Source: Acholoe squamosa (Eukaryota > Annelida > Polychaeta > Phyllodocida > Polynoidae). Taken from it: 64,000 nucleotides of DNA. The notes beneath the pieces are model-generated. The model had not been told where the DNA came from and ran no database searches. It saw nothing but the letters and a program-made list of their open reading frames with translations. Below are positions 1-64,000 of this stretch, one piece after another. The position numbers and the translations under genes were made by a program. Numbering within the stretch: position 1 is the stretch's first letter; each line of letters starts with the position of its first letter. The DNA lies in contig OX439047.1 in assembly GCA_949317995.1 (NCBI GenBank), positions 2,156,501-2,220,500 on the forward strand, given 5' to 3'.

Positions 1-23
1 TACTCTGAGATGGTTCTATTTTC

Positions 24-995
24 ATGTTCATAAGCAAATATTTTTCAAACATGGACAAAGAAAATATTTTGAAAAAAATTTATTTCACTCCTTCTCATCC
101 TTCATCTTTTTCTTCTGTGAAAAAATTATATGAAGCAGCTAAAAAAATAGATGAAAATATAACGAGAAAGGACGTGCTAAATTTTCTCCGTAACACTAGA
201 ACTTATTCTTCACATAAGAAAATAATATATAAATTTCTTCGAAGAAAAACAATAGTGAAAGGCATAAACGATCAATGGCAAATTGATTTAATAAGTATTT
301 TTAACCTTAAAGATCAAAACAATGGAATAAAATATTTATTAGCCTGTATAGATTGTTTTTCACGTTATGCTTATGTTGAACCTTTAGTGAACAAAACTGC
401 ATATGTCACTCTAGACGGCTTCAAAAAATTTTTGTTAAAAAGCAATGTTAAGCCCAACTTAATACAATTAGATGAAGGAAGCGAATTTAAAGGTGTTTTT
501 CAAAATTTTTTAAAAGAAAATGAAATAAAATTTTTCAGTACTTCTCAAGACACTAAATGTGCTATAGTAGAAAGATTCAATCGTACCATACAAGACAAAA
601 TATATAAATATCTTTCTTTCAAAAAGAGTCTGAGATATATAGACGTTCTACAGGATTTAGTTAAAAGTTATAATCATAGTAAACATAGAACATTAGGAAT
701 AAGTCCTTCTGAAGTAACCAAATCAAACGAAAAAAAAATATGGTTAAAGCAATACGGAAAATATTTGTACAGCAAAAGAATTAAACTGCCTTTTAAAGTA
801 GGAGATAAAGTACGAATAAGTAAATATAAGATTGCTTTCAGAAGAGGGTATTCTTCTCATTGGAAAGAAGAAATTTTTCAAATAGCATATGTTCTTAGAA
901 CATGGCCTGCTACTTATGTGTTAACAGACAAAAATAATGAAATATTGAGTGGTAGTTTTTATAAAGAAGAATTAAACAAAATAAAAGGAAAATAA
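24..995 (+). CDS. Retrovirus-type (rve) DDE integrase of Polinton/adintovirus
   Basis: 323-residue integrase that would insert the element's linear DNA into host chromosomes. Catalytic acidic residues are visible at D88 (in QWQIDLI), D150 (in QLDEGSEF) and E183 (in VERFNRT), the D,D-32-E spacing of retroviral and Polinton integrases. The N-terminal ~70 residues (FTPSHPSSF, then an AAKK helix) have the form I know from Polinton integrases rather than a retroviral HHCC finger. The C-terminus has the FKVGDKVRI segment that starts the SH3/chromo-like DNA-binding module. ATG at 24 is used; an internal Met at residue 10 is an alternative. It ends 3 nt before the ATPase start, so the two may share a transcript. 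No frame damage is seen. Confidence 0.93.
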   Translation: MFISKYFSNMDKENILKKIYFTPSHPSSFSSVKKLYEAAKKIDENITRKDVLNFLRNTRTYSSHKKIIYKFLRRKTIVKGINDQWQIDLISIFNLKDQNNGIKYLLACIDCFSRYAYVEPLVNKTAYVTLDGFKKFLLKSNVKPNLIQLDEGSEFKGVFQNFLKENEIKFFSTSQDTKCAIVERFNRTIQDKIYKYLSFKKSLRYIDVLQDLVKSYNHSKHRTLGISPSEVTKSNEKKIWLKQYGKYLYSKRIKLPFKVGDKVRISKYKIAFRRGYSSHWKEEIFQIAYVLRTWPATYVLTDKNNEILSGSFYKEELNKIKGK

Positions 996-998
996 AAA

Positions 999-1661
999 AT
1001 GGAAGACATAGAATTCCCTGTTTTCAATGCATGTATTAGAATTCCATTTTCTATGATCATAGCAGGACCAAGCAACAGTGGAAAAACTACTTTTGTGTAT
1101 GATCTATTAAAAAATAATGAGCGAATAATAGAAAAAAAAATAGACTATGTCATATGGTGTTATGGTCAAACCCCTCCTGCTAAAAAAGACTTTATGGAGG
1201 GGAAAAGCATAAGATTTTTGAACGGTATTCCTTCTTCTTTTGATAAATATATAAAACCTGACCTCAATGGACTTGTTATTTTAGATGATTTAATGAAAGA
1301 ATGTGGAAATAATCCTGAAATAGGAAAACTTTTCACTCAAACATGTCATCATGAATCGATAAATGTTATATATATTTCACAAAATTATTATTCTGAAGGA
1401 AAAGAAAGGCAAACTGTTAATAGAAATGCGACGTATTTAGTTATTTTTAATTCACCTTTAGATCAAACTGTCCCTCTAACATTAGGGAGAAAACTGTTGC
1501 CTAAAAATTATAAAACTTTCGTTAATATTTTTAATGAAGCAACTAGGAAACCACATTCCTATCTTTTAATAGATGGTCATCAAAAAACTCCTCAAGAATA
1601 CAGATTTAGGAGCAACATATTTGACATAGGACAAGAGGTGTATATACCTAACAAAACATAA
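999..1661 (+). CDS. Packaging ATPase (A32/FtsK-like)
   Basis: 220-residue P-loop ATPase that should drive genome packaging into the capsid. Walker A is GPSNSGKT (residues 23-30, K29) and Walker B is LVILDD (residues 92-97, D96/D97). Small size, the N-terminal placement of Walker A and the neighbourhood next to the integrase match the A32-like ATPases of Polintons and adintoviruses. It starts at ATG 999, three bases after the integrase stop. The C-terminus after about residue 150 has no motif I can name. Function is from family knowledge; the two Walker motifs are seen directly. Confidence 0.9.
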   Translation: MEDIEFPVFNACIRIPFSMIIAGPSNSGKTTFVYDLLKNNERIIEKKIDYVIWCYGQTPPAKKDFMEGKSIRFLNGIPSSFDKYIKPDLNGLVILDDLMKECGNNPEIGKLFTQTCHHESINVIYISQNYYSEGKERQTVNRNATYLVIFNSPLDQTVPLTLGRKLLPKNYKTFVNIFNEATRKPHSYLLIDGHQKTPQEYRFRSNIFDIGQEVYIPNKT

Positions 1662-1751
1662 AACAGAAACAACTATACATGTATGAACCAACATAAAGTT
1701 CATGAGATTGAATAAAATATATGAAAAAAATAAAAGTTTTTGTGTGAAAGA

Positions 1752-2222
1752 ATGCCACCGTTAAAGAAAAAAATGCCTGTTTCTAAAAGAAAAGGCAAAA
1801 AAACAATAAAAAAGAAATCAATTGTAGCAAAAAGAAAAAAAAGAACTAGCTGCAAACAACCAAAAAGAAAAATCAAGAAGAAAGCAGCAAACATCAGATC
1901 AGTCAAAAGATTAGCTTTTTTGACAATGTTAGGAAACACAAAAAACAAAAGAAAAAGAGATTTGTTAATAGAATATGCAGATAAAGAAGATTTAGATTCT
2001 ATATGTCAGTGCATTTTTAATGTTCTTACAGGAAACATTAAATTAAATTCAGTGTCTTATTCAAAGTTAAAAAAATACAAGAACACTTTAAGATATCTTA
2101 TTAATAGACGTGTGAATAACAAAAAAAGGAAAGCAGTTTTAAAACAAAAAGGTGGATTTCTCTCTCTTCTCCTCCCTTTAGCAGTGTCCTTAATAGGAGG
2201 ATTGGCAGGTGCAAAAAATTAA
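1752..2222 (+). CDS. Small basic virion/core protein with hydrophobic C-terminus (pX/mu-like)
   Basis: 156 residues from ATG 1752; the frame is open four codons further up, but only from a TTG. The first ~60 residues are almost pure Lys/Arg/Ser, as in DNA-condensing core proteins. The C-terminus is a glycine-flanked hydrophobic stretch (GGFLSLLLPLAVSLIGG) that resembles the tail of adenoviral core protein X and recurs in Polinton-type elements. I infer a DNA-binding, possibly membrane-active virion protein. A TGAGATT motif lies about 50 bp upstream. The next gene starts 4 bp after the stop. Confidence 0.65.
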   Translation: MPPLKKKMPVSKRKGKKTIKKKSIVAKRKKRTSCKQPKRKIKKKAANIRSVKRLAFLTMLGNTKNKRKRDLLIEYADKEDLDSICQCIFNVLTGNIKLNSVSYSKLKKYKNTLRYLINRRVNNKKRKAVLKQKGGFLSLLLPLAVSLIGGLAGAKN

Positions 2223-2226
2223 TATT

Positions 2227-3006
2227 ATGGCTAGATTCAAAAAAAGTATCGTTATACCTTTAGCAACTTACAAAAAATTATCTTCAGCAAAAAATCATGC
2301 TAATGAAAAAAACACTGACCAAGAAAAAAATCCTGCTCTCGAAAGGCAACAAGAATTATTAGCGCAAAGAATGTATAACGTGAAACCGTATAAGATATTA
2401 AGCACAAATCAAAATATAGCTAAAGACTCGGCTTTCATGTATTCTGCTCCTACAGAAAAAAAACAAGAAATAATACCAGGTATATCAATACTTGAGATCT
2501 TATCCAACATAAGACAAGCACAAATTCCTTACATAAAAGAAATTCTCAAAAAAATGATAGAACTGAACTATCTATGGAATGAACATGGTGAAATTATCAT
2601 CAGAGGTAAACTAATCAGAAATTCTAATGTGATAAGCATCATGAAATTCTTTTCAAATGCAAGCATAAAAACAGAACCTATAGGAACAGAAGAACTTTGG
2701 GTTAATATATCTAATCATATTCCTAAATCGTGGTTTTTAAATAAGCCAAAAATAACTAAAAAAAACAATCGTCCTTATATCATAAAAAAATATCCTTTAG
2801 AAGATCAAAACATGGAAGACAAACAAAGAAATGAAAGCAATTATTCTACAGATGCTACAGACGATGAATTTTCTGAAGACGGCAATTTGGATGAAACTCT
2901 TCTTCAAGAAAAAGAAAAGCCCCTTCTGAAAAAACAACTACAGAAGACACTGAAGATAAAAATAACGACACCGACTATCTTTCTGAAAATGAAGAAGACA
3001 AAATAG
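2227..3006 (+). CDS. Conserved element protein of unknown function (N-terminal part; frame breaks near 2,918)
   Basis: Starts at ATG 2227, 4 bp after the previous stop. Residues ~85-175 hold the recognisable core (IPGISILEIL, then LWNEHGEIIIRGKLI and SNVISI), a pattern I associate with an uncharacterised protein of Polinton-like elements; the role is unknown and a virion component is plausible. After about residue 195 the protein becomes acidic and low-complexity. At about 2,910-2,920, in an A-rich run followed by CCCC, the acidic composition stops in this frame and continues in frame 3, where it runs into the segment at 3027-3254. The last ~30 residues of this frame are therefore probably not native. 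Either a one-base deletion, a sequencing error or a frameshift site would explain it. Confidence 0.6.
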   Translation: MARFKKSIVIPLATYKKLSSAKNHANEKNTDQEKNPALERQQELLAQRMYNVKPYKILSTNQNIAKDSAFMYSAPTEKKQEIIPGISILEILSNIRQAQIPYIKEILKKMIELNYLWNEHGEIIIRGKLIRNSNVISIMKFFSNASIKTEPIGTEELWVNISNHIPKSWFLNKPKITKKNNRPYIIKKYPLEDQNMEDKQRNESNYSTDATDDEFSEDGNLDETLLQEKEKPLLKKQLQKTLKIKITTPTIFLKMKKTK

Positions 3007-3026
3007 GAGAAGCCAGCGGAGGCATA

Positions 3027-3254
3027 GTGAAAACTCCAATAAAAAATATCCCTCCTCTCCCTTTCGAAGAAAAGCAACCCAGCAAAGAAAGAGACGTAAA
3101 AATATCTTACCCAAGCCCACAAGAAGACGTCTTCGGGAAAATTAAAACAAACAAAAATTTGTCAGGAAAGCCGTCACCTTATTCTACTCGATCTGGAAGA
3201 AGAACCAAAAAAAACCCAAGATATTCTTCTAAGGAATGGGCATCTGACTGGTAG
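3027..3254 (+). CDS. C-terminal continuation of the preceding gene in another frame
   Basis: This frame is open well upstream of its first ATG (back to about 2,913) and codes there for an acidic Thr/Glu/Asp stretch that matches the composition of the end of the preceding protein. It ends in a Tyr/Ser/Arg-rich tail (YSTRSGR, then PRYSSKEW) typical of protein C-termini in these elements. I read it as the real C-terminus of the 2227 gene, displaced by one base, and not as an independent gene. An independent short gene starting at 3027 cannot be excluded. Confidence 0.5.
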   Translation: MKTPIKNIPPLPFEEKQPSKERDVKISYPSPQEDVFGKIKTNKNLSGKPSPYSTRSGRRTKKNPRYSSKEWASDW

Positions 3255-3305
3255 AGATAAATTGTTTTGAGATAAATCAAAAAAAATAAATAAAAATACA
3301 TCAAA

Positions 3306-3746
3306 ATGTATTCTAACGATTCACCTGAAGATATATATTATAAACATTTTTTAACTAAGCGATCTTATCCTTATGATGTACAGTATGGAAAAGGATACTA
3401 TTCTTTAACCCCCTTCATAGGAAGCAGAAATCAAAAAGGTTATGGGCTAGGTGGTATTTTAAAAGGATTGTTTAAGACAGTTATTCCTTTGGTGAAACCT
3501 GTTGTGGCATCAGCCGCAAAAGGAATAGGAAAAAGAGCCTTAACAGGAGGAATTAAAGTAGCAAAAAATGTCATGAAAGGCGAAAACTTTAAACGAGCTT
3601 TAAAAAGAGAAGCTCAAGAAACTTTGTCTGATTTAGGCAAAGAAGTTATTTCACATGTAACCAAGAAAAGAAAAGTTAATAAAACGATCACAAATAAAAA
3701 AAGAAATAGATTTAGAAGAAATTTCAAAAAAGATATCTTTGGTTAA
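3306..3746 (+). CDS. Minor virion protein with amphipathic/hydrophobic helix and basic tail
   Basis: 146 residues. The N-terminal third is Tyr/Gly-rich, the middle (GYGLGGILKGLFKTVIPLVK onward) is a Gly/Ala/Lys amphipathic region, and the tail is very basic with an NLS-like KKRKV. Proteins with a G-x-G-L-G-G-I start and a hydrophobic-basic helix recur beside the capsid genes of Polinton-type elements and are compared with the membrane-lytic or core proteins of adenoviruses. The role here is inferred. ATG 3306 is preceded by a TTGAGATAAA motif at about 3,267. It lies directly upstream of the capsid gene. Confidence 0.6.
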   Translation: MYSNDSPEDIYYKHFLTKRSYPYDVQYGKGYYSLTPFIGSRNQKGYGLGGILKGLFKTVIPLVKPVVASAAKGIGKRALTGGIKVAKNVMKGENFKRALKREAQETLSDLGKEVISHVTKKRKVNKTITNKKRNRFRRNFKKDIFG

Positions 3747-3824
3747 CATAAAATAACCTGAGATTACTGAAAAGAAGAGAAAAACAAACAAATATTTTTG
3801 AAGTTTGTTCATCACCTTAAAAAA

Positions 3825-5177
3825 ATGTCATTGTTAGACGAAGATCCTTGTTTTTGTGTAGCCTCGGAATTTGATTTTACTCATGTTCCTCCAACAGATA
3901 TAAGTAGAGTTAAAACTTATTATGAAAAAGTTGAGCCCACTGCTTCTCCTAACAGCACTACAGTTCAATTCACTTTAAAATCTAAACATACAGATTTCAT
4001 TTCTTTGCACGACAGTTTTATTCGAGTGTCTGGCAAAATTTTAAAAGCTGACAAACAAAATCCAGATGCTCCAGCTAACGATGGGACAATAAACGATAAA
4101 GCTAAAGTTTTTCCAGTGAATTATTTTGCTTCTACTATGTTTAAAAATGTGAAACTTTCTATAGCAGGAATACGAATATCAGACAGCAATGATTTGCACG
4201 GGTATAGATCTATTCTGGAATATATTTTAAGTTATGATCCAACCACTGCTAAACACTTGGGAGCTTTGGCTATGTATTACAAAGACGATAAAGATTTCAA
4301 CGAAGTAACAAATGTTAACAGCGACGATCATAATTCTGGAGTGAAAGCACGTTATAACAAAACTAAAAACGGGAAATTATTTGAAGTCATAGGACGAATT
4401 CATAATGACCTTTTTGCTCAGGTCAAAGTGTTACCTGGAGATCTGCCTCTTACTATAGAATTTGATAGAGCAGACGAAGACTTTTGTTTGATGTCTAAAT
4501 TAGGAACACAAAAATACATAATAGACATACAGGGCATACATTTATTCATAAAAAGAATAAGAGTGTCTGAAAAATTCCATAAAAAAATAATGGATGCTAG
4601 AATGGTTACTCCGTATTGGGATTATCCTGTGAACAAAATAGACATGAAATACGTCACTTTTGGTCCTCAGAAATCTATTTTGCAAGCCTCTCATATAGTG
4701 AACAACACTCCTCTTCCAAAAAGAGTCATCATAGGGTTAGTTCATTTAGATGCCTTTACAGGAAGTCATAATCGTAATCCGTTTCAATTTGAGCACTTCA
4801 AAGCTAAGGAAATAGAACTGAAAGTGAACGACGGTGGAACTCCTTTTTATCACTATGAATTAGATTACCCTAATGATTTATACAATATGGCCTACCTAGC
4901 TCTTATACGGTCTACAGGTTCAATTTTCAGAGACGATACGATAGATATTTCTTTCGACGAATTCAAAAAAGGACATTGTCTTTACTGTTTTGACATATCT
5001 AAAAATGGAATAACATCAGGCACATTCGAATATTCAGAAAATGGTTCTTTAGGATTTGTCATAAAACTAGAAGAAGAATTAACCCATGGAGTAGCAGCTA
5101 TCGTATATTTAGAACATCATGAACTCCTGAGATTAGATTCTAGCAATATATTAAGAGCAAAATCTGAAACAGCATAA
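3825..5177 (+). CDS. Jelly-roll capsid protein, probably the major one (hexon)
   Basis: 450 residues from ATG 3825 (the frame is open nine codons further up, but only from a TTG). The N-terminus, with an aspartate-rich start followed by 'FDFTHVPPTDIS' and 'TTVQFTL', resembles the invertebrate protein family annotated as F54H12.2-like, which corresponds to capsid proteins of Maverick/Polinton elements. Alternating beta-strand-like segments throughout fit a double jelly-roll fold. It lies between the small virion proteins and the protease, the usual late-gene order. No penton gene is recognised elsewhere, so a minor-capsid assignment cannot be fully ruled out without structure prediction. Confidence 0.75.
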   Translation: MSLLDEDPCFCVASEFDFTHVPPTDISRVKTYYEKVEPTASPNSTTVQFTLKSKHTDFISLHDSFIRVSGKILKADKQNPDAPANDGTINDKAKVFPVNYFASTMFKNVKLSIAGIRISDSNDLHGYRSILEYILSYDPTTAKHLGALAMYYKDDKDFNEVTNVNSDDHNSGVKARYNKTKNGKLFEVIGRIHNDLFAQVKVLPGDLPLTIEFDRADEDFCLMSKLGTQKYIIDIQGIHLFIKRIRVSEKFHKKIMDARMVTPYWDYPVNKIDMKYVTFGPQKSILQASHIVNNTPLPKRVIIGLVHLDAFTGSHNRNPFQFEHFKAKEIELKVNDGGTPFYHYELDYPNDLYNMAYLALIRSTGSIFRDDTIDISFDEFKKGHCLYCFDISKNGITSGTFEYSENGSLGFVIKLEEELTHGVAAIVYLEHHELLRLDSSNILRAKSETA

Positions 5178-5186
5178 TTCCTAAAA

Positions 5187-5726
5187 ATGAATGGAGCGGA
5201 AATAAATTTTTTCTTGCAGAAAATTAAAAGAAAAAAAGGAGGAAATTATGGTGTTTATTCAGCTGACACTATACCTGCAGTGAAATCATTTCCTACAGGT
5301 TATGTAGTCAACACGGACAACAGTAACTTACCCGGAGAACATTGGGTAGCTTTTTATTATGAAAAACCACGTAAACTAGCTGAATATTTCGATTCATATG
5401 GCTTCAGTCCTATGCGAAAGAGTTTTCTGAAAGCTTTGCCAAAAAAATATAAATATTCCTCTCATTCTATTCAAGGACTTTTTTCTATGACTTGTGGTTT
5501 ATATTGCTTGTTCTTTTTAGAAAAACGAGCTGAGAATAAGACAATGCAACAAGTTATATCTAGCTTCACTTCAGATCCTGATTGGAATGACAGTAAAGTA
5601 AAACAATACTTTTTAAAGAAAAAACAAAATAATCGAAGCAAAAAGAAATCCTTGTTTTGTAACAAACAAATTTGTTCTACAAAAAATAATTTTCTAAGAA
5701 CAACACAAAAAAGAAAAAAAGATTAA
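5187..5726 (+). CDS. Adenain-like cysteine protease (maturation protease)
   Basis: 179 residues. Catalytic residues in the adenain/ULP1 order are visible: His52 in GEHWVAFYY, Asp69 in EYFDSYG, Gln96 in SIQG and Cys103 in MTCGLYCLFF. Length and motif spacing match proteases of adenoviruses and Polintons, which cleave capsid precursors during maturation. The C-terminal ~40 residues are basic (Lys/Arg/Asn), possibly for DNA binding. It starts 9 bp after the capsid gene stop, which suggests a shared late transcript. Confidence 0.9.
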   Translation: MNGAEINFFLQKIKRKKGGNYGVYSADTIPAVKSFPTGYVVNTDNSNLPGEHWVAFYYEKPRKLAEYFDSYGFSPMRKSFLKALPKKYKYSSHSIQGLFSMTCGLYCLFFLEKRAENKTMQQVISSFTSDPDWNDSKVKQYFLKKKQNNRSKKKSLFCNKQICSTKNNFLRTTQKRKKD

Positions 5727-5813
5727 TGTATTATTTCTTTTTCATCTTGTCTTGGAAATTATTTGCCGATTTGTTGGAACTGATCATCATAAAAAGATAT
5801 TTTTTTTTAAAAA

Positions 5814-6290
5814 ATGAGCGAACATAAAACAAAAGAAGGAAGCATGAAAAGTTTAAGCAAAATAAATAATTTGATTTCAAACGGGAAAGTAGGAGCAGGA
5901 GGAATAGTTTTTACTCTTATTTTAAGCATCGTAGTCATTATCTTAGAAACGCGTAAACAATCTATCTCCCCTTCTTTACAGAAAGGAGATGAAATATTTT
6001 TGTCTTGTACAGAAAGCGGAAATATTTATCATAACAATGAAAAAACTCAAACTTTCCTGTCTTGTTTTGTAACTAATGTAAATCACAGAAAAACATGGAC
6101 ATATCCTGTCATAGGATCTTCTGTTTCTAACCATGACTTAAAATCTACTCAAATAAATGAAAACCGAGATATTGATAACATAATGTACGAAAAAAATAAT
6201 CAATTACTAACTACTATTGCAAATCAAGAACATTTGCCCGACTCAAATGTATTCACTGAAGAAACAAAAGATCCTGAGATACTCAAATAA
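5814..6290 (+). CDS. Single-pass membrane protein, unknown
   Basis: 158 residues. There is one clear hydrophobic segment at about residues 28-46 (VGAGGIVFTLILSIVVIIL), preceded by a short Lys/Ser-rich N-terminus and followed by an Arg/Lys pair, so the topology could be N-out/C-in or the reverse. The rest (residues 50-158) is Asn/Ser/Thr-rich with two cysteines in similar surroundings (FLSC repeated). I do not recognise a family. Its place after the protease suggests a late or structural role, but this is inference. Confidence 0.6.
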   Translation: MSEHKTKEGSMKSLSKINNLISNGKVGAGGIVFTLILSIVVIILETRKQSISPSLQKGDEIFLSCTESGNIYHNNEKTQTFLSCFVTNVNHRKTWTYPVIGSSVSNHDLKSTQINENRDIDNIMYEKNNQLLTTIANQEHLPDSNVFTEETKDPEILK

Positions 6291-6367
6291 TTATAAGAAT
6301 GAACATCTTTCTCGTGTGAGACCTAAAAAAAAATATATAAATTAAGATTATTTCTCAAGTCTTAATC

Positions 6368-6817
6368 ATGGATACAAAAGGGAACAATATGATTTTTGAA
6401 GTAAAGCGCAATGAAATACTTGAAAAAATATGCTTACATCAAGGCACTTATATATCTCTGTTAGAAGAAGAAAGACGTGAACACATTAATATCATAAAAG
6501 AGGAAGAAAAAAATAATCTCCATCTTACTTTACAATTAAGAGAAGCACGAAATGAAAATATGAATTTAATGGCTCACAGGAAGGCATACAACTTAGCTAA
6601 AGCAGAGAGAATATATAACATCAGGAGAGGTTCTTATCCGTATGGTCGTACAGTAGCCGACGGTGATGACTCAGAAGAAGGCAGTAAAATTGTAGCAGAC
6701 GGCGAAACTTGTGATGTGCCAGATTCTATGCCTTCTGATGTTTTAATGGAGACTTATAGGAATAAGCCAAACGAAGCTTTTCATTTAAATTCAGAAAAAA
6801 AACATGAAAGTGATTAA
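6368..6817 (+). CDS. Coiled-coil protein, unknown
   Basis: 149 residues. Residues ~12-75 are rich in Glu, Lys, Leu and Arg with heptad-like spacing, consistent with a coiled coil; the C-terminal half is acidic and Gly/Ser/Asp-rich. An ATATATAAAT stretch at about 6,333 lies 30-35 bp upstream of the start and could be a TATA box. No family recognised. The next small gene is also a short coiled-coil protein, so the two may be functionally paired. Confidence 0.55.
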   Translation: MDTKGNNMIFEVKRNEILEKICLHQGTYISLLEEERREHINIIKEEEKNNLHLTLQLREARNENMNLMAHRKAYNLAKAERIYNIRRGSYPYGRTVADGDDSEEGSKIVADGETCDVPDSMPSDVLMETYRNKPNEAFHLNSEKKHESD

Positions 6818-6887
6818 GAAATAAAAACATAGATGAGATAAGTGAACAAACAGACTTTATGTGAACACTGATCTGCGTCAAAGTAAC

Positions 6888-7136
6888 ATGAACAGTTATT
6901 CTGATTGGAAGCCTTCGCTAGAAGACGGGGTGTGTCCTGATTGCATACATAAGATAGAAACCCTTGAAGAAACAAGAAAAAGGCAACAAAACCAATTTCG
7001 CATTCTTAGAGCAGAGAGAAAAAAGAATCAAGAAATAATAAAATCTTTAGGAAACAAAAATAATATTCTTGTGCAACGAATCACAGAAAAACAAGAGAAA
7101 CTTTTGTCTGGCTTCATGAGCAGAACACTACGCTGA
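6888..7136 (+). CDS. Small coiled-coil protein with CxxC
   Basis: 82 residues from ATG 6888. The frame is open nine codons upstream from a GTG, but an animal virus would use ATG. There is a CPDC motif near the N-terminus, then a charged helix (KIETLEETRKRQQNQ onward) likely to form a coiled coil. Function unknown. It ends 1 bp before the start of the DUF5662 gene, so translation of that gene may depend on leaky or coupled initiation. An ATGAGATAAG motif sits about 55 bp upstream. Confidence 0.5.
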   Translation: MNSYSDWKPSLEDGVCPDCIHKIETLEETRKRQQNQFRILRAERKKNQEIIKSLGNKNNILVQRITEKQEKLLSGFMSRTLR

Positions 7137-7137
7137 T

Positions 7138-7785
7138 ATGGGAAAGTACACTTTTAAAATAAAAAAACTGTTGAAACACACAAACTGGGAAGACGATATA
7201 GCCATTAAATACATAAAATCTAAAAAAGAAAAAATAACTTGCAACAATTCTTTCTTGAAACTTCTCTTGCAACATTTCGAACAGGTTTTAAGGCATAGAC
7301 AAATGATATGTTTCACTTTTTACCTTTTAGAAAACGTATTTGACAAAAAAGATAAAATGTGTTTAACAGAACGAATAATGGTGCATGACTTATCTAAGTT
7401 TTCAATGAAAGAAGCCATAGGTTACACCTTTAAGTTCCATACTAAAAATGGACCAAAAAATTCTCAAGAAAAAACAACTTGGGAAAATGCTTTATTTCAT
7501 CACTATGAAAACAATGATCATCATCCTCAATATTACAGAGAAGGAAATATGAGAAAATATGCTTTAATTGAAAGTGTGATAGACATGTTAGCTTGTCATG
7601 TAGAACGAGATCTGAAGCCAGAAGAAATAAATGTTCATGGTATTTTAGACGGAGATCTTTCTATCACCAATTTTTTGGACATAAATCCAATATACTTAGA
7701 AAGATATACTGAAGAAGATAAAGAAAAAGTGAAAGAATATCTGTCTTCGTGGAAAGATATTTTGTCTTGCAACTTATCTAAATAA
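7138..7785 (+). CDS. DUF5662 family protein (HD-like)
   Basis: 215 residues. The signature is clear: HDLSKF at residues 83-88, then WENALFHHYENNDHHPQYY at about 115-133, with H121/H122 and H128/H129, and a conserved D149 in the following helix. This arrangement is that of DUF5662, which I know from phages and large DNA viruses. The His/Asp pattern suggests a metal-dependent HD-type phosphohydrolase, but the biochemical role is not established. It sits in the accessory block before the small membrane protein. All metal-ligand candidates are present, so the protein is probably functional. Confidence 0.75.
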   Translation: MGKYTFKIKKLLKHTNWEDDIAIKYIKSKKEKITCNNSFLKLLLQHFEQVLRHRQMICFTFYLLENVFDKKDKMCLTERIMVHDLSKFSMKEAIGYTFKFHTKNGPKNSQEKTTWENALFHHYENNDHHPQYYREGNMRKYALIESVIDMLACHVERDLKPEEINVHGILDGDLSITNFLDINPIYLERYTEEDKEKVKEYLSSWKDILSCNLSK

Positions 7786-7790
7786 AAAAA

Positions 7791-7967
7791 ATGATTAAAA
7801 TGAAAAATATAGGTAGTCTTAAAATATATGAAATTTTTTTGTTATTGTTTCTTTTCTTTTGTGCTACATATGGATTCATAAGCGTTATATACTATTTCAT
7901 ACATGGATTAATAACTGCTATAATTTTTTATCCTGTTTTCTTTTCTTCTATGTCTATTTATGCTTAA
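7791..7967 (+). CDS. Small hydrophobic protein, 58 residues
   Basis: A short open frame from ATG 7791 to TAA 7967, 5 bp after the DUF5662 stop. It has two strongly hydrophobic stretches (IFLLLFLFFCATYGFISVI and LITAIIFYPVFF), separated by a short polar link with a histidine. This looks like a two-pass membrane micro-protein. No family recognised. Support is the tight spacing and the strong two-helix pattern; a chance AT-rich frame is possible. Confidence 0.4.
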   Translation: MIKMKNIGSLKIYEIFLLLFLFFCATYGFISVIYYFIHGLITAIIFYPVFFSSMSIYA

Positions 7968-8182
7968 TATAAATTTACCCGATATACCTGTTTTGTAACA
8001 ATCTGGAACTTAATTTTACTTCCTTGAGATAAGATATAATCCTCATGTTACGAGCATCTAAAGTTCTTCATAAGTACATATGTTGAGGAAGTACATGTGT
8101 TATTTAAATCATTGGTATATGTATTTTTGATTTATTTCTTTTCCTACTTTTGATTGTCACTCTAATCCTTTGAAGGTAAAAA
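7968..8182. other. Intergenic regulatory region before the death-domain gene
   Basis: 215 bp without a gene. It contains a CCTTGAGATAAGAT copy (about 8,022) of the TGAGAT motif that recurs upstream of several genes of this element, and AT-rich stretches. It is the longest gap in this half of the element and probably carries a promoter for the accessory genes. Confidence 0.35.
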
Positions 8183-8788
8183 ATGCCTTTACCTACTTAT
8201 TACTTTCAAGATGATTTAGGATATTCAGATATCTTTCTTCAAAAAATCTCTGTATCGTTAGCACGTCAATGGATGACCTTAGGAGTATATCTTGACATCC
8301 CTCATGCTAAACTTGAAAGCATGAACAAGACGAAAACTCCAACTACTATGGGCATAGAGATGCTGAATAAATGGTGGAGAGAAGTTCCTTACTACTTACG
8401 AACAGAAGAACTGATGACAAGTTTAAAGGAAAACCACAGAATAGACTTGGTGGAATTCACTGAAAATTTCTTCAAAGAAAAAAAACTAGAAGAGTATGAC
8501 GTGGAATCGACCTCCGTGCAAATGTATTTCAGCTTATTGAGTGAAAAAATGTCAAGAGACTGGAAGGACATAGCTACATATCTACATATCACGTCTGACG
8601 AAAGAAGAACAATATCGTCCCAGCCCGAACAAGACATAGCTCAATTAACCTTCAATGTCTTAAAAATGTGGCAAAGATCTAAGTACAGTGCTACTCATCA
8701 ACTGATGAAAGCAGTACACGACATGAAAAGAAATGATGTGCTAAACATGATATTCCTTGAATTCGATAAAAGAACAGGAACAAACTGA
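8183..8788 (+). CDS. Tandem death-domain protein
   Basis: 201 residues made of two death-fold domains (about residues 12-88 and 105-190). Each has the death-domain signature of a tryptophan in helix 2 (RQWMTLGVYL; RDWKDIATYL) and a second tryptophan in helix 5 (MLNKWWRE; VLKMWQRS), followed by a short leucine-rich last helix. No enzymatic or membrane part is attached. Death domains work by homotypic assembly in apoptosis and innate immune signalling, so a virus-encoded protein of only two such domains may act as a decoy or adaptor for host complexes. That role is inference. The host cannot be identified from the sequence, but host capture is the likely origin. Confidence 0.72.
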   Translation: MPLPTYYFQDDLGYSDIFLQKISVSLARQWMTLGVYLDIPHAKLESMNKTKTPTTMGIEMLNKWWREVPYYLRTEELMTSLKENHRIDLVEFTENFFKEKKLEEYDVESTSVQMYFSLLSEKMSRDWKDIATYLHITSDERRTISSQPEQDIAQLTFNVLKMWQRSKYSATHQLMKAVHDMKRNDVLNMIFLEFDKRTGTN

Positions 8789-8928
8789 AAATGAAAAACT
8801 GTCTTTACACATGTGACAATCAAAATAAAATCATATAAAAAATTATTTCATTTTGTTTGTTTGGTTATTTACTTACTTGAGAATCATAACAATAGGCATC
8901 ACATCATGTCATATAAAACTGAACGAAA

Positions 8929-9408
8929 ATGTCTGTTCTAAAATACAGTAAAATAGCAGGTTCCTTCTCTCCTACTGAAGAGGAAAATAACATAGGGATT
9001 CAAATGTACAGTTCATATGACCATACTGTTCCTAAAAATACAGCATGTACAATTACAACAGAAGTTAAACTTGCTATCCCTAAAGGTTATTATGGTATAA
9101 TTTTACCTCTATGCAAATCAAGAAAACATAACTTTGTGTTAATCAACCAAAAAATAATAGACGAAGATTACAGAGGGTATATTACCATTGTTTTATTTAA
9201 CTTCGGAGAAGAAGACCTAAAAATAAAAAGTGGTGATGCTGTTGCACGACTTGTTTTACAAAAAATTTATCCTATAAAATTAGAAGAACGTTCTAAGCTT
9301 GAAAACACTGAAAAAGGTGAAAAAATCTCTCAATTAGCTTACAGCAAAATATATGAAGAAATTTACAATGAAAATCTTAAATATTACAGCAAAGATCGTC
9401 TTAAATGA
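8929..9408 (+). CDS. dUTPase-fold protein with degenerate active site
   Basis: 159 residues with the overall length and strand pattern of a trimeric dUTPase. Motif III is kept (IIDEDYRG, D78), but motif I has lost its aspartate (IGIQMYSS), motif II is no longer PxSG-like (GIILPLCKS) and the glycine-rich motif V is missing (EKGEKISQ). It should therefore not hydrolyse dUTP. It lies 62 bp upstream of a second dUTPase gene with all motifs, and probably arose by duplication. A non-enzymatic or regulatory role is possible, as proposed for dUTPase-related proteins of other DNA viruses. Confidence 0.75.
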   Translation: MSVLKYSKIAGSFSPTEEENNIGIQMYSSYDHTVPKNTACTITTEVKLAIPKGYYGIILPLCKSRKHNFVLINQKIIDEDYRGYITIVLFNFGEEDLKIKSGDAVARLVLQKIYPIKLEERSKLENTEKGEKISQLAYSKIYEEIYNENLKYYSKDRLK

Positions 9409-9470
9409 ACTAAAACAAAGAAAACATCTCTGTGAATAGCGTTATATTAAACAACAAAACAACTGAAATA

Positions 9471-10259
9471 ATGTTCAGCAAAATGGCGCGTTGTCAAGAT
9501 TCTTTCTATATTACTCTTGTAAAAGACAAACCAAATACACTGTTAGTAACAACATGTAAAAAATCTGCTTTACTGCCTGCCTCACCTATTCTCCAACCTA
9601 TTATGCATTATGTTAAAGCATCAACAAAAGCATTGAAGCCAACCAGATCCACAAAAAAATCTGCAGGGTTTGATTTATATAGTGCTTATGATTATATTAT
9701 TCCTGCTAAAGAAAAAAAATTGGTACAAACTGATATAATACTTTGCATACCTGCAGGATGCTATGGTCGCATAGCACCAAAATCAGGACTTGCTCTTAAT
9801 CATTTCATCGATGTAGGAGCAGGGGTAATAGATGAAGACTACAGGGGAAAAATTGGTGTTTTGCTGTTTAATTTTGGAAATGAGGTCTTCGAAATAAAAC
9901 ATGGAGATCAAATAGCTCAAATAATATTAGAAAAAATTCTCATCCCTGAGCTAGAAGAAGTATATACACCTGATAAAACCGAAAGAAATGATCAAGGTTT
10001 TGGATCAGGCAAAAAGATATCTGCTTCATTGAAAGAAAAAAACGACTATGAAGAAAGTGATTCTGGAGAAAGTGACTCGTCTGAAGAATCAGATATAGAA
10101 CAATCTCATTTAGCTGATGAAACGTCGTCTGAAGAACAAGAATTTTATTCGGCGGAAGAAGAACCAACTGAAGAAAAAGGTTCTCATGAAATCGACCCCT
10201 CCGAAAATGAATTAATGTCTTTAGAGGAATTCTTAAAGTTGATTCTAACAAAGAACTAG
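9471..10259 (+). CDS. dUTPase with acidic C-terminal extension
   Basis: 262 residues from ATG 9471; the GTG further upstream is not needed. All five dUTPase motifs are present: I (SAGFDLYSA, 64-72), II (GRIAPKSG, 99-106), III (GAGVIDEDYRG, 116-126), IV (GDQIAQIIL, 145-153) and V (RNDQGFGSG, 172-180). It should convert dUTP to dUMP and keep uracil out of viral DNA. Residues ~195-262 form a Glu/Ser/Asp-rich tail absent from standard dUTPases, and there are ~50 extra N-terminal residues. It is the last gene of the element and is followed by an AATAAA at 10,435. Confidence 0.9.
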   Translation: MFSKMARCQDSFYITLVKDKPNTLLVTTCKKSALLPASPILQPIMHYVKASTKALKPTRSTKKSAGFDLYSAYDYIIPAKEKKLVQTDIILCIPAGCYGRIAPKSGLALNHFIDVGAGVIDEDYRGKIGVLLFNFGNEVFEIKHGDQIAQIILEKILIPELEEVYTPDKTERNDQGFGSGKKISASLKEKNDYEESDSGESDSSEESDIEQSHLADETSSEEQEFYSAEEEPTEEKGSHEIDPSENELMSLEEFLKLILTKN

Positions 10260-10519
10260 GTGGCGAAAATTTACTATGGTATTGGTTCAATGAATCACAT
10301 TATTCATGAAGATTCCAATTATGTTATTCATTGTTATTGTAACTCATTCTCCGCCTCTCTATTCATAAACGATAAAGGAATAAATTGGATTATCTGTTGG
10401 ATTGTCTGACTATATGATATGTCTCAAAAAGAACAATAAAGAAAAAATAAAAATATTATGACTTCTCGTTTCACTTGCAATCTACATTTTCTCAAAAATA
10501 CAGGTCTTTTCTGGATTCT
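10260..10519. other. 3' flank of the dUTPase gene
   Basis: 260 bp of non-coding AT-rich DNA with a candidate polyadenylation signal AATAAA at 10,435-10,440. The segment AGGTCTTTTCTGGAT at about 10,502 is repeated, with small changes, in the terminal hairpin region at about 10,677-10,720. Confidence 0.4.
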
Positions 10520-10667
10520 AAATATATCTATAAACGACCTCTTTTATAGATAAATTAAATATATCTATAACTGACCTCTTTTATAGATAATTTAAATATA
10601 TCTATAAACGACCTCTTTTATAGATAAATTAAATATATCTATAAACGACCTCTTTTATAAATAATCT
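10520..10667. repeat. 37-bp tandem repeat, 4 copies, with internal inverted repeat
   Basis: Copies start at 10,520, 10,557, 10,594 and 10,631. Each contains TATCTATA and, 11-12 bp on, TATAGATA, an 8-bp inverted repeat that could form a hairpin around ACGACCTCTT. They lie between the last gene and the presumed end of the viral element, so they may be part of its terminal region. Confidence 0.8.
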
Positions 10668-10702
10668 AAAAATAGGAGGTCTTCTCTGGATAATCCAAAT
10701 AT

Positions 10703-10739
10703 GATGGTCTTTTCTGGATAATGTTCAGAAAAGACCATC
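10703..10739. repeat. 14-bp perfect hairpin at the element end
   Basis: GATGGTCTTTTCTG (10,703-10,716) is followed after 9 bp by its exact reverse complement (10,726-10,739). The 58-bp satellite starts 14 bp later. This could mark or lie next to the terminus of the integrated element. Confidence 0.75.
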
Positions 10740-10752
10740 TATTATACTACTC

Positions 10753-13700
10753 ATAGGGCATCAACCCTACACCCACACACCCCTATACAGCACAGGCAGA
10801 CTGTAACTACATAGGGCATCAACCTACACCCACACAACCCTATACAGCACAGGCAGACTGTAACTACATAGCGCATCAATCCTACATCCACAGACCCCTA
10901 TACAGCACAGGCAGACCGTAACTACATAGGGCATCAACCCTACACACACACCCCCCTATACAGCACAGGCAGACTGTAACTACCTAGGGCATCAACCGTA
11001 CACACACACCCCTATACAGCACAGGCAGACTGTAACTACATAGGGCATCAACCCTACACCCACACACCCCTATACAGCACAGGCAGACTGTAACTACATA
11101 GGGCATCAACCTACACCCACACAACCCTATACAGCACAGGCAGACTGTAACTACATAGGGCATCAACCCTACACACACACCCCTATACAGCACAGGCAGA
11201 CTGTAACTACATAGGGCATCAACCCTACACCAACACAACCCTATACAGCACAAGCAGACTGTAACTACATAGGGCATCAACCCTACACCCACACAACCCT
11301 ATACACCCACACACCTCTATACAGCACAGGCAGACTGTAACTACATAGGGCATCAACCCTACACACACACACCTATACAGCACAGGCAGACTGTAACTAC
11401 ATAGGACATCAAACCTAAAGACACACACACACCTATACAGCACAGGCAGAATGTAACTACATATGGCATCAACCTACACCCACACACCCCTATACAGCAC
11501 AGGCAGATTGCAACTACATAGGGCATCAACCCTACACACACACACACACCCCTATACAGCACAGGCAGACTGTAACTACATAGGACATCAACCCTACAGA
11601 CACACACACACCTATACAGCACAGGCAGAATGTAACTACATAGGGCATCAACCGTACACACACACCCCTATACAGAACAGGCAGAATGTAACTACATAGG
11701 ACATCAACCCTACATACACACACCCCTATACAGCACAGGCAGACTGTAACTACATACAGCATCAACCCTACACCCACACACACCTATACAGCACAGGCAG
11801 ACTGTAACTACATAGGGCATCAACCCTACACCCACACACCCCTATACAGTACAGGCAGACTGTAACTACATAGGGCATCAACCCTACACCCAAACACCCC
11901 TATACAGCACAGGCAGACTGTAACTACATAGGGCATCAACCTTACACCCACACACCCCTATACAGCACAGGCAGACTGTAACTACACAGGGCATCAACCC
12001 TACACCCACACACACCCCTATATGGCACAGGCAGACTGTAACTACATAGGGCATCAACCCTACACCCACACACACCCCTATACAGCACAGGCAGACTGTA
12101 ACTACATAGGGCATCAACCCTACACACACACACACACCCCTATACAGCACAGGCAGACTATAACTACATAGGGCATCAACCTACACCAACACATCCCTAT
12201 ACAGCACAGGCAGACTGTAACTACATAGGGCATCGACCCTACACACACACACACCCCTTTACAGCACAGGCAGACTGTAACTACATAGGGCATCAACCCT
12301 ACATACACACACCCCTATACAGCACAGGCAGACTGTAACTACATAGGACATCAACCCTACACCCACACACCCCTATAAAGCACAGGCAGACTGTAACTAC
12401 ACAGGGCATCAACCTACACCCACACACCCCTATACAGCACAGGCAGACTGTAACTACATAGGGCATCAACCCTACACCCACACACCCCTATACAGCACAG
12501 GCAGACTGTAACTACATAGGGCATCAACCCTACACCCACACCCCTATACAGCACAGGCAGACTGTAACTACATAGGGCATCCACCCTGAACCCCACCCCT
12601 ATACAGCACTGGCAGAATGTAACTACATAGGCCCTAGACCCACACACACCTATACAGCACAGGCAAAATGTAACTACATAGGGCATCAACCGTACACACA
12701 CACCCCTATACAGCACAGGCAGACTGTAACTACATAGGACATCAACCCTACACCCACACCCTATACAGCACAGGCAGACTGTAACTACATAGGGCATCAA
12801 CCCTACACCCACACACACCTATACAGCACAGGCAGAATGTAACTACATAGGGCATCAACCGTACACACACACCCCTATACAGAACAGGCAGACTGTAACT
12901 ACATAGGACATCAACCCTACATACACACACCCCTATACAGCACAGGCAGACTGTAACTACATACAGCATCAACCCTACACCCACACATCCCTATACAGCA
13001 CAGGCAGACTGTAACTACATAGGGCATCAACCCTACACCCACACACCTCTATACAGCACAGGCAGACTGTAACTACATAGGGCATCAACCCTACACCCAC
13101 ACACCCCTATACAGTACAGGCAGACTGTAACTACATAGGGCATCAACCCTACACCCAAACACCCCTATACAGCACAGGCAGACTGTAACTACATAGGGCA
13201 TCAACCTACACCCACACACCCCTATACAGCACAGGCAGACTGTAACTACATAGGACATCAACCCTGCACCCACACACCCCTATACAGCACAGGCAGACTG
13301 TAACTACATAGCGCATCAACCCTACACCCACACACCCCTATACAGCACAGGCAGACTGTAACTACATAGGGCATCAACCCTACACCCACACAACCCAATA
13401 CAGCACACGCAGACTGTAACTACATAGGGCATCAACCCTACACCCACACAACCCTATACACCCACACACCTCTATACAGCACAGGCAGACTGTAACTACA
13501 TAGGGCATCAACCCTACACACACACCCCTATACAGCACAGGCAGACTGTAACTACATAGGGCATCAACCTACACCCACACACCCCTATACAGCACAGGCA
13601 GACTGTAACTACATAGGGCATCAACCCTACACACACACCCCTATACAGCACAGGCAGACTGTAACTACCTTGGGCAGCAACCCTACACACACACCCCTAT

Positions 13701-16700
13701 ACAGCACAGGCAGATTGCAACTACATAGGGCATCAACCCTACACACACACACACCCCTATACAGCACAGGCAGACTGTAACTACATAGGACATCAACCCT
13801 ACAGACACACACACACCTATACAGCACAGGCAGACTGTAACTACATAGGGCATCAACCCTACACCCACACATCCCTATACAGCACAGGCAGACTGTAACT
13901 ACATAGGGCATCAACCCTACACCCACACACCCCTATACAGCACAGGCAGACTGTAACTACATAGGGCATCAACCTACACCCACACAACCCTATACAGCAC
14001 AGGCAGACTGTAACTACATAGGGCATCAACCCTACACACACACCCCTATACAGCACAGGCAGACTGTAACTACATAGGGCATCAACCCTACACCCACACA
14101 CCCCTATACAGCACAGGCAGACTGTAACTACATAGGGCATCAACCTACACCCACACAACCCTATACAGCACAGGCAGTCTGTAACTACATAGCGCATCAA
14201 TCCTACATCCACAGACCCCTATACAGCACAGGCAGACCGTAACTACATAGGGCATCAACCCTACACACACACCCCCCTATACAGCACAGGCAGACTGTAA
14301 CTACCTAGGGCATCAACCGTACACACACACCCCTATACAGCACAGGCAGACTGTAACTACATAGGGCATCAACCCTACACCCACACACCCCTATACAGCA
14401 CAGGCAGACTGTAACTACATAGGGCATCAACCTACACCCACACAACCCTATACAGCACAGGCAGACTGTAACTACATAGGGCATCAACCCTACACACACA
14501 CCCCTATACAGCACAGGCAGACTGTAACTACATAGGGCATCAACCCTACACCCACACAACCCTATACAGCACACGCAGACTGTAACTACATAGGGCATCA
14601 ACCCTACACCCACACAACCCTATACACCCACACACCTCTATACAGCACAGGCAGACTGTAACTACATAGGGCATCAACCCTACACACACACACCTATACA
14701 GCACAGGCAGACTGTAACTACATATGGCATCAACCTACACCCACACACCCCTATACAGCACAGGCAGACTGTAACTACATAGGGCATCAACCCTACACAC
14801 ACACCCCTATACAGCACAGGCAGACTGTAACTACCTAGGGCATCAACCCTTCACACACACCCCTATACAGCACAGGCAGACTGTAACTACATAGGGCATC
14901 AACCCTACACACACACACACCCCTATACAGCACAGGCAGACTGTAACTACATAGGGCATCAACCCTACACCCACACACCCCTATACAGCACAGGCAGACT
15001 GTAACTACATAGGACATCAACCCTACACCCACACACCCCTATACAGCACAGGCAGACTGTAACTACATAGGGCATCAACCTACACCCACACACCCCTATA
15101 CAGCACAGGCAGACTGTAACTACATAGGGCATCAACCTACACCCACACAACCCTATACAGCACAGGCAGTCTGTAACTACATAGCGCATCAATCCTACAT
15201 CCACAGACCCCTATACAGCACAGGCAGACCGTAACTACATAGGGCATCAACCCTACACACACACCCCCCTATACAGCACAGGCAGACTGTAACTACCTAG
15301 GGCATCAACCGTACACACACACCCCTATACAGCACAGGCAGACTGTAACTACATAGGGCATCAACCCTACACCCACACACCCCTATACAGCACAGGCAGA
15401 CTGTAACTACATAGGGCATCAACCTACACCCACACAACCCTATACAGCACAGGCAGACTGTAACTACATAGGGCATCAACCCTACACACACACCCCTATA
15501 CAGCACAGGCAGACTGTAACTACATAGGGCATCAACCCTACACCCACACAACCCTATACAGCACACGCAGACTGTAACTACATAGGGCATCAATCCTACA
15601 CCCACACAACCCTATATAGCACAGGCAGACTGTAACTACATAGGGCATCAACCTACACCCACACAACCCTATACAGCACAGGCAGACTGTAACTACATAG
15701 GGCATCAACCCTACACCAACACAACCCTATACAGCACAAGCAGACTGTAACTACATAGGGCATCAACCCTACACCCACACAACCCTATACACCCACACAC
15801 CTCTATACAGCACAGGCAGACTGTAACTACATAGGGCATCAACCCTACACACACACACCTATACAGCACAGGCAGACTGTAACTACATATGGCATCAACC
15901 TACACCCACACACCCCTATACAGCACAGGCAGACTGTAACTACATAGGGCATCAACCCTACACACACACCCCTATACAGCACAGGCAGACTGTAACTACC
16001 TAGGGCATCAACCCTTCACACACACCCCTATACAGCACAGGCAGACTGTAACTACATAGGGCATCAACCCTACACACACACACACCCCTATATAGCACAG
16101 GCAGACTGTAACTACATAGGGCATCAACCCTACACCCACACACCCCTATACAGCACAGGCAGACTGTAACTACATAGGACATCAACCCTACACCCACACA
16201 CCCCTATACAGCACAGGCAGACTGTAACTACATAGGGCATCAACCTACACCCACACACCCCTATACAGCACAGGCAGACTGTAACTACATAGGGCATCAA
16301 CCCTACACCCACACACCCCTATACAGCACAGGCAGACTGTAACTACATAGGACATCAACCTACACCCACACACCCCTATACAGCACAGGCAGACTGTAAC
16401 TACACAGGGCATCAACCTACACCCACACCCCTATACAGCACAGGCAGACTGTAACTACATAGGACATCAACCCTACACACACACACCCCTATACAGCACA
16501 GGCAGACTGTAACTACCTAGGGCATCAACCCTACACCCACACACCCCTATACAGCACAGGCAGACTGTAACTACATAGGACATCAACCCTACACACACAC
16601 ACCCCTATACAGCACAGGCAGACTGTAACTACCTAGGGCATCAACCCTACACACACACACCCCTATACAGCACAGGCAGAATGTAACTACATAGGGCATC

Positions 16701-19509
16701 AACCTACACACACACACCCCTATACAGCACAGGCAGAATGTAACTACATAGGACATCAACCCTACACCCACACACCCCTATACAGCACAGGCAGACTGTA
16801 ACTACCTAGGGCATCAACCCTACACCCACACACCCCTATACAGCACAGGCAGACTGTAACTACATAGGACATCAACCCTACACACACACACCCCTATACA
16901 GCACAGGCAGACTGTAACTACCTAGGGCATCAACCCTACACACACACACCCCTATACAGCACAGGCAGAATGTAACTACATAGGGCATCAACCTACACAC
17001 ACACACCCCTATACAGCACAGGCAGACTGTAACTACATAGGGCATCAACCCTACATACACACCCCTAGACAGCACAGGCAGACTGTAACTACATAGGGCA
17101 TCAACCTACACACACACACCTCTATACAGCACAGGCAGACTGTAACTACATAGGGCATCAACCCTACACACACACACCCCTATACAGCACAGGCAGACTG
17201 TAACTACATAGGGCATCAACCCTGCACCCACACACCCCTATACAGCACAGGCAAACTGTAGCTACATAGAGCATCAACCCTACACCCACAAACACCCCTA
17301 TACAGCACAGGCAGACTGTAACTACATAGGGCATCAACCCTACACCCACACACACCTATACAGCACAGGCAGACTGTAACTACATAGGGCATCAACCCTA
17401 CACCCACACACACCTATACAGCACAGGCAGACTGTAACTACATAGGGCATCAACCCTACACCCACACACCCCTATACAGCACAGGCAGACTGTAACTACA
17501 TACAGTATCAACCCTACACACACACCCCTATACAGCACCGGCAGACTGTAACTACATAGGGCATCAACCTACACCCACACACCCCTATACAGCACAGGCA
17601 GACTGTAACTACATAGGGCATCAACCTACACCCACACACCCCTATACAGCACAGGCAGACTGTAACTACATAGGGCATCAACCTACACCCACACACCCCT
17701 ATACAGCACAGGCAGACTGTAACTACATAGGGCATCAACCCTACACACACACCCCTATACAGCACAGGCAGACTGTAACTACATAGGGCATCCACCCTAC
17801 ACCCACACACCCCTATACAGCACACGCAGACTGTAACTACATAGGGCATCAACCCTACACCCACACACCCCTATACAGCACAGGCAGACTGTAACTACAT
17901 AGGGCATCAACCCTACACACACACCCCTATACAGCACAGGCAGACTGTAACTACATAGGGCATCAACCTACACCAACCCACACAACCCTATACAGCACAG
18001 GCAGACTGTAACTACATAGGGCATCAACCCTACATCCACAAACCCCTATACATCACAGGCAGACTGTAACTACATAGGGCATCAACCTACACCCACACAC
18101 CCCTATACAGCACAGGCAGACTGTAACTACATAGGGCATCAACCTACACCAACCCATCCCTATACAGCACAGGCAGACTGTAACTACATAGGGCATCAAC
18201 CTACACCCACACACCCCTATACAGCACAGGCAGACTGTAACTACATAGGACATCAACCCTACACACACACACACCCCTATACAGCACAGGCAGACTGTAA
18301 CTACATAGGGCATCAACCCTACACCTACACACCCCTATACAGCACAGGCAGACTGTAACTACATAGGGCATCAACCCTACACCCACACACCCCTATACAG
18401 CACAGGCAGACTGTAACTACATAGGGCATCAATCCTACACCCACACACCCCTATACACCCACACACCCCTATACAGCACAGGCAGACTGTAACTACATAG
18501 AGCATCAACCTACACCCACACACCCCTATACAGCACAGGCAGACTGTAACTACATAGGGCATCAATCCTACACACACACACCCCTATACACCCACACACC
18601 CCTATACAGCACAGGCAGACTGTAACTACATAGGACATCAACCTACACCAACCCACCCCTATACAGCACAGGCAGACTGTAACTACATAGGGCATCAACC
18701 TACACCCACACACCCCTATACAGCACAGGCAGACTGTAACTACATAGGACATCAACCCTACACACACACACACCCCTATACAGCACAGGCAGACTGTAAC
18801 TACATAGGGAATCAACCCTACACCCACACACCCCTATACAGCACAGGCAGACTGTAACTACATAGGGCATCAACCTACACCTACACAACCCTATACAGCA
18901 CAGGCAGACTGTAACTACATAGGGCATCAACCCTACACACACACCCCTATACAGCACGGGCAGACTGTAACTACATAGGTCATCACCCTACACACACACA
19001 CCCCTATACAGCACAGGCAGACTGTAACTACATAGGGCATCAACCCTACACCCACACACACCTATACAGCACAGGCAGACTGTAACTACATAGGGCATCA
19101 ACCCTACACACACACACACCCCTATACAGCACAGGCAGACTGTAAATACATAGGGCATCAACCCTACACCCACACATCCCTATACAGCACAGGCAGACTG
19201 TAACTACCTAGGGCATCAACCCTACACACACACATCCCTATACAGCACAGGCAGACTGTAACTACATAGGGCATCAACCCTACACCCACACACACCTATA
19301 CAGCACAGGCAGACTGTAACTACATAGGGCATCAACCCTACACCCACACACCCCTATACAGCACAGGCAGACTGTAACTACATAGCGCATCAATCCTACA
19401 TCCACAGACCCCTATACAGCACAGGCAGACTGTAACTACATAGGGCATCAACCCTACACCCACACACCCCTATACAGCACACGCAGACTGTAACTACATA
19501 GGGCATCAA
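10753..19509. repeat. 58-bp minisatellite, about 150 copies
   Basis: Consensus parts are GGGCATCAACCCTACACC, a CA-rich spacer, CCCTATACAGCACAGGCAG and ACTGTAACTACATA, 58 bp in total, with variation in the CA stretch. Rare variants reveal larger duplications: GCGCATCAATCC occurs at about 10,871, 14,192, 15,184 and 19,385, and an AGTCTGT variant occurs at 14,171 and 15,163, both pairs 992 bp apart. Because 58 is not a multiple of three, the frame rotates and the minus-strand open frames seen here are not a selected gene. Confidence 0.95.
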
Positions 19510-19757
19510 GCCTGTATTCTGAAACTATATTTTTTATCAATTATCTGCTGTACCATGTTGCCGTTTATAAATGCCAGGCCTTCAATATGTACCGGTCTTG
19601 AATAAGCGCTGGCGGTACACGGGTATTGAAATGCACACTGTAATCCTAGCCTCGAATAAGCATCTTAAACAAGGACCTAGAGTGTAAGTCACGTGTAAAC
19701 ACTTTACTGGTTCACTGCAATACAATTACAGACAGACATACAGAGACAGTCAGAGAC

Positions 19758-19839
<82 letters not shown>

Positions 19840-20758
19840 AGACAGACAGAAAAACCGAAACACAGACAGAGACAAATAGAGGCAGAAACAGACAGAGAGA
19901 TAGAGACAGACATAGACAGACAAAGATAGGAAGAGACAGACAAAGGCAGAGAATGACAGACAGAGATAGACAAAGGTAGCCAGAGACAGAGATCAACATG
20001 GAGACGGAGACAGGAAGCAGAGAGAGAGAGGGAGAGACAGAGACGGAAAGACAAAGACAGAAAGACATAAAGACAAATATCAATTCGATGAGTAGAGTTT
20101 ACGGAAAATTGAATATGTACTCCTACTTTTGCCTGTTATAGGAAAGCTGGACTTGGATATGAATGGAGAATAAAGCACAAACGTCAGTCCAAGTGTCATT
20201 GATTATGTTTAATATGTTAACAATAATACATGTTTGTCATCTTTGGTATGGTGATATAAGTCTATGTATAGATATATTCATGGATCTCTGACATATCAGA
20301 GCCTGTTAGACTGACACAAATGTCAGCCTTTTTTGACAAAAGTATTAATAATACGAATATTTGTATATTTGTGTACACAATCTGGAAGTACCACAAAAAT
20401 AGCTATCTACATCCGATCACAAACGTCTCATGTTATGGACATTGACTGCCCTGTCCACTGTGTTTTTTATTACAATTACACAGTAAGAAGACAATGTTAC
20501 TTCAATTTTATAACGTATTTGGTTAGATGCCTCAATATCTACGATTGGTAGAGTGGAGTTATAATGTTTTCTTTACCAGCCCTCAGATTGAGGCAGAAGT
20601 TGAATCGCGGACTCTGGTAGCCACTAAGAGAACATGACAACCACTGAACCTATAAGTAATAAAGTTATCAAAGTGTATACTTGGTTTTACAAAACTACCA
20701 GAAACGGGCAAGTTCTGATTTGTTCTATAAGTTCAGGTATAAGATGGTAACTTGTATA
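19510..20758. other. Non-genic DNA with GATA/GACA microsatellite
   Basis: After the satellite come about 240 bp without features, then a (GATA)n run of about 20 copies (about 19,758-19,838) inside a GACA/GAGA-rich stretch to about 20,080. The remainder to 20,758 shows no coding exon that I can support. The long minus-strand frames across the microsatellite are products of the simple repeat. Confidence 0.7.
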
Positions 20759-21013
20759 CATGAGTGGGATATTGATATCTATAAAATCACATTAAAGATC
20801 ACCTATACATGAGTGGGATATTGATATCTATAAAATCACATTAAAGATCATCTATACATGAGTGGGATATTGATATCTATAAAATCACATTAAAGATCAC
20901 CTATACATGAGTGGGATATTGATATCTATAAAATCACATTAAAGATCATCTATACATGAGTGGGATATTGATATCTATAAAATCACATTAAAGATCACCT
21001 ATACATGAGTGGG
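20759..21013. repeat. 49-bp tandem repeat, 5 copies plus a partial
   Basis: Units start with CATGAGTGGGATATTGATAT at 20,759, 20,808, 20,857, 20,906 and 20,955, with a partial unit at 21,004. Two more diverged units reappear at about 21,735-21,830, so the array was probably split by the ~720 bp between them. Confidence 0.9.
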
Positions 21014-22227
21014 ATATTTACCCTATATATAAAAAGGCATTAGTTCGTCGCCAGTGCCCACCCCATTAAAATAGGCTTAAGTACTTGTCAGGAACAGATA
21101 AACCAAAAGAGGCTAGATAAAAGTGTGTACTTTTTTTTCAGAATTAACTCGATTTGTCTCCAAAGTGTCAACAGTTTTAATATTTTGAGGGGCCCAATTG
21201 ATATAAAACTTCATACAAACAACTGAATCAAAGTCCAGTATGGTAAATAAGTGCAAAGAACATTTTGAATAAATAATCTCATCAACTTTGCATGACAACA
21301 ACAGGCAGAAATATTTTGAATATCCGCCATTGTTTTCTGCAAAAAGACAGGATTGAAATAGTATATCTGTACAGGAATGTTGCTTCTGTAAGACATACAT
21401 GAGAAGAGTATGGCGAAAATATACTGCTCTCTAAATATCATATCAAAATTGCTTGGAATAGTCAAAATATTTAAACTCTAAATGAGGCAACATCACATTG
21501 CCAAGCAACGTCATGTTACTAGGAAATGTCACGTCACTAAGCAACGTCATAAAGTCGCAGTTCCCCAGCTGTGTTTTGCCTACAAAACAGCCTGCTGTTT
21601 GCCAACAAAGCAAGCTGTATTTTGTCGACAAAACGGGCTGTAGTTTGCCCCCAATCCACACCCCCGCAAACAACAAGAAAAACACTACTTCTCCAAACTT
21701 TAGTGGCAAAGCCACTAGTGATATATTAAAAAGCACATTAAAGATCACCTATACATGAGTGGGATATTGATATCTATAAAAGCACATTGAAAATCACCTA
21801 TACATGAGCGATATTGATATTTATAAAACCACTTTATTTTAGCTTTGAGATGTGTAAGCAGTACAGAATAGAAAGGGGCCCTGTGTTTTTTCACTGTACA
21901 AACATGACTTAAATAACTCTTTGTGACCCTCAAGTGCTGCCCCCGTGTGGTAGCCAGGGGAACATTAGTGCATGGACTGATTCGTGGTTGTTCATCAAGT
22001 CACCACCAGGTGAAACCCTTTTATGGTGGATAGACTGGCCCTACCTGCTACCATAGTACATTGCATCTTTGTGACTTTCCACACAAAGGATACATGTTGT
22101 ATTTTACTCTAATACTGGAAGTCATAATGGGACAGAAAGAGGCTCAAGGAAACAAAATGGACGGTGCACATGAGCCAAAGCATTCTGGTAGATAATAATC
22201 CTGTACTAACAAGTAAAGTATACATGG
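21014..22227. other. Unassigned non-genic DNA
   Basis: No gene supported. About 21,030-21,730 interrupts the 49-bp repeat and contains short internal repeats (AAGCAACGTCA variants at about 21,500-21,550 and CAAACTGTA/ACAAAACAG-type words to 21,660), so it may be an inserted non-autonomous element. The remainder is unique sequence. Confidence 0.4.
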
Positions 22228-23175
22228 GTAGGGGAGACTGGGGCAGAGTGGGACATGGGGCATAGTGGGACAGTGGATCCTGTGTCTAAGGAAAGAAAGG
22301 AAATCATTAATTCTCCTTACCAAAGAGAGTCACATGGAATCCCCCTTTTCTCTATACCAGACCTTTGTTTACACTCCAGTTCAATTTACCTGGGTGGCTT
22401 CATGTCACCTTTGTGGGGGTCAAAGTAAGATTTCATCAACGACCTGTCTAACTTCTCCTTTCTAGAATTTTAAAGATATGGAGTTCATGTTTGTATTCAT
22501 GTAATTACTACTGAAAATGTTAACTTTGTACTGAATGTTGCAACACCGATTCATGTGGGTTATAAGTTATATCTTTAAATCTGAGGGAAGTATAGGCCTG
22601 GGACACAGTGGGACGACAGTCATTTTTGGGGCACAGTGGGACACATCCAATTGAGTCCTGGGTGTCATAATGTGCCCAAAACCACCTTATTCCTAAGAAT
22701 TAAGCTTTAAATATGAGATTGATAATGGATTTGATGAAGTATTATACAGAGATAAATGTATTCCATTTTCCAAATCAAATCTGGCAAGAAGTGTCCCAGA
22801 GTGCCCCAGTGTTCTTGAAAATATGGATATTCACTAATGTGCTCTTGATAAGTAGATTACATATACAAATCTATACAGAGGATACCCAATAGAAAGTAAT
22901 TCATTTCTGTAAAAATGTATATTTTGTGTGCTTAGATGATGGTATTTGATATGTCCCACTGTGCCCCGGGGCACAGTGGGACATATTATTTTTTTTTCAA
23001 GAAAAATTTAATTCCATGATATCCATTTTAGTTAAATTTTTATTACTATTCTATGGTTGTAGCCACTATTCAAGGGTATTTTTTGAGACCATAACTTGTT
23101 TGTTTCTGCAAGGTATCTCTACAGGAGAGCAAAAATGACCAAAAGTGTCCCACTGTGCCCTGGTCTCTCTAACAT
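22228..23175. mobile_element. Inverted-repeat element (MITE-like) with GGGGCACAGTGGGACA motifs
   Basis: The left end reads GGAGACTGGGGCAGAGTGGG and the right end, in reverse complement, AGAGACCAGGGCACAGTGGG, so the ~950 bp between them behave as a unit with terminal inverted repeats. The motif recurs inside in both orientations (about 22,250, 22,600, 22,630, 22,790 and 22,950). No transposase frame is visible, which suggests a non-autonomous transposon. Target-site duplication is not clear. Confidence 0.55.
22949..22986. repeat. 38-bp perfect palindrome
   Basis: Arms of 19 bp (22,949-22,967 and 22,968-22,986) are exact reverse complements with no spacer, centred on GCCCCGGGGC. It joins two head-to-head copies of the element's repeated motif. 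Confidence 0.9.
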
Positions 23176-23639
23176 TGGATTGATGAGCCAAATCATGAAC
23201 CATCGCCAAGGGCGGATAGAGGTAGGGTGGTCTAGGGGGGCACGGCCAGGGGAGGGGGCAACTAGGGTTCAGTACCCCATTTCCTAGTCTAAACAGGGCC
23301 CATTTTCAGGAGGTCGGGTCGGAGGCCACCCCCTGGATATGCCATTGAATGCCCTCGCTGTGCAGACAGCCATAGAATGGCATTAGGGTAAAGTTACCTT
23401 GCTATTTAAACGTCGTGGCACAGTAAGGATTCTATTTCTCATGAAGATTTATCCTTTTTGAAATCCACATTTCCTTCTTTTAGATCCAGATTTGTGGCAA
23501 AGGACAAATAACACCTAGTCCCCGCACTTTACCCCAAAGTATGCAGGATGCATGTTACAAAAAACGAAAAGAAAGGGGGTATTTTACTCTGAATCCTCAT
23601 GTCGGTGGATTTTGGTAAAAGGCCCCTCAGTATATAGGT

Positions 23640-23890
23640 ACAACATAACAAGTAAGTATTGTCACATTGACACCCCCCAGTATGTTAGTACAACGTAACA
23701 AGTCAGTATTGTCACATTGACCACCCCCCAGTATGTTAGTACAACGTAACAAGTGAGTATTGTCACATTGACCACCCCCCAGTATGTTAGTACAACGTAA
23801 CAAGTCAGTATTGTCACATTGACCACCCCCCAGTATGTTAGTACAACGTAACAAGTCCGTATTGTCACATTGACCCCCCTAGTATATTAG
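23640..23890. repeat. 51-bp tandem repeat, about 5 copies
   Basis: Units with CAACGTAACAAGT and TTGTCACATTGACC recur every 51 bp. The array lies just downstream (on the minus strand) of the stop codon of the kringle gene and is therefore probably in its 3' UTR or flank. Confidence 0.85.
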
Positions 23891-23945
23891 TACAACATGA
23901 AGAGGTTCTGTAAGAGTAACTAAACAGCCCATACCAGGGGCAGTA

Positions 23946-24265
23946 TCAGCTGTGTTCTACAGTAGTCTGGTTTGTCCCATTGACACCAGGTGGCTGTAGT
24001 GTGGGGTCTGGGACCTCTACCCGTACAGCAGCAGTGTTAAACCTGGCGGCAGTGCTTCCCGGGGTCTCCGCATACAGAGGGTTGTCAAACGCCTTAGTAG
24101 TGGCCTCCTTAGCTCTGACCATGGCAGACCGGATGGTGTCACGGCGCGGGTAGATAACGAGCACAATGAGCAGGGCCAGGGTAAGGAGTACAACCATGAC
24201 AGTGAGGACGACAACTACTGCCACTCCACCTGGTGAGGAGCTACCCGGTGGGGACTGCACCGCTC
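23946..24265 (-). CDS. Last exon: transmembrane helix and cytoplasmic tail
   Basis: Acceptor TATTACCAG at 24,266; stop TGA at 23,946-23,948. The exon begins with a Pro/Ser/Gly stretch, then a ~28-residue hydrophobic helix (GVAVVVVLTVMVVLLTLALL onward) ended by a YPRR stop-transfer. The ~60-residue tail contains FDNPLYAETPG; NPxY motifs of this kind bind PTB domains and drive endocytosis in the LDL-receptor family. It joins the stalk exon in phase 1 (codon GGA). This shows the protein is a type I receptor-like molecule and not a secreted plasminogen-type protease, since no serine protease domain follows the kringles. Confidence 0.85.
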
Positions 24266-24426
24266 CTGGTAATATAAGGATTATACACTCTTTGTAAGGA
24301 GACAGAGCAATGCATGTGTAAGGTAAGATTCAGACAATGATTTGTCAACATCATCAACAGCTGATCTATACAAATTAAAGAACCTAAAGATACTTATGGT
24401 CATAAATGCATCAAGATATGAATTAC

Positions 24427-27400
24427 CGTTAAGCGTGTTACCTGTCTGAGGTTGTAGGTTTATGTAAAATGTGTTACCTGTCTGAGGTTGTAGATTTATG
24501 TATAGAGTGTTTTCCTGTCTGAGGTTGTAGATTTATGTAAAGCGTGTTACCTGTCTAAGGTTGTAGATTTATGTATAGCGTGTTACCTGTCTAAGGTTGT
24601 AGATTAATGTAAAGCATGTTACCTGTCTGAGGTTGTAGATTTATGTAAAGCATGTTACCTGTCTGAGGTTGTAGATTTATGTAAAGCATGTTACCTGTCT
24701 GGGGTTGTAGATTTATGTATAGCGTGTTACCTGTCTGAGGTTGTAGATTTATGTATAGCGTGTTACCTGTCTGAGGTTGTAGATTTATGAAAAGTGTGTT
24801 ACCTGTCAGAGGTTGTAGATTTATGTAAAGCGTGTTACCTGTCTGAGGTTGTAGATTTATGTATAGTGTGTTACCTGTCTGAGGTTGTAGATTTATGTAT
24901 AGCGTGTTACCTGTCTGAGGTTGTAGATTTATGAAAAGTGTGTTACCTGTCTGAGGTTGTAGATTTATGTATAGCGTGTTACCTGTCTGAGGTTGTAGAT
25001 TTATGAAAAGTGTGTTACCTGTCAGAGGTTGTAGATTTATGTAAAGTGTGTTACCTGTCTGAGGTTGTAGATTTATGTATAGCGTGTTACCTGTCTGAGG
25101 TTGTAGATTTATGAAAAGTGTGTTACCTGTCTGAGGTTGTAGATTTATGTATAGAGTGTTACCTGTCTGAGGTTATAGATTTATGAAAAGCGTATTACCT
25201 GTCTGAGGTTGTAGATTTATGTAAAGCGTGTTACCTGTCTGAGGTTGTAGATTTAAGTAAAGCGTGTTACCTGTCTGAGGTTGTAGATTTATGTATAGAG
25301 TGTTACCTGTCTGAGGTTGTAGATTTATGTATAGCATGTTACCTGTCTGAGGTTGTAGATTTATGTAAAGCATGTTACCTGTCTGAGGTTGTAGATTTAT
25401 GTAAAGCGTGTTACCTGTCTGAGGTTGCAGATTTATGTAAAGCATGTTACCTGTCAGAGGTTGTAGATTTATGTAAAGCGTGTTACCTGTCTGAGGTTGC
25501 AGATTTATGTGAAGCGTGTTACCTGTCTGAGGTAGTAGATTTAAGTAAAGCGTTTTACCTGTCTGAGGTTGCAGATTTAAGTAAAGCCAGTTACCTGTCT
25601 GAGGTTGTAGATTTATGAAAAGCATGTTACCTGTCTGAGGTTTTAGATTTAGGAAAAGCCTGTTACCTGTCTGAGGTTGTAGATTCATGTAAAGCGTGTT
25701 ACCTGTCTGAGTTGTAGAGTCATGAAAAGCATGTTACCTGTCTGAGGTTGTAGATTTATGTGTAGCATTTTACCTGTCTGAGGTTGTAGATTTATGTAAA
25801 GCGTGTTACCTGTCTGAGGTTGTAGAGTCATGAAAAGCATGTTACCTGTCTGAGGTTATAGATTTATGTGTAGCATTTTACCTGTCTGAGGTTGTAGATT
25901 TATGTAAAGCGTGTTACCTGTATGAGGTTGTAGATTTATGTATAGCATGTTACCTGTCTGAGGTTGTAGATTTATGTATAGCATGTTACCTGTCTGAGGT
26001 AAATTCATGTATAGCATGTTACCTGTCTGAGGTTGTAGATTTATGAAAAGCGTGTTACCTGTCTGAGGTTGTAGATTTAAGTAAAGCGTGTTACCTGTCT
26101 GAGGTTGTAAATTTATGTAAAGTGTGTTACCTGTCTGAGGTTGTAGATCTATGTAAAGCATGTAACCTGTCTGAGGTTGTAGATTTAAGTAAAGCGTGTT
26201 ACCTGTCTGAGGTTGTAGATTTATGTATAGAGTGTTACCTGTCTGAGGTTGTAGATTTATGTAAAGTGTGTTAACTGTCTGAGGTTGTAAATTTATGTAA
26301 AGTGTGTTACCTGTCTGAGGTTGTAGATCTATGTAAAGCATGTAACCTGTCTGAGGTTGTCGATTTAAGTAAAGCATGTTACCTGTCTGAGGTTGTAGAT
26401 TTAAGTAAAGCGTGTTACCTGGCTGAGGTTGTAGATTTATGTAAAGCGTGTTACCTGTCTGAGGTTGTAGATTCATGTAAAGCGTGTTTCCTGTCTGAGT
26501 TGTAGAGTCATGAAAAGCATGTTACCTGTCTGAGGTTGTAGATTTATGTGTAGCGTTTTACCTGTCTAAGGGTTGTAGATTTATGTAAAGCGTGTTACCT
26601 GTCTGAGGTTGTAGATTTATGTATAGCATGGTACCTGTCTGAAGTAAATTCATGTATAGCATGTTACCTGTCTGAGGTTGTAGATTTATGAAAAGCGTGT
26701 TACCTGTCTGAGGTTGTAGATTTAAGTAAAGTGTCTTACCTGTCTGAGGTTGTAGATTTATGTAAAGTGTGTTACCTGTCTGAGGTTGTAAATTAATGAA
26801 AAGTGTGTTACCTGTCTGAGGTTGTAGATTTATGTAAAGTGTGTTACCTGTCTGAGGTTGTAGATCTATGTAAAGCATGTAACCTGTCTGAGGTTGTAGA
26901 TTTATGTAAAGCATGTTACCTGTCTGGGGTTGTAGATTTATGTATAGAGTGTTACCTGTCTCAGGTTGTAGATTTAAGTAAAGCGTGTTACCTGTCTGAG
27001 GTTGTAGATTTATGTAAAGCATGTTACCTGTCTGAGGTTGTAAATTTATGTAAAGTGTGTTACCTGTCTGAGGTTGCAGATTTATGAAAAGCGTGTTACC
27101 TGTCTGAGGTTGTAGATTTATGTATAGCGTGTTACCTGTCTGAGGTTGTAGATTTATGAAAAGTGTGTTACCTGTCAGAGGTTGTAGATTTATGTAAAGC
27201 GTGTTACCTGTCTGAGGTTGTAGATTTATGTATAGTGTGTTACCTGTCTGAGGTTGTAGATTTATGTATAGCGTGTTACCTGTCTGAGGTTGTAGATTTA
27301 TGTAAAGTGTGTTACCTGTCTGAGGTTGTAGATTTATGTATAGCGTGTTACCTGTCTGAGGTTGTAGATTTATGAAAAGTGTGTTACCTGTCTGAGGTTG

Positions 27401-30400
27401 TAGATTTATGTACAGAGTGTTACCTGTCTGAGGTTATAGATTTATGAAAAGCGTATTACCTGTCTGAGGTTGCAGATTTATGTAAAGCGTGTTACCTGTC
27501 TGAGGTTGTAGATTTAGGAAAAGCGTGTTACCTGTCTGAGGTTGTAGATTCATGTAAAGCGTGTTTCCTGTCTGAGTTGTAGAGTCATGAAAAGCATGTT
27601 ACCTGTCTGAGGTTGTAGATTTATGTCTTGCATGTTACCTGTCTGAGGTTGTAGATTTATGTAAAGCATGTTACCTGTCTGAGGTTGTAGATTTATGTAA
27701 AGCGTGTTACCTGTCTGAGGTTGCAGATTTATGTAAAGCATGTTACCTGTCAGAGGTTGTAGATTTATGTAAAGCGTGTTACCTGTCTGAGGTTGCAGAT
27801 TTATGTGAAGCGTGTTACCTGTCTGAGGTAGTAGATTTAAGTAAAGCGTGTTACCTGTCTGAGGTTGCAGATTTAAGTAAAGCCAGTTACCTGTCTGAGG
27901 TTGTAGATTTATGAAAAGCATGTTACCTGTCTGAGGTTTTAGATTTAGGAAAAGCCTGTTAGCTGTCTGAGGTTGTAGATTCATGTAAAGCGTGTTACCT
28001 GTCTGAGTTGTAGAGTCATGAAAAGCATGTTACCTGTCTGAGGTTGTAGATTTATGTGTAGCATTTTACCTGTCTGAGGTTGTAGATTTATGTAAAGCGT
28101 GTTACCTGTCTGAGGTTGTAGAGTCATGAAAAGCATGTTACCTGTCTGAGGTTATAGATTTATGTGTAGCATTTTACCTGTCTGAGGTTGTAGATTTATG
28201 TAAAGCGTGTTACCTGTATGAGGTTGTAGATTTATGTATAGCATGTTACCTGTCTGAGGTAAATTCATGTATAGCATGTTACCTGTCTGAGGTTGTAGAT
28301 TTATGAAAAGCGTGTTACCTGTCTGAGGTTGTAGATTTAAGTAAAGCGTGTTACCTGTCTGAGGTTGTAAATTTATGTAAAGTGTGTTACCTGTCTGAGG
28401 TTGTAGATCTATGTAAAGCATGTAACCTGTCTGAGGTTGTAGATTTAAGTAAAGCGTGTTACCTGTCTGAGGTTGTAGATTTATGTATAGAGTGTTACCT
28501 GTCTGAGGTTGTAGATTTATGTAAAGTGTGTTACCTGTCTGAGGTTGTAAATTTATGTAAAGTGTGTTACCTGTCTGAGGTTGTAGATCTATGTAAAGCA
28601 TGTAACCTGTCTGAGGTTGTCGATTTAAGTAAAGCATGTTACCTGTCTGAGGTTGTAGATTTAAGTAAAGCGTGTTACCTGGCTGAGGTTGTAGATTTAT
28701 GTAAAGCGTGTTACCTGTCTGAGGTTGTAGATTCATGTAAAGCGTGTTTCCTGTCTGAGTTGTAGAGTCATGAAAAGCATGTTACCTGTCTGAGGTTGTA
28801 GATTTATGTGTAGCGTTTTACCTGTCTGAGGTTGTAGATTTATGTAAAGTGTGTTACCTGTCTGAGGTTGTAGATTTATGTATAGCATGTTACCTGTCTG
28901 AAGTAAATTCATGTAAAGCGTGTTACCTGTCTGAGGTTGTAGATTTATGAAAAGGGTGTTACCTGTCTGAGGTTGTAGACTTAAGTAAAGCGTCTTACCT
29001 GTCTGAGGTTGTAGATTTATGTAAAGTGTGTTACCTGTCTGAGGTTGTAAATTAATGAAAAGTGTGTTACCTGTCTGAGGTTGTAGATTTATGTAAAGTG
29101 TGTTACCTGTCTGAGGTTGTAGATCTATGTAAAGCATGTAACCTGTCTGAGGTTGTAGATTTATGTAAAGCATGTTACCTGTCTGGGGTTGTAGATTTAT
29201 GTATAGAGTGTTACCTGTCTGAGGTTGTAGATTTAAGTAAAGCGTGTTACCTGTCTGAGGTTGTAGATTTATGTAAAGCGTGTTACCTGTCTGAGGTTGT
29301 AAATTTATGTAAAGTGTGTTACCTGTCTGAGGTTGCAGATTTATGAAAAGCGTGTTACCTGTCTGAGGTTGTAGATTTAAGTAAAGCATGTTACCTGTCT
29401 GAGGTTGTAGATTTATGTAAAGCTTGTTACCTGTCTGAGGTTGTAGATTTATGTAAAGTGTGTTACCTGTCTGAGGTTGTAGATTTATGTAAAGCGTGTT
29501 ACCAGTCTGAGGTTGTAGATTTATGTAAAGTGTGTTACCTGTCTGAGGTTGTAGATTTATGTATAGAGTGTTACCTGTCTGAGGTTGTAGATTTAGGAAA
29601 AGCGTGTTACCTGTCTGAGGTTGTAGATTTATGTAAAGCGTGTTACCTGTCTGAGGTTGTAAATTTATGTAAAGTGTGTTACCTGTCTGAGGTTGCAGAT
29701 TTATGTATAGAGTGTTACCTGTCTGAGGTTGTAGATTTAAGTAAAGCGTGTTACCTGTCTGAGGTTGTAAATTTATGTAAAGTGTGTTACCTGTCTGAGG
29801 TTGTAGATTTAAGTAAAGCGTGTTACCTGTCCGAGGTTGTAGATTTATGTAAAGCGTGTTACCTGTCTGAGGTTGTAGATTTATGTAAAGTGTGTTACCT
29901 GTCTGAGGTTGTAGATTTATGTATAGAGTGTTACCTGTCTGAGGTTGTAGATTTAGGAAAAGCGTGTTACCTGTCTGAGGTTGTAGATTTATGTATAGAG
30001 TGTTACCTGTCTGAGGTTGTAGATTTATGTAAAGCGTGTTACCTGTCTGAGGTTGCAGATTTATGTAAAGCGTGTTACCTGTCTGAGGTTGTAGATTTAG
30101 GAAAAGCGTGTTACCTGTCTGAGGTTGTAGATTCATGTAAAGCGTGTTTCCTGTCTGAGTTGTAGAGTCATGAAAAGCATGTTACCTGTCTGAGGTTGTA
30201 GATTTATGTGTAGCATTTTACCTGTCTGAGGTTGTAGATTTATGTAAAGCGTGTTACCTGTCTGAGGTTGTAGATTCATGTTAAGTGTGTTACCTGTCCA
30301 AGGTTGTAGATTTATGTAAAGTGTGTTACCTGTCCGAGGTTGTAGATCTATGTAAAGCATGTAACCTGTCTGAGGTTGTAGATTTATGTAAAGCATGTTA

Positions 30401-33400
30401 CCTGTCTGGGGTTGTAGATTTATGTATAGAGTGTTACCTGTCTGAGGTTGTAGATTTAAGTAAAGCGTGTTACCTGTCTGAGGTTGTAGATTTATGTAAA
30501 GCGTGTTACCTGTCTGAGGTTGCAGATTTATGTAAAGCGTGTTACCTGTCTGAGGTTGTAGATTTATGTAAAGTGTGTTACCTGTCTGAGGTTGTAGATT
30601 TATGTAAAGCGTGTTACCTGTCTGAGGTTGTAGATTTATGTAAAGTGTGTTACCTGTCTGAGGTTGTAGATTTATGTATAGAGTGTTACCTGTCTGAGGT
30701 TGTAGATTTAGGAAAAGCTTGTTACCTGTCTGAGGTTGTAGATTTATGTAAAGCGTGTTACCTGTCTGAGGTTGTAAATTTATGTAAAGTGTGTTACCTG
30801 TCTGAGGTTGCAGATTTATGTATAGAGTGTTACCTGTCTGAGGTTGTAGATTTAAGTAAAGCGTGTTACCTGTCCGAGGTTGTAGATTTATGTAAAGCGT
30901 GTTACCTGTCTGAGGTTGTAGGTTTATGTAAAGTGTGTTACCTGTCTGAGGTTGTAGATTTATGTATAGAGTGTTACCTGTCTGAGGTTGTAGATTTAGG
31001 AAAAGCGTGTTACCTGTCTGAGGTTGTAGATTTATGTATAGAGTGTTACCTGTCTGAGGTTGTAGATTTAGGAAAAGCGTGTTACCTGTCTGAGGTTGTA
31101 GATTTATGTAAAGCGTGTTACCTGTCTGAGGTTGTAAATTTATGTAAAGTGTGTTACCTGTCTGAGGTTGCAGATTTATGTATAGAGTGTTACCTGTCTG
31201 AGGTTGTAGATTTAAGTAAAGCATGTTACCTGTCTGAGGTTGTAGATTTATGTAAAGCTTGTTACCTGTCTGAGGTTGTAGATTTATGTAAAGTGTGTTA
31301 CCTGTCTGAGGTTGTAGATTTATGTAAAGCGTGTTACCAGTCTGAGGTTGTAGATTCATGTAAAGTGTGTTACCTGTCTGAGGTTGTAGATTTATGTATA
31401 GAGTGTTACCTGTCTGAGGTTGTAGATTTAGGAAAAGCGTGTTACCTGTCTGAGGTTGTAGATTTATGTAAAGCGTGTTACCTGTCTGAGGTTGTAAATT
31501 TATGTAAAGTGTGTTACCTGTCTGAGGTTGCAGATTTATGTATAGAGTGTTACCTGTCTGAGGTTGTAGATTTAAGTAAAGCGTGTTATCTGTCTGAGGT
31601 TGTAAATTTATGTAAAGTGTGTTACCTGTCTGAGGTTGTAGATTTAAGTAAAGCGTGTTACCTGTCCAAGGTTGTAGATTTATGTAAAGCGTGTTACCTG
31701 TCTGAGGTTGTAGATTTATGTAAAGTGTGTTACCTGTCTGAGGTTGTAGATTTATGTATAGAGTGTTACCTGTCTGAGGTTGTAGATTTAGGAAAAGCGT
31801 GTTACTTGTCTGAGGTTGTAGATTTATGTAAAGCGTGTTACCTGTCTGAGGTTGCAGATTTATGTAAAGCGTGTTACCTGTCTGAGGTTGTAGATTTAGG
31901 AAAAGCGTGTTACCTGTCTGAGGTTGTAGATTCATGTAAAGCGTGTTTCCTGTCTGAGTTGTAGAGTCATGAAAAGCATGTTACCTGTCTGAGGTTGTAG
32001 ATTTATGTGTAGCATTTTACCTGTCTGAGGTTGTAGATTTATGTAAAGCGTGTTACCTGTCTGAGGTTGTAGAGTCATAAGAAGCATGTTACCTGTCTGA
32101 GGTTGTAGATTCATGTGTAGCGTTTTACCTGTCTGAGGTTGTAGATTTATGTAAAGCGTGTTACCTGTCTGAGCTTGTAGATTTATGTATAGCATGTTAC
32201 CTGTCTGAGGTTGTAGATTTATGTATAGCATGTTACCTGTCTGAGGTAAATTCATGTATAGCATGTTACCTGTCTGAGGTTGTAGATTTATGAAAAGCGT
32301 GTTACCTGTCTGAGGTTGTAGATTTAGGAAAAGCGTGTTACCTGTCTGAGGTTGTAGATTCATGTAAAGCGTGTTTCCTGTCTGAGTTGTAGAGTCATGA
32401 AAAGCATGTTACCTGTCTGAGGTTGTAGATTTATGTGTAGCATTTTACCTGTCTGAGGTTGTAGATTTATGTAAAGCGTGTTACCTGTCTGAGGTTGTAG
32501 ATTCATGTAAAGTGTGTTACCTGTCCAAGGTTGTAGATTTATGTAAAGTGTGTTACCTGTCCGAGGTTGTAGATTTATGTAAAGTGTGTTACCTGTCCGA
32601 GGTTGTAGATTTATGTATAGAGTGTTACCTGTCTGAGGTTGTAGATTTATGAAAAGCGTGTTACCTGTCTGAGGTTGTAGATTTAAGTAAAGCGTCTTAC
32701 CTGTCTGAGGTTGTAGATTTATGTAAAGTGTGTTACCTGTCTGAGGTTGTAAATTTATGTAAAGTGTGTTACCTGTCTGAGGTTGTAGATTTATGTAAAG
32801 TGTGTTACCTGTCTGAGGTTGTAGATTTAGGTATAGAGTGTTACCTGTCTGAGGTTGTAGATTTATGTAAAGGGTGTTACCTGTCTGAGGTTGTAGATTT
32901 ATGTAAAGCGTGTTACCTGTCTGAGGTTGTAGATTTATGTAAAGCGTGTTACCTGTCCGAGGTTGTAGACTTATGTAAAGTGTGTTACCTGTCTGAGGTT
33001 GTAGATTTATGTATAGAGTGTTACCTGTCTGAGGTTGCAGATTTATGTAAAGCGTGTTACCTGTCTGAGGTTGCAGATTTATGTAAAGCGTGTTACCTGT
33101 CTGAGGTTGTAGATTTATGTAAAGTGTGTTACCTGTCTGAGGTTGTAGATTTATGAAAAGCGTGTTACCGGTCTGAGGTTGTAGATTTATGTAAAGCGTG
33201 TTACCTGTCTGAGGTTGTAGATTTATGTAAAGTGTGTTACCTGTCTGAGGTTGTAGATTTATGAAAAGCGTGTTACCGGTCTGAGGTTGTAGATTTATGT
33301 AAAGCGTGTTACCTGTCAGAGGTTGTAGATTTATGTAAAGCATGTTACCTGTCTGAGGTTGTAGATTTATGTATAGAGTGTTACCTGTCTGAGGTTGTAG

Positions 33401-33832
33401 ATTTATGCATAGAATGTTACCTGTCTGAGGTTGTAGATTTATGTAAAGCGTGTTACCTGTCAGAGGTTGTAGATTTATGTAAAGTGTGTTACCTGTCTGA
33501 GGTTGTAGATTTATGTATAGCGTGTTACCTGTCTGAGGTTGTAGATTTATGTAAAGCGTGTTACCTGTCTGAGGTTGTAGATTTATGTAAAGCGTGTTAC
33601 CTGTCTGAGGTTGCAGATTTATGTAAAGCGTGTTACCTGTCTGAGGTTGTAGATTTATGTAAAGTGTGTTACCTGTCTGAGGTTGTAGATTTATGTAAAG
33701 CGTGTTACCTGTCTGAGGTTGTAGATTTATGTAAAGGGTGTTACCTGTCTGAGGTTGTAGATTTATGCATAGAGTGTTACCTGTCTGGGGTTGCAGATTT
33801 ATGTAAAGCGTGTTACCTGTCTGAGGTTGGTA
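24427..33832. repeat. 36-bp minisatellite (about 260 copies) overlapping the stalk-exon splice donor
   Basis: On the minus strand each unit codes NLQPQTGNTLYI and contains CAACCTCAGACAG followed by GTAACA. The first unit (33,805-33,832) includes the real 3' end of the stalk exon and its donor at 33,816. Most units keep the donor. Variant 34-bp units (GTCTGAGTTGTAGAGTCATG) recur at about 25,710, 26,495, 27,570, 28,000, 28,755, 30,155, 31,955 and 32,385 and shift the frame, marking higher-order repeats. A block around 25,540-26,500 recurs at about 27,830-28,760. The + strand is also open in places (CYLSEVVDLCKV), because no unit position makes a stop in that frame. Confidence 0.95.
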
Positions 33833-33879
33833 TGAGGAGTCACTGTGCACACTTATGAGCGGGTGTTTGCCATCATCCT
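33817..33879 (-). CDS. Stalk exon (21 codons) of the kringle receptor
   Basis: Acceptor TTTGTCACACAG, donor CAG|GTAACA; 63 nt, phase 1 on both sides, coding (E)DDGKHPLISVHSDSSYQPQT(G). It joins the last kringle to the transmembrane exon. Its 3' tail is the seed-like edge of the 36-bp array, and the reading frame continues open into the intron to about 32,360. Confidence 0.75.
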
Positions 33880-34446
33880 CTGTGTGACAAACATAACAAG
33901 GTTTTACATTTTGTACATATATTCGTATGATTAAATGGATTGTGAGATGAGGCATGCTGGATGCAAACACTACCAATCGTGACCATGCTTGAAAGAAGGC
34001 TCTCGTTGGTCCTCTTTTATATGAGTAGCCTCTTTAGGTGAAAGACAGAAATTTCCAAAACATACTCCTATGATGAATTATTTTATCCAGAAGCTCAGAG
34101 ATTTGTCCCCAATCCTTTGCATACATTTCATTGATTTTAATTTCACTTAAAATGAGAGATTGCAGGAACTCTGCCTGTTGGTGGCGTCCACACAACAGGC
34201 CATACTTCTCCCATACTTGTTCCACAGACAGGACAAAGCCATTGAACCTTTTGTTAAATGGATTACCCTTTCACTGTGATTGTTGGACAGTGAGGTGGTA
34301 GGGCCCTGTTATATATAGTAAGGCTCTCATGATACTGAAATCCCTAAATAGTAGTCACTATCTACCTACCACGCCTAGGTATGTCCCAATAGTGGCAGAG
34401 GTGCCTCACAATAACCCAGGTGCCATAAAGTAGTAGAAATACTTAC
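33880..34446. other. Intron, no feature
   Basis: 567-bp intron between the last kringle exon and the stalk exon. It has donor GTAAGT at 34,446 and acceptor CACACAG. I see no repeat or gene in it. Confidence 0.6.
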
Positions 34447-34566
34447 CACACGTAGGTATATCACAATAATCCCATTGTTTGTTGGGGTCAGTCGTGAAAC
34501 ACCACGGGCCTCCAAACTCGTTCTGCTCCGGGTTTCTGCAGTAGTTCTCTGCTGCATCAAGGTCAT
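34447..34566 (-). CDS. Kringle 6, second-half exon
   Basis: 120 nt, acceptor TTTTCACAG, donor TGTG|GTAAGT. It codes [20 protein letters not shown], then WCFTTDP and WDYCDIPTC, the typical end of a kringle with its last three cysteines. It pairs with the first-half exon at 55,037-55,171 over a 20.5-kb intron. Its acceptor lies only 29 bp from the end of a DNA transposon. Confidence 0.92.
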
Positions 34567-34989
34567 CTGTGAAAATGATACATAATGACTCATAGGGGTG
34601 ACTGTCAGAAAAAGTCTACAAAACAGGGAAAATCATGGTTTTTGACTGTTATGCAGGCACAAATTAAAAAATACATATTCATTCTTGTCTTCAATGGTCT
34701 CATCTTATAGGAAACATCCTAGACTTTCAGAAAAATATCAATTTGGGGTTGTATGGTAAGAATTTCTGGAGTTATCAGGTCACAAAGTTGAAAAAACATC
34801 AAAAAACCTGTTTTTTTTTCAGTTTTGGTAATCTTGTACATGTCCTCATGTTCATTCAAAGATGAGAAACCCATCCAAAATTGGTTGTGGTATTAGGCAT
34901 ACGTTGGGCCTACAAGATTTATAGCCGTTTAGGTGGGTGTTGATTGAAAATGTCCTGCTATGGTCACTCGGATGTTGAATTTTAATCGT

Positions 34990-36258
34990 TGAGGCGTCTG
35001 CGACAATAACTCTTACATCAGAATAAATCTATCAGTAACAGTCACACAACATCTGTAATAAATTCCATATAAAGGTCTTATAAAGGGTTGAAGTTTGTAT
35101 AAAAAATTTAGCTGTCGGCCCAGTGGTCCCTGACTTGTGGGTCAAAATGTGAGCGCGGATTGTGTTTTCGTCGCAGACGCCTCATTTACATTATACACTG
35201 TTAATAATTTATTTAAATATTCATTTGCTTTTCTCATATGTCATATGATCCAACATGGCCTGCTGGTCGATTCTGATATGCATTGGCTTGGCTCTTGGCC
35301 TGCGGTGCAGCACTTTGAGTACCATTCGTCATGTCAGAGGTTTTCGTCGCAGACGCCTCAAGATTTTGTGGCGCCAAAGTTGTCGCCGTCTGGTGTTAAC
35401 CGGCAGAAGTAAACTGCATCTGGAAGCCTCGTTTTCAATAGAGAAGTGTCGTTTCTGTTTTTGTACAGAATCTCACCGAAGAATCTCTTCAAATTTTGCC
35501 AAAAATCTCCATCAAAGGTAAGGAATCGGATGAAATATAATTTTGAATCAAAAGATTATCCCCCCTAGTTGTTGCTGATGTGGTTAGACTATGTTAAATT
35601 GTCCTTATTTTGATGAGAACAATATCATTTGTTTAGATTAGAATGCGTCCCGGACAGGGAAGGCCTTCACTATGTTACATTTGGGCGATATTTGATGCGA
35701 ACTCAAATCCGTGAGGCGTCTGCGACGAAAACTCCGGTCAAAGAAAATCCTCTCTCGCGAGCATCATATGCTTCCCTAGGGTCATCACTTCATTGAAATG
35801 GGTAAAAAAGATGTCTCCCAATTATTTTAAGGTATTTAATACCTGTTATGTCAAACTCTAGTCAAGGCTTGGTGGTACTAAACTTTAGTTTGGCCCAAAA
35901 CTACCTCAGATTGCCACAGAAAATCGCACCTCTGATTGGAATTTAGCGTTCCTATGCAGTTTTTTGTGATTAAAATGATACTTTGTACTGCTATACATCG
36001 ATTTTGTGTGTTAGAATTAAAATGGCATCACTTATTTGGCCACAACAAGCCATAAAGTGTAAAAATTAGTTTTCGTCGCAGACGCCTCCGACGGAAATGA
36101 AATTCCGCTCCTGTAATCTTGCAATGCATCATCCATGCAATATCTATTCTTGGTAGGCTAGGACACATTGATGTTCAATGTCTCGACCCAAAAAAATAAC
36201 ATTTCCAGCATATTTTTGGTAATTTATTCCACTTTTAGTTTTCGTCGCAGACGCCTCA
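34990..36258. repeat. Six copies of a 20-nt motif, left arm of the DNA transposon
   Basis: Motif TTTTCGTCGCAGACGCCTCA: minus at 34,990-35,010 (with CAATAAC end) and 35,712-35,732; plus at 35,164-35,184, 35,340-35,360, 36,069-36,088 and 36,238-36,258. Surrounding sequence is unrelated between copies, so the motif itself is conserved and may be a protein-binding site, for example for a transposase. Confidence 0.9.
35255..35516 (+). CDS. Possible first exon of the transposon gene
   Basis: Open from ATG 35255 (MACWSILICIGLALGLRC, a signal-peptide-like start) through an Arg-rich part that reads across one motif copy, to a consensus donor AAAG|GTAAGG at 35,517. The phase (2) fits the acceptor before 36,469, so it would read into the MPRPKLPPDQ exon. 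It could equally be a non-coding 5' exon. Confidence 0.35.
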
Positions 36259-36469
36259 TTTCATCATTTTCTCTTCAAAAGAATATTTGCAGTCAACATA
36301 ACTGACAAATATTTTACCAGAAGATGCCCCTACCCTAAGCCTATTTATGCACAAAGTAGCTTTGCAATTGTTAAAAAAAAAATTGGGGGGGGTCCCTACC
36401 CCTGGTGTGAAATTCAAGTTTTCCTCATTTTTTTCCATCTCTACATACATTTATCATTCATCTTCCAGC

Positions 36470-36670
36470 ATGCCACGTCCGAAGTTACCGCCTGACCAGG
36501 TCAAGAGTTCAGCGCAGAGGAGCCGAGAGTGTCAGGAACGAAAAAAGGCACGTGACGAGGCCGCCCAGCTAAGACATGAAGCAGACCTTCGAGCTGCATC
36601 AAGGGCTCGGGTCAAGGAGCGTGAGACCCCAGAGAAGGGTAGAGATCGTCAAGAGGACTCAAACCAGCGG
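36470..36670 (+). CDS. Exon of uncharacterised transposon-borne gene (basic, helical)
   Basis: 67 codons from ATG 36470 (MPRPKLPPDQVKSSAQRSRE onward) to donor CGG|GTAAAT. A good acceptor (CATCTTCCAG) precedes the ATG by one base. The protein is rich in Arg, Lys, Glu and Ala with helical character and looks like a nucleic-acid-binding or coiled-coil N-terminus. Family unknown. GC content and codon use differ sharply from the surrounding AT-rich DNA, which supports real coding. Confidence 0.6.
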
Positions 36671-36828
36671 GTAAATATTTTCATGTAATATAATCTGAAT
36701 ACAGCCTGCAATTTAGTTGTCAGAAAATTGCAGATGAATACATGTATGTATGTATGTCTCCAATAAAAAAGAAATTGTCAAATAGTCACTCAGTGTTAAT
36801 ATTTTGTTTTGTTCCTCTCCTAACACAG

Positions 36829-37116
36829 ACTAGAGAGTGGCGGGCCCGACTAGACGCGGTGGCGGAGGCAGAGAGGGAGGGCCGTGAGCCACCGGTCTTC
36901 TCGCCGGACCACAGGATTGCAGCCTTCCGGAGGAAGAAGGCACCGCCCGCTGCCGCTGCAGACACAGACACAGACAGCGACAAGTCTGATGAGGAACTCG
37001 GTCCGCTACAGGTTTCAGCCACCCTTTTCGGTGGTCGGGGCAGGTCAAGGGCCCGTGCCACAATAGGCAGAACGACCACGACCACCACCCGTCCACGGTC
37101 GGCCACCTTGACACAC
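36829..37116 (+). CDS. Next exon of the uncharacterised transposon-borne gene
   Basis: 96 codons in phase 0, acceptor CTCCTAACACAG, donor ACAC|GTAAGT. It codes TREWRARLDAVAEAEREGRE, then a Pro/Ala/Asp-rich segment and an Arg/Thr-rich end. The LTR element inserted 111 bp into the next intron; I find no convincing further exon in the right arm (50,071-50,978), so the gene is truncated or continues in a form I cannot recognise. Confidence 0.6.
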
Positions 37117-37231
37117 GTAAGTATTTATAATGTGAAAATCTACATAGATTATAGATACCATAAATCCTCTCGCATATATGGTAAGTTGTGCTGTATGTAT
37201 TCAAGTTATCTTGATAGATCTATATCTGTAG

Positions 37232-37608
37232 TGTAGAGGTACACTTTACTAAACCATAGGAGTTGGGTACCGTCTGACGTGGCGGGTGAGTCGAGTCGTC
37301 GGACGTTCCTCAGGTTCCGGATAGGTGGCAGCACCGATCCGGGTCTGTGGGGACATCTGACGACGAACACCTGGGTCCGTATATAAAGCCCAGGGCTCAG
37401 CCGCTACGTCAGAGGCCCTTCTGGCCTCCACACTATGTAAACCACTGTCTTTTAATATTAGCTGCCTCTTTGATATCATTCGGCAGCCGTGAGTGTGCAT
37501 TAAGTAATAAACCTAACCGTTGGCATACACTTGGAATACTGTCTTACTCTTTCTTTCCGAATCGTAAGACCCGAACCCCCCAGGTCCGTAAGGCCACAAA
37601 ACCTTACA
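37232..37608 (+). repeat. 5' LTR
   Basis: 377 bp. TATAAAG at 37,382-37,388 is a likely promoter TATA box and AATAAA at 37,506-37,511 a polyadenylation signal, which defines U3-R-U5 roughly. Identical to the 3' LTR except for one base. The 83-codon antisense frame in both LTRs is not supported as a gene. Confidence 0.95.
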
Positions 37609-37609
37609 C

Positions 37610-37622
37610 TGGTGCCGTGACC
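37610..37622 (+). promoter_or_regulatory. Primer-binding site (candidate)
   Basis: TGGTGCCGTGACC, one base after the 5' LTR, starts with the TGG complementary to the CCA end of a tRNA. Which tRNA primes was not determined. Confidence 0.7.
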
Positions 37623-37747
37623 AGTTAATTCTGGTGTATAGCCCGGACGTTATAACGTCCGAACGGCTAGTACATGGGTTAGACACCCTTAGGGAAGCTA
37701 ACCCAGCAGGGCAATCACTTGCCCAAGAGAATGGAAATGGATCGCTA

Positions 37748-40531
37748 ATGCTCCAAGCCCATTCGGACTCACAAGATGCAGAATCAGCATCCTGGAGAGA
37801 TCCCGGACCCCACTATAATGATAGTGAAGAGAATCTGCCAGACTCTGTACGACGCGAACAGTCCATACAGAGACATAGTAACTTAATAGGCCAGCATTCA
37901 ATTGTTGACGAATTATGTGATTCGATGTTCGAAGTCGGTGGTAGTACTAACCCAGAACATCCGGCACCAATGCGAAAAAGGGTAACATTCGGAGAACTAC
38001 CTTATAGGTTACCCAGGCCCGAATTACCAATATTAGATTATAGCGCTATAGATGGCGACTTAACCTATGCGGTACCGGAAGGTGAAGAATTAAAACGACC
38101 GGATGTCCTGTTGTTGAATGAAACTTATGTAACTTTGAACGAGAATTTAAATACCTTGGTCAAAGCTAAGGATGAAGTATTGCATGAAAAACTTCAAATG
38201 GAAGAGGACCTAACTGGCATGCGAAAGGAATTTGAAGCCAGAAGGAGCGAGTACATGAAAGAACTCGAGAGTGAAGAACTAAAACTTCAATCTATGAGAG
38301 ATTCATTCAATAAAGAATATGATAATAGGCACATTCGTATCCAAACATACATAGATACGAACGACCAACTAAACCTTGATAAGACAAAATTCGAATCCGA
38401 AATTCGCCATTATCAGGAGGAGTTGGATAAATTGAAACTTCAGTGCAGTAAACAAGCTGAAGACAATGAAACCATCCGGGTAGGCATCATAGCTTACAAC
38501 AAACAACTGGAGGAGGATAGACAGAAACTCACGAATGAGCTTCAGGAATTGCAGGCCACTGCAATAACTCTAGATAAATATGTAGAAGCAGCCCAGTTAA
38601 CTATAGGTAATATAGACCCAGCTGTGGTATCTACAATGTTGGGAAAGACATCTAAAGATGCAACCCCAATTAGATACAACCCATTCGTTGATGATGGGGC
38701 TGACAAGAATGTGGTATCCGGAATCTATAAGAAACCGGATAATGCTGCAGTAAATGGAACCGCATCTAAACCAGTAGTTCCAATGCTGGATACGATAGGA
38801 CCAGCACCACCCATACCAGATTTGAGTCACAAAATCAAAGCGACTCACGATGGTGCTACAGGGAATAATAATAATTCACCCGTGGCACAACCAAGAGCAC
38901 CCGGACCAATGAGACATATGTTGACACCACCTTCATATTTCCCCCAACCCGGCCACAGTACACCAGCAGTACCAAGATTACCGAATCCACCCCCAGGTTC
39001 TGGTAATGGTCCTACTGATGGACGTTTTCCGAGACCAAATCCGCCACAAAACAATATCAACGGCGGTACGTACCAACCGAGAACATCTTCCTATGGATAT
39101 AGAAATAATTATAATCCATCGGGAAGTGGCAATTATCAGAATGGTAATAGCTATAACCAGGGATGGAATCAAAATGATTCTTACCCTAGATATGCTTCTT
39201 CTGGAAACACCGGTCACAATAGTGGATACCCTGGTGGTTCATCTGGAGGCTATAATAATAATGGTCCACCAGGAGGAAACCCTCCAGGCGGCCCAGGAGG
39301 ATCCGGATTCGGAGGATCAGGATCAGGAGGAGATGGCAGGAAACCTAACAGGAGAACTTCTATGCCTGCAGGGATGCAAACCATCTTTGATAGAAGCCAA
39401 TGTATACAAAACCTTGGCATTGACTGCTACCGAAAGGGAGCAGACGGCATGGAAGTCATGAACTGGAGCATGCGAGAAGCAGATAGACTACGCGGATGTA
39501 ATAATCCGGCACGTAGGCAGGCACGGATACCCCCTCCATATGATTCTAATGATCCATGGAAGGACAGGTATCAAGCTTTTGTTGACGAAGTCAATTGTAG
39601 TGGCTGGACAAAAGAAGAAGCTCTGCCATATTTGATTTGTTGGTTAAATAAAGGCGGAAAAGTAGCTCTCAACCAATGGAGAGCAGCTTACGGAATATAT
39701 GGTACCTATGATCAATTGGTCGAATGTGCCGCATACCTTTTCGGATCAATCGTTAGAGAAGATCCGTGGGTAAGCTTTAAGAAGAGGACACAAAAACCTA
39801 AAGAATCACACAAAGTCTTTGGTTTGGAGCTACAGGACTTGCTTTCGAAAGCACGTCCAAATTGGGCTCATGATGATGATTGTTATCTACAAGAATTGTT
39901 TATACAATTCTACAGTGGATTGCGTGATCCGGATCACAAGCAAGTGGTCTGGGACTCTTGGAAAGATGACACTTCCTTCAGTGATCTGTTCATAGCAATC
40001 GATGGACATGACATGAAGAAACGTCTGGTAGGTCTCGGACCTAATCCAATAAGAGCAGCTCCATTCCAATACGGAGGTACACCTGCTCCGGTATACGATA
40101 CTTCCCAATTAGCTCCGGTTGAATCGAATGAAGTTGATGAGAATGATGAATATGTCTCCGATGAAAACGGAGATTATATTGGTTCAGTGCATGTAGCTGG
40201 AAAATATTACCGACAAAAGCGGTATAGGAAAGTACATTCGAGAGGGAGAGGAGGATCAGTTGCTGGTAAAACAGCTTCCGGATCAACTCAACCTGGCAGT
40301 GTAGCCTCTACGGCGAACCCAACTGTAGCAGCCACTGTTGCTCCGACTAACATGATGGAAACATTATTAGCCGGATTAACAGAAGCTCTAAAGAGACCGA
40401 GAGTTGACAAATCCCAGAGGAGATGTTTCAGATGCCAGAAACTGGGGCATTATGCTCCAGAATGTATGGCTGAAAAACCTGTCCCTCGTAGACAGGAGAG
40501 TGTCTCTGGAGTAAGTACAGAGGAAAACTAA
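37748..40531 (+). CDS. Gag polyprotein of the LTR retrotransposon
   Basis: 928 residues from the first ATG (37748); the frame is open to 37,634, where a GTG could also serve. It has a coiled coil (about 38,100-38,600), a Pro/Gly/Asn-rich low-complexity middle (about 38,800-39,350), a capsid-like helical part (about 39,540-40,050) and one CCHC zinc knuckle, CFRCQKLGHYAPEC, at 40,424-40,465. Gag forms the particle and binds the RNA. It is larger than most Ty3/gypsy Gags because of the coiled coil and low-complexity parts. The pol frame overlaps its last 58 nt. Confidence 0.9.
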   Translation: MLQAHSDSQDAESASWRDPGPHYNDSEENLPDSVRREQSIQRHSNLIGQHSIVDELCDSMFEVGGSTNPEHPAPMRKRVTFGELPYRLPRPELPILDYSAIDGDLTYAVPEGEELKRPDVLLLNETYVTLNENLNTLVKAKDEVLHEKLQMEEDLTGMRKEFEARRSEYMKELESEELKLQSMRDSFNKEYDNRHIRIQTYIDTNDQLNLDKTKFESEIRHYQEELDKLKLQCSKQAEDNETIRVGIIAYNKQLEEDRQKLTNELQELQATAITLDKYVEAAQLTIGNIDPAVVSTMLGKTSKDATPIRYNPFVDDGADKNVVSGIYKKPDNAAVNGTASKPVVPMLDTIGPAPPIPDLSHKIKATHDGATGNNNNSPVAQPRAPGPMRHMLTPPSYFPQPGHSTPAVPRLPNPPPGSGNGPTDGRFPRPNPPQNNINGGTYQPRTSSYGYRNNYNPSGSGNYQNGNSYNQGWNQNDSYPRYASSGNTGHNSGYPGGSSGGYNNNGPPGGNPPGGPGGSGFGGSGSGGDGRKPNRRTSMPAGMQTIFDRSQCIQNLGIDCYRKGADGMEVMNWSMREADRLRGCNNPARRQARIPPPYDSNDPWKDRYQAFVDEVNCSGWTKEEALPYLICWLNKGGKVALNQWRAAYGIYGTYDQLVECAAYLFGSIVREDPWVSFKKRTQKPKESHKVFGLELQDLLSKARPNWAHDDDCYLQELFIQFYSGLRDPDHKQVVWDSWKDDTSFSDLFIAIDGHDMKKRLVGLGPNPIRAAPFQYGGTPAPVYDTSQLAPVESNEVDENDEYVSDENGDYIGSVHVAGKYYRQKRYRKVHSRGRGGSVAGKTASGSTQPGSVASTANPTVAATVAPTNMMETLLAGLTEALKRPRVDKSQRRCFRCQKLGHYAPECMAEKPVPRRQESVSGVSTEEN
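40474..40531 (+). promoter_or_regulatory. Gag-pol overlap, candidate -1 frameshift region
   Basis: The pol frame opens after a TGA at 40,471-40,473, and gag ends at 40,531. GGAAAAC directly before the gag TAA is the only slippery-like heptamer I see, and it is imperfect. A GC-rich stretch (GGAGGGGTCTCCCGAGGGGC) follows and could fold. Confidence 0.4.
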
Positions 40532-43500
40532 GGAGGGGTCTCCCGAGGGGCAAAGAAGGGGATCCCAGTGACAAATCTTGCCATGATATCACCATCCGTG
40601 ATGATAGTTCACATGAAGTAACAAGATCGCCTAACACCGAGGTGGTTGTAGACACCCGGAAGGTTAGGGAAGCTGATATAACAGGTGCTATGGGAGCACA
40701 GGGGAAACCCAATATCAGTAACGAGGCAGGCGGCTATTCGTTAGCCAAGGTCTGTGGTGCCCACCTGCCCCCGGGTCATCCTTGTCTGGAATTCTTAAAA
40801 GGATGTGGATTGACTCCTGGTGTGAAAAATGACGTTCCGATTGTCACGGACATGCCCTCTGTTCTAAACGGAAGGCGGTGGTATGTTTGCCTTACTGTTA
40901 ACGGAAGGTCTGCCGAATTCCTTGTGGATACGGGAGCTAGCCACTCTTGTATCTCCAAGGGGTTCTACGACCTTATACCGGATGAACATGATACTCTCAA
41001 ATCGGGAGGAAGTGCTCAGACGGCCGACGGCAGTACCTTGCAAACGTATGGTAGAACTTGTGTGAGACTACAGTTAGATGGTATACATGACTATGTCATG
41101 AGCGCCACCGTTGCGGATATAGCAGATGAGGGGATACTCGGGTTGGATTTCGCATCCCTGTATGGTGCTGTATTGGAACCCCAAACAGGAGTGTTGAGTG
41201 TGAGATACCCGTACCCCGTAAAGGTTAGATGTGCACTGAGACAAGTGAGCAGTATGGCTAGTGTGGCACACACTGTGCGAATCCCTCCGGGAGTAGCCTG
41301 TGATGTGCTTGTAAGAAGTGATCCTGCAATGCGTAACAAACCTGCAGTGATAGAACCGGATGTAGTTACTTTGTCAGGTATTGGATTAAATTCTGTAGAC
41401 ACGATAGTAGCGAATGCATCCTGGTCGGTAGTACCTGTCTCCAATACTGGAAACACTACTATCTACTTGAAAAAGGGACAAGTTTTTGGAAACGTGACCC
41501 TTTCGGAAACTGTAACGGATAGTAAGCTAAGCTTACAGAAGGTAACAGGAGATGATGAAATTTCGGAAGACTTACTTAAGTTGTATGAAGAAACTTCATT
41601 AGAAGATCCGGAACACCGGAAAGAGTTCTATGATATGCTCTGTCAGTATCATACTGCCTTTGCCAAACCTGGTGAAAAACTAGGTACGACAAATAAGGTA
41701 TTACATAAAATAGATACTGGGGATGCCGAACCCTTTAAGATACCGTATAGACGGTTACCCTTAGCAAAAAAGAGAGTAGCTGAAGATGAAATAAATAAGA
41801 TGTTGGAACAGGATGTAATAGTCCCTTCTAATAGTCCATGGAGTAGTCCTGTGTGTATGGTAACAAAAAAAGACGGTACTATCCGTTTCTGCATAGACTA
41901 CAGGAAGTTGAATGGAATAACGAAAAAGAATTCGTATCCATTACCGAGAATAGATGAAACCATTGACTCCTTAGGAGGAAACAGTTGGTTTTGTACCCTA
42001 GACTTGCAATCAGGCTATTGGCAAGTGGGAATGAACCCTTCAGACATGGAGAAAACTGCATTTTCAAGTCATATTGGATTATTCCAATATAATGTAATGC
42101 CGTTTGGATTGTGCAATGCACCTGCAACATTTGAAGCAATGATGGAAACAATTCTAAGTGATTTATTGTGGAAAAGATGTCTTGTATACCTAGACGATGT
42201 CATTGTCTTCGGAAAAACATTCGAAGAATGTTCTAATAACCTAAAAATGGTACTAGAACGTATTATTTCAAATGGTCTCAAATTGAAACCTAAGAAATGC
42301 CACATGTTTAGAAAGTCCATAAATTATTTGGGCCGCATCATCAGTGATGAAGGAATAAAGGCTGATCCGGAAAAAATCGAATCAGTTACGAATTGGAATA
42401 GACCTAAAACACCCAAAGAAGTGAGGTCCTTTTTAGGATTCTGTTCCTATTACAGGGAATTTATTCCGAATTATTCTAGAGTCAGTTACCCATTACAAGC
42501 AATAGCTAACTGGACTCCAGGAAGTACCAAGGAAAAATTTCCTTGGACGCATGAACAGGAAACCGCTTTCCAAAAGCTAAAAGACCTGTTCACGAGTACT
42601 CCCGTATTGCAATATCCGAATGAGACGGATCATTTCATACTGGATACTGATGCTAGTAATGATAGCATTGGTGCAGCTCTCTCGCAAGTCCAAAATGGGA
42701 GAGAAGTGCCAATTGCCTTTGCCAGCAATACACTGAGCAAGACCCAGCGCAATTACTGCACAACCAAAAGAGAGTTGTTAGCAGTAGTCGTATATACCAA
42801 GAAGTTCAAACATTTTCTATGGGGAACGAACTTTACTTTGCGTACGGATCATTCCTCTTTAAGGTGGCTACTGAACTTCCGAGATGCTGAAGGCATGTTA
42901 GGCCGATGGCTAGCCCATTTATCCGAATATGGGCTTGAACATCAACAGATTCAGCATAGACCCGGAGTTAAGCATTTAAATGCTGATGCTTTGTCTCGAA
43001 TACCAATCCGGAAATGTGATAATCCGGATTGTACTGATTGTGGAGCTCATAAGGCAGTGTTAGCAGGGATTCGAAGACCATTCGTACCCCTAGTTGCCAG
43101 TATACTGGATTGGTCTATGGATCACATACGACATTTCCAGGAAGCTGACTCGATAACTGCACAGCTACTGCAATTAGTACCAAAGGGTATACGTCCAGTT
43201 AGACCAGAGGTCTCTCTGGAAAATCGAGAAATGAGAAGGTTTCTTGCTCAATGGACCGAGCTTGAAGTCCGGAAAGGCGTGTTATACCGTTGGAAGCCAT
43301 GTAATAATGGTGGTAGAATCATGCAAGTGGTGATACCACATGCCATGAGACATGACATTATGTACTTCTGTCATGGACATCGGAGCAGTGGTCATTTCGG
43401 AAGGAAACGCTCGCTAGCACGACTTTCCAAGAAATACTATTGGCCTGGCATGACACGGGACTTGCAAAGATGGGTAACCACCTGTCCGGATTGTTGTAAA

Positions 43501-44727
43501 AACAAACCCGGACCCGGGATGGGCAAACTTCCCCTATCCCAAGAACTTTTCGGAGTTAGATTCGCAAGAATCGGGGTAGATATTATTAGTGGATTTAATA
43601 CAACCGCTAATGATAATACCTGTATGATGGTAGTGTGTGATTATTATACGAAATACACTAAAGTATTTCCACTACCGGACCACAAAGCAATTACTTGTGC
43701 CGAAGCTTTTGTAAAAGGTTGGGTACTAAGCTTCGGTGTACCATTAATGTTACACAGTGACCAAGGCAGAGAATTCGAATCAAATCTCTGGCAGGGTATG
43801 TGCGAGTACTTGGCTATTTGCAAGACTAGAACCAATCCGTATAGACCACAAAGCGACGGATTGGTGGAAAGGTTCAATAGAACCCTCATCCAAGTCCTAA
43901 AGTCACTCGTTAATGAACATATGGATGACTGGGATGAGCAATGTCATTTTGTGACACATGCTTATAATAGTACAGTACATTCAAGTACAAATTGTTCTCC
44001 GAACCTTTTAGTATTCGGAGAAGATTTGATAATGCCTGCTGACCTAGTTTTTGGAGTCGTAGGAATGGACCCTGAACTACCTTGCCATGTAGTTTTTGTG
44101 GAATGTTTAAGAGACAGATTTAGAAAAGCATATGAGTCTGTCCGAATTGATTTGGAGAAAAGTGCCAAATGGCAGAAAGTAGGATACGATACCGATCTAA
44201 AACATCGGAAATTCCAATCCGGAGACAGAGTCCTTAGATTACATGAACCACTTAGACACATAAAATTAGCGTCTAATTGGGACGGTCCCTTTACTATAAC
44301 ACAAATTATCAGTGATTGTACCGTAATTATTAAATCTGACCTTGGTCGACTCTATAAGTCAAATGTGGCTAGATTAAGGAGATGGTCTGGGAGGGAGACC
44401 TCCACAGAAATGTATGGTGAAGGTTCCGAAAGGATCCTGAATCAGAATCGCATAATAGACCAGGTAAAGAACACTACAGTGAAGCGTGGTCAGGGTAGAC
44501 CCAAAAAGTGTTCCGAATCAGTGACACCCACGCCAACACCGATTAAGCGTGGGGGAGTTAAAAAAGTCTCGGCAGGTGAAGACAAAAAGAAGAGGAAAGG
44601 TGTTTCTAAGGCTAAGAAGCACCTAGAGAAAGCTCTTCAGACTGTCAGGTCCGATAAAGAACTATCCGAGAAGGGGAGATACGTTCGCCGCAGCCCCCGA
44701 ATTGCCCAGAGGACTGCAGTGACCTAA
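40474..44727 (+). CDS. Pol polyprotein: protease, reverse transcriptase, RNase H, integrase
   Basis: The frame is open from 40,474, inside gag and -1 relative to it; the first ATG is at 40,690. Visible parts: aspartic protease (DTGAS, about 40,927); reverse transcriptase (YLDDVIVFG, about 42,187); RNase H (DTDASNDSIGAAL, about 42,641); integrase with an HHCC zinc region (about 43,340-43,500, ending CPDC), catalytic D in IGVDII (43,572), D in HSDQG (43,756) and E in VERFNRT (43,865), and a GPF module (WDGPFTI, about 44,280). Order and motifs are those of Ty3/gypsy (Metaviridae). No chromodomain is seen; the C-terminus is Lys/Arg/Thr-rich. Confidence 0.95.
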
Positions 44728-45236
44728 CCTGTATACACAACGAGTGTAATGTTTACATTTAGAGGAACGGATGACAACTGACCCTAAAGGCTTATTTGTC
44801 GCCCCCGCATGATGTACCAATGGGTAGTGGACGGATAATCCGGTGGATTTGCTTAAGCTTTCCATAATCTCCACTTAAATCCCCAGTCGAGTCATCGGGG
44901 TGAGCGATAATTACCTAAAAACAATCAGTTTGTTGATGTACCGCCTGTAGCACGTGCGTTTCCGCATGACGTCACCGTGTCCAGTCTCGGCTGACCTCTC
45001 GTGACCTCGCGGACCGCGGGGAAATGACGTCACGAAAGCTGGCCTGTCGCCATATTTGTTTTCGGTAACGTCCAAGACGGTCGAGCTCGCTCCCTTCTTG
45101 GATTTTACCGGCTAAGCAAACCCCCCGCTGCTCCTCCAGAGTCTGTCTCCTGGTAGACAGACTCCGTTTGTGCCGGCCCCGGCGCCGTAAAAGCCGGAAA
45201 AAGGAGTAGTTTACTCCCGTGGTCGATTCCCCAGTC
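44728..45236. other. Spacer between pol and third ORF
   Basis: About 510 bp with no supported gene. It contains CT-rich stretches followed by CAG (for example GCTCCTCCAG at about 45,129) that could be splice acceptors for a subgenomic mRNA of the third ORF. Confidence 0.3.
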
Positions 45237-48185
45237 ATGGCTGAGGAATCCGTAGCTGCAGCCAAGCTATCCGGTGACCCGGATAAGCTGACTCCGTCCG
45301 CAGAAGCTTTTCCGGAAGCTTTGTCGCCTGTTACACAGGAAGAGAGCGAGATGATGGACGTGGAGGAACCCATGGATCGCTCGTTCGAGGAGAAGCTGGC
45401 TTCATTCTCACTCAATGAGCCAGAGAAACTGCTATCTCCACTCCCAGCAGAGGGATCCGGAGCGACTGCGAGTGCTGAACCCGCAGCGACAGAGTCCGAA
45501 ACTACCCAAGTTGACGGACAGAAGGATGAGTGGAAGCCAGCAGTGGCGGAGCCTTTTCCAGCTAGTTATGATGGTCGCTACCTGTATGTCCACCCGGAAC
45601 TGCAGGCACAAGTGACCTACGCGGACGGGACACCAGTCAGGATGGACCCGAAAGTCAGGATAGCTATCGAGGGCGTCATGGCTCCCGAACAGCTGACCAG
45701 GATGCCTCCCGAGTGGCTTCGAGACTGGCCGTGGTTCCAACGGGGACTTATGGTGGACGCCGGTTTCCGTGAAACCGTGTACGCAGCTAACCGAGCCTTC
45801 GAGCTCGGAGCGTATCCGAAGCCTGACAAGTCCCTGTGGAACGTCAAGGCTACGAACATTAACTGGGTAGGCTGTGTCTGGGATACCGATGGCCAGACCT
45901 ACCCACGCCCTAGTGCTATCCGGACGCCGTGCCGGACCACTAAGGAATTCCGGGAGGCCGCTGCTAACTTCGAGCAGTGGGACGACGGTTACTACATAAC
46001 CGAACAGGAATTGGTGGATGTCCAGAACAATTCACTAATCGGATTGGACCGAGCTGCAGCCCTTCGGACGGTTATTGTCCGCCGCATGACTGCCGAACAG
46101 GAGGCACAGGAAGAGGCTAAGAGGGCCGCGGAAGCACCCGCACCTCCTATCCCCGACCTGAAGCTTGCCACCAGAAGCTCCGCCAGTGCTACATCAGCTA
46201 CCGGCAGCACTACTACTCCAGTAGAAGCCACGACCTCCAGCACATCCAGAACCCAGGAACCGGAGGAAGACTGGAAGGTCAGTAAGAACCGACGATCCGC
46301 TGCTCGGAAGCTCAAGAATCTCCCGGATTCTGCGAGAGCCGAGCCGAAACCCAGCACCTCAACCACTGGTAGTACTGCCATGGAGGTTGAGTCGTCTGAC
46401 GAGGAGTCGGTGCACGAATCCTCGGTTGAGTATGATGAGAAGGCCACTCCATCAACTCAAACCGAGGCCGAACGTTGGGCTAACGCCAAATCCGGATTCA
46501 AAACCCGGATCCCGACGTGTTTCTCCGACTGTGCGTACGGAGTTAAGAAGGACGGCTCTACCCTCTATGCCTGTCCAGACTCAATCAATAAGAACGATGA
46601 GTCGGATGATGAAGATTGGATGCGCCTTTCGGACGAGGACCCCAATCCGAGCAAAGCCTATCGAAAGATGTGGCTTATGCTAAACCACACCGAAGGGTAT
46701 TACACTTATACCCAGAGGAGGAAGCTGCGTTGGGCTTTAGAGAAGTGGTACGGTGACGATCAAAAGTCCTGTCCCTTCTCTATCTGCCAGGATGCGAGTG
46801 ATGTCTCGATCCGGACCTGGAGTACTCCAGCCCGGTTCCAAAGGCATCTGGTAGAGGCCCACTTCCACCATCACCCGGTTTACATTTGTGATCCGAGTTA
46901 TGGTAAGAAGGGCAAGAAGTGTACTACGAAGGTGCAATACAACCGACGTAGTGATCTGGCTAGACACCAGAAGAAATGCCACGCAGAAGGTTTGGACGGG
47001 GCCCGGAAGCGCATCATGGAGCTTCATCAGGAACTCATGAAGGAGTTCGATAGCCTGAGCGAGGATGCTTGGTCTAAGATCCGACCAGGGGACCAAGTCC
47101 TCTGCGAAGTTCCGAAGACCAAGGATTCGAAACTCCGAGCAAAGATAGTCCTGACTCCTGGAAAGGGTAAACTGGACATGCACGAGTCTCTCTGGCAGAA
47201 ATGCGAGGAATCCGGAAAGGATGCAAAGAGAGCTCGTGAAAGGAGCAGGAGAGACCAGAACCGTGGCGGCAACGGTAATGGTCAGAGCACGACAAAACCA
47301 AAGGTCAGAGCAGAGGACCGTTCCAGGTCCCCTCTGACAAGGCACCCCGCAGAACAGGCTCAGGGCACTCCGGTGTTCAAGAAGCCTGAACCTGCCGGAT
47401 ACGCTGGAGCCGTATCTAAACCTGGGAAAGTGAGTTCTCGAAACTTTCCGTCCTTAAACCAGGGACCTGGACCTGAGAGCCAGACCTTGGTAGTAGGAAA
47501 GGATGGTCGCCTTATGCCAAAGAAGACCACCGCATCTGCTGCCGCCGGATCTGCATCCGCTCCAGCCGCCCCACCAGTTACCTTTACCCAGGAGCAGTTA
47601 AACATGTACCTGCAAATGGGACTGAAACAGAATATACCACCTGCCTTCTGTGTACCAACGACAGGTGTGTCCGGGAGTCCTAAACCCGGAAGTGGTCCAC
47701 AGGCCGCCTCGACTCCTCCCAAGGCTGTCGCGGCACCTGAGAAACCGAAGGACGCCATTACCATTAAAACTGGTAATGCGGAAGTTTGGTTTGAGAAGTC
47801 TCGCCAAGGGGAGGCAGATGTCCAGAAGGCCATCTACACCCATTGGGAGAAGACCGTTCGGGAGAAAGCGATCGAGTTTCATCAGGGTCTCCTAAACGAA
47901 ACTCTGTTGTGTATGAAACAGGTGGGCGACGCTGAAAAGCAACGTCTCGAGACTCTCATCCGGGACGATGTAAAGGCCCAGGAGGAGGCTGCCTCAGCTG
48001 CTCAAGAAAAAGCAGCTATGGATGTACACGTGTTGGAAAAGCGTGTAAAGGAGGAGATCACTCGGAACACCAACCTGAACACTAAGTTCATGAGGGTGTT
48101 CGGAGTCGACTTGGACGAGTGGGACGGCACTCCCGAGTCGGCTTTAGCTCTTCTGAAGAAGAAGCATGCTAAGAAATCCGTTTAA
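45237..48185 (+). CDS. Third ORF of the LTR retrotransposon, zinc-finger protein of unknown function
   Basis: 982 residues from ATG 45237. The N-terminus is acidic; a conserved-looking globular part follows (about 45,550-46,080, LRDWPWFQRG and NWVGCVWDTDG); a Ser/Thr/Pro-rich linker; then a Cys/His segment at about 46,769-46,985 (CPFSIC...RHLVEAH, then C...RHQKKCH) that looks like two C2H2/C2HC fingers; a basic tract; a Pro/Ala-rich part; and a coiled-coil C-terminus. There is no signal peptide or transmembrane segment, so it is not an envelope protein. Codon use is GC-richer than gag-pol. It may be a captured host gene or a regulatory/nucleic-acid-binding accessory protein. Confidence 0.75.
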   Translation: MAEESVAAAKLSGDPDKLTPSAEAFPEALSPVTQEESEMMDVEEPMDRSFEEKLASFSLNEPEKLLSPLPAEGSGATASAEPAATESETTQVDGQKDEWKPAVAEPFPASYDGRYLYVHPELQAQVTYADGTPVRMDPKVRIAIEGVMAPEQLTRMPPEWLRDWPWFQRGLMVDAGFRETVYAANRAFELGAYPKPDKSLWNVKATNINWVGCVWDTDGQTYPRPSAIRTPCRTTKEFREAAANFEQWDDGYYITEQELVDVQNNSLIGLDRAAALRTVIVRRMTAEQEAQEEAKRAAEAPAPPIPDLKLATRSSASATSATGSTTTPVEATTSSTSRTQEPEEDWKVSKNRRSAARKLKNLPDSARAEPKPSTSTTGSTAMEVESSDEESVHESSVEYDEKATPSTQTEAERWANAKSGFKTRIPTCFSDCAYGVKKDGSTLYACPDSINKNDESDDEDWMRLSDEDPNPSKAYRKMWLMLNHTEGYYTYTQRRKLRWALEKWYGDDQKSCPFSICQDASDVSIRTWSTPARFQRHLVEAHFHHHPVYICDPSYGKKGKKCTTKVQYNRRSDLARHQKKCHAEGLDGARKRIMELHQELMKEFDSLSEDAWSKIRPGDQVLCEVPKTKDSKLRAKIVLTPGKGKLDMHESLWQKCEESGKDAKRARERSRRDQNRGGNGNGQSTTKPKVRAEDRSRSPLTRHPAEQAQGTPVFKKPEPAGYAGAVSKPGKVSSRNFPSLNQGPGPESQTLVVGKDGRLMPKKTTASAAAGSASAPAAPPVTFTQEQLNMYLQMGLKQNIPPAFCVPTTGVSGSPKPGSGPQAASTPPKAVAAPEKPKDAITIKTGNAEVWFEKSRQGEADVQKAIYTHWEKTVREKAIEFHQGLLNETLLCMKQVGDAEKQRLETLIRDDVKAQEEAASAAQEKAAMDVHVLEKRVKEEITRNTNLNTKFMRVFGVDLDEWDGTPESALALLKKKHAKKSV

Positions 48186-49689
48186 AGCATGCTAGGGTTA
48201 TTTCTTCCATAATTTTTTTTCCAACACCAAATGACCAGATATAGTCTTTGCGGAACCCTAAAGGTCTGCGAATGCTTTTACTAGTGCATGAACACCTATG
48301 CTATGTGTTCCGGGTTCCTTTGACCAGTCTATTATTCAGGTTGTATAACATTTATTACACCCTGAATAGCCTATTCGGATTTATAATTTCATCCATGAAC
48401 AATCCGATAGTAGACTTGCTGCTGTGAGACGTATCCGGATGCCAGTTCCAGACTCCTGCTGTTACCCGTGCTAACCAATTACTAGGATGGACTTTACGAT
48501 TTACCTCTACAACTCATCTGTACTCCCGAATGGACTTATATCTCTACTACTATCACTTCCGGATCAACCTATATCGGACTATTATTTTACTTATGTCAAC
48601 TAAAACTTAAAAAGGATTACGTTCTCTACACAGTTGACACATCCGGACTAATATTCTACAAATCTACACCATTTGGATATACTATAAACTTTAGCACTAC
48701 TAGAGGATTGTGGGTAGCTGCCCCAAATCAACTACCGTGTTCACTCAATATAAGGAAACTATAAACTTTAGCACGTCCATCCCGTGGTTAGCTGACCACA
48801 CCTACCTACTAGTACCCGGAGGATACAGCAGAAGACTCCAGCAGCATTTATAATTCCTGTATATTGTATATAATGTCATATTTCTATTTTTCTATAATAT
48901 TATATGTATGTACATATCCACTAGATACATATTATAATACGGGTACATAGACATTTCCTGATACGGATCTCTAATCACTATTAGTATTTATATTATAAGA
49001 TCCGTTAAACTTCACCAGATAACACATATTATTGTCCTGCGAGACAAAATATATAATAAGTATAATGATCTGGTGCTATAAAGGTTATTAGGTACACGGT
49101 GATAATATATTATTATATTCATTACCACACCGTGATGCTTTTTTTTCAAGTGTATGTTATAAATAATCATATTCGTACTACTCACGGAATCCTTAACGGA
49201 TTCGTATAATATTAATATACGACATGTCATTAGATAGTGATGTTACTATAACAGTCTTCTTTAAGACTACATATTCAAATGTGTTGTCAATGACTACAAA
49301 CACACATACGGATGTTATTTTGTGATATGTTTTATTATCGACAGTTCCGTTACATATAGCTGTCATCATCACATGTATACGATTCATATTACTTGTCTTA
49401 TTAATTATACCTGAAATATAATACAATATTATGTGGTATAATAATTAAATAGACAGTTCCGTTTCACATAACTGTCTCTTCTTCAAGTAATTCGTATAAT
49501 ATTTCAACATCCTAATCGTTATATGTAACTAAATTTCACTATCGAATATATATATATGACATCTGGTTCACAATTTATTTAGTGTTAATACCTATGGTTG
49601 TACCTCTATTACTAAAGGTTTAGACATGTAGAAATGTTATCCTGGTAATATTATACGTATAACACCCTCCTAAATGTCTGGGGGAGTGG
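48186..49689. other. Long AT-rich untranslated region before the 3' LTR
   Basis: 1.5 kb without a supported gene. CTATAAACTTTAGCAC occurs twice (about 48,680 and 48,758) and ACAGTTCCGTT also recurs. The final GGGGGAGTGG (49,680-49,689) is a likely polypurine tract for plus-strand priming. Confidence 0.6.
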
Positions 49690-50066
49690 TGTAGAGGTAC
49701 ACTTTACTAAACCATAGGAGTTGGGTACCGTCTGACGTGGCGGGTGAGTCGAGTCGTCGGACGTTCCTCAGGTTCCGGATAGGTGGCAGCACCGATCCGG
49801 GTCTGTGGGGACATCTGACGACGAACACCTGGGTCCGTATATAAAGCCCAGGGCTCAGCCGCTACGTCAGAGGCCCTTCTGGCCTCCACACTATGTAAAC
49901 CACTGTCTTTAAATATTAGCTGCCTCTTTGATATCATTCGGCAGCCGTGAGTGTGCATTAAGTAATAAACCTAACCGTTGGCATACACTTGGAATACTGT
50001 CTTACTCTTTCTTTCCGAATCGTAAGACCCGAACCCCCCAGGTCCGTAAGGCCACAAAACCTTACA
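49690..50066 (+). repeat. 3' LTR
   Basis: 377 bp, same features as the 5' LTR, followed by the GTAG target-site duplication at 50,067-50,070. Confidence 0.95.
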
Positions 50067-50408
50067 GTAGTATGTTGAATATTAAATGAAGTTGCTTAAG
50101 GTTTCACACCTGAATTTCTTTTTCATTTTCATGCTATTATGAGACATATTTGCCTTATAGAAAAAGGGTATAGAAGTGATATTAATCCATTTTTTATTTT
50201 TCTGGAGCACGCGTAATCTCGGGAAAGTGTGAAAATAATGTGAATTTTTATTTTTCAAAGCACCCAACGGTGAAAAAGTGTGTGTTAATAGATGTTTTAT
50301 AGCTTCAAAATGAATGTACAAACAGTTTTCTATAAGGAAATGAGGTTAAAAGGTGCTCTGATTATGTTAGGTTCACGTAGGGCTTGATATCCAAATGTAT
50401 GCAAAACT

Positions 50409-50790
50409 CGAGGCGTCTGCGATGAAAACCCCCCTTTTTTTGGTAATGTTTGAGACTCAACGGTACAAAAGTGTCTTCAGTGAGGCCTGTACTGTTTTTT
50501 ACCCTTGAAACTAGATATATTGAGGATTAATTAAAGAGATTTTGGGGCTGATCAGGGCATTATTGACATAACTACTGTAAAGTTGGTGTTTCAAAGAAAA
50601 ATATTTCTAAAATTTCAAAATTTTGATAATTTTGTCAGGGCACCCACAAAACAATTTTTAAAGATACAGTTTTGAAATCTTGCATGCCTGATCTACTTGG
50701 CTATAGGCATTTGCAGACTAAATTTCAAGTTGTTGGGACCTACCAAACTTGTTTTATAGCAATCATAGAGTTTTCGTCGCAGACGCCTCA
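50409..50790. repeat. Two motif copies, right arm of the DNA transposon
   Basis: Minus-oriented variant at 50,409-50,429 (GATGAAAAC end) and plus-oriented copy at 50,770-50,790 of TTTTCGTCGCAGACGCCTCA. The outermost copies of the whole element (34,990 and 50,770) point away from each other as inverted subterminal sites. Confidence 0.85.
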
Positions 50791-51230
50791 CAAAAAATGT
50801 TGAGATTTGGTTGACCTTGAATAAAAACTGCAGTTTTTGGAGGAAGCCAGTCCGCCAGGGGTTTTCATAGAGCCAAGATGATGCTTTATCAATAAAATAA
50901 AGTTTTGTAATGTTACTCTGACTTTTGTCTTGCTGTAGTGTGTGCACCAAAAAAGAACACTTTTTCTGACAGTTACCCATATATATGTGGATATCTGTAA
51001 CAATAATACTCACTTGTCATCTACAATCTCTGTTACGTGGTGACTTAAATGTAGGTTAAAAGATATCAGAACCTGCCATCAGGGAAGGGGAAAGGAGTGG
51101 TAGTAAACACAGTATGATACTTTATAAGAACTAAAAATCAGGGAGGAAGCAGGGGTCATATGGAATGTTATATAAGATATGTAAGACTTACTAACAGAGG
51201 AGGGGGGATGGCAGTCATAGTAAATATTAA

Positions 51231-51905
51231 AGGGATTCTCCACCATCTATTCCATCGCCACCTTTGGCCAAAAATCCCTAATTTTACCTAAACTCATAAT
51301 ATATGCTTATAACCCTTTTGTATATGCCCTAAATTATTACTATCAAGCTGTTGAATATCAGACTTCTGCACCTTTCCTCACAAAACATTAAGATTCCCTT
51401 TGAGCCAACTTCATAGATTTCTGTAATTGAGGAAAATTTTCATAAATCTGTATCTTCTAGATTCTGCCAGTAACTTTCCAATTCTCAACTCATAAAATGT
51501 TCATAATGATTGTATCTTAATCCCTGCAAAGTCTGGCATACAGATTCTAGCCAGTCTTTTTCCGGTACTGAGAAATTCCAACAGTATTCATTTCCGCTTT
51601 CTTGCTTAAATTATTCATGGCTCTTTTGTTTTTCCTATGACAAATGATCTCTACTAGACAAATGAGAAGTTGAGTAAAGATATTGCTGGTCAATTTTTCA
51701 ATATTTGAGAAAATGATGAAAAATGAGGGTTTCTCCTATAAGCGGTTATAGTTAAGGATTCCCAATCTTCGGAAGCTGAGACTAGCACAATGAACCATGG
51801 TTTTTATTGCTTCAGCTACCTCATAATACATAAAACTAATATAATCCAAAGTAATAAGGAGGAACTGCTGGTAGTTTAGGATTTAGTAAATAGTGAAAAA
51901 TCCCT
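51231..51905. mobile_element. TTAA-flanked MITE, 675 bp
   Basis: It begins AGGGATTCTC and ends GAAAAATCCCT (imperfect terminal inverted repeats) with TTAA on both sides (51,227-51,230 and 51,906-51,909). TTAA duplications fit piggyBac- or Kolobok-type non-autonomous elements. It interrupts the decayed outer edge of the 57-bp array. Confidence 0.6.
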
Positions 51906-51944
51906 TTAAATCATTTTATGTACAGTACCTACCATAAATAAAGG

Positions 51945-54003
51945 GGCAGGGGTCGCAGTAGCAGTGTGGGTGTATTGTTATATATAAGACGTACCTGTAT
52001 GGAAGGGGCAGAGGTCCTAGTAGCAGTGACGGTGTATTATATAGAACCTACCATCAGGGAAGGGGCAGGGGTCCTAGTAGCAGTGACGGTGTATTATATA
52101 GAACCTACCATCAGGGAAGGGGCAGGGGTCATAGTAGCAGTGACGGTGTATTATATAGAACCTACCGTCAGGGAAGGGGCAGGGGACGTAGTAGCAGTGA
52201 CAGTGTATTATATAGAACCTACCATCGGGGAAGGGGCAGGGGTCGTAGTAGCAGTGACGGTGTATTATATAGAACCTACCATCAGGGAAGGGGCAGGGGT
52301 CGTAGTAGCAATGACGGTGTATTATATAGAACCTACCATCAGGGAAGGGGCAGGGGTCGTAGTAGCAGTGACGGTGTATATATAGAACCTACCGTCAGGG
52401 AAGGGGCAGGGGTCGTAGTAGCAGTGACGGTGTATTATATAGAACCTACCACCAGGGAAGGGGCAGGGGTCGTAGTAGCAGTGACAGTGTATTATATAGA
52501 ACCTACCGTCAGGGAAGGGGCAGGGGTCGTAGTAGCAGTGACGGTGTATATATAGAACCTACCGTCAGGGAAGGGGCAGGGGTCGTAGTAGCAGTGACGG
52601 TGTATTATATAGAACCTACCATCAGGGAAGGGGCAGGGGTCGTAGTGGGAGTGATGGTGTATTATATAGAACCTACCGTCAGGGAAGTGGTAGTGGTCCT
52701 AGTAGCAGTGACAGTGTATATATAGAACCTACCGTCAGGGAAGGGGCAGGGGTCATAGTAGCAGTGATGGTGTATTATATAGAACCTACCATCAGGGAAG
52801 GGGCAGAGGTCGTAGTGGGAGTGACAGTGTATTATATAGAACCTACCATCAGGGAAGGGGCAGGGGTCGTAGTGGGAGTGATGGTGTATTATATAGAACC
52901 TACAGTTATGGAAGGGAGTGATGGTGTATTATATAGAACCCTCCGCCAGGGAAGTGGCAGTGGTCCTAGTAGCAGTGACAGTGTATATATAGAACCTACT
53001 GTCAGGGAAGGGGCAGGGGTCATAGTAGCAGTGATGGTGTATTATATAGAACCTACCATCAGGGAAGGGGCAGGGGTCGTAGTAGCAGTGACAGTGTATT
53101 ATATAGAACCTACCATCAGGGAAGGGGCAGGGGTCGTAGTGGGAGTGATGGTGTATTATATAGAACCTACCGCCAGGGAAGTGGCAGTGGTCCTAGTAGC
53201 AGTGACAGTGTATATATAGAACCTACTGTCAGGGAAGGGGCAGGGGTCGTAGTAGCAGTGACGGTGTATTATATAGAACCCACCATCAGGGAAGGGGCAG
53301 GGGTCGTAGTGGGAGTGATGGTGTATTATATAGAACCTACCGTCAGGGAAGTGGCAGTGGTCCTAGTAGCAGTGACGGTGTATATATAGAACCTACCGTC
53401 AGGGAAGGGGCAGGGGTCATAGTAGCAGTGACGGTGTATTATATAGAACCTACCATCAGGGAAGGGGCAGGGGTTGTAGTAGCAGTGACAGTGTATTATA
53501 TAGAACCTACCATCAGGGAAGGGGCAGGGGTCGTAGTAGCAGTGACGGTGTATTATATAGAACCTACCATCAGGGAAGGGGCAGAGGTCGTAGTGGGAGT
53601 GACAGTGTATTATATAGAACCTACCATCAGGGAAGGGGCAGGGGTCGTAGTGGGAGTGATGGTGTATTATATAGAACCTACAGTTATGGAAGGGGCAGGG
53701 GTCATAGTAGCAGTGACAATGTATATATAGAACCTACCACCAGGGAAGGGGCAGGGGTCATAGTAGCAGTGACAATGTATATATAGAACCTACCATCAAG
53801 GAAGGGGCAGGGGTCGTAGTAGCAGTGATGGTGTATTATATAGAACCTACCGTCAGGGAAGGGGCAGGGGTCGTAGTAGCAGTGACAGTGTATTATATAG
53901 AACCTACCATCAGGGAAGGGGCAGGGGACGTAGTAGCAGTGATGGTGTATTATATAGAACCTACCGTCAGGGAAGGGGCAGGGGTCATAGTAGCAGTGAC
54001 GGT
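51945..54003. repeat. 57-bp minisatellite built from the end of a kringle exon and its donor
   Basis: About 36 units. On the minus strand each unit reads YYDPCPFPDG followed by GTAGGTTCTATA, that is, the last codons and the splice donor of the kringle exon at 55,037-55,171, plus the first intron bases. Most units are 57 bp (19 codons); a minority with GTATATATAG are about 2 bp shorter and shift frame. Decayed units continue to about 51,060, across the MITE. Confidence 0.92.
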
Positions 54004-54006
54004 AAG

Positions 54007-54128
54007 CTAATAGATGATGCATATCGGGGCCCTAGGGCTGTATATGCTGTATATACCTGAGCCGCGGAGCGGCGAGGGTATATACAGCATATACAGCCCG
54101 TGGGGCCCCAATATGCATCACCTAATAG
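54007..54128. repeat. Long near-perfect hairpin
   Basis: Arms of about 50-55 bp share GATGCATAT, GGGGCCC and GGGCTGTATATGCTGTATA and pair with only a few mismatches around a short GC-rich centre. It starts where the 57-bp array is interrupted, so it is part of the insert between the array and its source exon. Confidence 0.75.
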
Positions 54129-54292
54129 GTTTATACCACCGTTTCCTCCATTTTGTATTAATTTCTTACCTGATATCCAAAGATTATAGCCAGGAGAATA
54201 CATTTTGTAAAAGCAAGCGACACGGCCCGGGTCAGCGCTCTGCGCAAAGCCATTGTTTTTGTTCCTTGCCGGGAGAGGTACCGCTGTGTATA

Positions 54293-54697
54293 CAGTCACT
54301 TTTCGTATGGAATCCAACCATGACAAGTTTTCAAATTAAAACATACATATCCTTAGACATTCTAGATGAGTACTCCATGCTTGATATGTCCAATATATTC
54401 AAAATAAATAAGAATCCATTGATTTTCCCAACGTACGCGTGTCGCGGTCCAGCCATTCCCACCCGCCTCCTTGTTCGGCGAAAGTGTGTCAGTGGCCCGC
54501 ATGTAGATATAGGTCAACTGCTCGCCATACAAGAAAGACGCCGAAAATTTCGGACCCGTTTGGAAAATCAATGGATTCTTATTTATATCGAAGAAAATGG
54601 AGAAAACTAGCACGCATTACTCGTCTATGGATCGAAAACTTCTTGTGATTTCAATATTATAACATAAAAAGGTTGGATTCCATACGAAAACTGACTG
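54293..54697. mobile_element. Foldback element
   Basis: The ends CAGTCACTTTTCGTATGG (54,293) and its complement (54,671-54,697), and inner matches around AATAAGAATCCATTGATTTT (54,407-54,427 and 54,562-54,585), make an imperfect inverted repeat of about 400 bp. No open gene is inside that I can support. Confidence 0.55.
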
Positions 54698-54734
54698 GAA
54701 ACATAGCAGGTTAGAACTTATTTATTTTGGCATT

Positions 54735-55005
54735 GTGTTTCATCACCGTTCAGTGTGGCGCTATGGCTAAGGCCTTCGCCTACCACCACTGCGGCCGGGG
54801 TTCAATCCTCATACGAGTTGGGACGATTTTTCACATTGAAACAATGGCGAGGCTAAATTTCTATGTCCGCCAGCGTCTCCAAAAATATTCTAAGTCCAAC
54901 TTGACCTCGAAAAAGTATATACCAAAAATTTCAAAAATGCACATGGGTGGTATATGCAGAATAATGCACGGCTAAACTGCATATAAACCCACCGGAAGTG
55001 CCGAA
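54735..55005 (+). mobile_element. tRNA-derived SINE (candidate)
   Basis: A-box-like TGGCTAAGGCC (54,764-54,774) and a good B box GGTTCAATCC (54,799-54,808) are 35 nt apart, as in tRNA promoters, but the acceptor arms do not pair, so it is not a working tRNA gene. A tRNA-unrelated body follows. Confidence 0.5.
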
Positions 55006-55036
55006 ATCGTGGTATAATGTATTATATAGAACCTAC

Positions 55037-55171
55037 CGTCAGGGAAGGGGCAGGGGTTGTAGTAGCGGTGTGAGTGTGGCGTCTGTGAGCTCCATTTCTG
55101 ACACATGAACCCTGACCTTGTCTTGTTCACCTTGCCACCATACTCATGTCCTGCCTTGGTTGTGGTGCATT
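55037..55171 (-). CDS. Kringle 6, first-half exon
   Basis: 135 nt, acceptor TTTTTTCCAG, donor GACG|GTAGGT, phase 1 both sides. It codes (E)CTTTKAGHEYGGKV, then TRSGFMCQKWSSQTPHSH and YYNPCPFPD. The Cys, GxxY, SGxxCQxW and PHxH features are those of the kringle N-terminal half. The second half is 20.5 kb away at 34,447. Confidence 0.92.
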
Positions 55172-55613
55172 CTGGAAAAAAATAACAATACTTGATGATT
55201 CTTTTTAAAGCCAATTATTGATGTATATATACCTCAGTTTGCTAAGAAAATCACTTGCTGAACTGTCAACATCTTTCCAGACTGGTTACAAGATCAGGAT
55301 GCTAATTGGCTGAGAGATAGTGGCACAAAAAACAACAAAAATAAACCTATATGTTTTGATATCATTAAAGAATAGTGTACACAGAGCTGAATACTGTCAG
55401 CAAGTCTCAGTCATCTTAAAGTTTACTTTTAGGTACTAAAACAAGATACAAACACGGAATGGCACATCATCATACAACACCGACAGGGTCAGATCAAGGA
55501 TTTTGAAAAGGGGGGCGCACCCCTCATTTAGCCCCTAATTTTGACTAAATTCTAGGGTGAAGGGAAAAAGGGGGGGGGGTGCGCCCCTGCGCCCCCTCTA
55601 AATCTGCCACTGA

Positions 55614-55684
55614 TTACACCTACCACAGAATGGTACAGTAGTCCCAGAGAACGTCGGGATCAGTCGCCAGGGACCACGGTCCCT
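55614..55684 (-). pseudogene. Decayed duplicate of the kringle 5 second-half exon
   Basis: The stretch GGACCGTGGTCCCTGGCGAC to TACCATTCTGTG|GTAGG (minus strand) parallels the end of the exon at 55,732-55,870. It lacks the first cysteine codon (TGC to TCC), has lost several bases before the last cysteine, and has no upstream half. It keeps the donor. Confidence 0.7.
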
Positions 55685-55731
55685 CCATATGATATACGTT
55701 ACATACCTATAGATACATACATGACACCTAC

Positions 55732-55870
55732 CACAGAATGGTACGTCACAGTAGTCCCACAGTACGTCGGGATCAGTCGTCAGGCACCACGGACCATTCG
55801 GCTCCCACATGTCTGGGTTTCTGCAGAAATTTGATGAGTCAGCAAAATTGTCATCTGGAAACTGTTCAAT
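55732..55870 (-). CDS. Kringle 5, second-half exon
   Basis: 139 nt, acceptor TTTGTTGCAG, donor TGTG|GTAGGT; phase 0 in, phase 1 out. It codes [20 protein letters not shown], then GPWCLTTDP and WDYCDVPFC. It pairs with the exon at 56,221. Confidence 0.9.
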
Positions 55871-56220
55871 CTGCAACAAATAAACAGTGCAATAATTCAC
55901 CAAGAAAGTACCAACATTCAATTTAAGTGTAAAATAAACAGTAGAATGGTTCAGCAAGAAAGTGCCAACATTCATATGAAGTGTGATGAAATATCTGAAG
56001 CTGTAGTTGGTGACAGACATGATTCACCACTCCGTCTAAGCCACAGCAACAATGATACATAATAGATGTCTGACCATTGGATATGAAGATTGATGTACAT
56101 GAACTAAAGTCAATAGCGCACTACATTCGCTACAACAGTACTGCGTTCTGGCTTCTCTTCCCACATTCAAATTCCTGTTTCAATGTTCATCACAGAGATC
56201 TTCAAGGAATCCAGACATAC

Positions 56221-56336
56221 CTTGGTATAAGGGTGTTGATGAGGTGCCTGGGAGTCCCACTTCTGACACGAGTAGCCTCTATGTGTTACAGACATAGTAC
56301 CTGTGTACGTCCAACCGCCTTTATTCACTTTACATC
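56221..56336 (-). CDS. Kringle 5, first-half exon
   Basis: 116 nt, acceptor CATTTTGCAG, donor CAAG|GTATGT; phase 1 in, phase 0 out. It codes (G)CKVNKGGWTYTGTMSV, then GYSCQKWDSQAPHQHPYTK. Its phase 0 donor differs from the other kringle exons and matches the phase 0 acceptor of the next exon. Confidence 0.9.
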
Positions 56337-56602
56337 CTGCAAAATGAGGCAAACATAGCTTAGGGTTACACAGAAAACCTTCAGGTAGATAGATGGAGAC
56401 ATACAAGGAATGGGTGGAATGGTGAGATGATGATCTTTGCTTATGGTGCCAGGGTAGAAATCAGAAAAGCATACATCAGTCTAGCAGAGACTTCAACAAC
56501 AGATGAACAGCTGGCTGTTTCTTCAGTCAACATGATATAAGCAGCTATCATTGCCCAATTACCATAGTCCTGTATATATACTGTACACATTATGACACTT
56601 AC

Positions 56603-56737
56603 CACAGTCAGGTACATCACAGTACTCCCACTCCACCTCAGGGTCCAGTGTGTAACACCATGGTCCATCAGGGCGGGACCGGTCCGGGTTCCTGCATGCG
56701 TCTCCCGCCTCCTGTATGCTGCCGTCTGAGAAGGCAC
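56603..56737 (-). CDS. Kringle 4, second-half exon
   Basis: 135 nt, acceptor CTCCTTCCAG, donor TGTG|GTAAGT. It codes AFSDGSIQEAGDACRNPDRS, then GPWCYTLDP and WEYCDVPDC. Tyr is replaced by Ala in the usual NYCRNP motif (DACRNP). Confidence 0.92.
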
Positions 56738-56895
56738 CTGGAAGGAGGCACAGAGATATCAACTTCACAAAATGTGGTAAGCTGAGTACATACAGTATGA
56801 GCTGTCCTCCGATGTTTATTCATTATAAGTAAAAGCACAGCTATATTGGTCCTAAGAGGTAGTTGGCAGTGAAAAATGAGATAAAAAGCTGGTAC

Positions 56896-57015
56896 CTGGA
56901 GTATTGTAGTTGTGTCTGTGTGGTACCTGCTGGTCCCAGCGCTGACAGGCCCGGTATGACATGGTGTGCGATATGGTACCTCTGTATGTGTGTCCTGTAC
57001 GGGACAACTTACAGT
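56896..57015 (-). CDS. Kringle 4, first-half exon
   Basis: 120 nt, acceptor TGTTACACAG, donor CCAG|GTACCA. It codes (D)[16 protein letters not shown], then [18 protein letters not shown]. The preceding linker exon supplies the first base of the Asp codon. Confidence 0.92.
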
Positions 57016-57052
57016 CTGTGTAACATAGAAACATTATACACTATAATACCTT

Positions 57053-57175
57053 TGTACATGTGTCCTGATTGTGACAGCTTATGGTCTGCTCAACATAGGG
57101 ACATAAAAACAATAATTGCAGTACACTATAATTGCACCAACTTGCAGTCTGTTTAACATAGGGACATAGAAACAG
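57053..57175 (-). pseudogene. Two decayed copies of the kringle 4 exon start
   Basis: 57,053-57,106 parallels the acceptor and first ~30 coding bases of the exon above (for example ATGTGTCCTGATTGTGACAG), and 57,131-57,175 repeats only the acceptor region. Neither continues into the rest of the exon. Confidence 0.65.
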
Positions 57176-57198
57176 TACTTGTACACGGCAATACACTC

Positions 57199-57456
57199 TC
57201 TGGAGGCCATTTCTCAATGTACTACGACTGCACACAGCCACTACGATTTAAAAATGCCAAGAATAAGCCAGGCTATCGTAGGAACTGCCCTACGACTGCT
57301 CACTACAATTAGAAGCTATGCAGTAATTACATAAGGTTAAGTAGGGCAGTCGTACTGATGCAGACATTAGGGACTACTAGTTCATGGTGCTGTTATTAGG
57401 TTCTCACTATGATTTTAAGGACAGCAGTCGTAGTGTGTTAAGAAATGGCCTCCAGA
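57199..57456. mobile_element. MITE, 258 bp
   Basis: The terminal inverted repeat TCTGGAGGCCATTTCT at the left and its complement at the right is followed on both sides by sequence around ACTACGACTGC. Further internal palindromes (CTGCCCTACGACTGC / GGGCAGTCGTA) suggest strong folding. No coding capacity. Confidence 0.65.
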
Positions 57457-57536
57457 CAACAAAGGCTATAAGTAACAACAAAATATACGATACTTATTTG
57501 AATAATACAATGTATGGAATTAGACTAGTCACATAC

Positions 57537-57566
57537 CTTGTGAGGTTTTACTGACAGGGACTGATG
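57537..57566 (-). CDS. Linker mini-exon, 30 nt
   Basis: Acceptor TTGATCTTCCAG, donor CAAG|GTATGT, phase 1 both sides, coding (P)SVPVSKTSQ(D). Both splice sites are strong and the frame fits the flanking exons, but a 30-nt exon needs transcript support; skipping it also keeps frame. Confidence 0.6.
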
Positions 57567-57936
57567 CTGGAAGATCAAGTACAAGGTTGGTGAATCATGG
57601 AGTCAATATATACAGAAACTGCCTGCTTTAAGCATCTATTGTATCCCTGCCTATACCTAAAATAGCCATTCTTACTAATAAATCTTTACAAAATATTGAC
57701 TTTAGTAATGTTAGCAAGTCTTTGCCTGTGAAACATTTCACCATGCGGGTGTTTTATAGGATTCAGTATGGAGGCCTAGTGGAGCAACCATTTTGAAATT
57801 TGCTGCTTGAGGTAAAACCCACTGATAAGACTACCATTATGGGTAACTTGTCCCTGGTTAACACCTACTTCTAGGGACATGCTGGTCTCATCTTATCAGT
57901 GTGTGTCGCCGGAACCAGCTCCAGACCGGATAGTGG

Positions 57937-60900
57937 CCAATAGACGTACATCACGAAAGCTTACGTGGTGTTGGTACTGGTGGGTGTTCTATAGATGTAC
58001 ATCACGATAACTTACGTGGTGTTGGTACTGGCGGGTGTTCTATAGACGTACATCACGATAGCTTACATGGTGTTGGTACTGGTGGGTGTTCTATAGATGT
58101 ACATCATAATAACTTACGTGGTGTTGGTACAGGTGGGTGTTCTATAGACGTACATCATGATAACTTATGTGGTGTTGGTACAGGTGGGTGTTCTATAGAT
58201 GTACATCATGATAACTTATGTGGTGTTGGTACTGGTGGGTGTTCTATAGATGTACATCATGATAACTTATGTGGTGTTGGTACTGGTGGGTGTTCTATAG
58301 ATGTACATCATGATAACTTATGTGGTATTGGTACAGGTGGGTGTTCTATAGATGTACATCACGATAACTTATGTGGTGTTGGTACAGGCGGGTGTTCTAT
58401 AGATGTACATCACGATAACTTATGTGGTGTTGGTACAGGTGGGTGTTCTATAGACGTACAATATGATAACTTACGTGGTGTTGGTACTGGTGGGTGTTCT
58501 ATAGATGTACATCATGATAACTTATGTGGTGTTGGTACTGGTGGGTGTTCTATAGACGTACATCATGATAACTTATGTGGTGTTGGTACTGGTGGGTGTT
58601 CTATAGATGTACATCACGATAACTTATGTGGTGTTGGTACAGGCGGGTGTTCTATAGACGTACATCATGATAACTTACGTGGTGTTGGTACTGGTGGGTG
58701 TTCTATAGATGTACATCACGATAACTTATGTGGTGTTGGTACAGGCGGGTGTTCTATAGACGTACATCATGATAACTTACGTGGTGTTGGTACTGGTGGG
58801 TGTTCTATAGATGTACATCACGATAACTTATGTGGTGTTGGTACTGGTGGGTGTTCTATAGATGTACATCACAATAACTTACCTGGTGTTGGTACTGGCG
58901 GGTGTTCTATAGATGTACATCATAATAACTTACGTGGTGTTGGTACAGGTGGGTGTTCTATAGACGTACATCATGATAACTTACGTGGTGTTGGTACTGG
59001 TGGGTGTTCTATAGATGTACATCATGATAACTTATGTGGTGTTGGTACAGGTGGGTGTTCTATAGATGTACATCACGATAACTTATGTGGTGTTGGTACA
59101 GGCGGGTGTTCTATAGATGTACATCATGATAACTTACTTGGTGTTGGTACAGGCGGGTGTTCTATAGATGTACATCATGATAACTTATGTGGTGTTGGTA
59201 CTGGTGGGTGTTCTATAGATGTACATCACGATAACTTATGTGGTGTTGGTACAGGCGGGTGTTCTATAGATGTACATCATGATAACTTATGTGGTGTTGG
59301 TACAGGCGGGTGTTCTATAGATGTACATCACGATAACTTATGTGGTGTTGGTACAGGTGGGTGTTCTATAGATGTACATCATGATAACTTACTTGGTGTT
59401 GGTACAGGCGGGTGTTCTATAGACGTACATCACGATAACTTATGTGGTGTTGGTACTGGTGGGTGTTCGATAGATGTACATCATGATAACTTACTTGGTG
59501 TTGGTACAGGCGGGTGTTCTATAGATGTACATCACGATAACTTATGTGGTGTTGGTACAGGTGGGTGTTCTATAGATGTACATCACGATAACTTATGTGG
59601 TGTTGGTACAGGTGGGTGTTCTATAGATGTACATCATGATAACTTATGTGGTGTTGGTACAGGCGGGTGTTCTATAGATGTACATCATGATAACTTATGT
59701 GGTGTTGGTACAGGTGGGTGTTCTATAGATGTACATCATGATAACTTATGTGGTGTTGGTACAGGCGGGTGTTCTATAGATGTACATCATGATAACTTAT
59801 GTGGTGTTGGTACAGGTGGGTGTTCTATAGATGTACATCATGATAACTTATGTGGTGTTGGTACAGGCGGGTGTTCTATAGATGTACATCACGATAACTT
59901 ATGTGGTGTTGGTACAGGCGGGTGTTCTATAGATGTACATCACGATAACTTATGTGGTGTTGGTACAGGTGGGTGTTCTATAGATGTACATCATGATAAC
60001 TTATGTGGTGTTGGTACAGGCGGGTGTTCTATAGATGTACATCATGATAACTTATGTGGTGTTGGTACAGGCGGGTGTTCTATAGATGTACATCACGATA
60101 ACTTATGTGGTGTTGGTACAGGTGGGTGTTCTATAGATGTACATCACGATAACTTATGTGGTGTTGGTACAGGTGGGTGTTCTATAGACGTACATCACGA
60201 TAACTTATGTGGTGTTGGTACAGGTGGGTGTTCTATAGATGTACATCATGATAACTTATGTGGTATTTGTACAGGCGGGTGTTCTATAGATGTACATCAC
60301 GATAACTTATGTGGTGTTGGTACTGGCGGGTGTTCTATAGAGGTACATCACGATAACTTATGTGGTGTTGGTACTAGCGGGTGTTCTATAGATGTACATC
60401 ACGATAACTTATGTGGTGTTGGTACTGGTGGGTGTTCTATAGATGTACATCATGATAACTTATGTGGTGTTGGTACAGGCGGGTGTTCTATAGATGTACA
60501 TCATAATAACTTACTTGGTGTTGGTACTGGTGGGTGTTCTATAGATGTACATCATGATAACTTATGTGGTGTTGGTACTGGTGGGTGTTCTATAGATGTA
60601 CATCATGATAACTTATGTGGTGTTGGTACAGGCGGGTGTTCTATAGACGTACATCATGATAACTTATGTGGTGTTGGTACTGGTGGGTGTTCTATAGACG
60701 TACATCATGATAACTTATGTGGTGTTGGTACTGGTGGGTGTTCTATAGATGTACATCATGATAACTTATGTGGTGTTGGTACAGGTGGGTGTTCTATAGA
60801 TGTACATCACGATAACTTATGTGGTGTTGGTACATGCGGGTGTTCTATAGATGTACATCATGATAACTTACTTGGTGTTGGTACAGGCGGGTGTTCTATA

Positions 60901-61534
60901 GATGTACATCACGATAACTTATGTGGTGTTGGTACAGGCGGGTGTTCTATAGATGTACATCATGATAACTTACTTGGTGTTGGTACTGGTGGGTGTTCTA
61001 TAGATGTATATCACGATAACTTATGTGGTGTTGGTACAGGTGGGTGTTCTATAGATGTACATCACGATAACTAACCTGGTGTTGGTACTGGCGGTTGTTC
61101 TATAGATGTACATCACGATAACTTATGTGGTGTTGGTACAGGTGGGTGTTCTATAGATGTACATTATGATAACTTATGTGGTGTTGGTACTGGCGGTTGT
61201 TCTATAGATGTACATCACGATAACTTACGTGGTGTTGGTACAGGTGGGTGTTCTATAGATGTACATCACAATAACTTATGTGGTGTTGGTACTGGTGGGT
61301 GTTCTATAGATGTACATCACGATAACTTATGTGGTGTTGGTACTGGTGGGTGTTCTATAGACGTACATCACGATAACTTATGTGGTGTTGGTACAGGTGG
61401 GTGTTCTATAGACGTACATCACGATAACTTATGTGGTGTTGGTACTGGTGGGTGTTCTATAGATGTACATCACGATAACTTATGTGGTGTTGGTACTGGT
61501 GGGTGTTCTATAGATGTACATCACGATAACTTAC
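57937..61534. repeat. 51-bp minisatellite (about 70 copies) built from a linker exon end and its donor
   Basis: On the minus strand the unit reads GTAAGTTATCGTGATGTACA, a spacer, and CCAGTACCAACACCAC, the last being the 3' end of the linker exon at 61,535-61,594. Periodicity 51 bp is exact (for example 61,480 and 61,531). In most units the donor GT has become AT (TTATGT on the + strand), while a minority with TTACGT or TTACTT keep GTAAGT. Confidence 0.95.
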
Positions 61535-61594
61535 GTGGTGTTGGTACTGGCGGGTACACCTCTTGGTCTGATCCTGCAGCAGGGATCTCCAGCT
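61535..61594 (-). CDS. Linker exon between kringles 3 and 4
   Basis: 60 nt, acceptor GTTTGATGCAG, donor CCAC|GTAAGT, phase 1 both sides, coding (E)LEIPAAGSDQEVYPPVPTP. A Pro-rich extended linker. Its donor is the source-like end of the 51-bp array. Confidence 0.75.
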
Positions 61595-61856
61595 CTGCAT
61601 CAAACATAAACCTCATGACACCTTGCACCTAACTCAAGTTTGTTTTCACACAAATATAATTGAAGAAAATGTGACTCATGTGAATTTTAACTTTCTAGAT
61701 CCAGGAAAATAGAATTGCTGAGATTTCTTTGAGGATGAGTGTTTTGCATCCAGGAGTACACATTCAAACCTGACTGCAGATGGAGAGAGTGTATATAAGG
61801 TATTGCTATATTGGCATTTCCTCATCTTTTATTTAGTAAATGATCTGTATACTTGC

Positions 61857-61945
61857 CACAAAGTGAGATGTCACAATACTCCCAGCGTTTGTCCGGGTCA
61901 GTAGTATAGCACCAAGGTCCGTTAGGCTCCTGGTCATCAGGGTTT
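61857..61945 (-). CDS. Kringle 3, second part; GC donor
   Basis: 89 nt, acceptor GCATGCTACAG, phase 2 in. It codes [20 protein letters not shown], then WEYCDISLC. The donor is TGTG|GCAAGT, a GC-AG intron at the place where the other kringle exons have GT. Just upstream, in-frame sequence (CNGILAACY) looks like the remains of an older exon start. Confidence 0.8.
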
Positions 61946-62054
61946 CTGTAGCATGCAGCCAGGATACCATTACAATTTGGTACATCATCAGTTGTTAAAG
62001 GCATGGAGGAGGCATATCAGAGTCTAATACCTTAATTAGTAGATAAAGTAATAC

Positions 62055-62220
62055 CTGCAGTAGTTGTGCGAGTCGTGTGCGTGGCCCTCAGGAAACATGG
62101 AGTCCTCATCATAGCTATGTGCGTGAGGAGTCTGTGAGTCCCAGCGCTGACATGATCTGCCTGACACAGTTCTAGAGACTGTCCCACTGTAGTCCATGCC
62201 TGGTATGTCCATCCGACACT
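62055..62220 (-). CDS. Kringle 3, first part
   Basis: 166 nt, acceptor TTATTATCAG, donor TGCAG|GTATTA, phase 2 out. It codes (E)CRMDIPGMDYSGTVSR, then GRSCQRWDSQTPHAHSYDED and HDSHNYCR. The intron sits after NYCR, later than in the other split kringles, so the boundary has shifted. Confidence 0.85.
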
Positions 62221-62261
62221 CTGATAATAAACACAACATAATAACTAACCCTAGCCCTAAC

Positions 62262-62538
62262 CTTGACAAGTTCTGCCTGACACAGTCCTAGATACTGTCC
62301 CACAGTAGTTTGTGCCGGGTATGTCCACCCAATACTCTGTCAATAAACATATCATAGATACAACATAATAACTAACCCTAGCCCTAACCTTGACAAGTTC
62401 TGCCTGACACAGTCCTAGATACTGTCCCACTGCCATCCATGCCCAGTATGTCCACCGGACACTCTGATTATAAATATAAGATATGTATAACATTATAAAT
62501 AACAATGTAGTCCATGCCTGGTACGTTCACCCGACACT
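62262..62538 (-). pseudogene. Three truncated tandem copies of the kringle 3 exon start
   Basis: Copies at about 62,262-62,336, 62,395-62,463 and 62,503-62,538 repeat the acceptor and the first 35-75 coding bases (AGTGTCGGATGGACATAC-like, then GGGACAGTATCTAGGACTGT) and then break off at GTCAAGGTTAGGGCTAGGGT or earlier. None reaches the kringle core. Confidence 0.75.
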
Positions 62539-62727
62539 CTGATAACAGTTAAAAGGTCAAGGGTAAATCTCTGTATAGGGACATGAAATGCCAGTATCCT
62601 AACTGTCTATATCTATTGTAAAGAGGATGAATATCACCCATATTCTAAAATCCTCAGTTAACCTGCAGTTGTCAGCAGATGTCTAATTCTCTACATCATT
62701 TCCTGAGGTTAAGTTATTTAGACCTAC

Positions 62728-62979
62728 CACAATATGGCAGCCCGCAGCGCTCCCAGCGTATCTCAGGTTCGGTGGTGAGGCACCATGGTCCCTCAGAACT
62801 GTCACCTCGTGGGTTACGGCAGTAGTTAGCAGCATCCTCTATACTGCCGTCTGGGAAGTCTGCATCAGTGTAGTCATGGCGATGTGGGATCTGGGCGCTC
62901 CACGACTGGCAGACAAAGCCTGACACTGTTTTATGTTTCAGTCCCATGTAAGTCCTGTCTGCTCGAGATGTCCTACATT
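62728..62979 (-). CDS. Kringle 2, whole domain in one exon
   Basis: 252 nt, acceptor CAACCTTACAG, donor TGTG|GTAGGT, phase 1 both sides. It has the complete kringle: CRTSRADRTYMG, SGFVCQSWSAQIPHRHDY, FPDGSIEDAANYCRNP, GPWCLTTEP and WERCGLPYC, with six cysteines. It is the only kringle here without an internal intron. Confidence 0.93.
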
Positions 62980-63525
62980 CTGTAAGGTTGAGTTTACAAA
63001 ATATTCCCAAATAATGGGTGTTCATGATACCTCTGTTACTCTCCATTGCATCATCTCTTCATGATGGAAAATGTATGAAACTACAAACTAGGTGACTTGG
63101 ATTTTGAAAACATGGTGAATAAACCAAAGTGGATACCTTTTTTGAATTTTGATTCAATCTGATCAGTATATTGTCTAGAACATTGAAGTCTTGAAGTGAG
63201 CCACGAGACTGCTTAGGGTAAAATACAAAACTTGCAAAAAGACAAAGATTCACCATTGAAGAAATAACAGCATTTTTTCCCAAGTGTTTGAAATCAATTA
63301 ATTGTAACAGCAGTTAATATGACTGTGTTTCATTGTGATAGAAATAACAATGATACATTGTAAAATTCAATTATCAATGATTCTCTTAAATGCTATGCAG
63401 CTTTTGACAGTGTATAGATGCACCAACTAAAACATACACCTGACACATAGAGATACCTTAAACAAAGCTAAATGATCATGACCTACTGTCATATTAAGAT
63501 CTGTCACAGTAGTAAGTACACCTAC

Positions 63526-63653
63526 CACATAAAGGTATATCACAGTACTCGTGCCGTGTGTCGGCTGATGTTGTGTAGCACCAGGGACCAAGGGGTGCCA
63601 TGTTGGGGTTACGGCACTTGTTTAACGCATCAGCAATGGTGGCATCCGACACT
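63526..63653 (-). CDS. Kringle 1 (in this window), second-half exon
   Basis: 128 nt, acceptor TTTATACACAG, donor TGTG|GTAGGT; phase 2 in, phase 1 out. It codes VSDATIADALNKCRNPNMAP, then GPWCYTTSAD and HEYCDIPLC. The usual Trp before the YC pair is His. The first half lies beyond the window. Its acceptor is the edge of the 42-bp array. Confidence 0.82.
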
Positions 63654-64000
63654 CTGTGTATAAAAATGACAATAGCAATGGTGACATCAAACACTCTGTG
63701 TGTAAAAATGACATCAGCAATAAAAATGGCATCATCATTGGTGACATCAGACACTCTGTGTGTAAAGATGACAACAGCAATGGTGACATCAGACAATCTG
63801 TGTGTAAAAATGACAACAGCAATGGTGACATCAGACACTCTGTGTGTAAAAATGACATCAGCAATGGTGACATCAGACACTCTGTGTGTAAAAATGAAAT
63901 CAGCATAACTTGGTGACATCAGACAATCTGTGTGTAAAAATGACATCAGCAATGGTGACATCAGACAGTCAGACACTCTGTGTGTAAAAATGACATCAGC
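63641..64000. repeat. 42-bp minisatellite built from an exon acceptor
   Basis: About 8 units to the window end. On the minus strand each reads CATTTTTACACACAG followed by AGTGTCTGATGTCACC, the acceptor and first coding bases of the exon at 63,526-63,653. Most units are 42 bp (14 codons). Confidence 0.9.

Follow-up and report, generated by a model that had tools for sequence, protein, structure and literature searches.

The closest described relatives of the repeats reported here are the 'mirages' of amphioxus, which the available text of two papers presents as tandem, minisatellite-like copies of an exon-intron boundary, 5′ or 3′, that include the splice signals and lie beside the true exon (PMC3087553, PMC3902484). 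The same text names Adh3 and the globins BflGb6 and BflGb9, and also troponin C and PGBD5, as mirage genes; the length of the mirages differs between haplotypes (BflGb6 has 3 repeat units in one haplotype and 6 in another, and PGBD5 has 2-7), and regular splicing is said to be undisturbed (PMC3087553, PMC3902484). The sizes given are 150-160 for BflGb6 and 157 for BflGb9, in the paper that also proposes intron gain from mirages (PMC3087553), and 60 and 108 bp for PGBD5 (PMC3902484). The Rogers model, as cited in PMC3087553, derives intron gain from duplication across AG/GT proto-splice sites. In human, variable minisatellites occur in paralogues of segmental duplications, and those at an exon-intron boundary may form new introns; the available text of that study gives a unit size of about 30 bp and averages of 4 repeats and 160 bp, half of the minisatellites lying in coding sequence (PMC2812944). 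Minisatellites at boundaries, taken by themselves, are thus found outside amphioxus too. A further paper mentions tandem repeats in its available text, without going further (PMC2206037). Our literature search named no annelid mirage, and any claim of priority is provisional. The statement of the initial annotation of this DNA that no described mechanism seeds tandem arrays at splice junctions overlooks both the amphioxus mirages and the human boundary minisatellites.

The window, by which we mean the whole stretch of 64,000 nucleotides analysed (C13, 2156501-2220500), carries on its minus strand a gene with 13 exons (A-M) set by splice sites and phase (Table 1). Joined, the exons encode 610 whole residues in a single open frame whose sole stop is terminal, and the spliced protein matches Pfam Kringle over six stretches (E = 2.9e-114). 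After the kringles come a stalk and a hydrophobic helix, and the protein ends in a short tail that, read by eye, contains FDNPLY. Plasminogen and HGF were the best matches among solved relatives, and among the best 120 of 3042 protein matches listed, proteins of Ptychodera, Crassostrea, Tubulanus and Owenia had 37-47% identity and the sole Branchiostoma protein (P0039) had 44%. The open frame over 13 exons together with the Pfam Kringle match indicates that the array copies described below do not wreck the gene, and the open spliced frame is consistent with an mRNA spliced as though the arrays were absent. The 10 kb adjoining the window (L009) hold further kringle exons on the same strand as the window gene, and either this gene or a neighbour is predicted to continue past the window end into L009. 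Under the splice model the donor of exon D, at 61856, is apparently GC (GCAAGT).

Table 1. Predicted exons of the kringle gene and local copies of its exon edges, in window positions.
Feature	Positions	Strand	Basis
Exon A, kringle second half	63526..63653	-	splice model; Pfam Kringle on spliced protein
Exon B, whole kringle	62728..62979	-	splice model
Exon C, kringle first part	62055..62220	-	splice model
Exon D, kringle second part, GC donor by model	61857..61945	-	splice model
Exon E, linker	61535..61594	-	splice model
Exon F, kringle first half	56896..57015	-	splice model
Exon G, kringle second half	56603..56737	-	splice model
Exon H, kringle first half	56221..56336	-	splice model
Exon I, kringle second half	55732..55861	-	splice model
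Exon J, kringle first half	55037..55171	-	splice model
Exon K, kringle second half	34447..34566	-	splice model
Exon L, stalk	33817..33879	-	splice model
Exon M, hydrophobic helix, FDNPLY tail, stop codon	23946..24265	-	splice model
42-bp array, acceptor and start of exon A, 7 copies in window including the exon's own	63627..64000	-	
Acceptor and start of exon C, 4 copies including the exon's own, spacings 75, 127 and 116 bp	62148..62545	-	
51-bp array, end and donor of exon E, 71 copies	57940..61555	-	
Old duplicate, acceptor and start of exon F, offset 63-70 bp (63 by BLAST, 70 by anchor)	56977..57181	-	
Duplicate of end and donor of exon I, offset 113 bp	55613..55795	-	
57/56-bp array, end and donor of exon J, 36 copies beside the exon's own	51921..54003	-	
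36-bp array, end and donor of exon L, 261 copies including the exon's own, 9.4 kb	24422..33829	-	

Self-comparison of the window gene revealed local edge copies at 7 of its 25 junctions, namely the acceptors of exons A, C and F and the donors of E, I, J and L, and neither edge of exon B was locally copied in this comparison. The initial annotation had reported four arrays, with units of 36, 57, 51 and 42 bp, each holding one exon edge together with the splice site there, and had placed the 57-bp array about 1 kb away from its exon; counts of the copies and their dinucleotides bear this out, and the gap lies at 54004-55014 and appears as a 1,072-bp step. All four of these arrays are real, but three further copied junctions (C acceptor, F acceptor and I donor) had been missed. 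At the copied junctions the true exon edge forms one end of the array, in the case of J past the ~1-kb insert. GT stands in 252 of the 261 copies of the 36-bp array and in 36/37 of the 57-bp array including the exon's own, AG in 7/7 of the 42-bp array, which runs on into L009 with 5 further copies, and the splice dinucleotide is kept in 4/4 copies of the exon C acceptor and 2/2 of the exon F acceptor; in the 51-bp array of exon E, GT is kept in 19 of 71 copies and lost in 52. The duplicate of the exon I donor was seen by BLAST, and an anchor scan (34+10 bases) gave no second copy of it. Matches among the donors of G, I and A, at 871 and 7,794 bp, reflect ordinary paralogy of exons and were not counted.

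Unit lengths of the four arrays were said by the initial annotation to be all divisible by three, unlike those of nearby arrays outside the gene; the divisibility did not withstand the measurements. Steps of 36 bp make up 245 of the 260 spacings in the 36-bp array, with 35 bp in 8, 33 in 5, and 37 and 73 once each, while the exon E array is spaced by 51 bp in 70/70 and the 42-bp array by 42 bp in 4/6, with 46 and 60 bp remaining. The 57-bp array mixes 57 bp (25/36) with 56 bp (8), the values 1072, 40 and 119 occurring once each, and the offsets at the I donor (113), the C acceptor (75/127/116) and the F acceptor (63-70) are not all multiples of three. A 51-bp array just past the stop codon, at 23623-23896, has a unit that is a multiple of three but lies at no junction. 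In the neighbouring stretches, the TRF periods of arrays are 59, 106, 109, 63, 75 (with 69) and 51 bp; the 59- and 109-bp units lie at credible edges, and the 106-bp unit is without a credible donor. Taken modulo three, the smallest offsets at 17 predicted edges in these stretches left a remainder of 0 in 4, 1 in 6 and 2 in 7, some of the offsets being multiples of the unit. No rule of three exists.

Compared with the amphioxus mirages, as far as the available text of those papers describes them, the arrays are alike in that units span the exon-intron boundary, the true edge lies at the array end and many units keep AG/GT, as in the 36-, 57- and 42-bp arrays and at the C and F acceptors, though in the 51-bp array only 19/71 do. 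They are unlike them in that the host is not a cephalochordate, in that copies number up to 261 over 9.4 kb, and in that seven junctions are affected in one gene, with more in neighbouring kringle stretches. The human minisatellites share expanding units at boundaries in recently duplicated genes, whereas the available text of that study describes no gene with a succession of exon-edge arrays (PMC2812944). The Rogers model, as far as it is cited, likewise has a tandem duplication over a splice signal giving candidate introns or exons, whereas the copies here sit in existing introns and no new intron is shown (PMC3087553). This is a known kind of repeat, and what is provisionally new is its place and size, in a 1.48-Gb annelid genome and with up to 261 copies.

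We read the arrays as mirages, that is, as small junction-straddling tandem duplications in a duplication-prone stretch, tolerated since one intact splice site remains, and assign this reading a probability of roughly 0.7. A small tandem duplication across an exon-intron junction would give rise to a minisatellite; the exon would still end at an intact splice site, the other copies being intronic; and slippage or unequal exchange would later expand and homogenise the units, up to 261 copies. Tolerance rather than use would keep the copies, and the setting would be a duplication-prone kringle-gene cluster that lies on a 71-Mb contig, ~2.2-2.4 Mb in from its low end. Direct observation covers the copies and the splice sites in them, their concentration in the cluster relative to kringle stretches elsewhere and the mixed unit lengths; the junctions may be preferred starting points, or may be only the densest neutral target still detectable.

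Chance offers an alternative that we consider improbable, in which almost any array in a repeat-rich region with dense exons would touch a junction, helped by easier detection where a conserved exon is involved. Such contacts are indeed cheap, as collapsing the arrays and transposons leaves ~7.0 kb of gene with 25 junctions, and a single array in the collapsed gene covers a junction by chance with a probability of 0.13-0.43. Among the 13 clusters of local tandem duplication in the window, however, those in the gene far exceed this rate, with a junction in 7/8 versus 1.95 expected (P = 0.0002), exon J being counted across its 1-kb insert (the cluster call alone shows no junction inside the J cluster). 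The excess persisted without exon J (6/8, P = 0.003), after addition of a 54-bp pair called by TRF only (7/9, P = 0.0007), under a null with true footprints (7/10, P = 0.0003) and for multicopy arrays only (4/5, P = 0.004). Because the window was picked for this very pattern, these in-gene P values are not independent, and other loci were examined.

A kringle search of the 1.48-Gb assembly gave 147 matches, among which we chose 20 stretches of 10 kb, six in the C13 kringle cluster (L009-L014) and 14 on other chromosomes (L015-L028); a search for trypsin exons elsewhere in the assembly gave 152 matches. Exon edges outside the window are predicted rather than annotated, and kringle matches at most 60 bp from a stretch end or wholly inside a tandem cluster were dropped. 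In L009-L014, a predicted kringle edge lies within 17 of 35 tandem clusters, versus 6.4 expected in collapsed space (P < 1e-5), and 2000 rotations gave a mean of 10.8 (sd 1.7, maximum 16). Of these 17 edges, two score poorly as splice sites (L011 5264, in the 106-bp array, and L014 7640). Restriction to credible edges (splice score at least 0, two arrays entered with their TRF units, and removal of the cluster in L009 into which the 42-bp array of the window runs on) left 15/34 clusters versus 5.3 expected (P = 3e-5), which again argues against chance. The 14 stretches on other chromosomes had an edge in 1/23 clusters, where 1.4-1.7 were expected in collapsed space and 3.3 by rotation. A near copy within 400 bp was found for 27/77 edges in L009-L014, a total inflated by array copies scored as exons, versus 0/114 on other chromosomes. 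The claim that arrays lie on junctions more often than under random placement therefore stands for the window gene and the neighbouring kringle stretches, but not for the 14 kringle stretches on other chromosomes.

The chance account also draws on the young multicopy arrays (identity at least 86% and at least 2.5 units), which taken alone are borderline in L009-L014, with 6/19 versus 3.0 expected (P = 0.06), 6/18 versus 2.5 in a second count (P = 0.03) and 5/18 versus 2.1 for credible edges (P = 0.05). Counted edge by edge, the rotation null lies above the data (23.7 expected, 18/50 seen), since an array may come to cover exons once rotated. Detection of old two-copy duplications may be easier where one half is a conserved exon, and part of the association between junctions and arrays, which is regional and patchy, may be such easier detection. 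Tandem clusters occupy 14-80% of L009-L014 and 0-15% of L015-L028. Five further C13 stretches (L032-L036) have tandem clusters over 0-59% of their length, and their 11 clusters are without a tie to exons, no kringle exon having been found there at E<0.1. L036, directly beside L009, has none, versus 59% in L035, so the hot spot is patchy.

Both L011 and L012 contain tandem units spanning an exon-intron boundary. In L011, a 109-bp unit that includes the exon end is present in 12 copies counting the exon's own, with a GT donor in 11/12, and a 59-bp acceptor unit in 8 copies. On the minus strand of L011, at 1018-6711, a kringle exon is preceded by the 59-bp acceptor array, to which a 51-bp array is joined, and followed by a 106-bp array made of copies of the coding end of the kringle. 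The interpretation of this exon as flanked by a two-sided array was withdrawn, the 106-bp donor side being without a credible splice site (score -4.5).

That junctions actively nucleate duplication, for example via transcription-linked breaks or R-loops, is likewise unlikely. The enrichment in the window gene and the neighbouring stretches would suit such an origin, but the kringle stretches elsewhere in the same genome are without it (1/23) and it is borderline if only young arrays are counted (P = 0.03-0.06). R-loops, which the initial annotation had put forward as a seed, favour a G-rich coding strand, and on the coding strand the arrays differ in the sign of their GC skew (-0.52 to +0.51, with about -0.4 for the three big in-gene arrays), which speaks against R-loop seeding as a general cause. 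Going further, one may suppose that junctions are preferred duplication starts in a duplication-prone annelid region, that mirages are independent in annelids and amphioxus, and that the first ~39 of the 36-bp units serve as a reservoir, variable in the population, from which the stalk can be extended in frame in steps of 12 residues; we hold this combination to be distinctly unlikely.

The initial annotation had also suggested selection for frame-neutral splice choice, and the reading frames of the arrays bear on this. Read in the exon frame past the donor, a stop follows after 11 nt for E, 62 for J, 131 for I and 1,454 for L, and the open frame extends 347 nt upstream of the acceptor at A (to the window end), 67 at C and 25 at F, so that 2/7 junction arrays (those of L with 36-bp and A with 42-bp units) are open at length in exon phase. 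In unit register, the 36-bp array has an in-frame stop in 6/245 full-length units, beginning with index 157, and a length that shifts the frame in 10/260 units, beginning with index 39; with a frame open over 1,454 nt, coding use of this array is possible. Its exon frame has the lowest replacement/silent ratio of the six (0.51), but the 51-bp array, with an in-frame stop in 69/70 units, has a ratio of 0.22 in its stop-filled exon frame; since a stop-filled frame scores lower than an open one, this ratio is no sign of coding. With its lost donors (52/71) and these stops, the 51-bp array itself bears no sign of use. That the arrays are kept as many equivalent frame-neutral splice sites, lengthening the stalk or kringle in whole-codon steps, is therefore very improbable: the GT retention and long open frame of the 36-bp array and the open 42-bp array fit it, but the early stops past the array donors of E, J and I, the frame-shifting units of the 36-bp array, the 56-bp units within the 57-bp array and the 59- and 109-bp units at credible edges of neighbouring stretches do not.

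If mirages, as we read these arrays, occur well outside cephalochordates, they would represent a general way in which introns grow and from which new introns might arise. As the edge duplications vary in age and copy number, the growth of a two-copy duplication into a 9-kb array may be traceable step by step within one gene family, and the locus lets one ask how the spliceosome picks among up to 261 near-identical donors.

Several other repeats and elements were observed in the window. A 58-bp array of ~130 copies lies outside the gene at 10752-19513. Positions 1-10500 are AT-rich with many plus-strand open frames, among them integrase-like, ATPase-like (GPSNSGKT), protease-like and dUTPase-like ones, and look, judged from the translated frames, like a Polinton/Maverick element. 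The intron between exons J and K contains a Ty3/gypsy-type LTR element (37228-50066) whose LTRs are identical at 379/381 positions; it has a single pol frame encoding reverse transcriptase, RNase H and integrase domains, and an extra frame of 991 residues downstream of pol (45210-48185). It is enclosed by an outer element (34592-50982) with 24-bp inverted ends (22/24 alike), in which a 15-bp motif occurs seven times (GAGGCGTCTGCGACG or its complement, one copy with a change); the left end of this outer element lies ~26 bp from the exon K acceptor. The insert at 54004-55014 holds a tRNA-like B-box stretch (GGTTCAATCC) and is, by eye, perhaps a SINE.

The mitochondrial contig of the assembly (15,641 bp) carries COX1, and its genes lie on one strand in the order nad4L nad4 (presumed rRNA stretch) nad1 nad3 nad2 cox1 cox2 atp8 cox3 nad6 cob atp6 nad5, cox1 having been identified by family search and the others named from their translations. 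We take this order to be the annelid ground pattern; in cephalochordate mitochondria atp6 follows atp8. An amphioxus origin of the DNA was considered and rejected on the 1.48-Gb genome size, this mitochondrial order and the mere 44% identity to the Branchiostoma protein; an annelid origin is very likely, although the named protein matches taken alone do not decide it. At ~4370-4870 of L030, a long TATATG-type microsatellite occupies part of the presumed mitochondrial control region.
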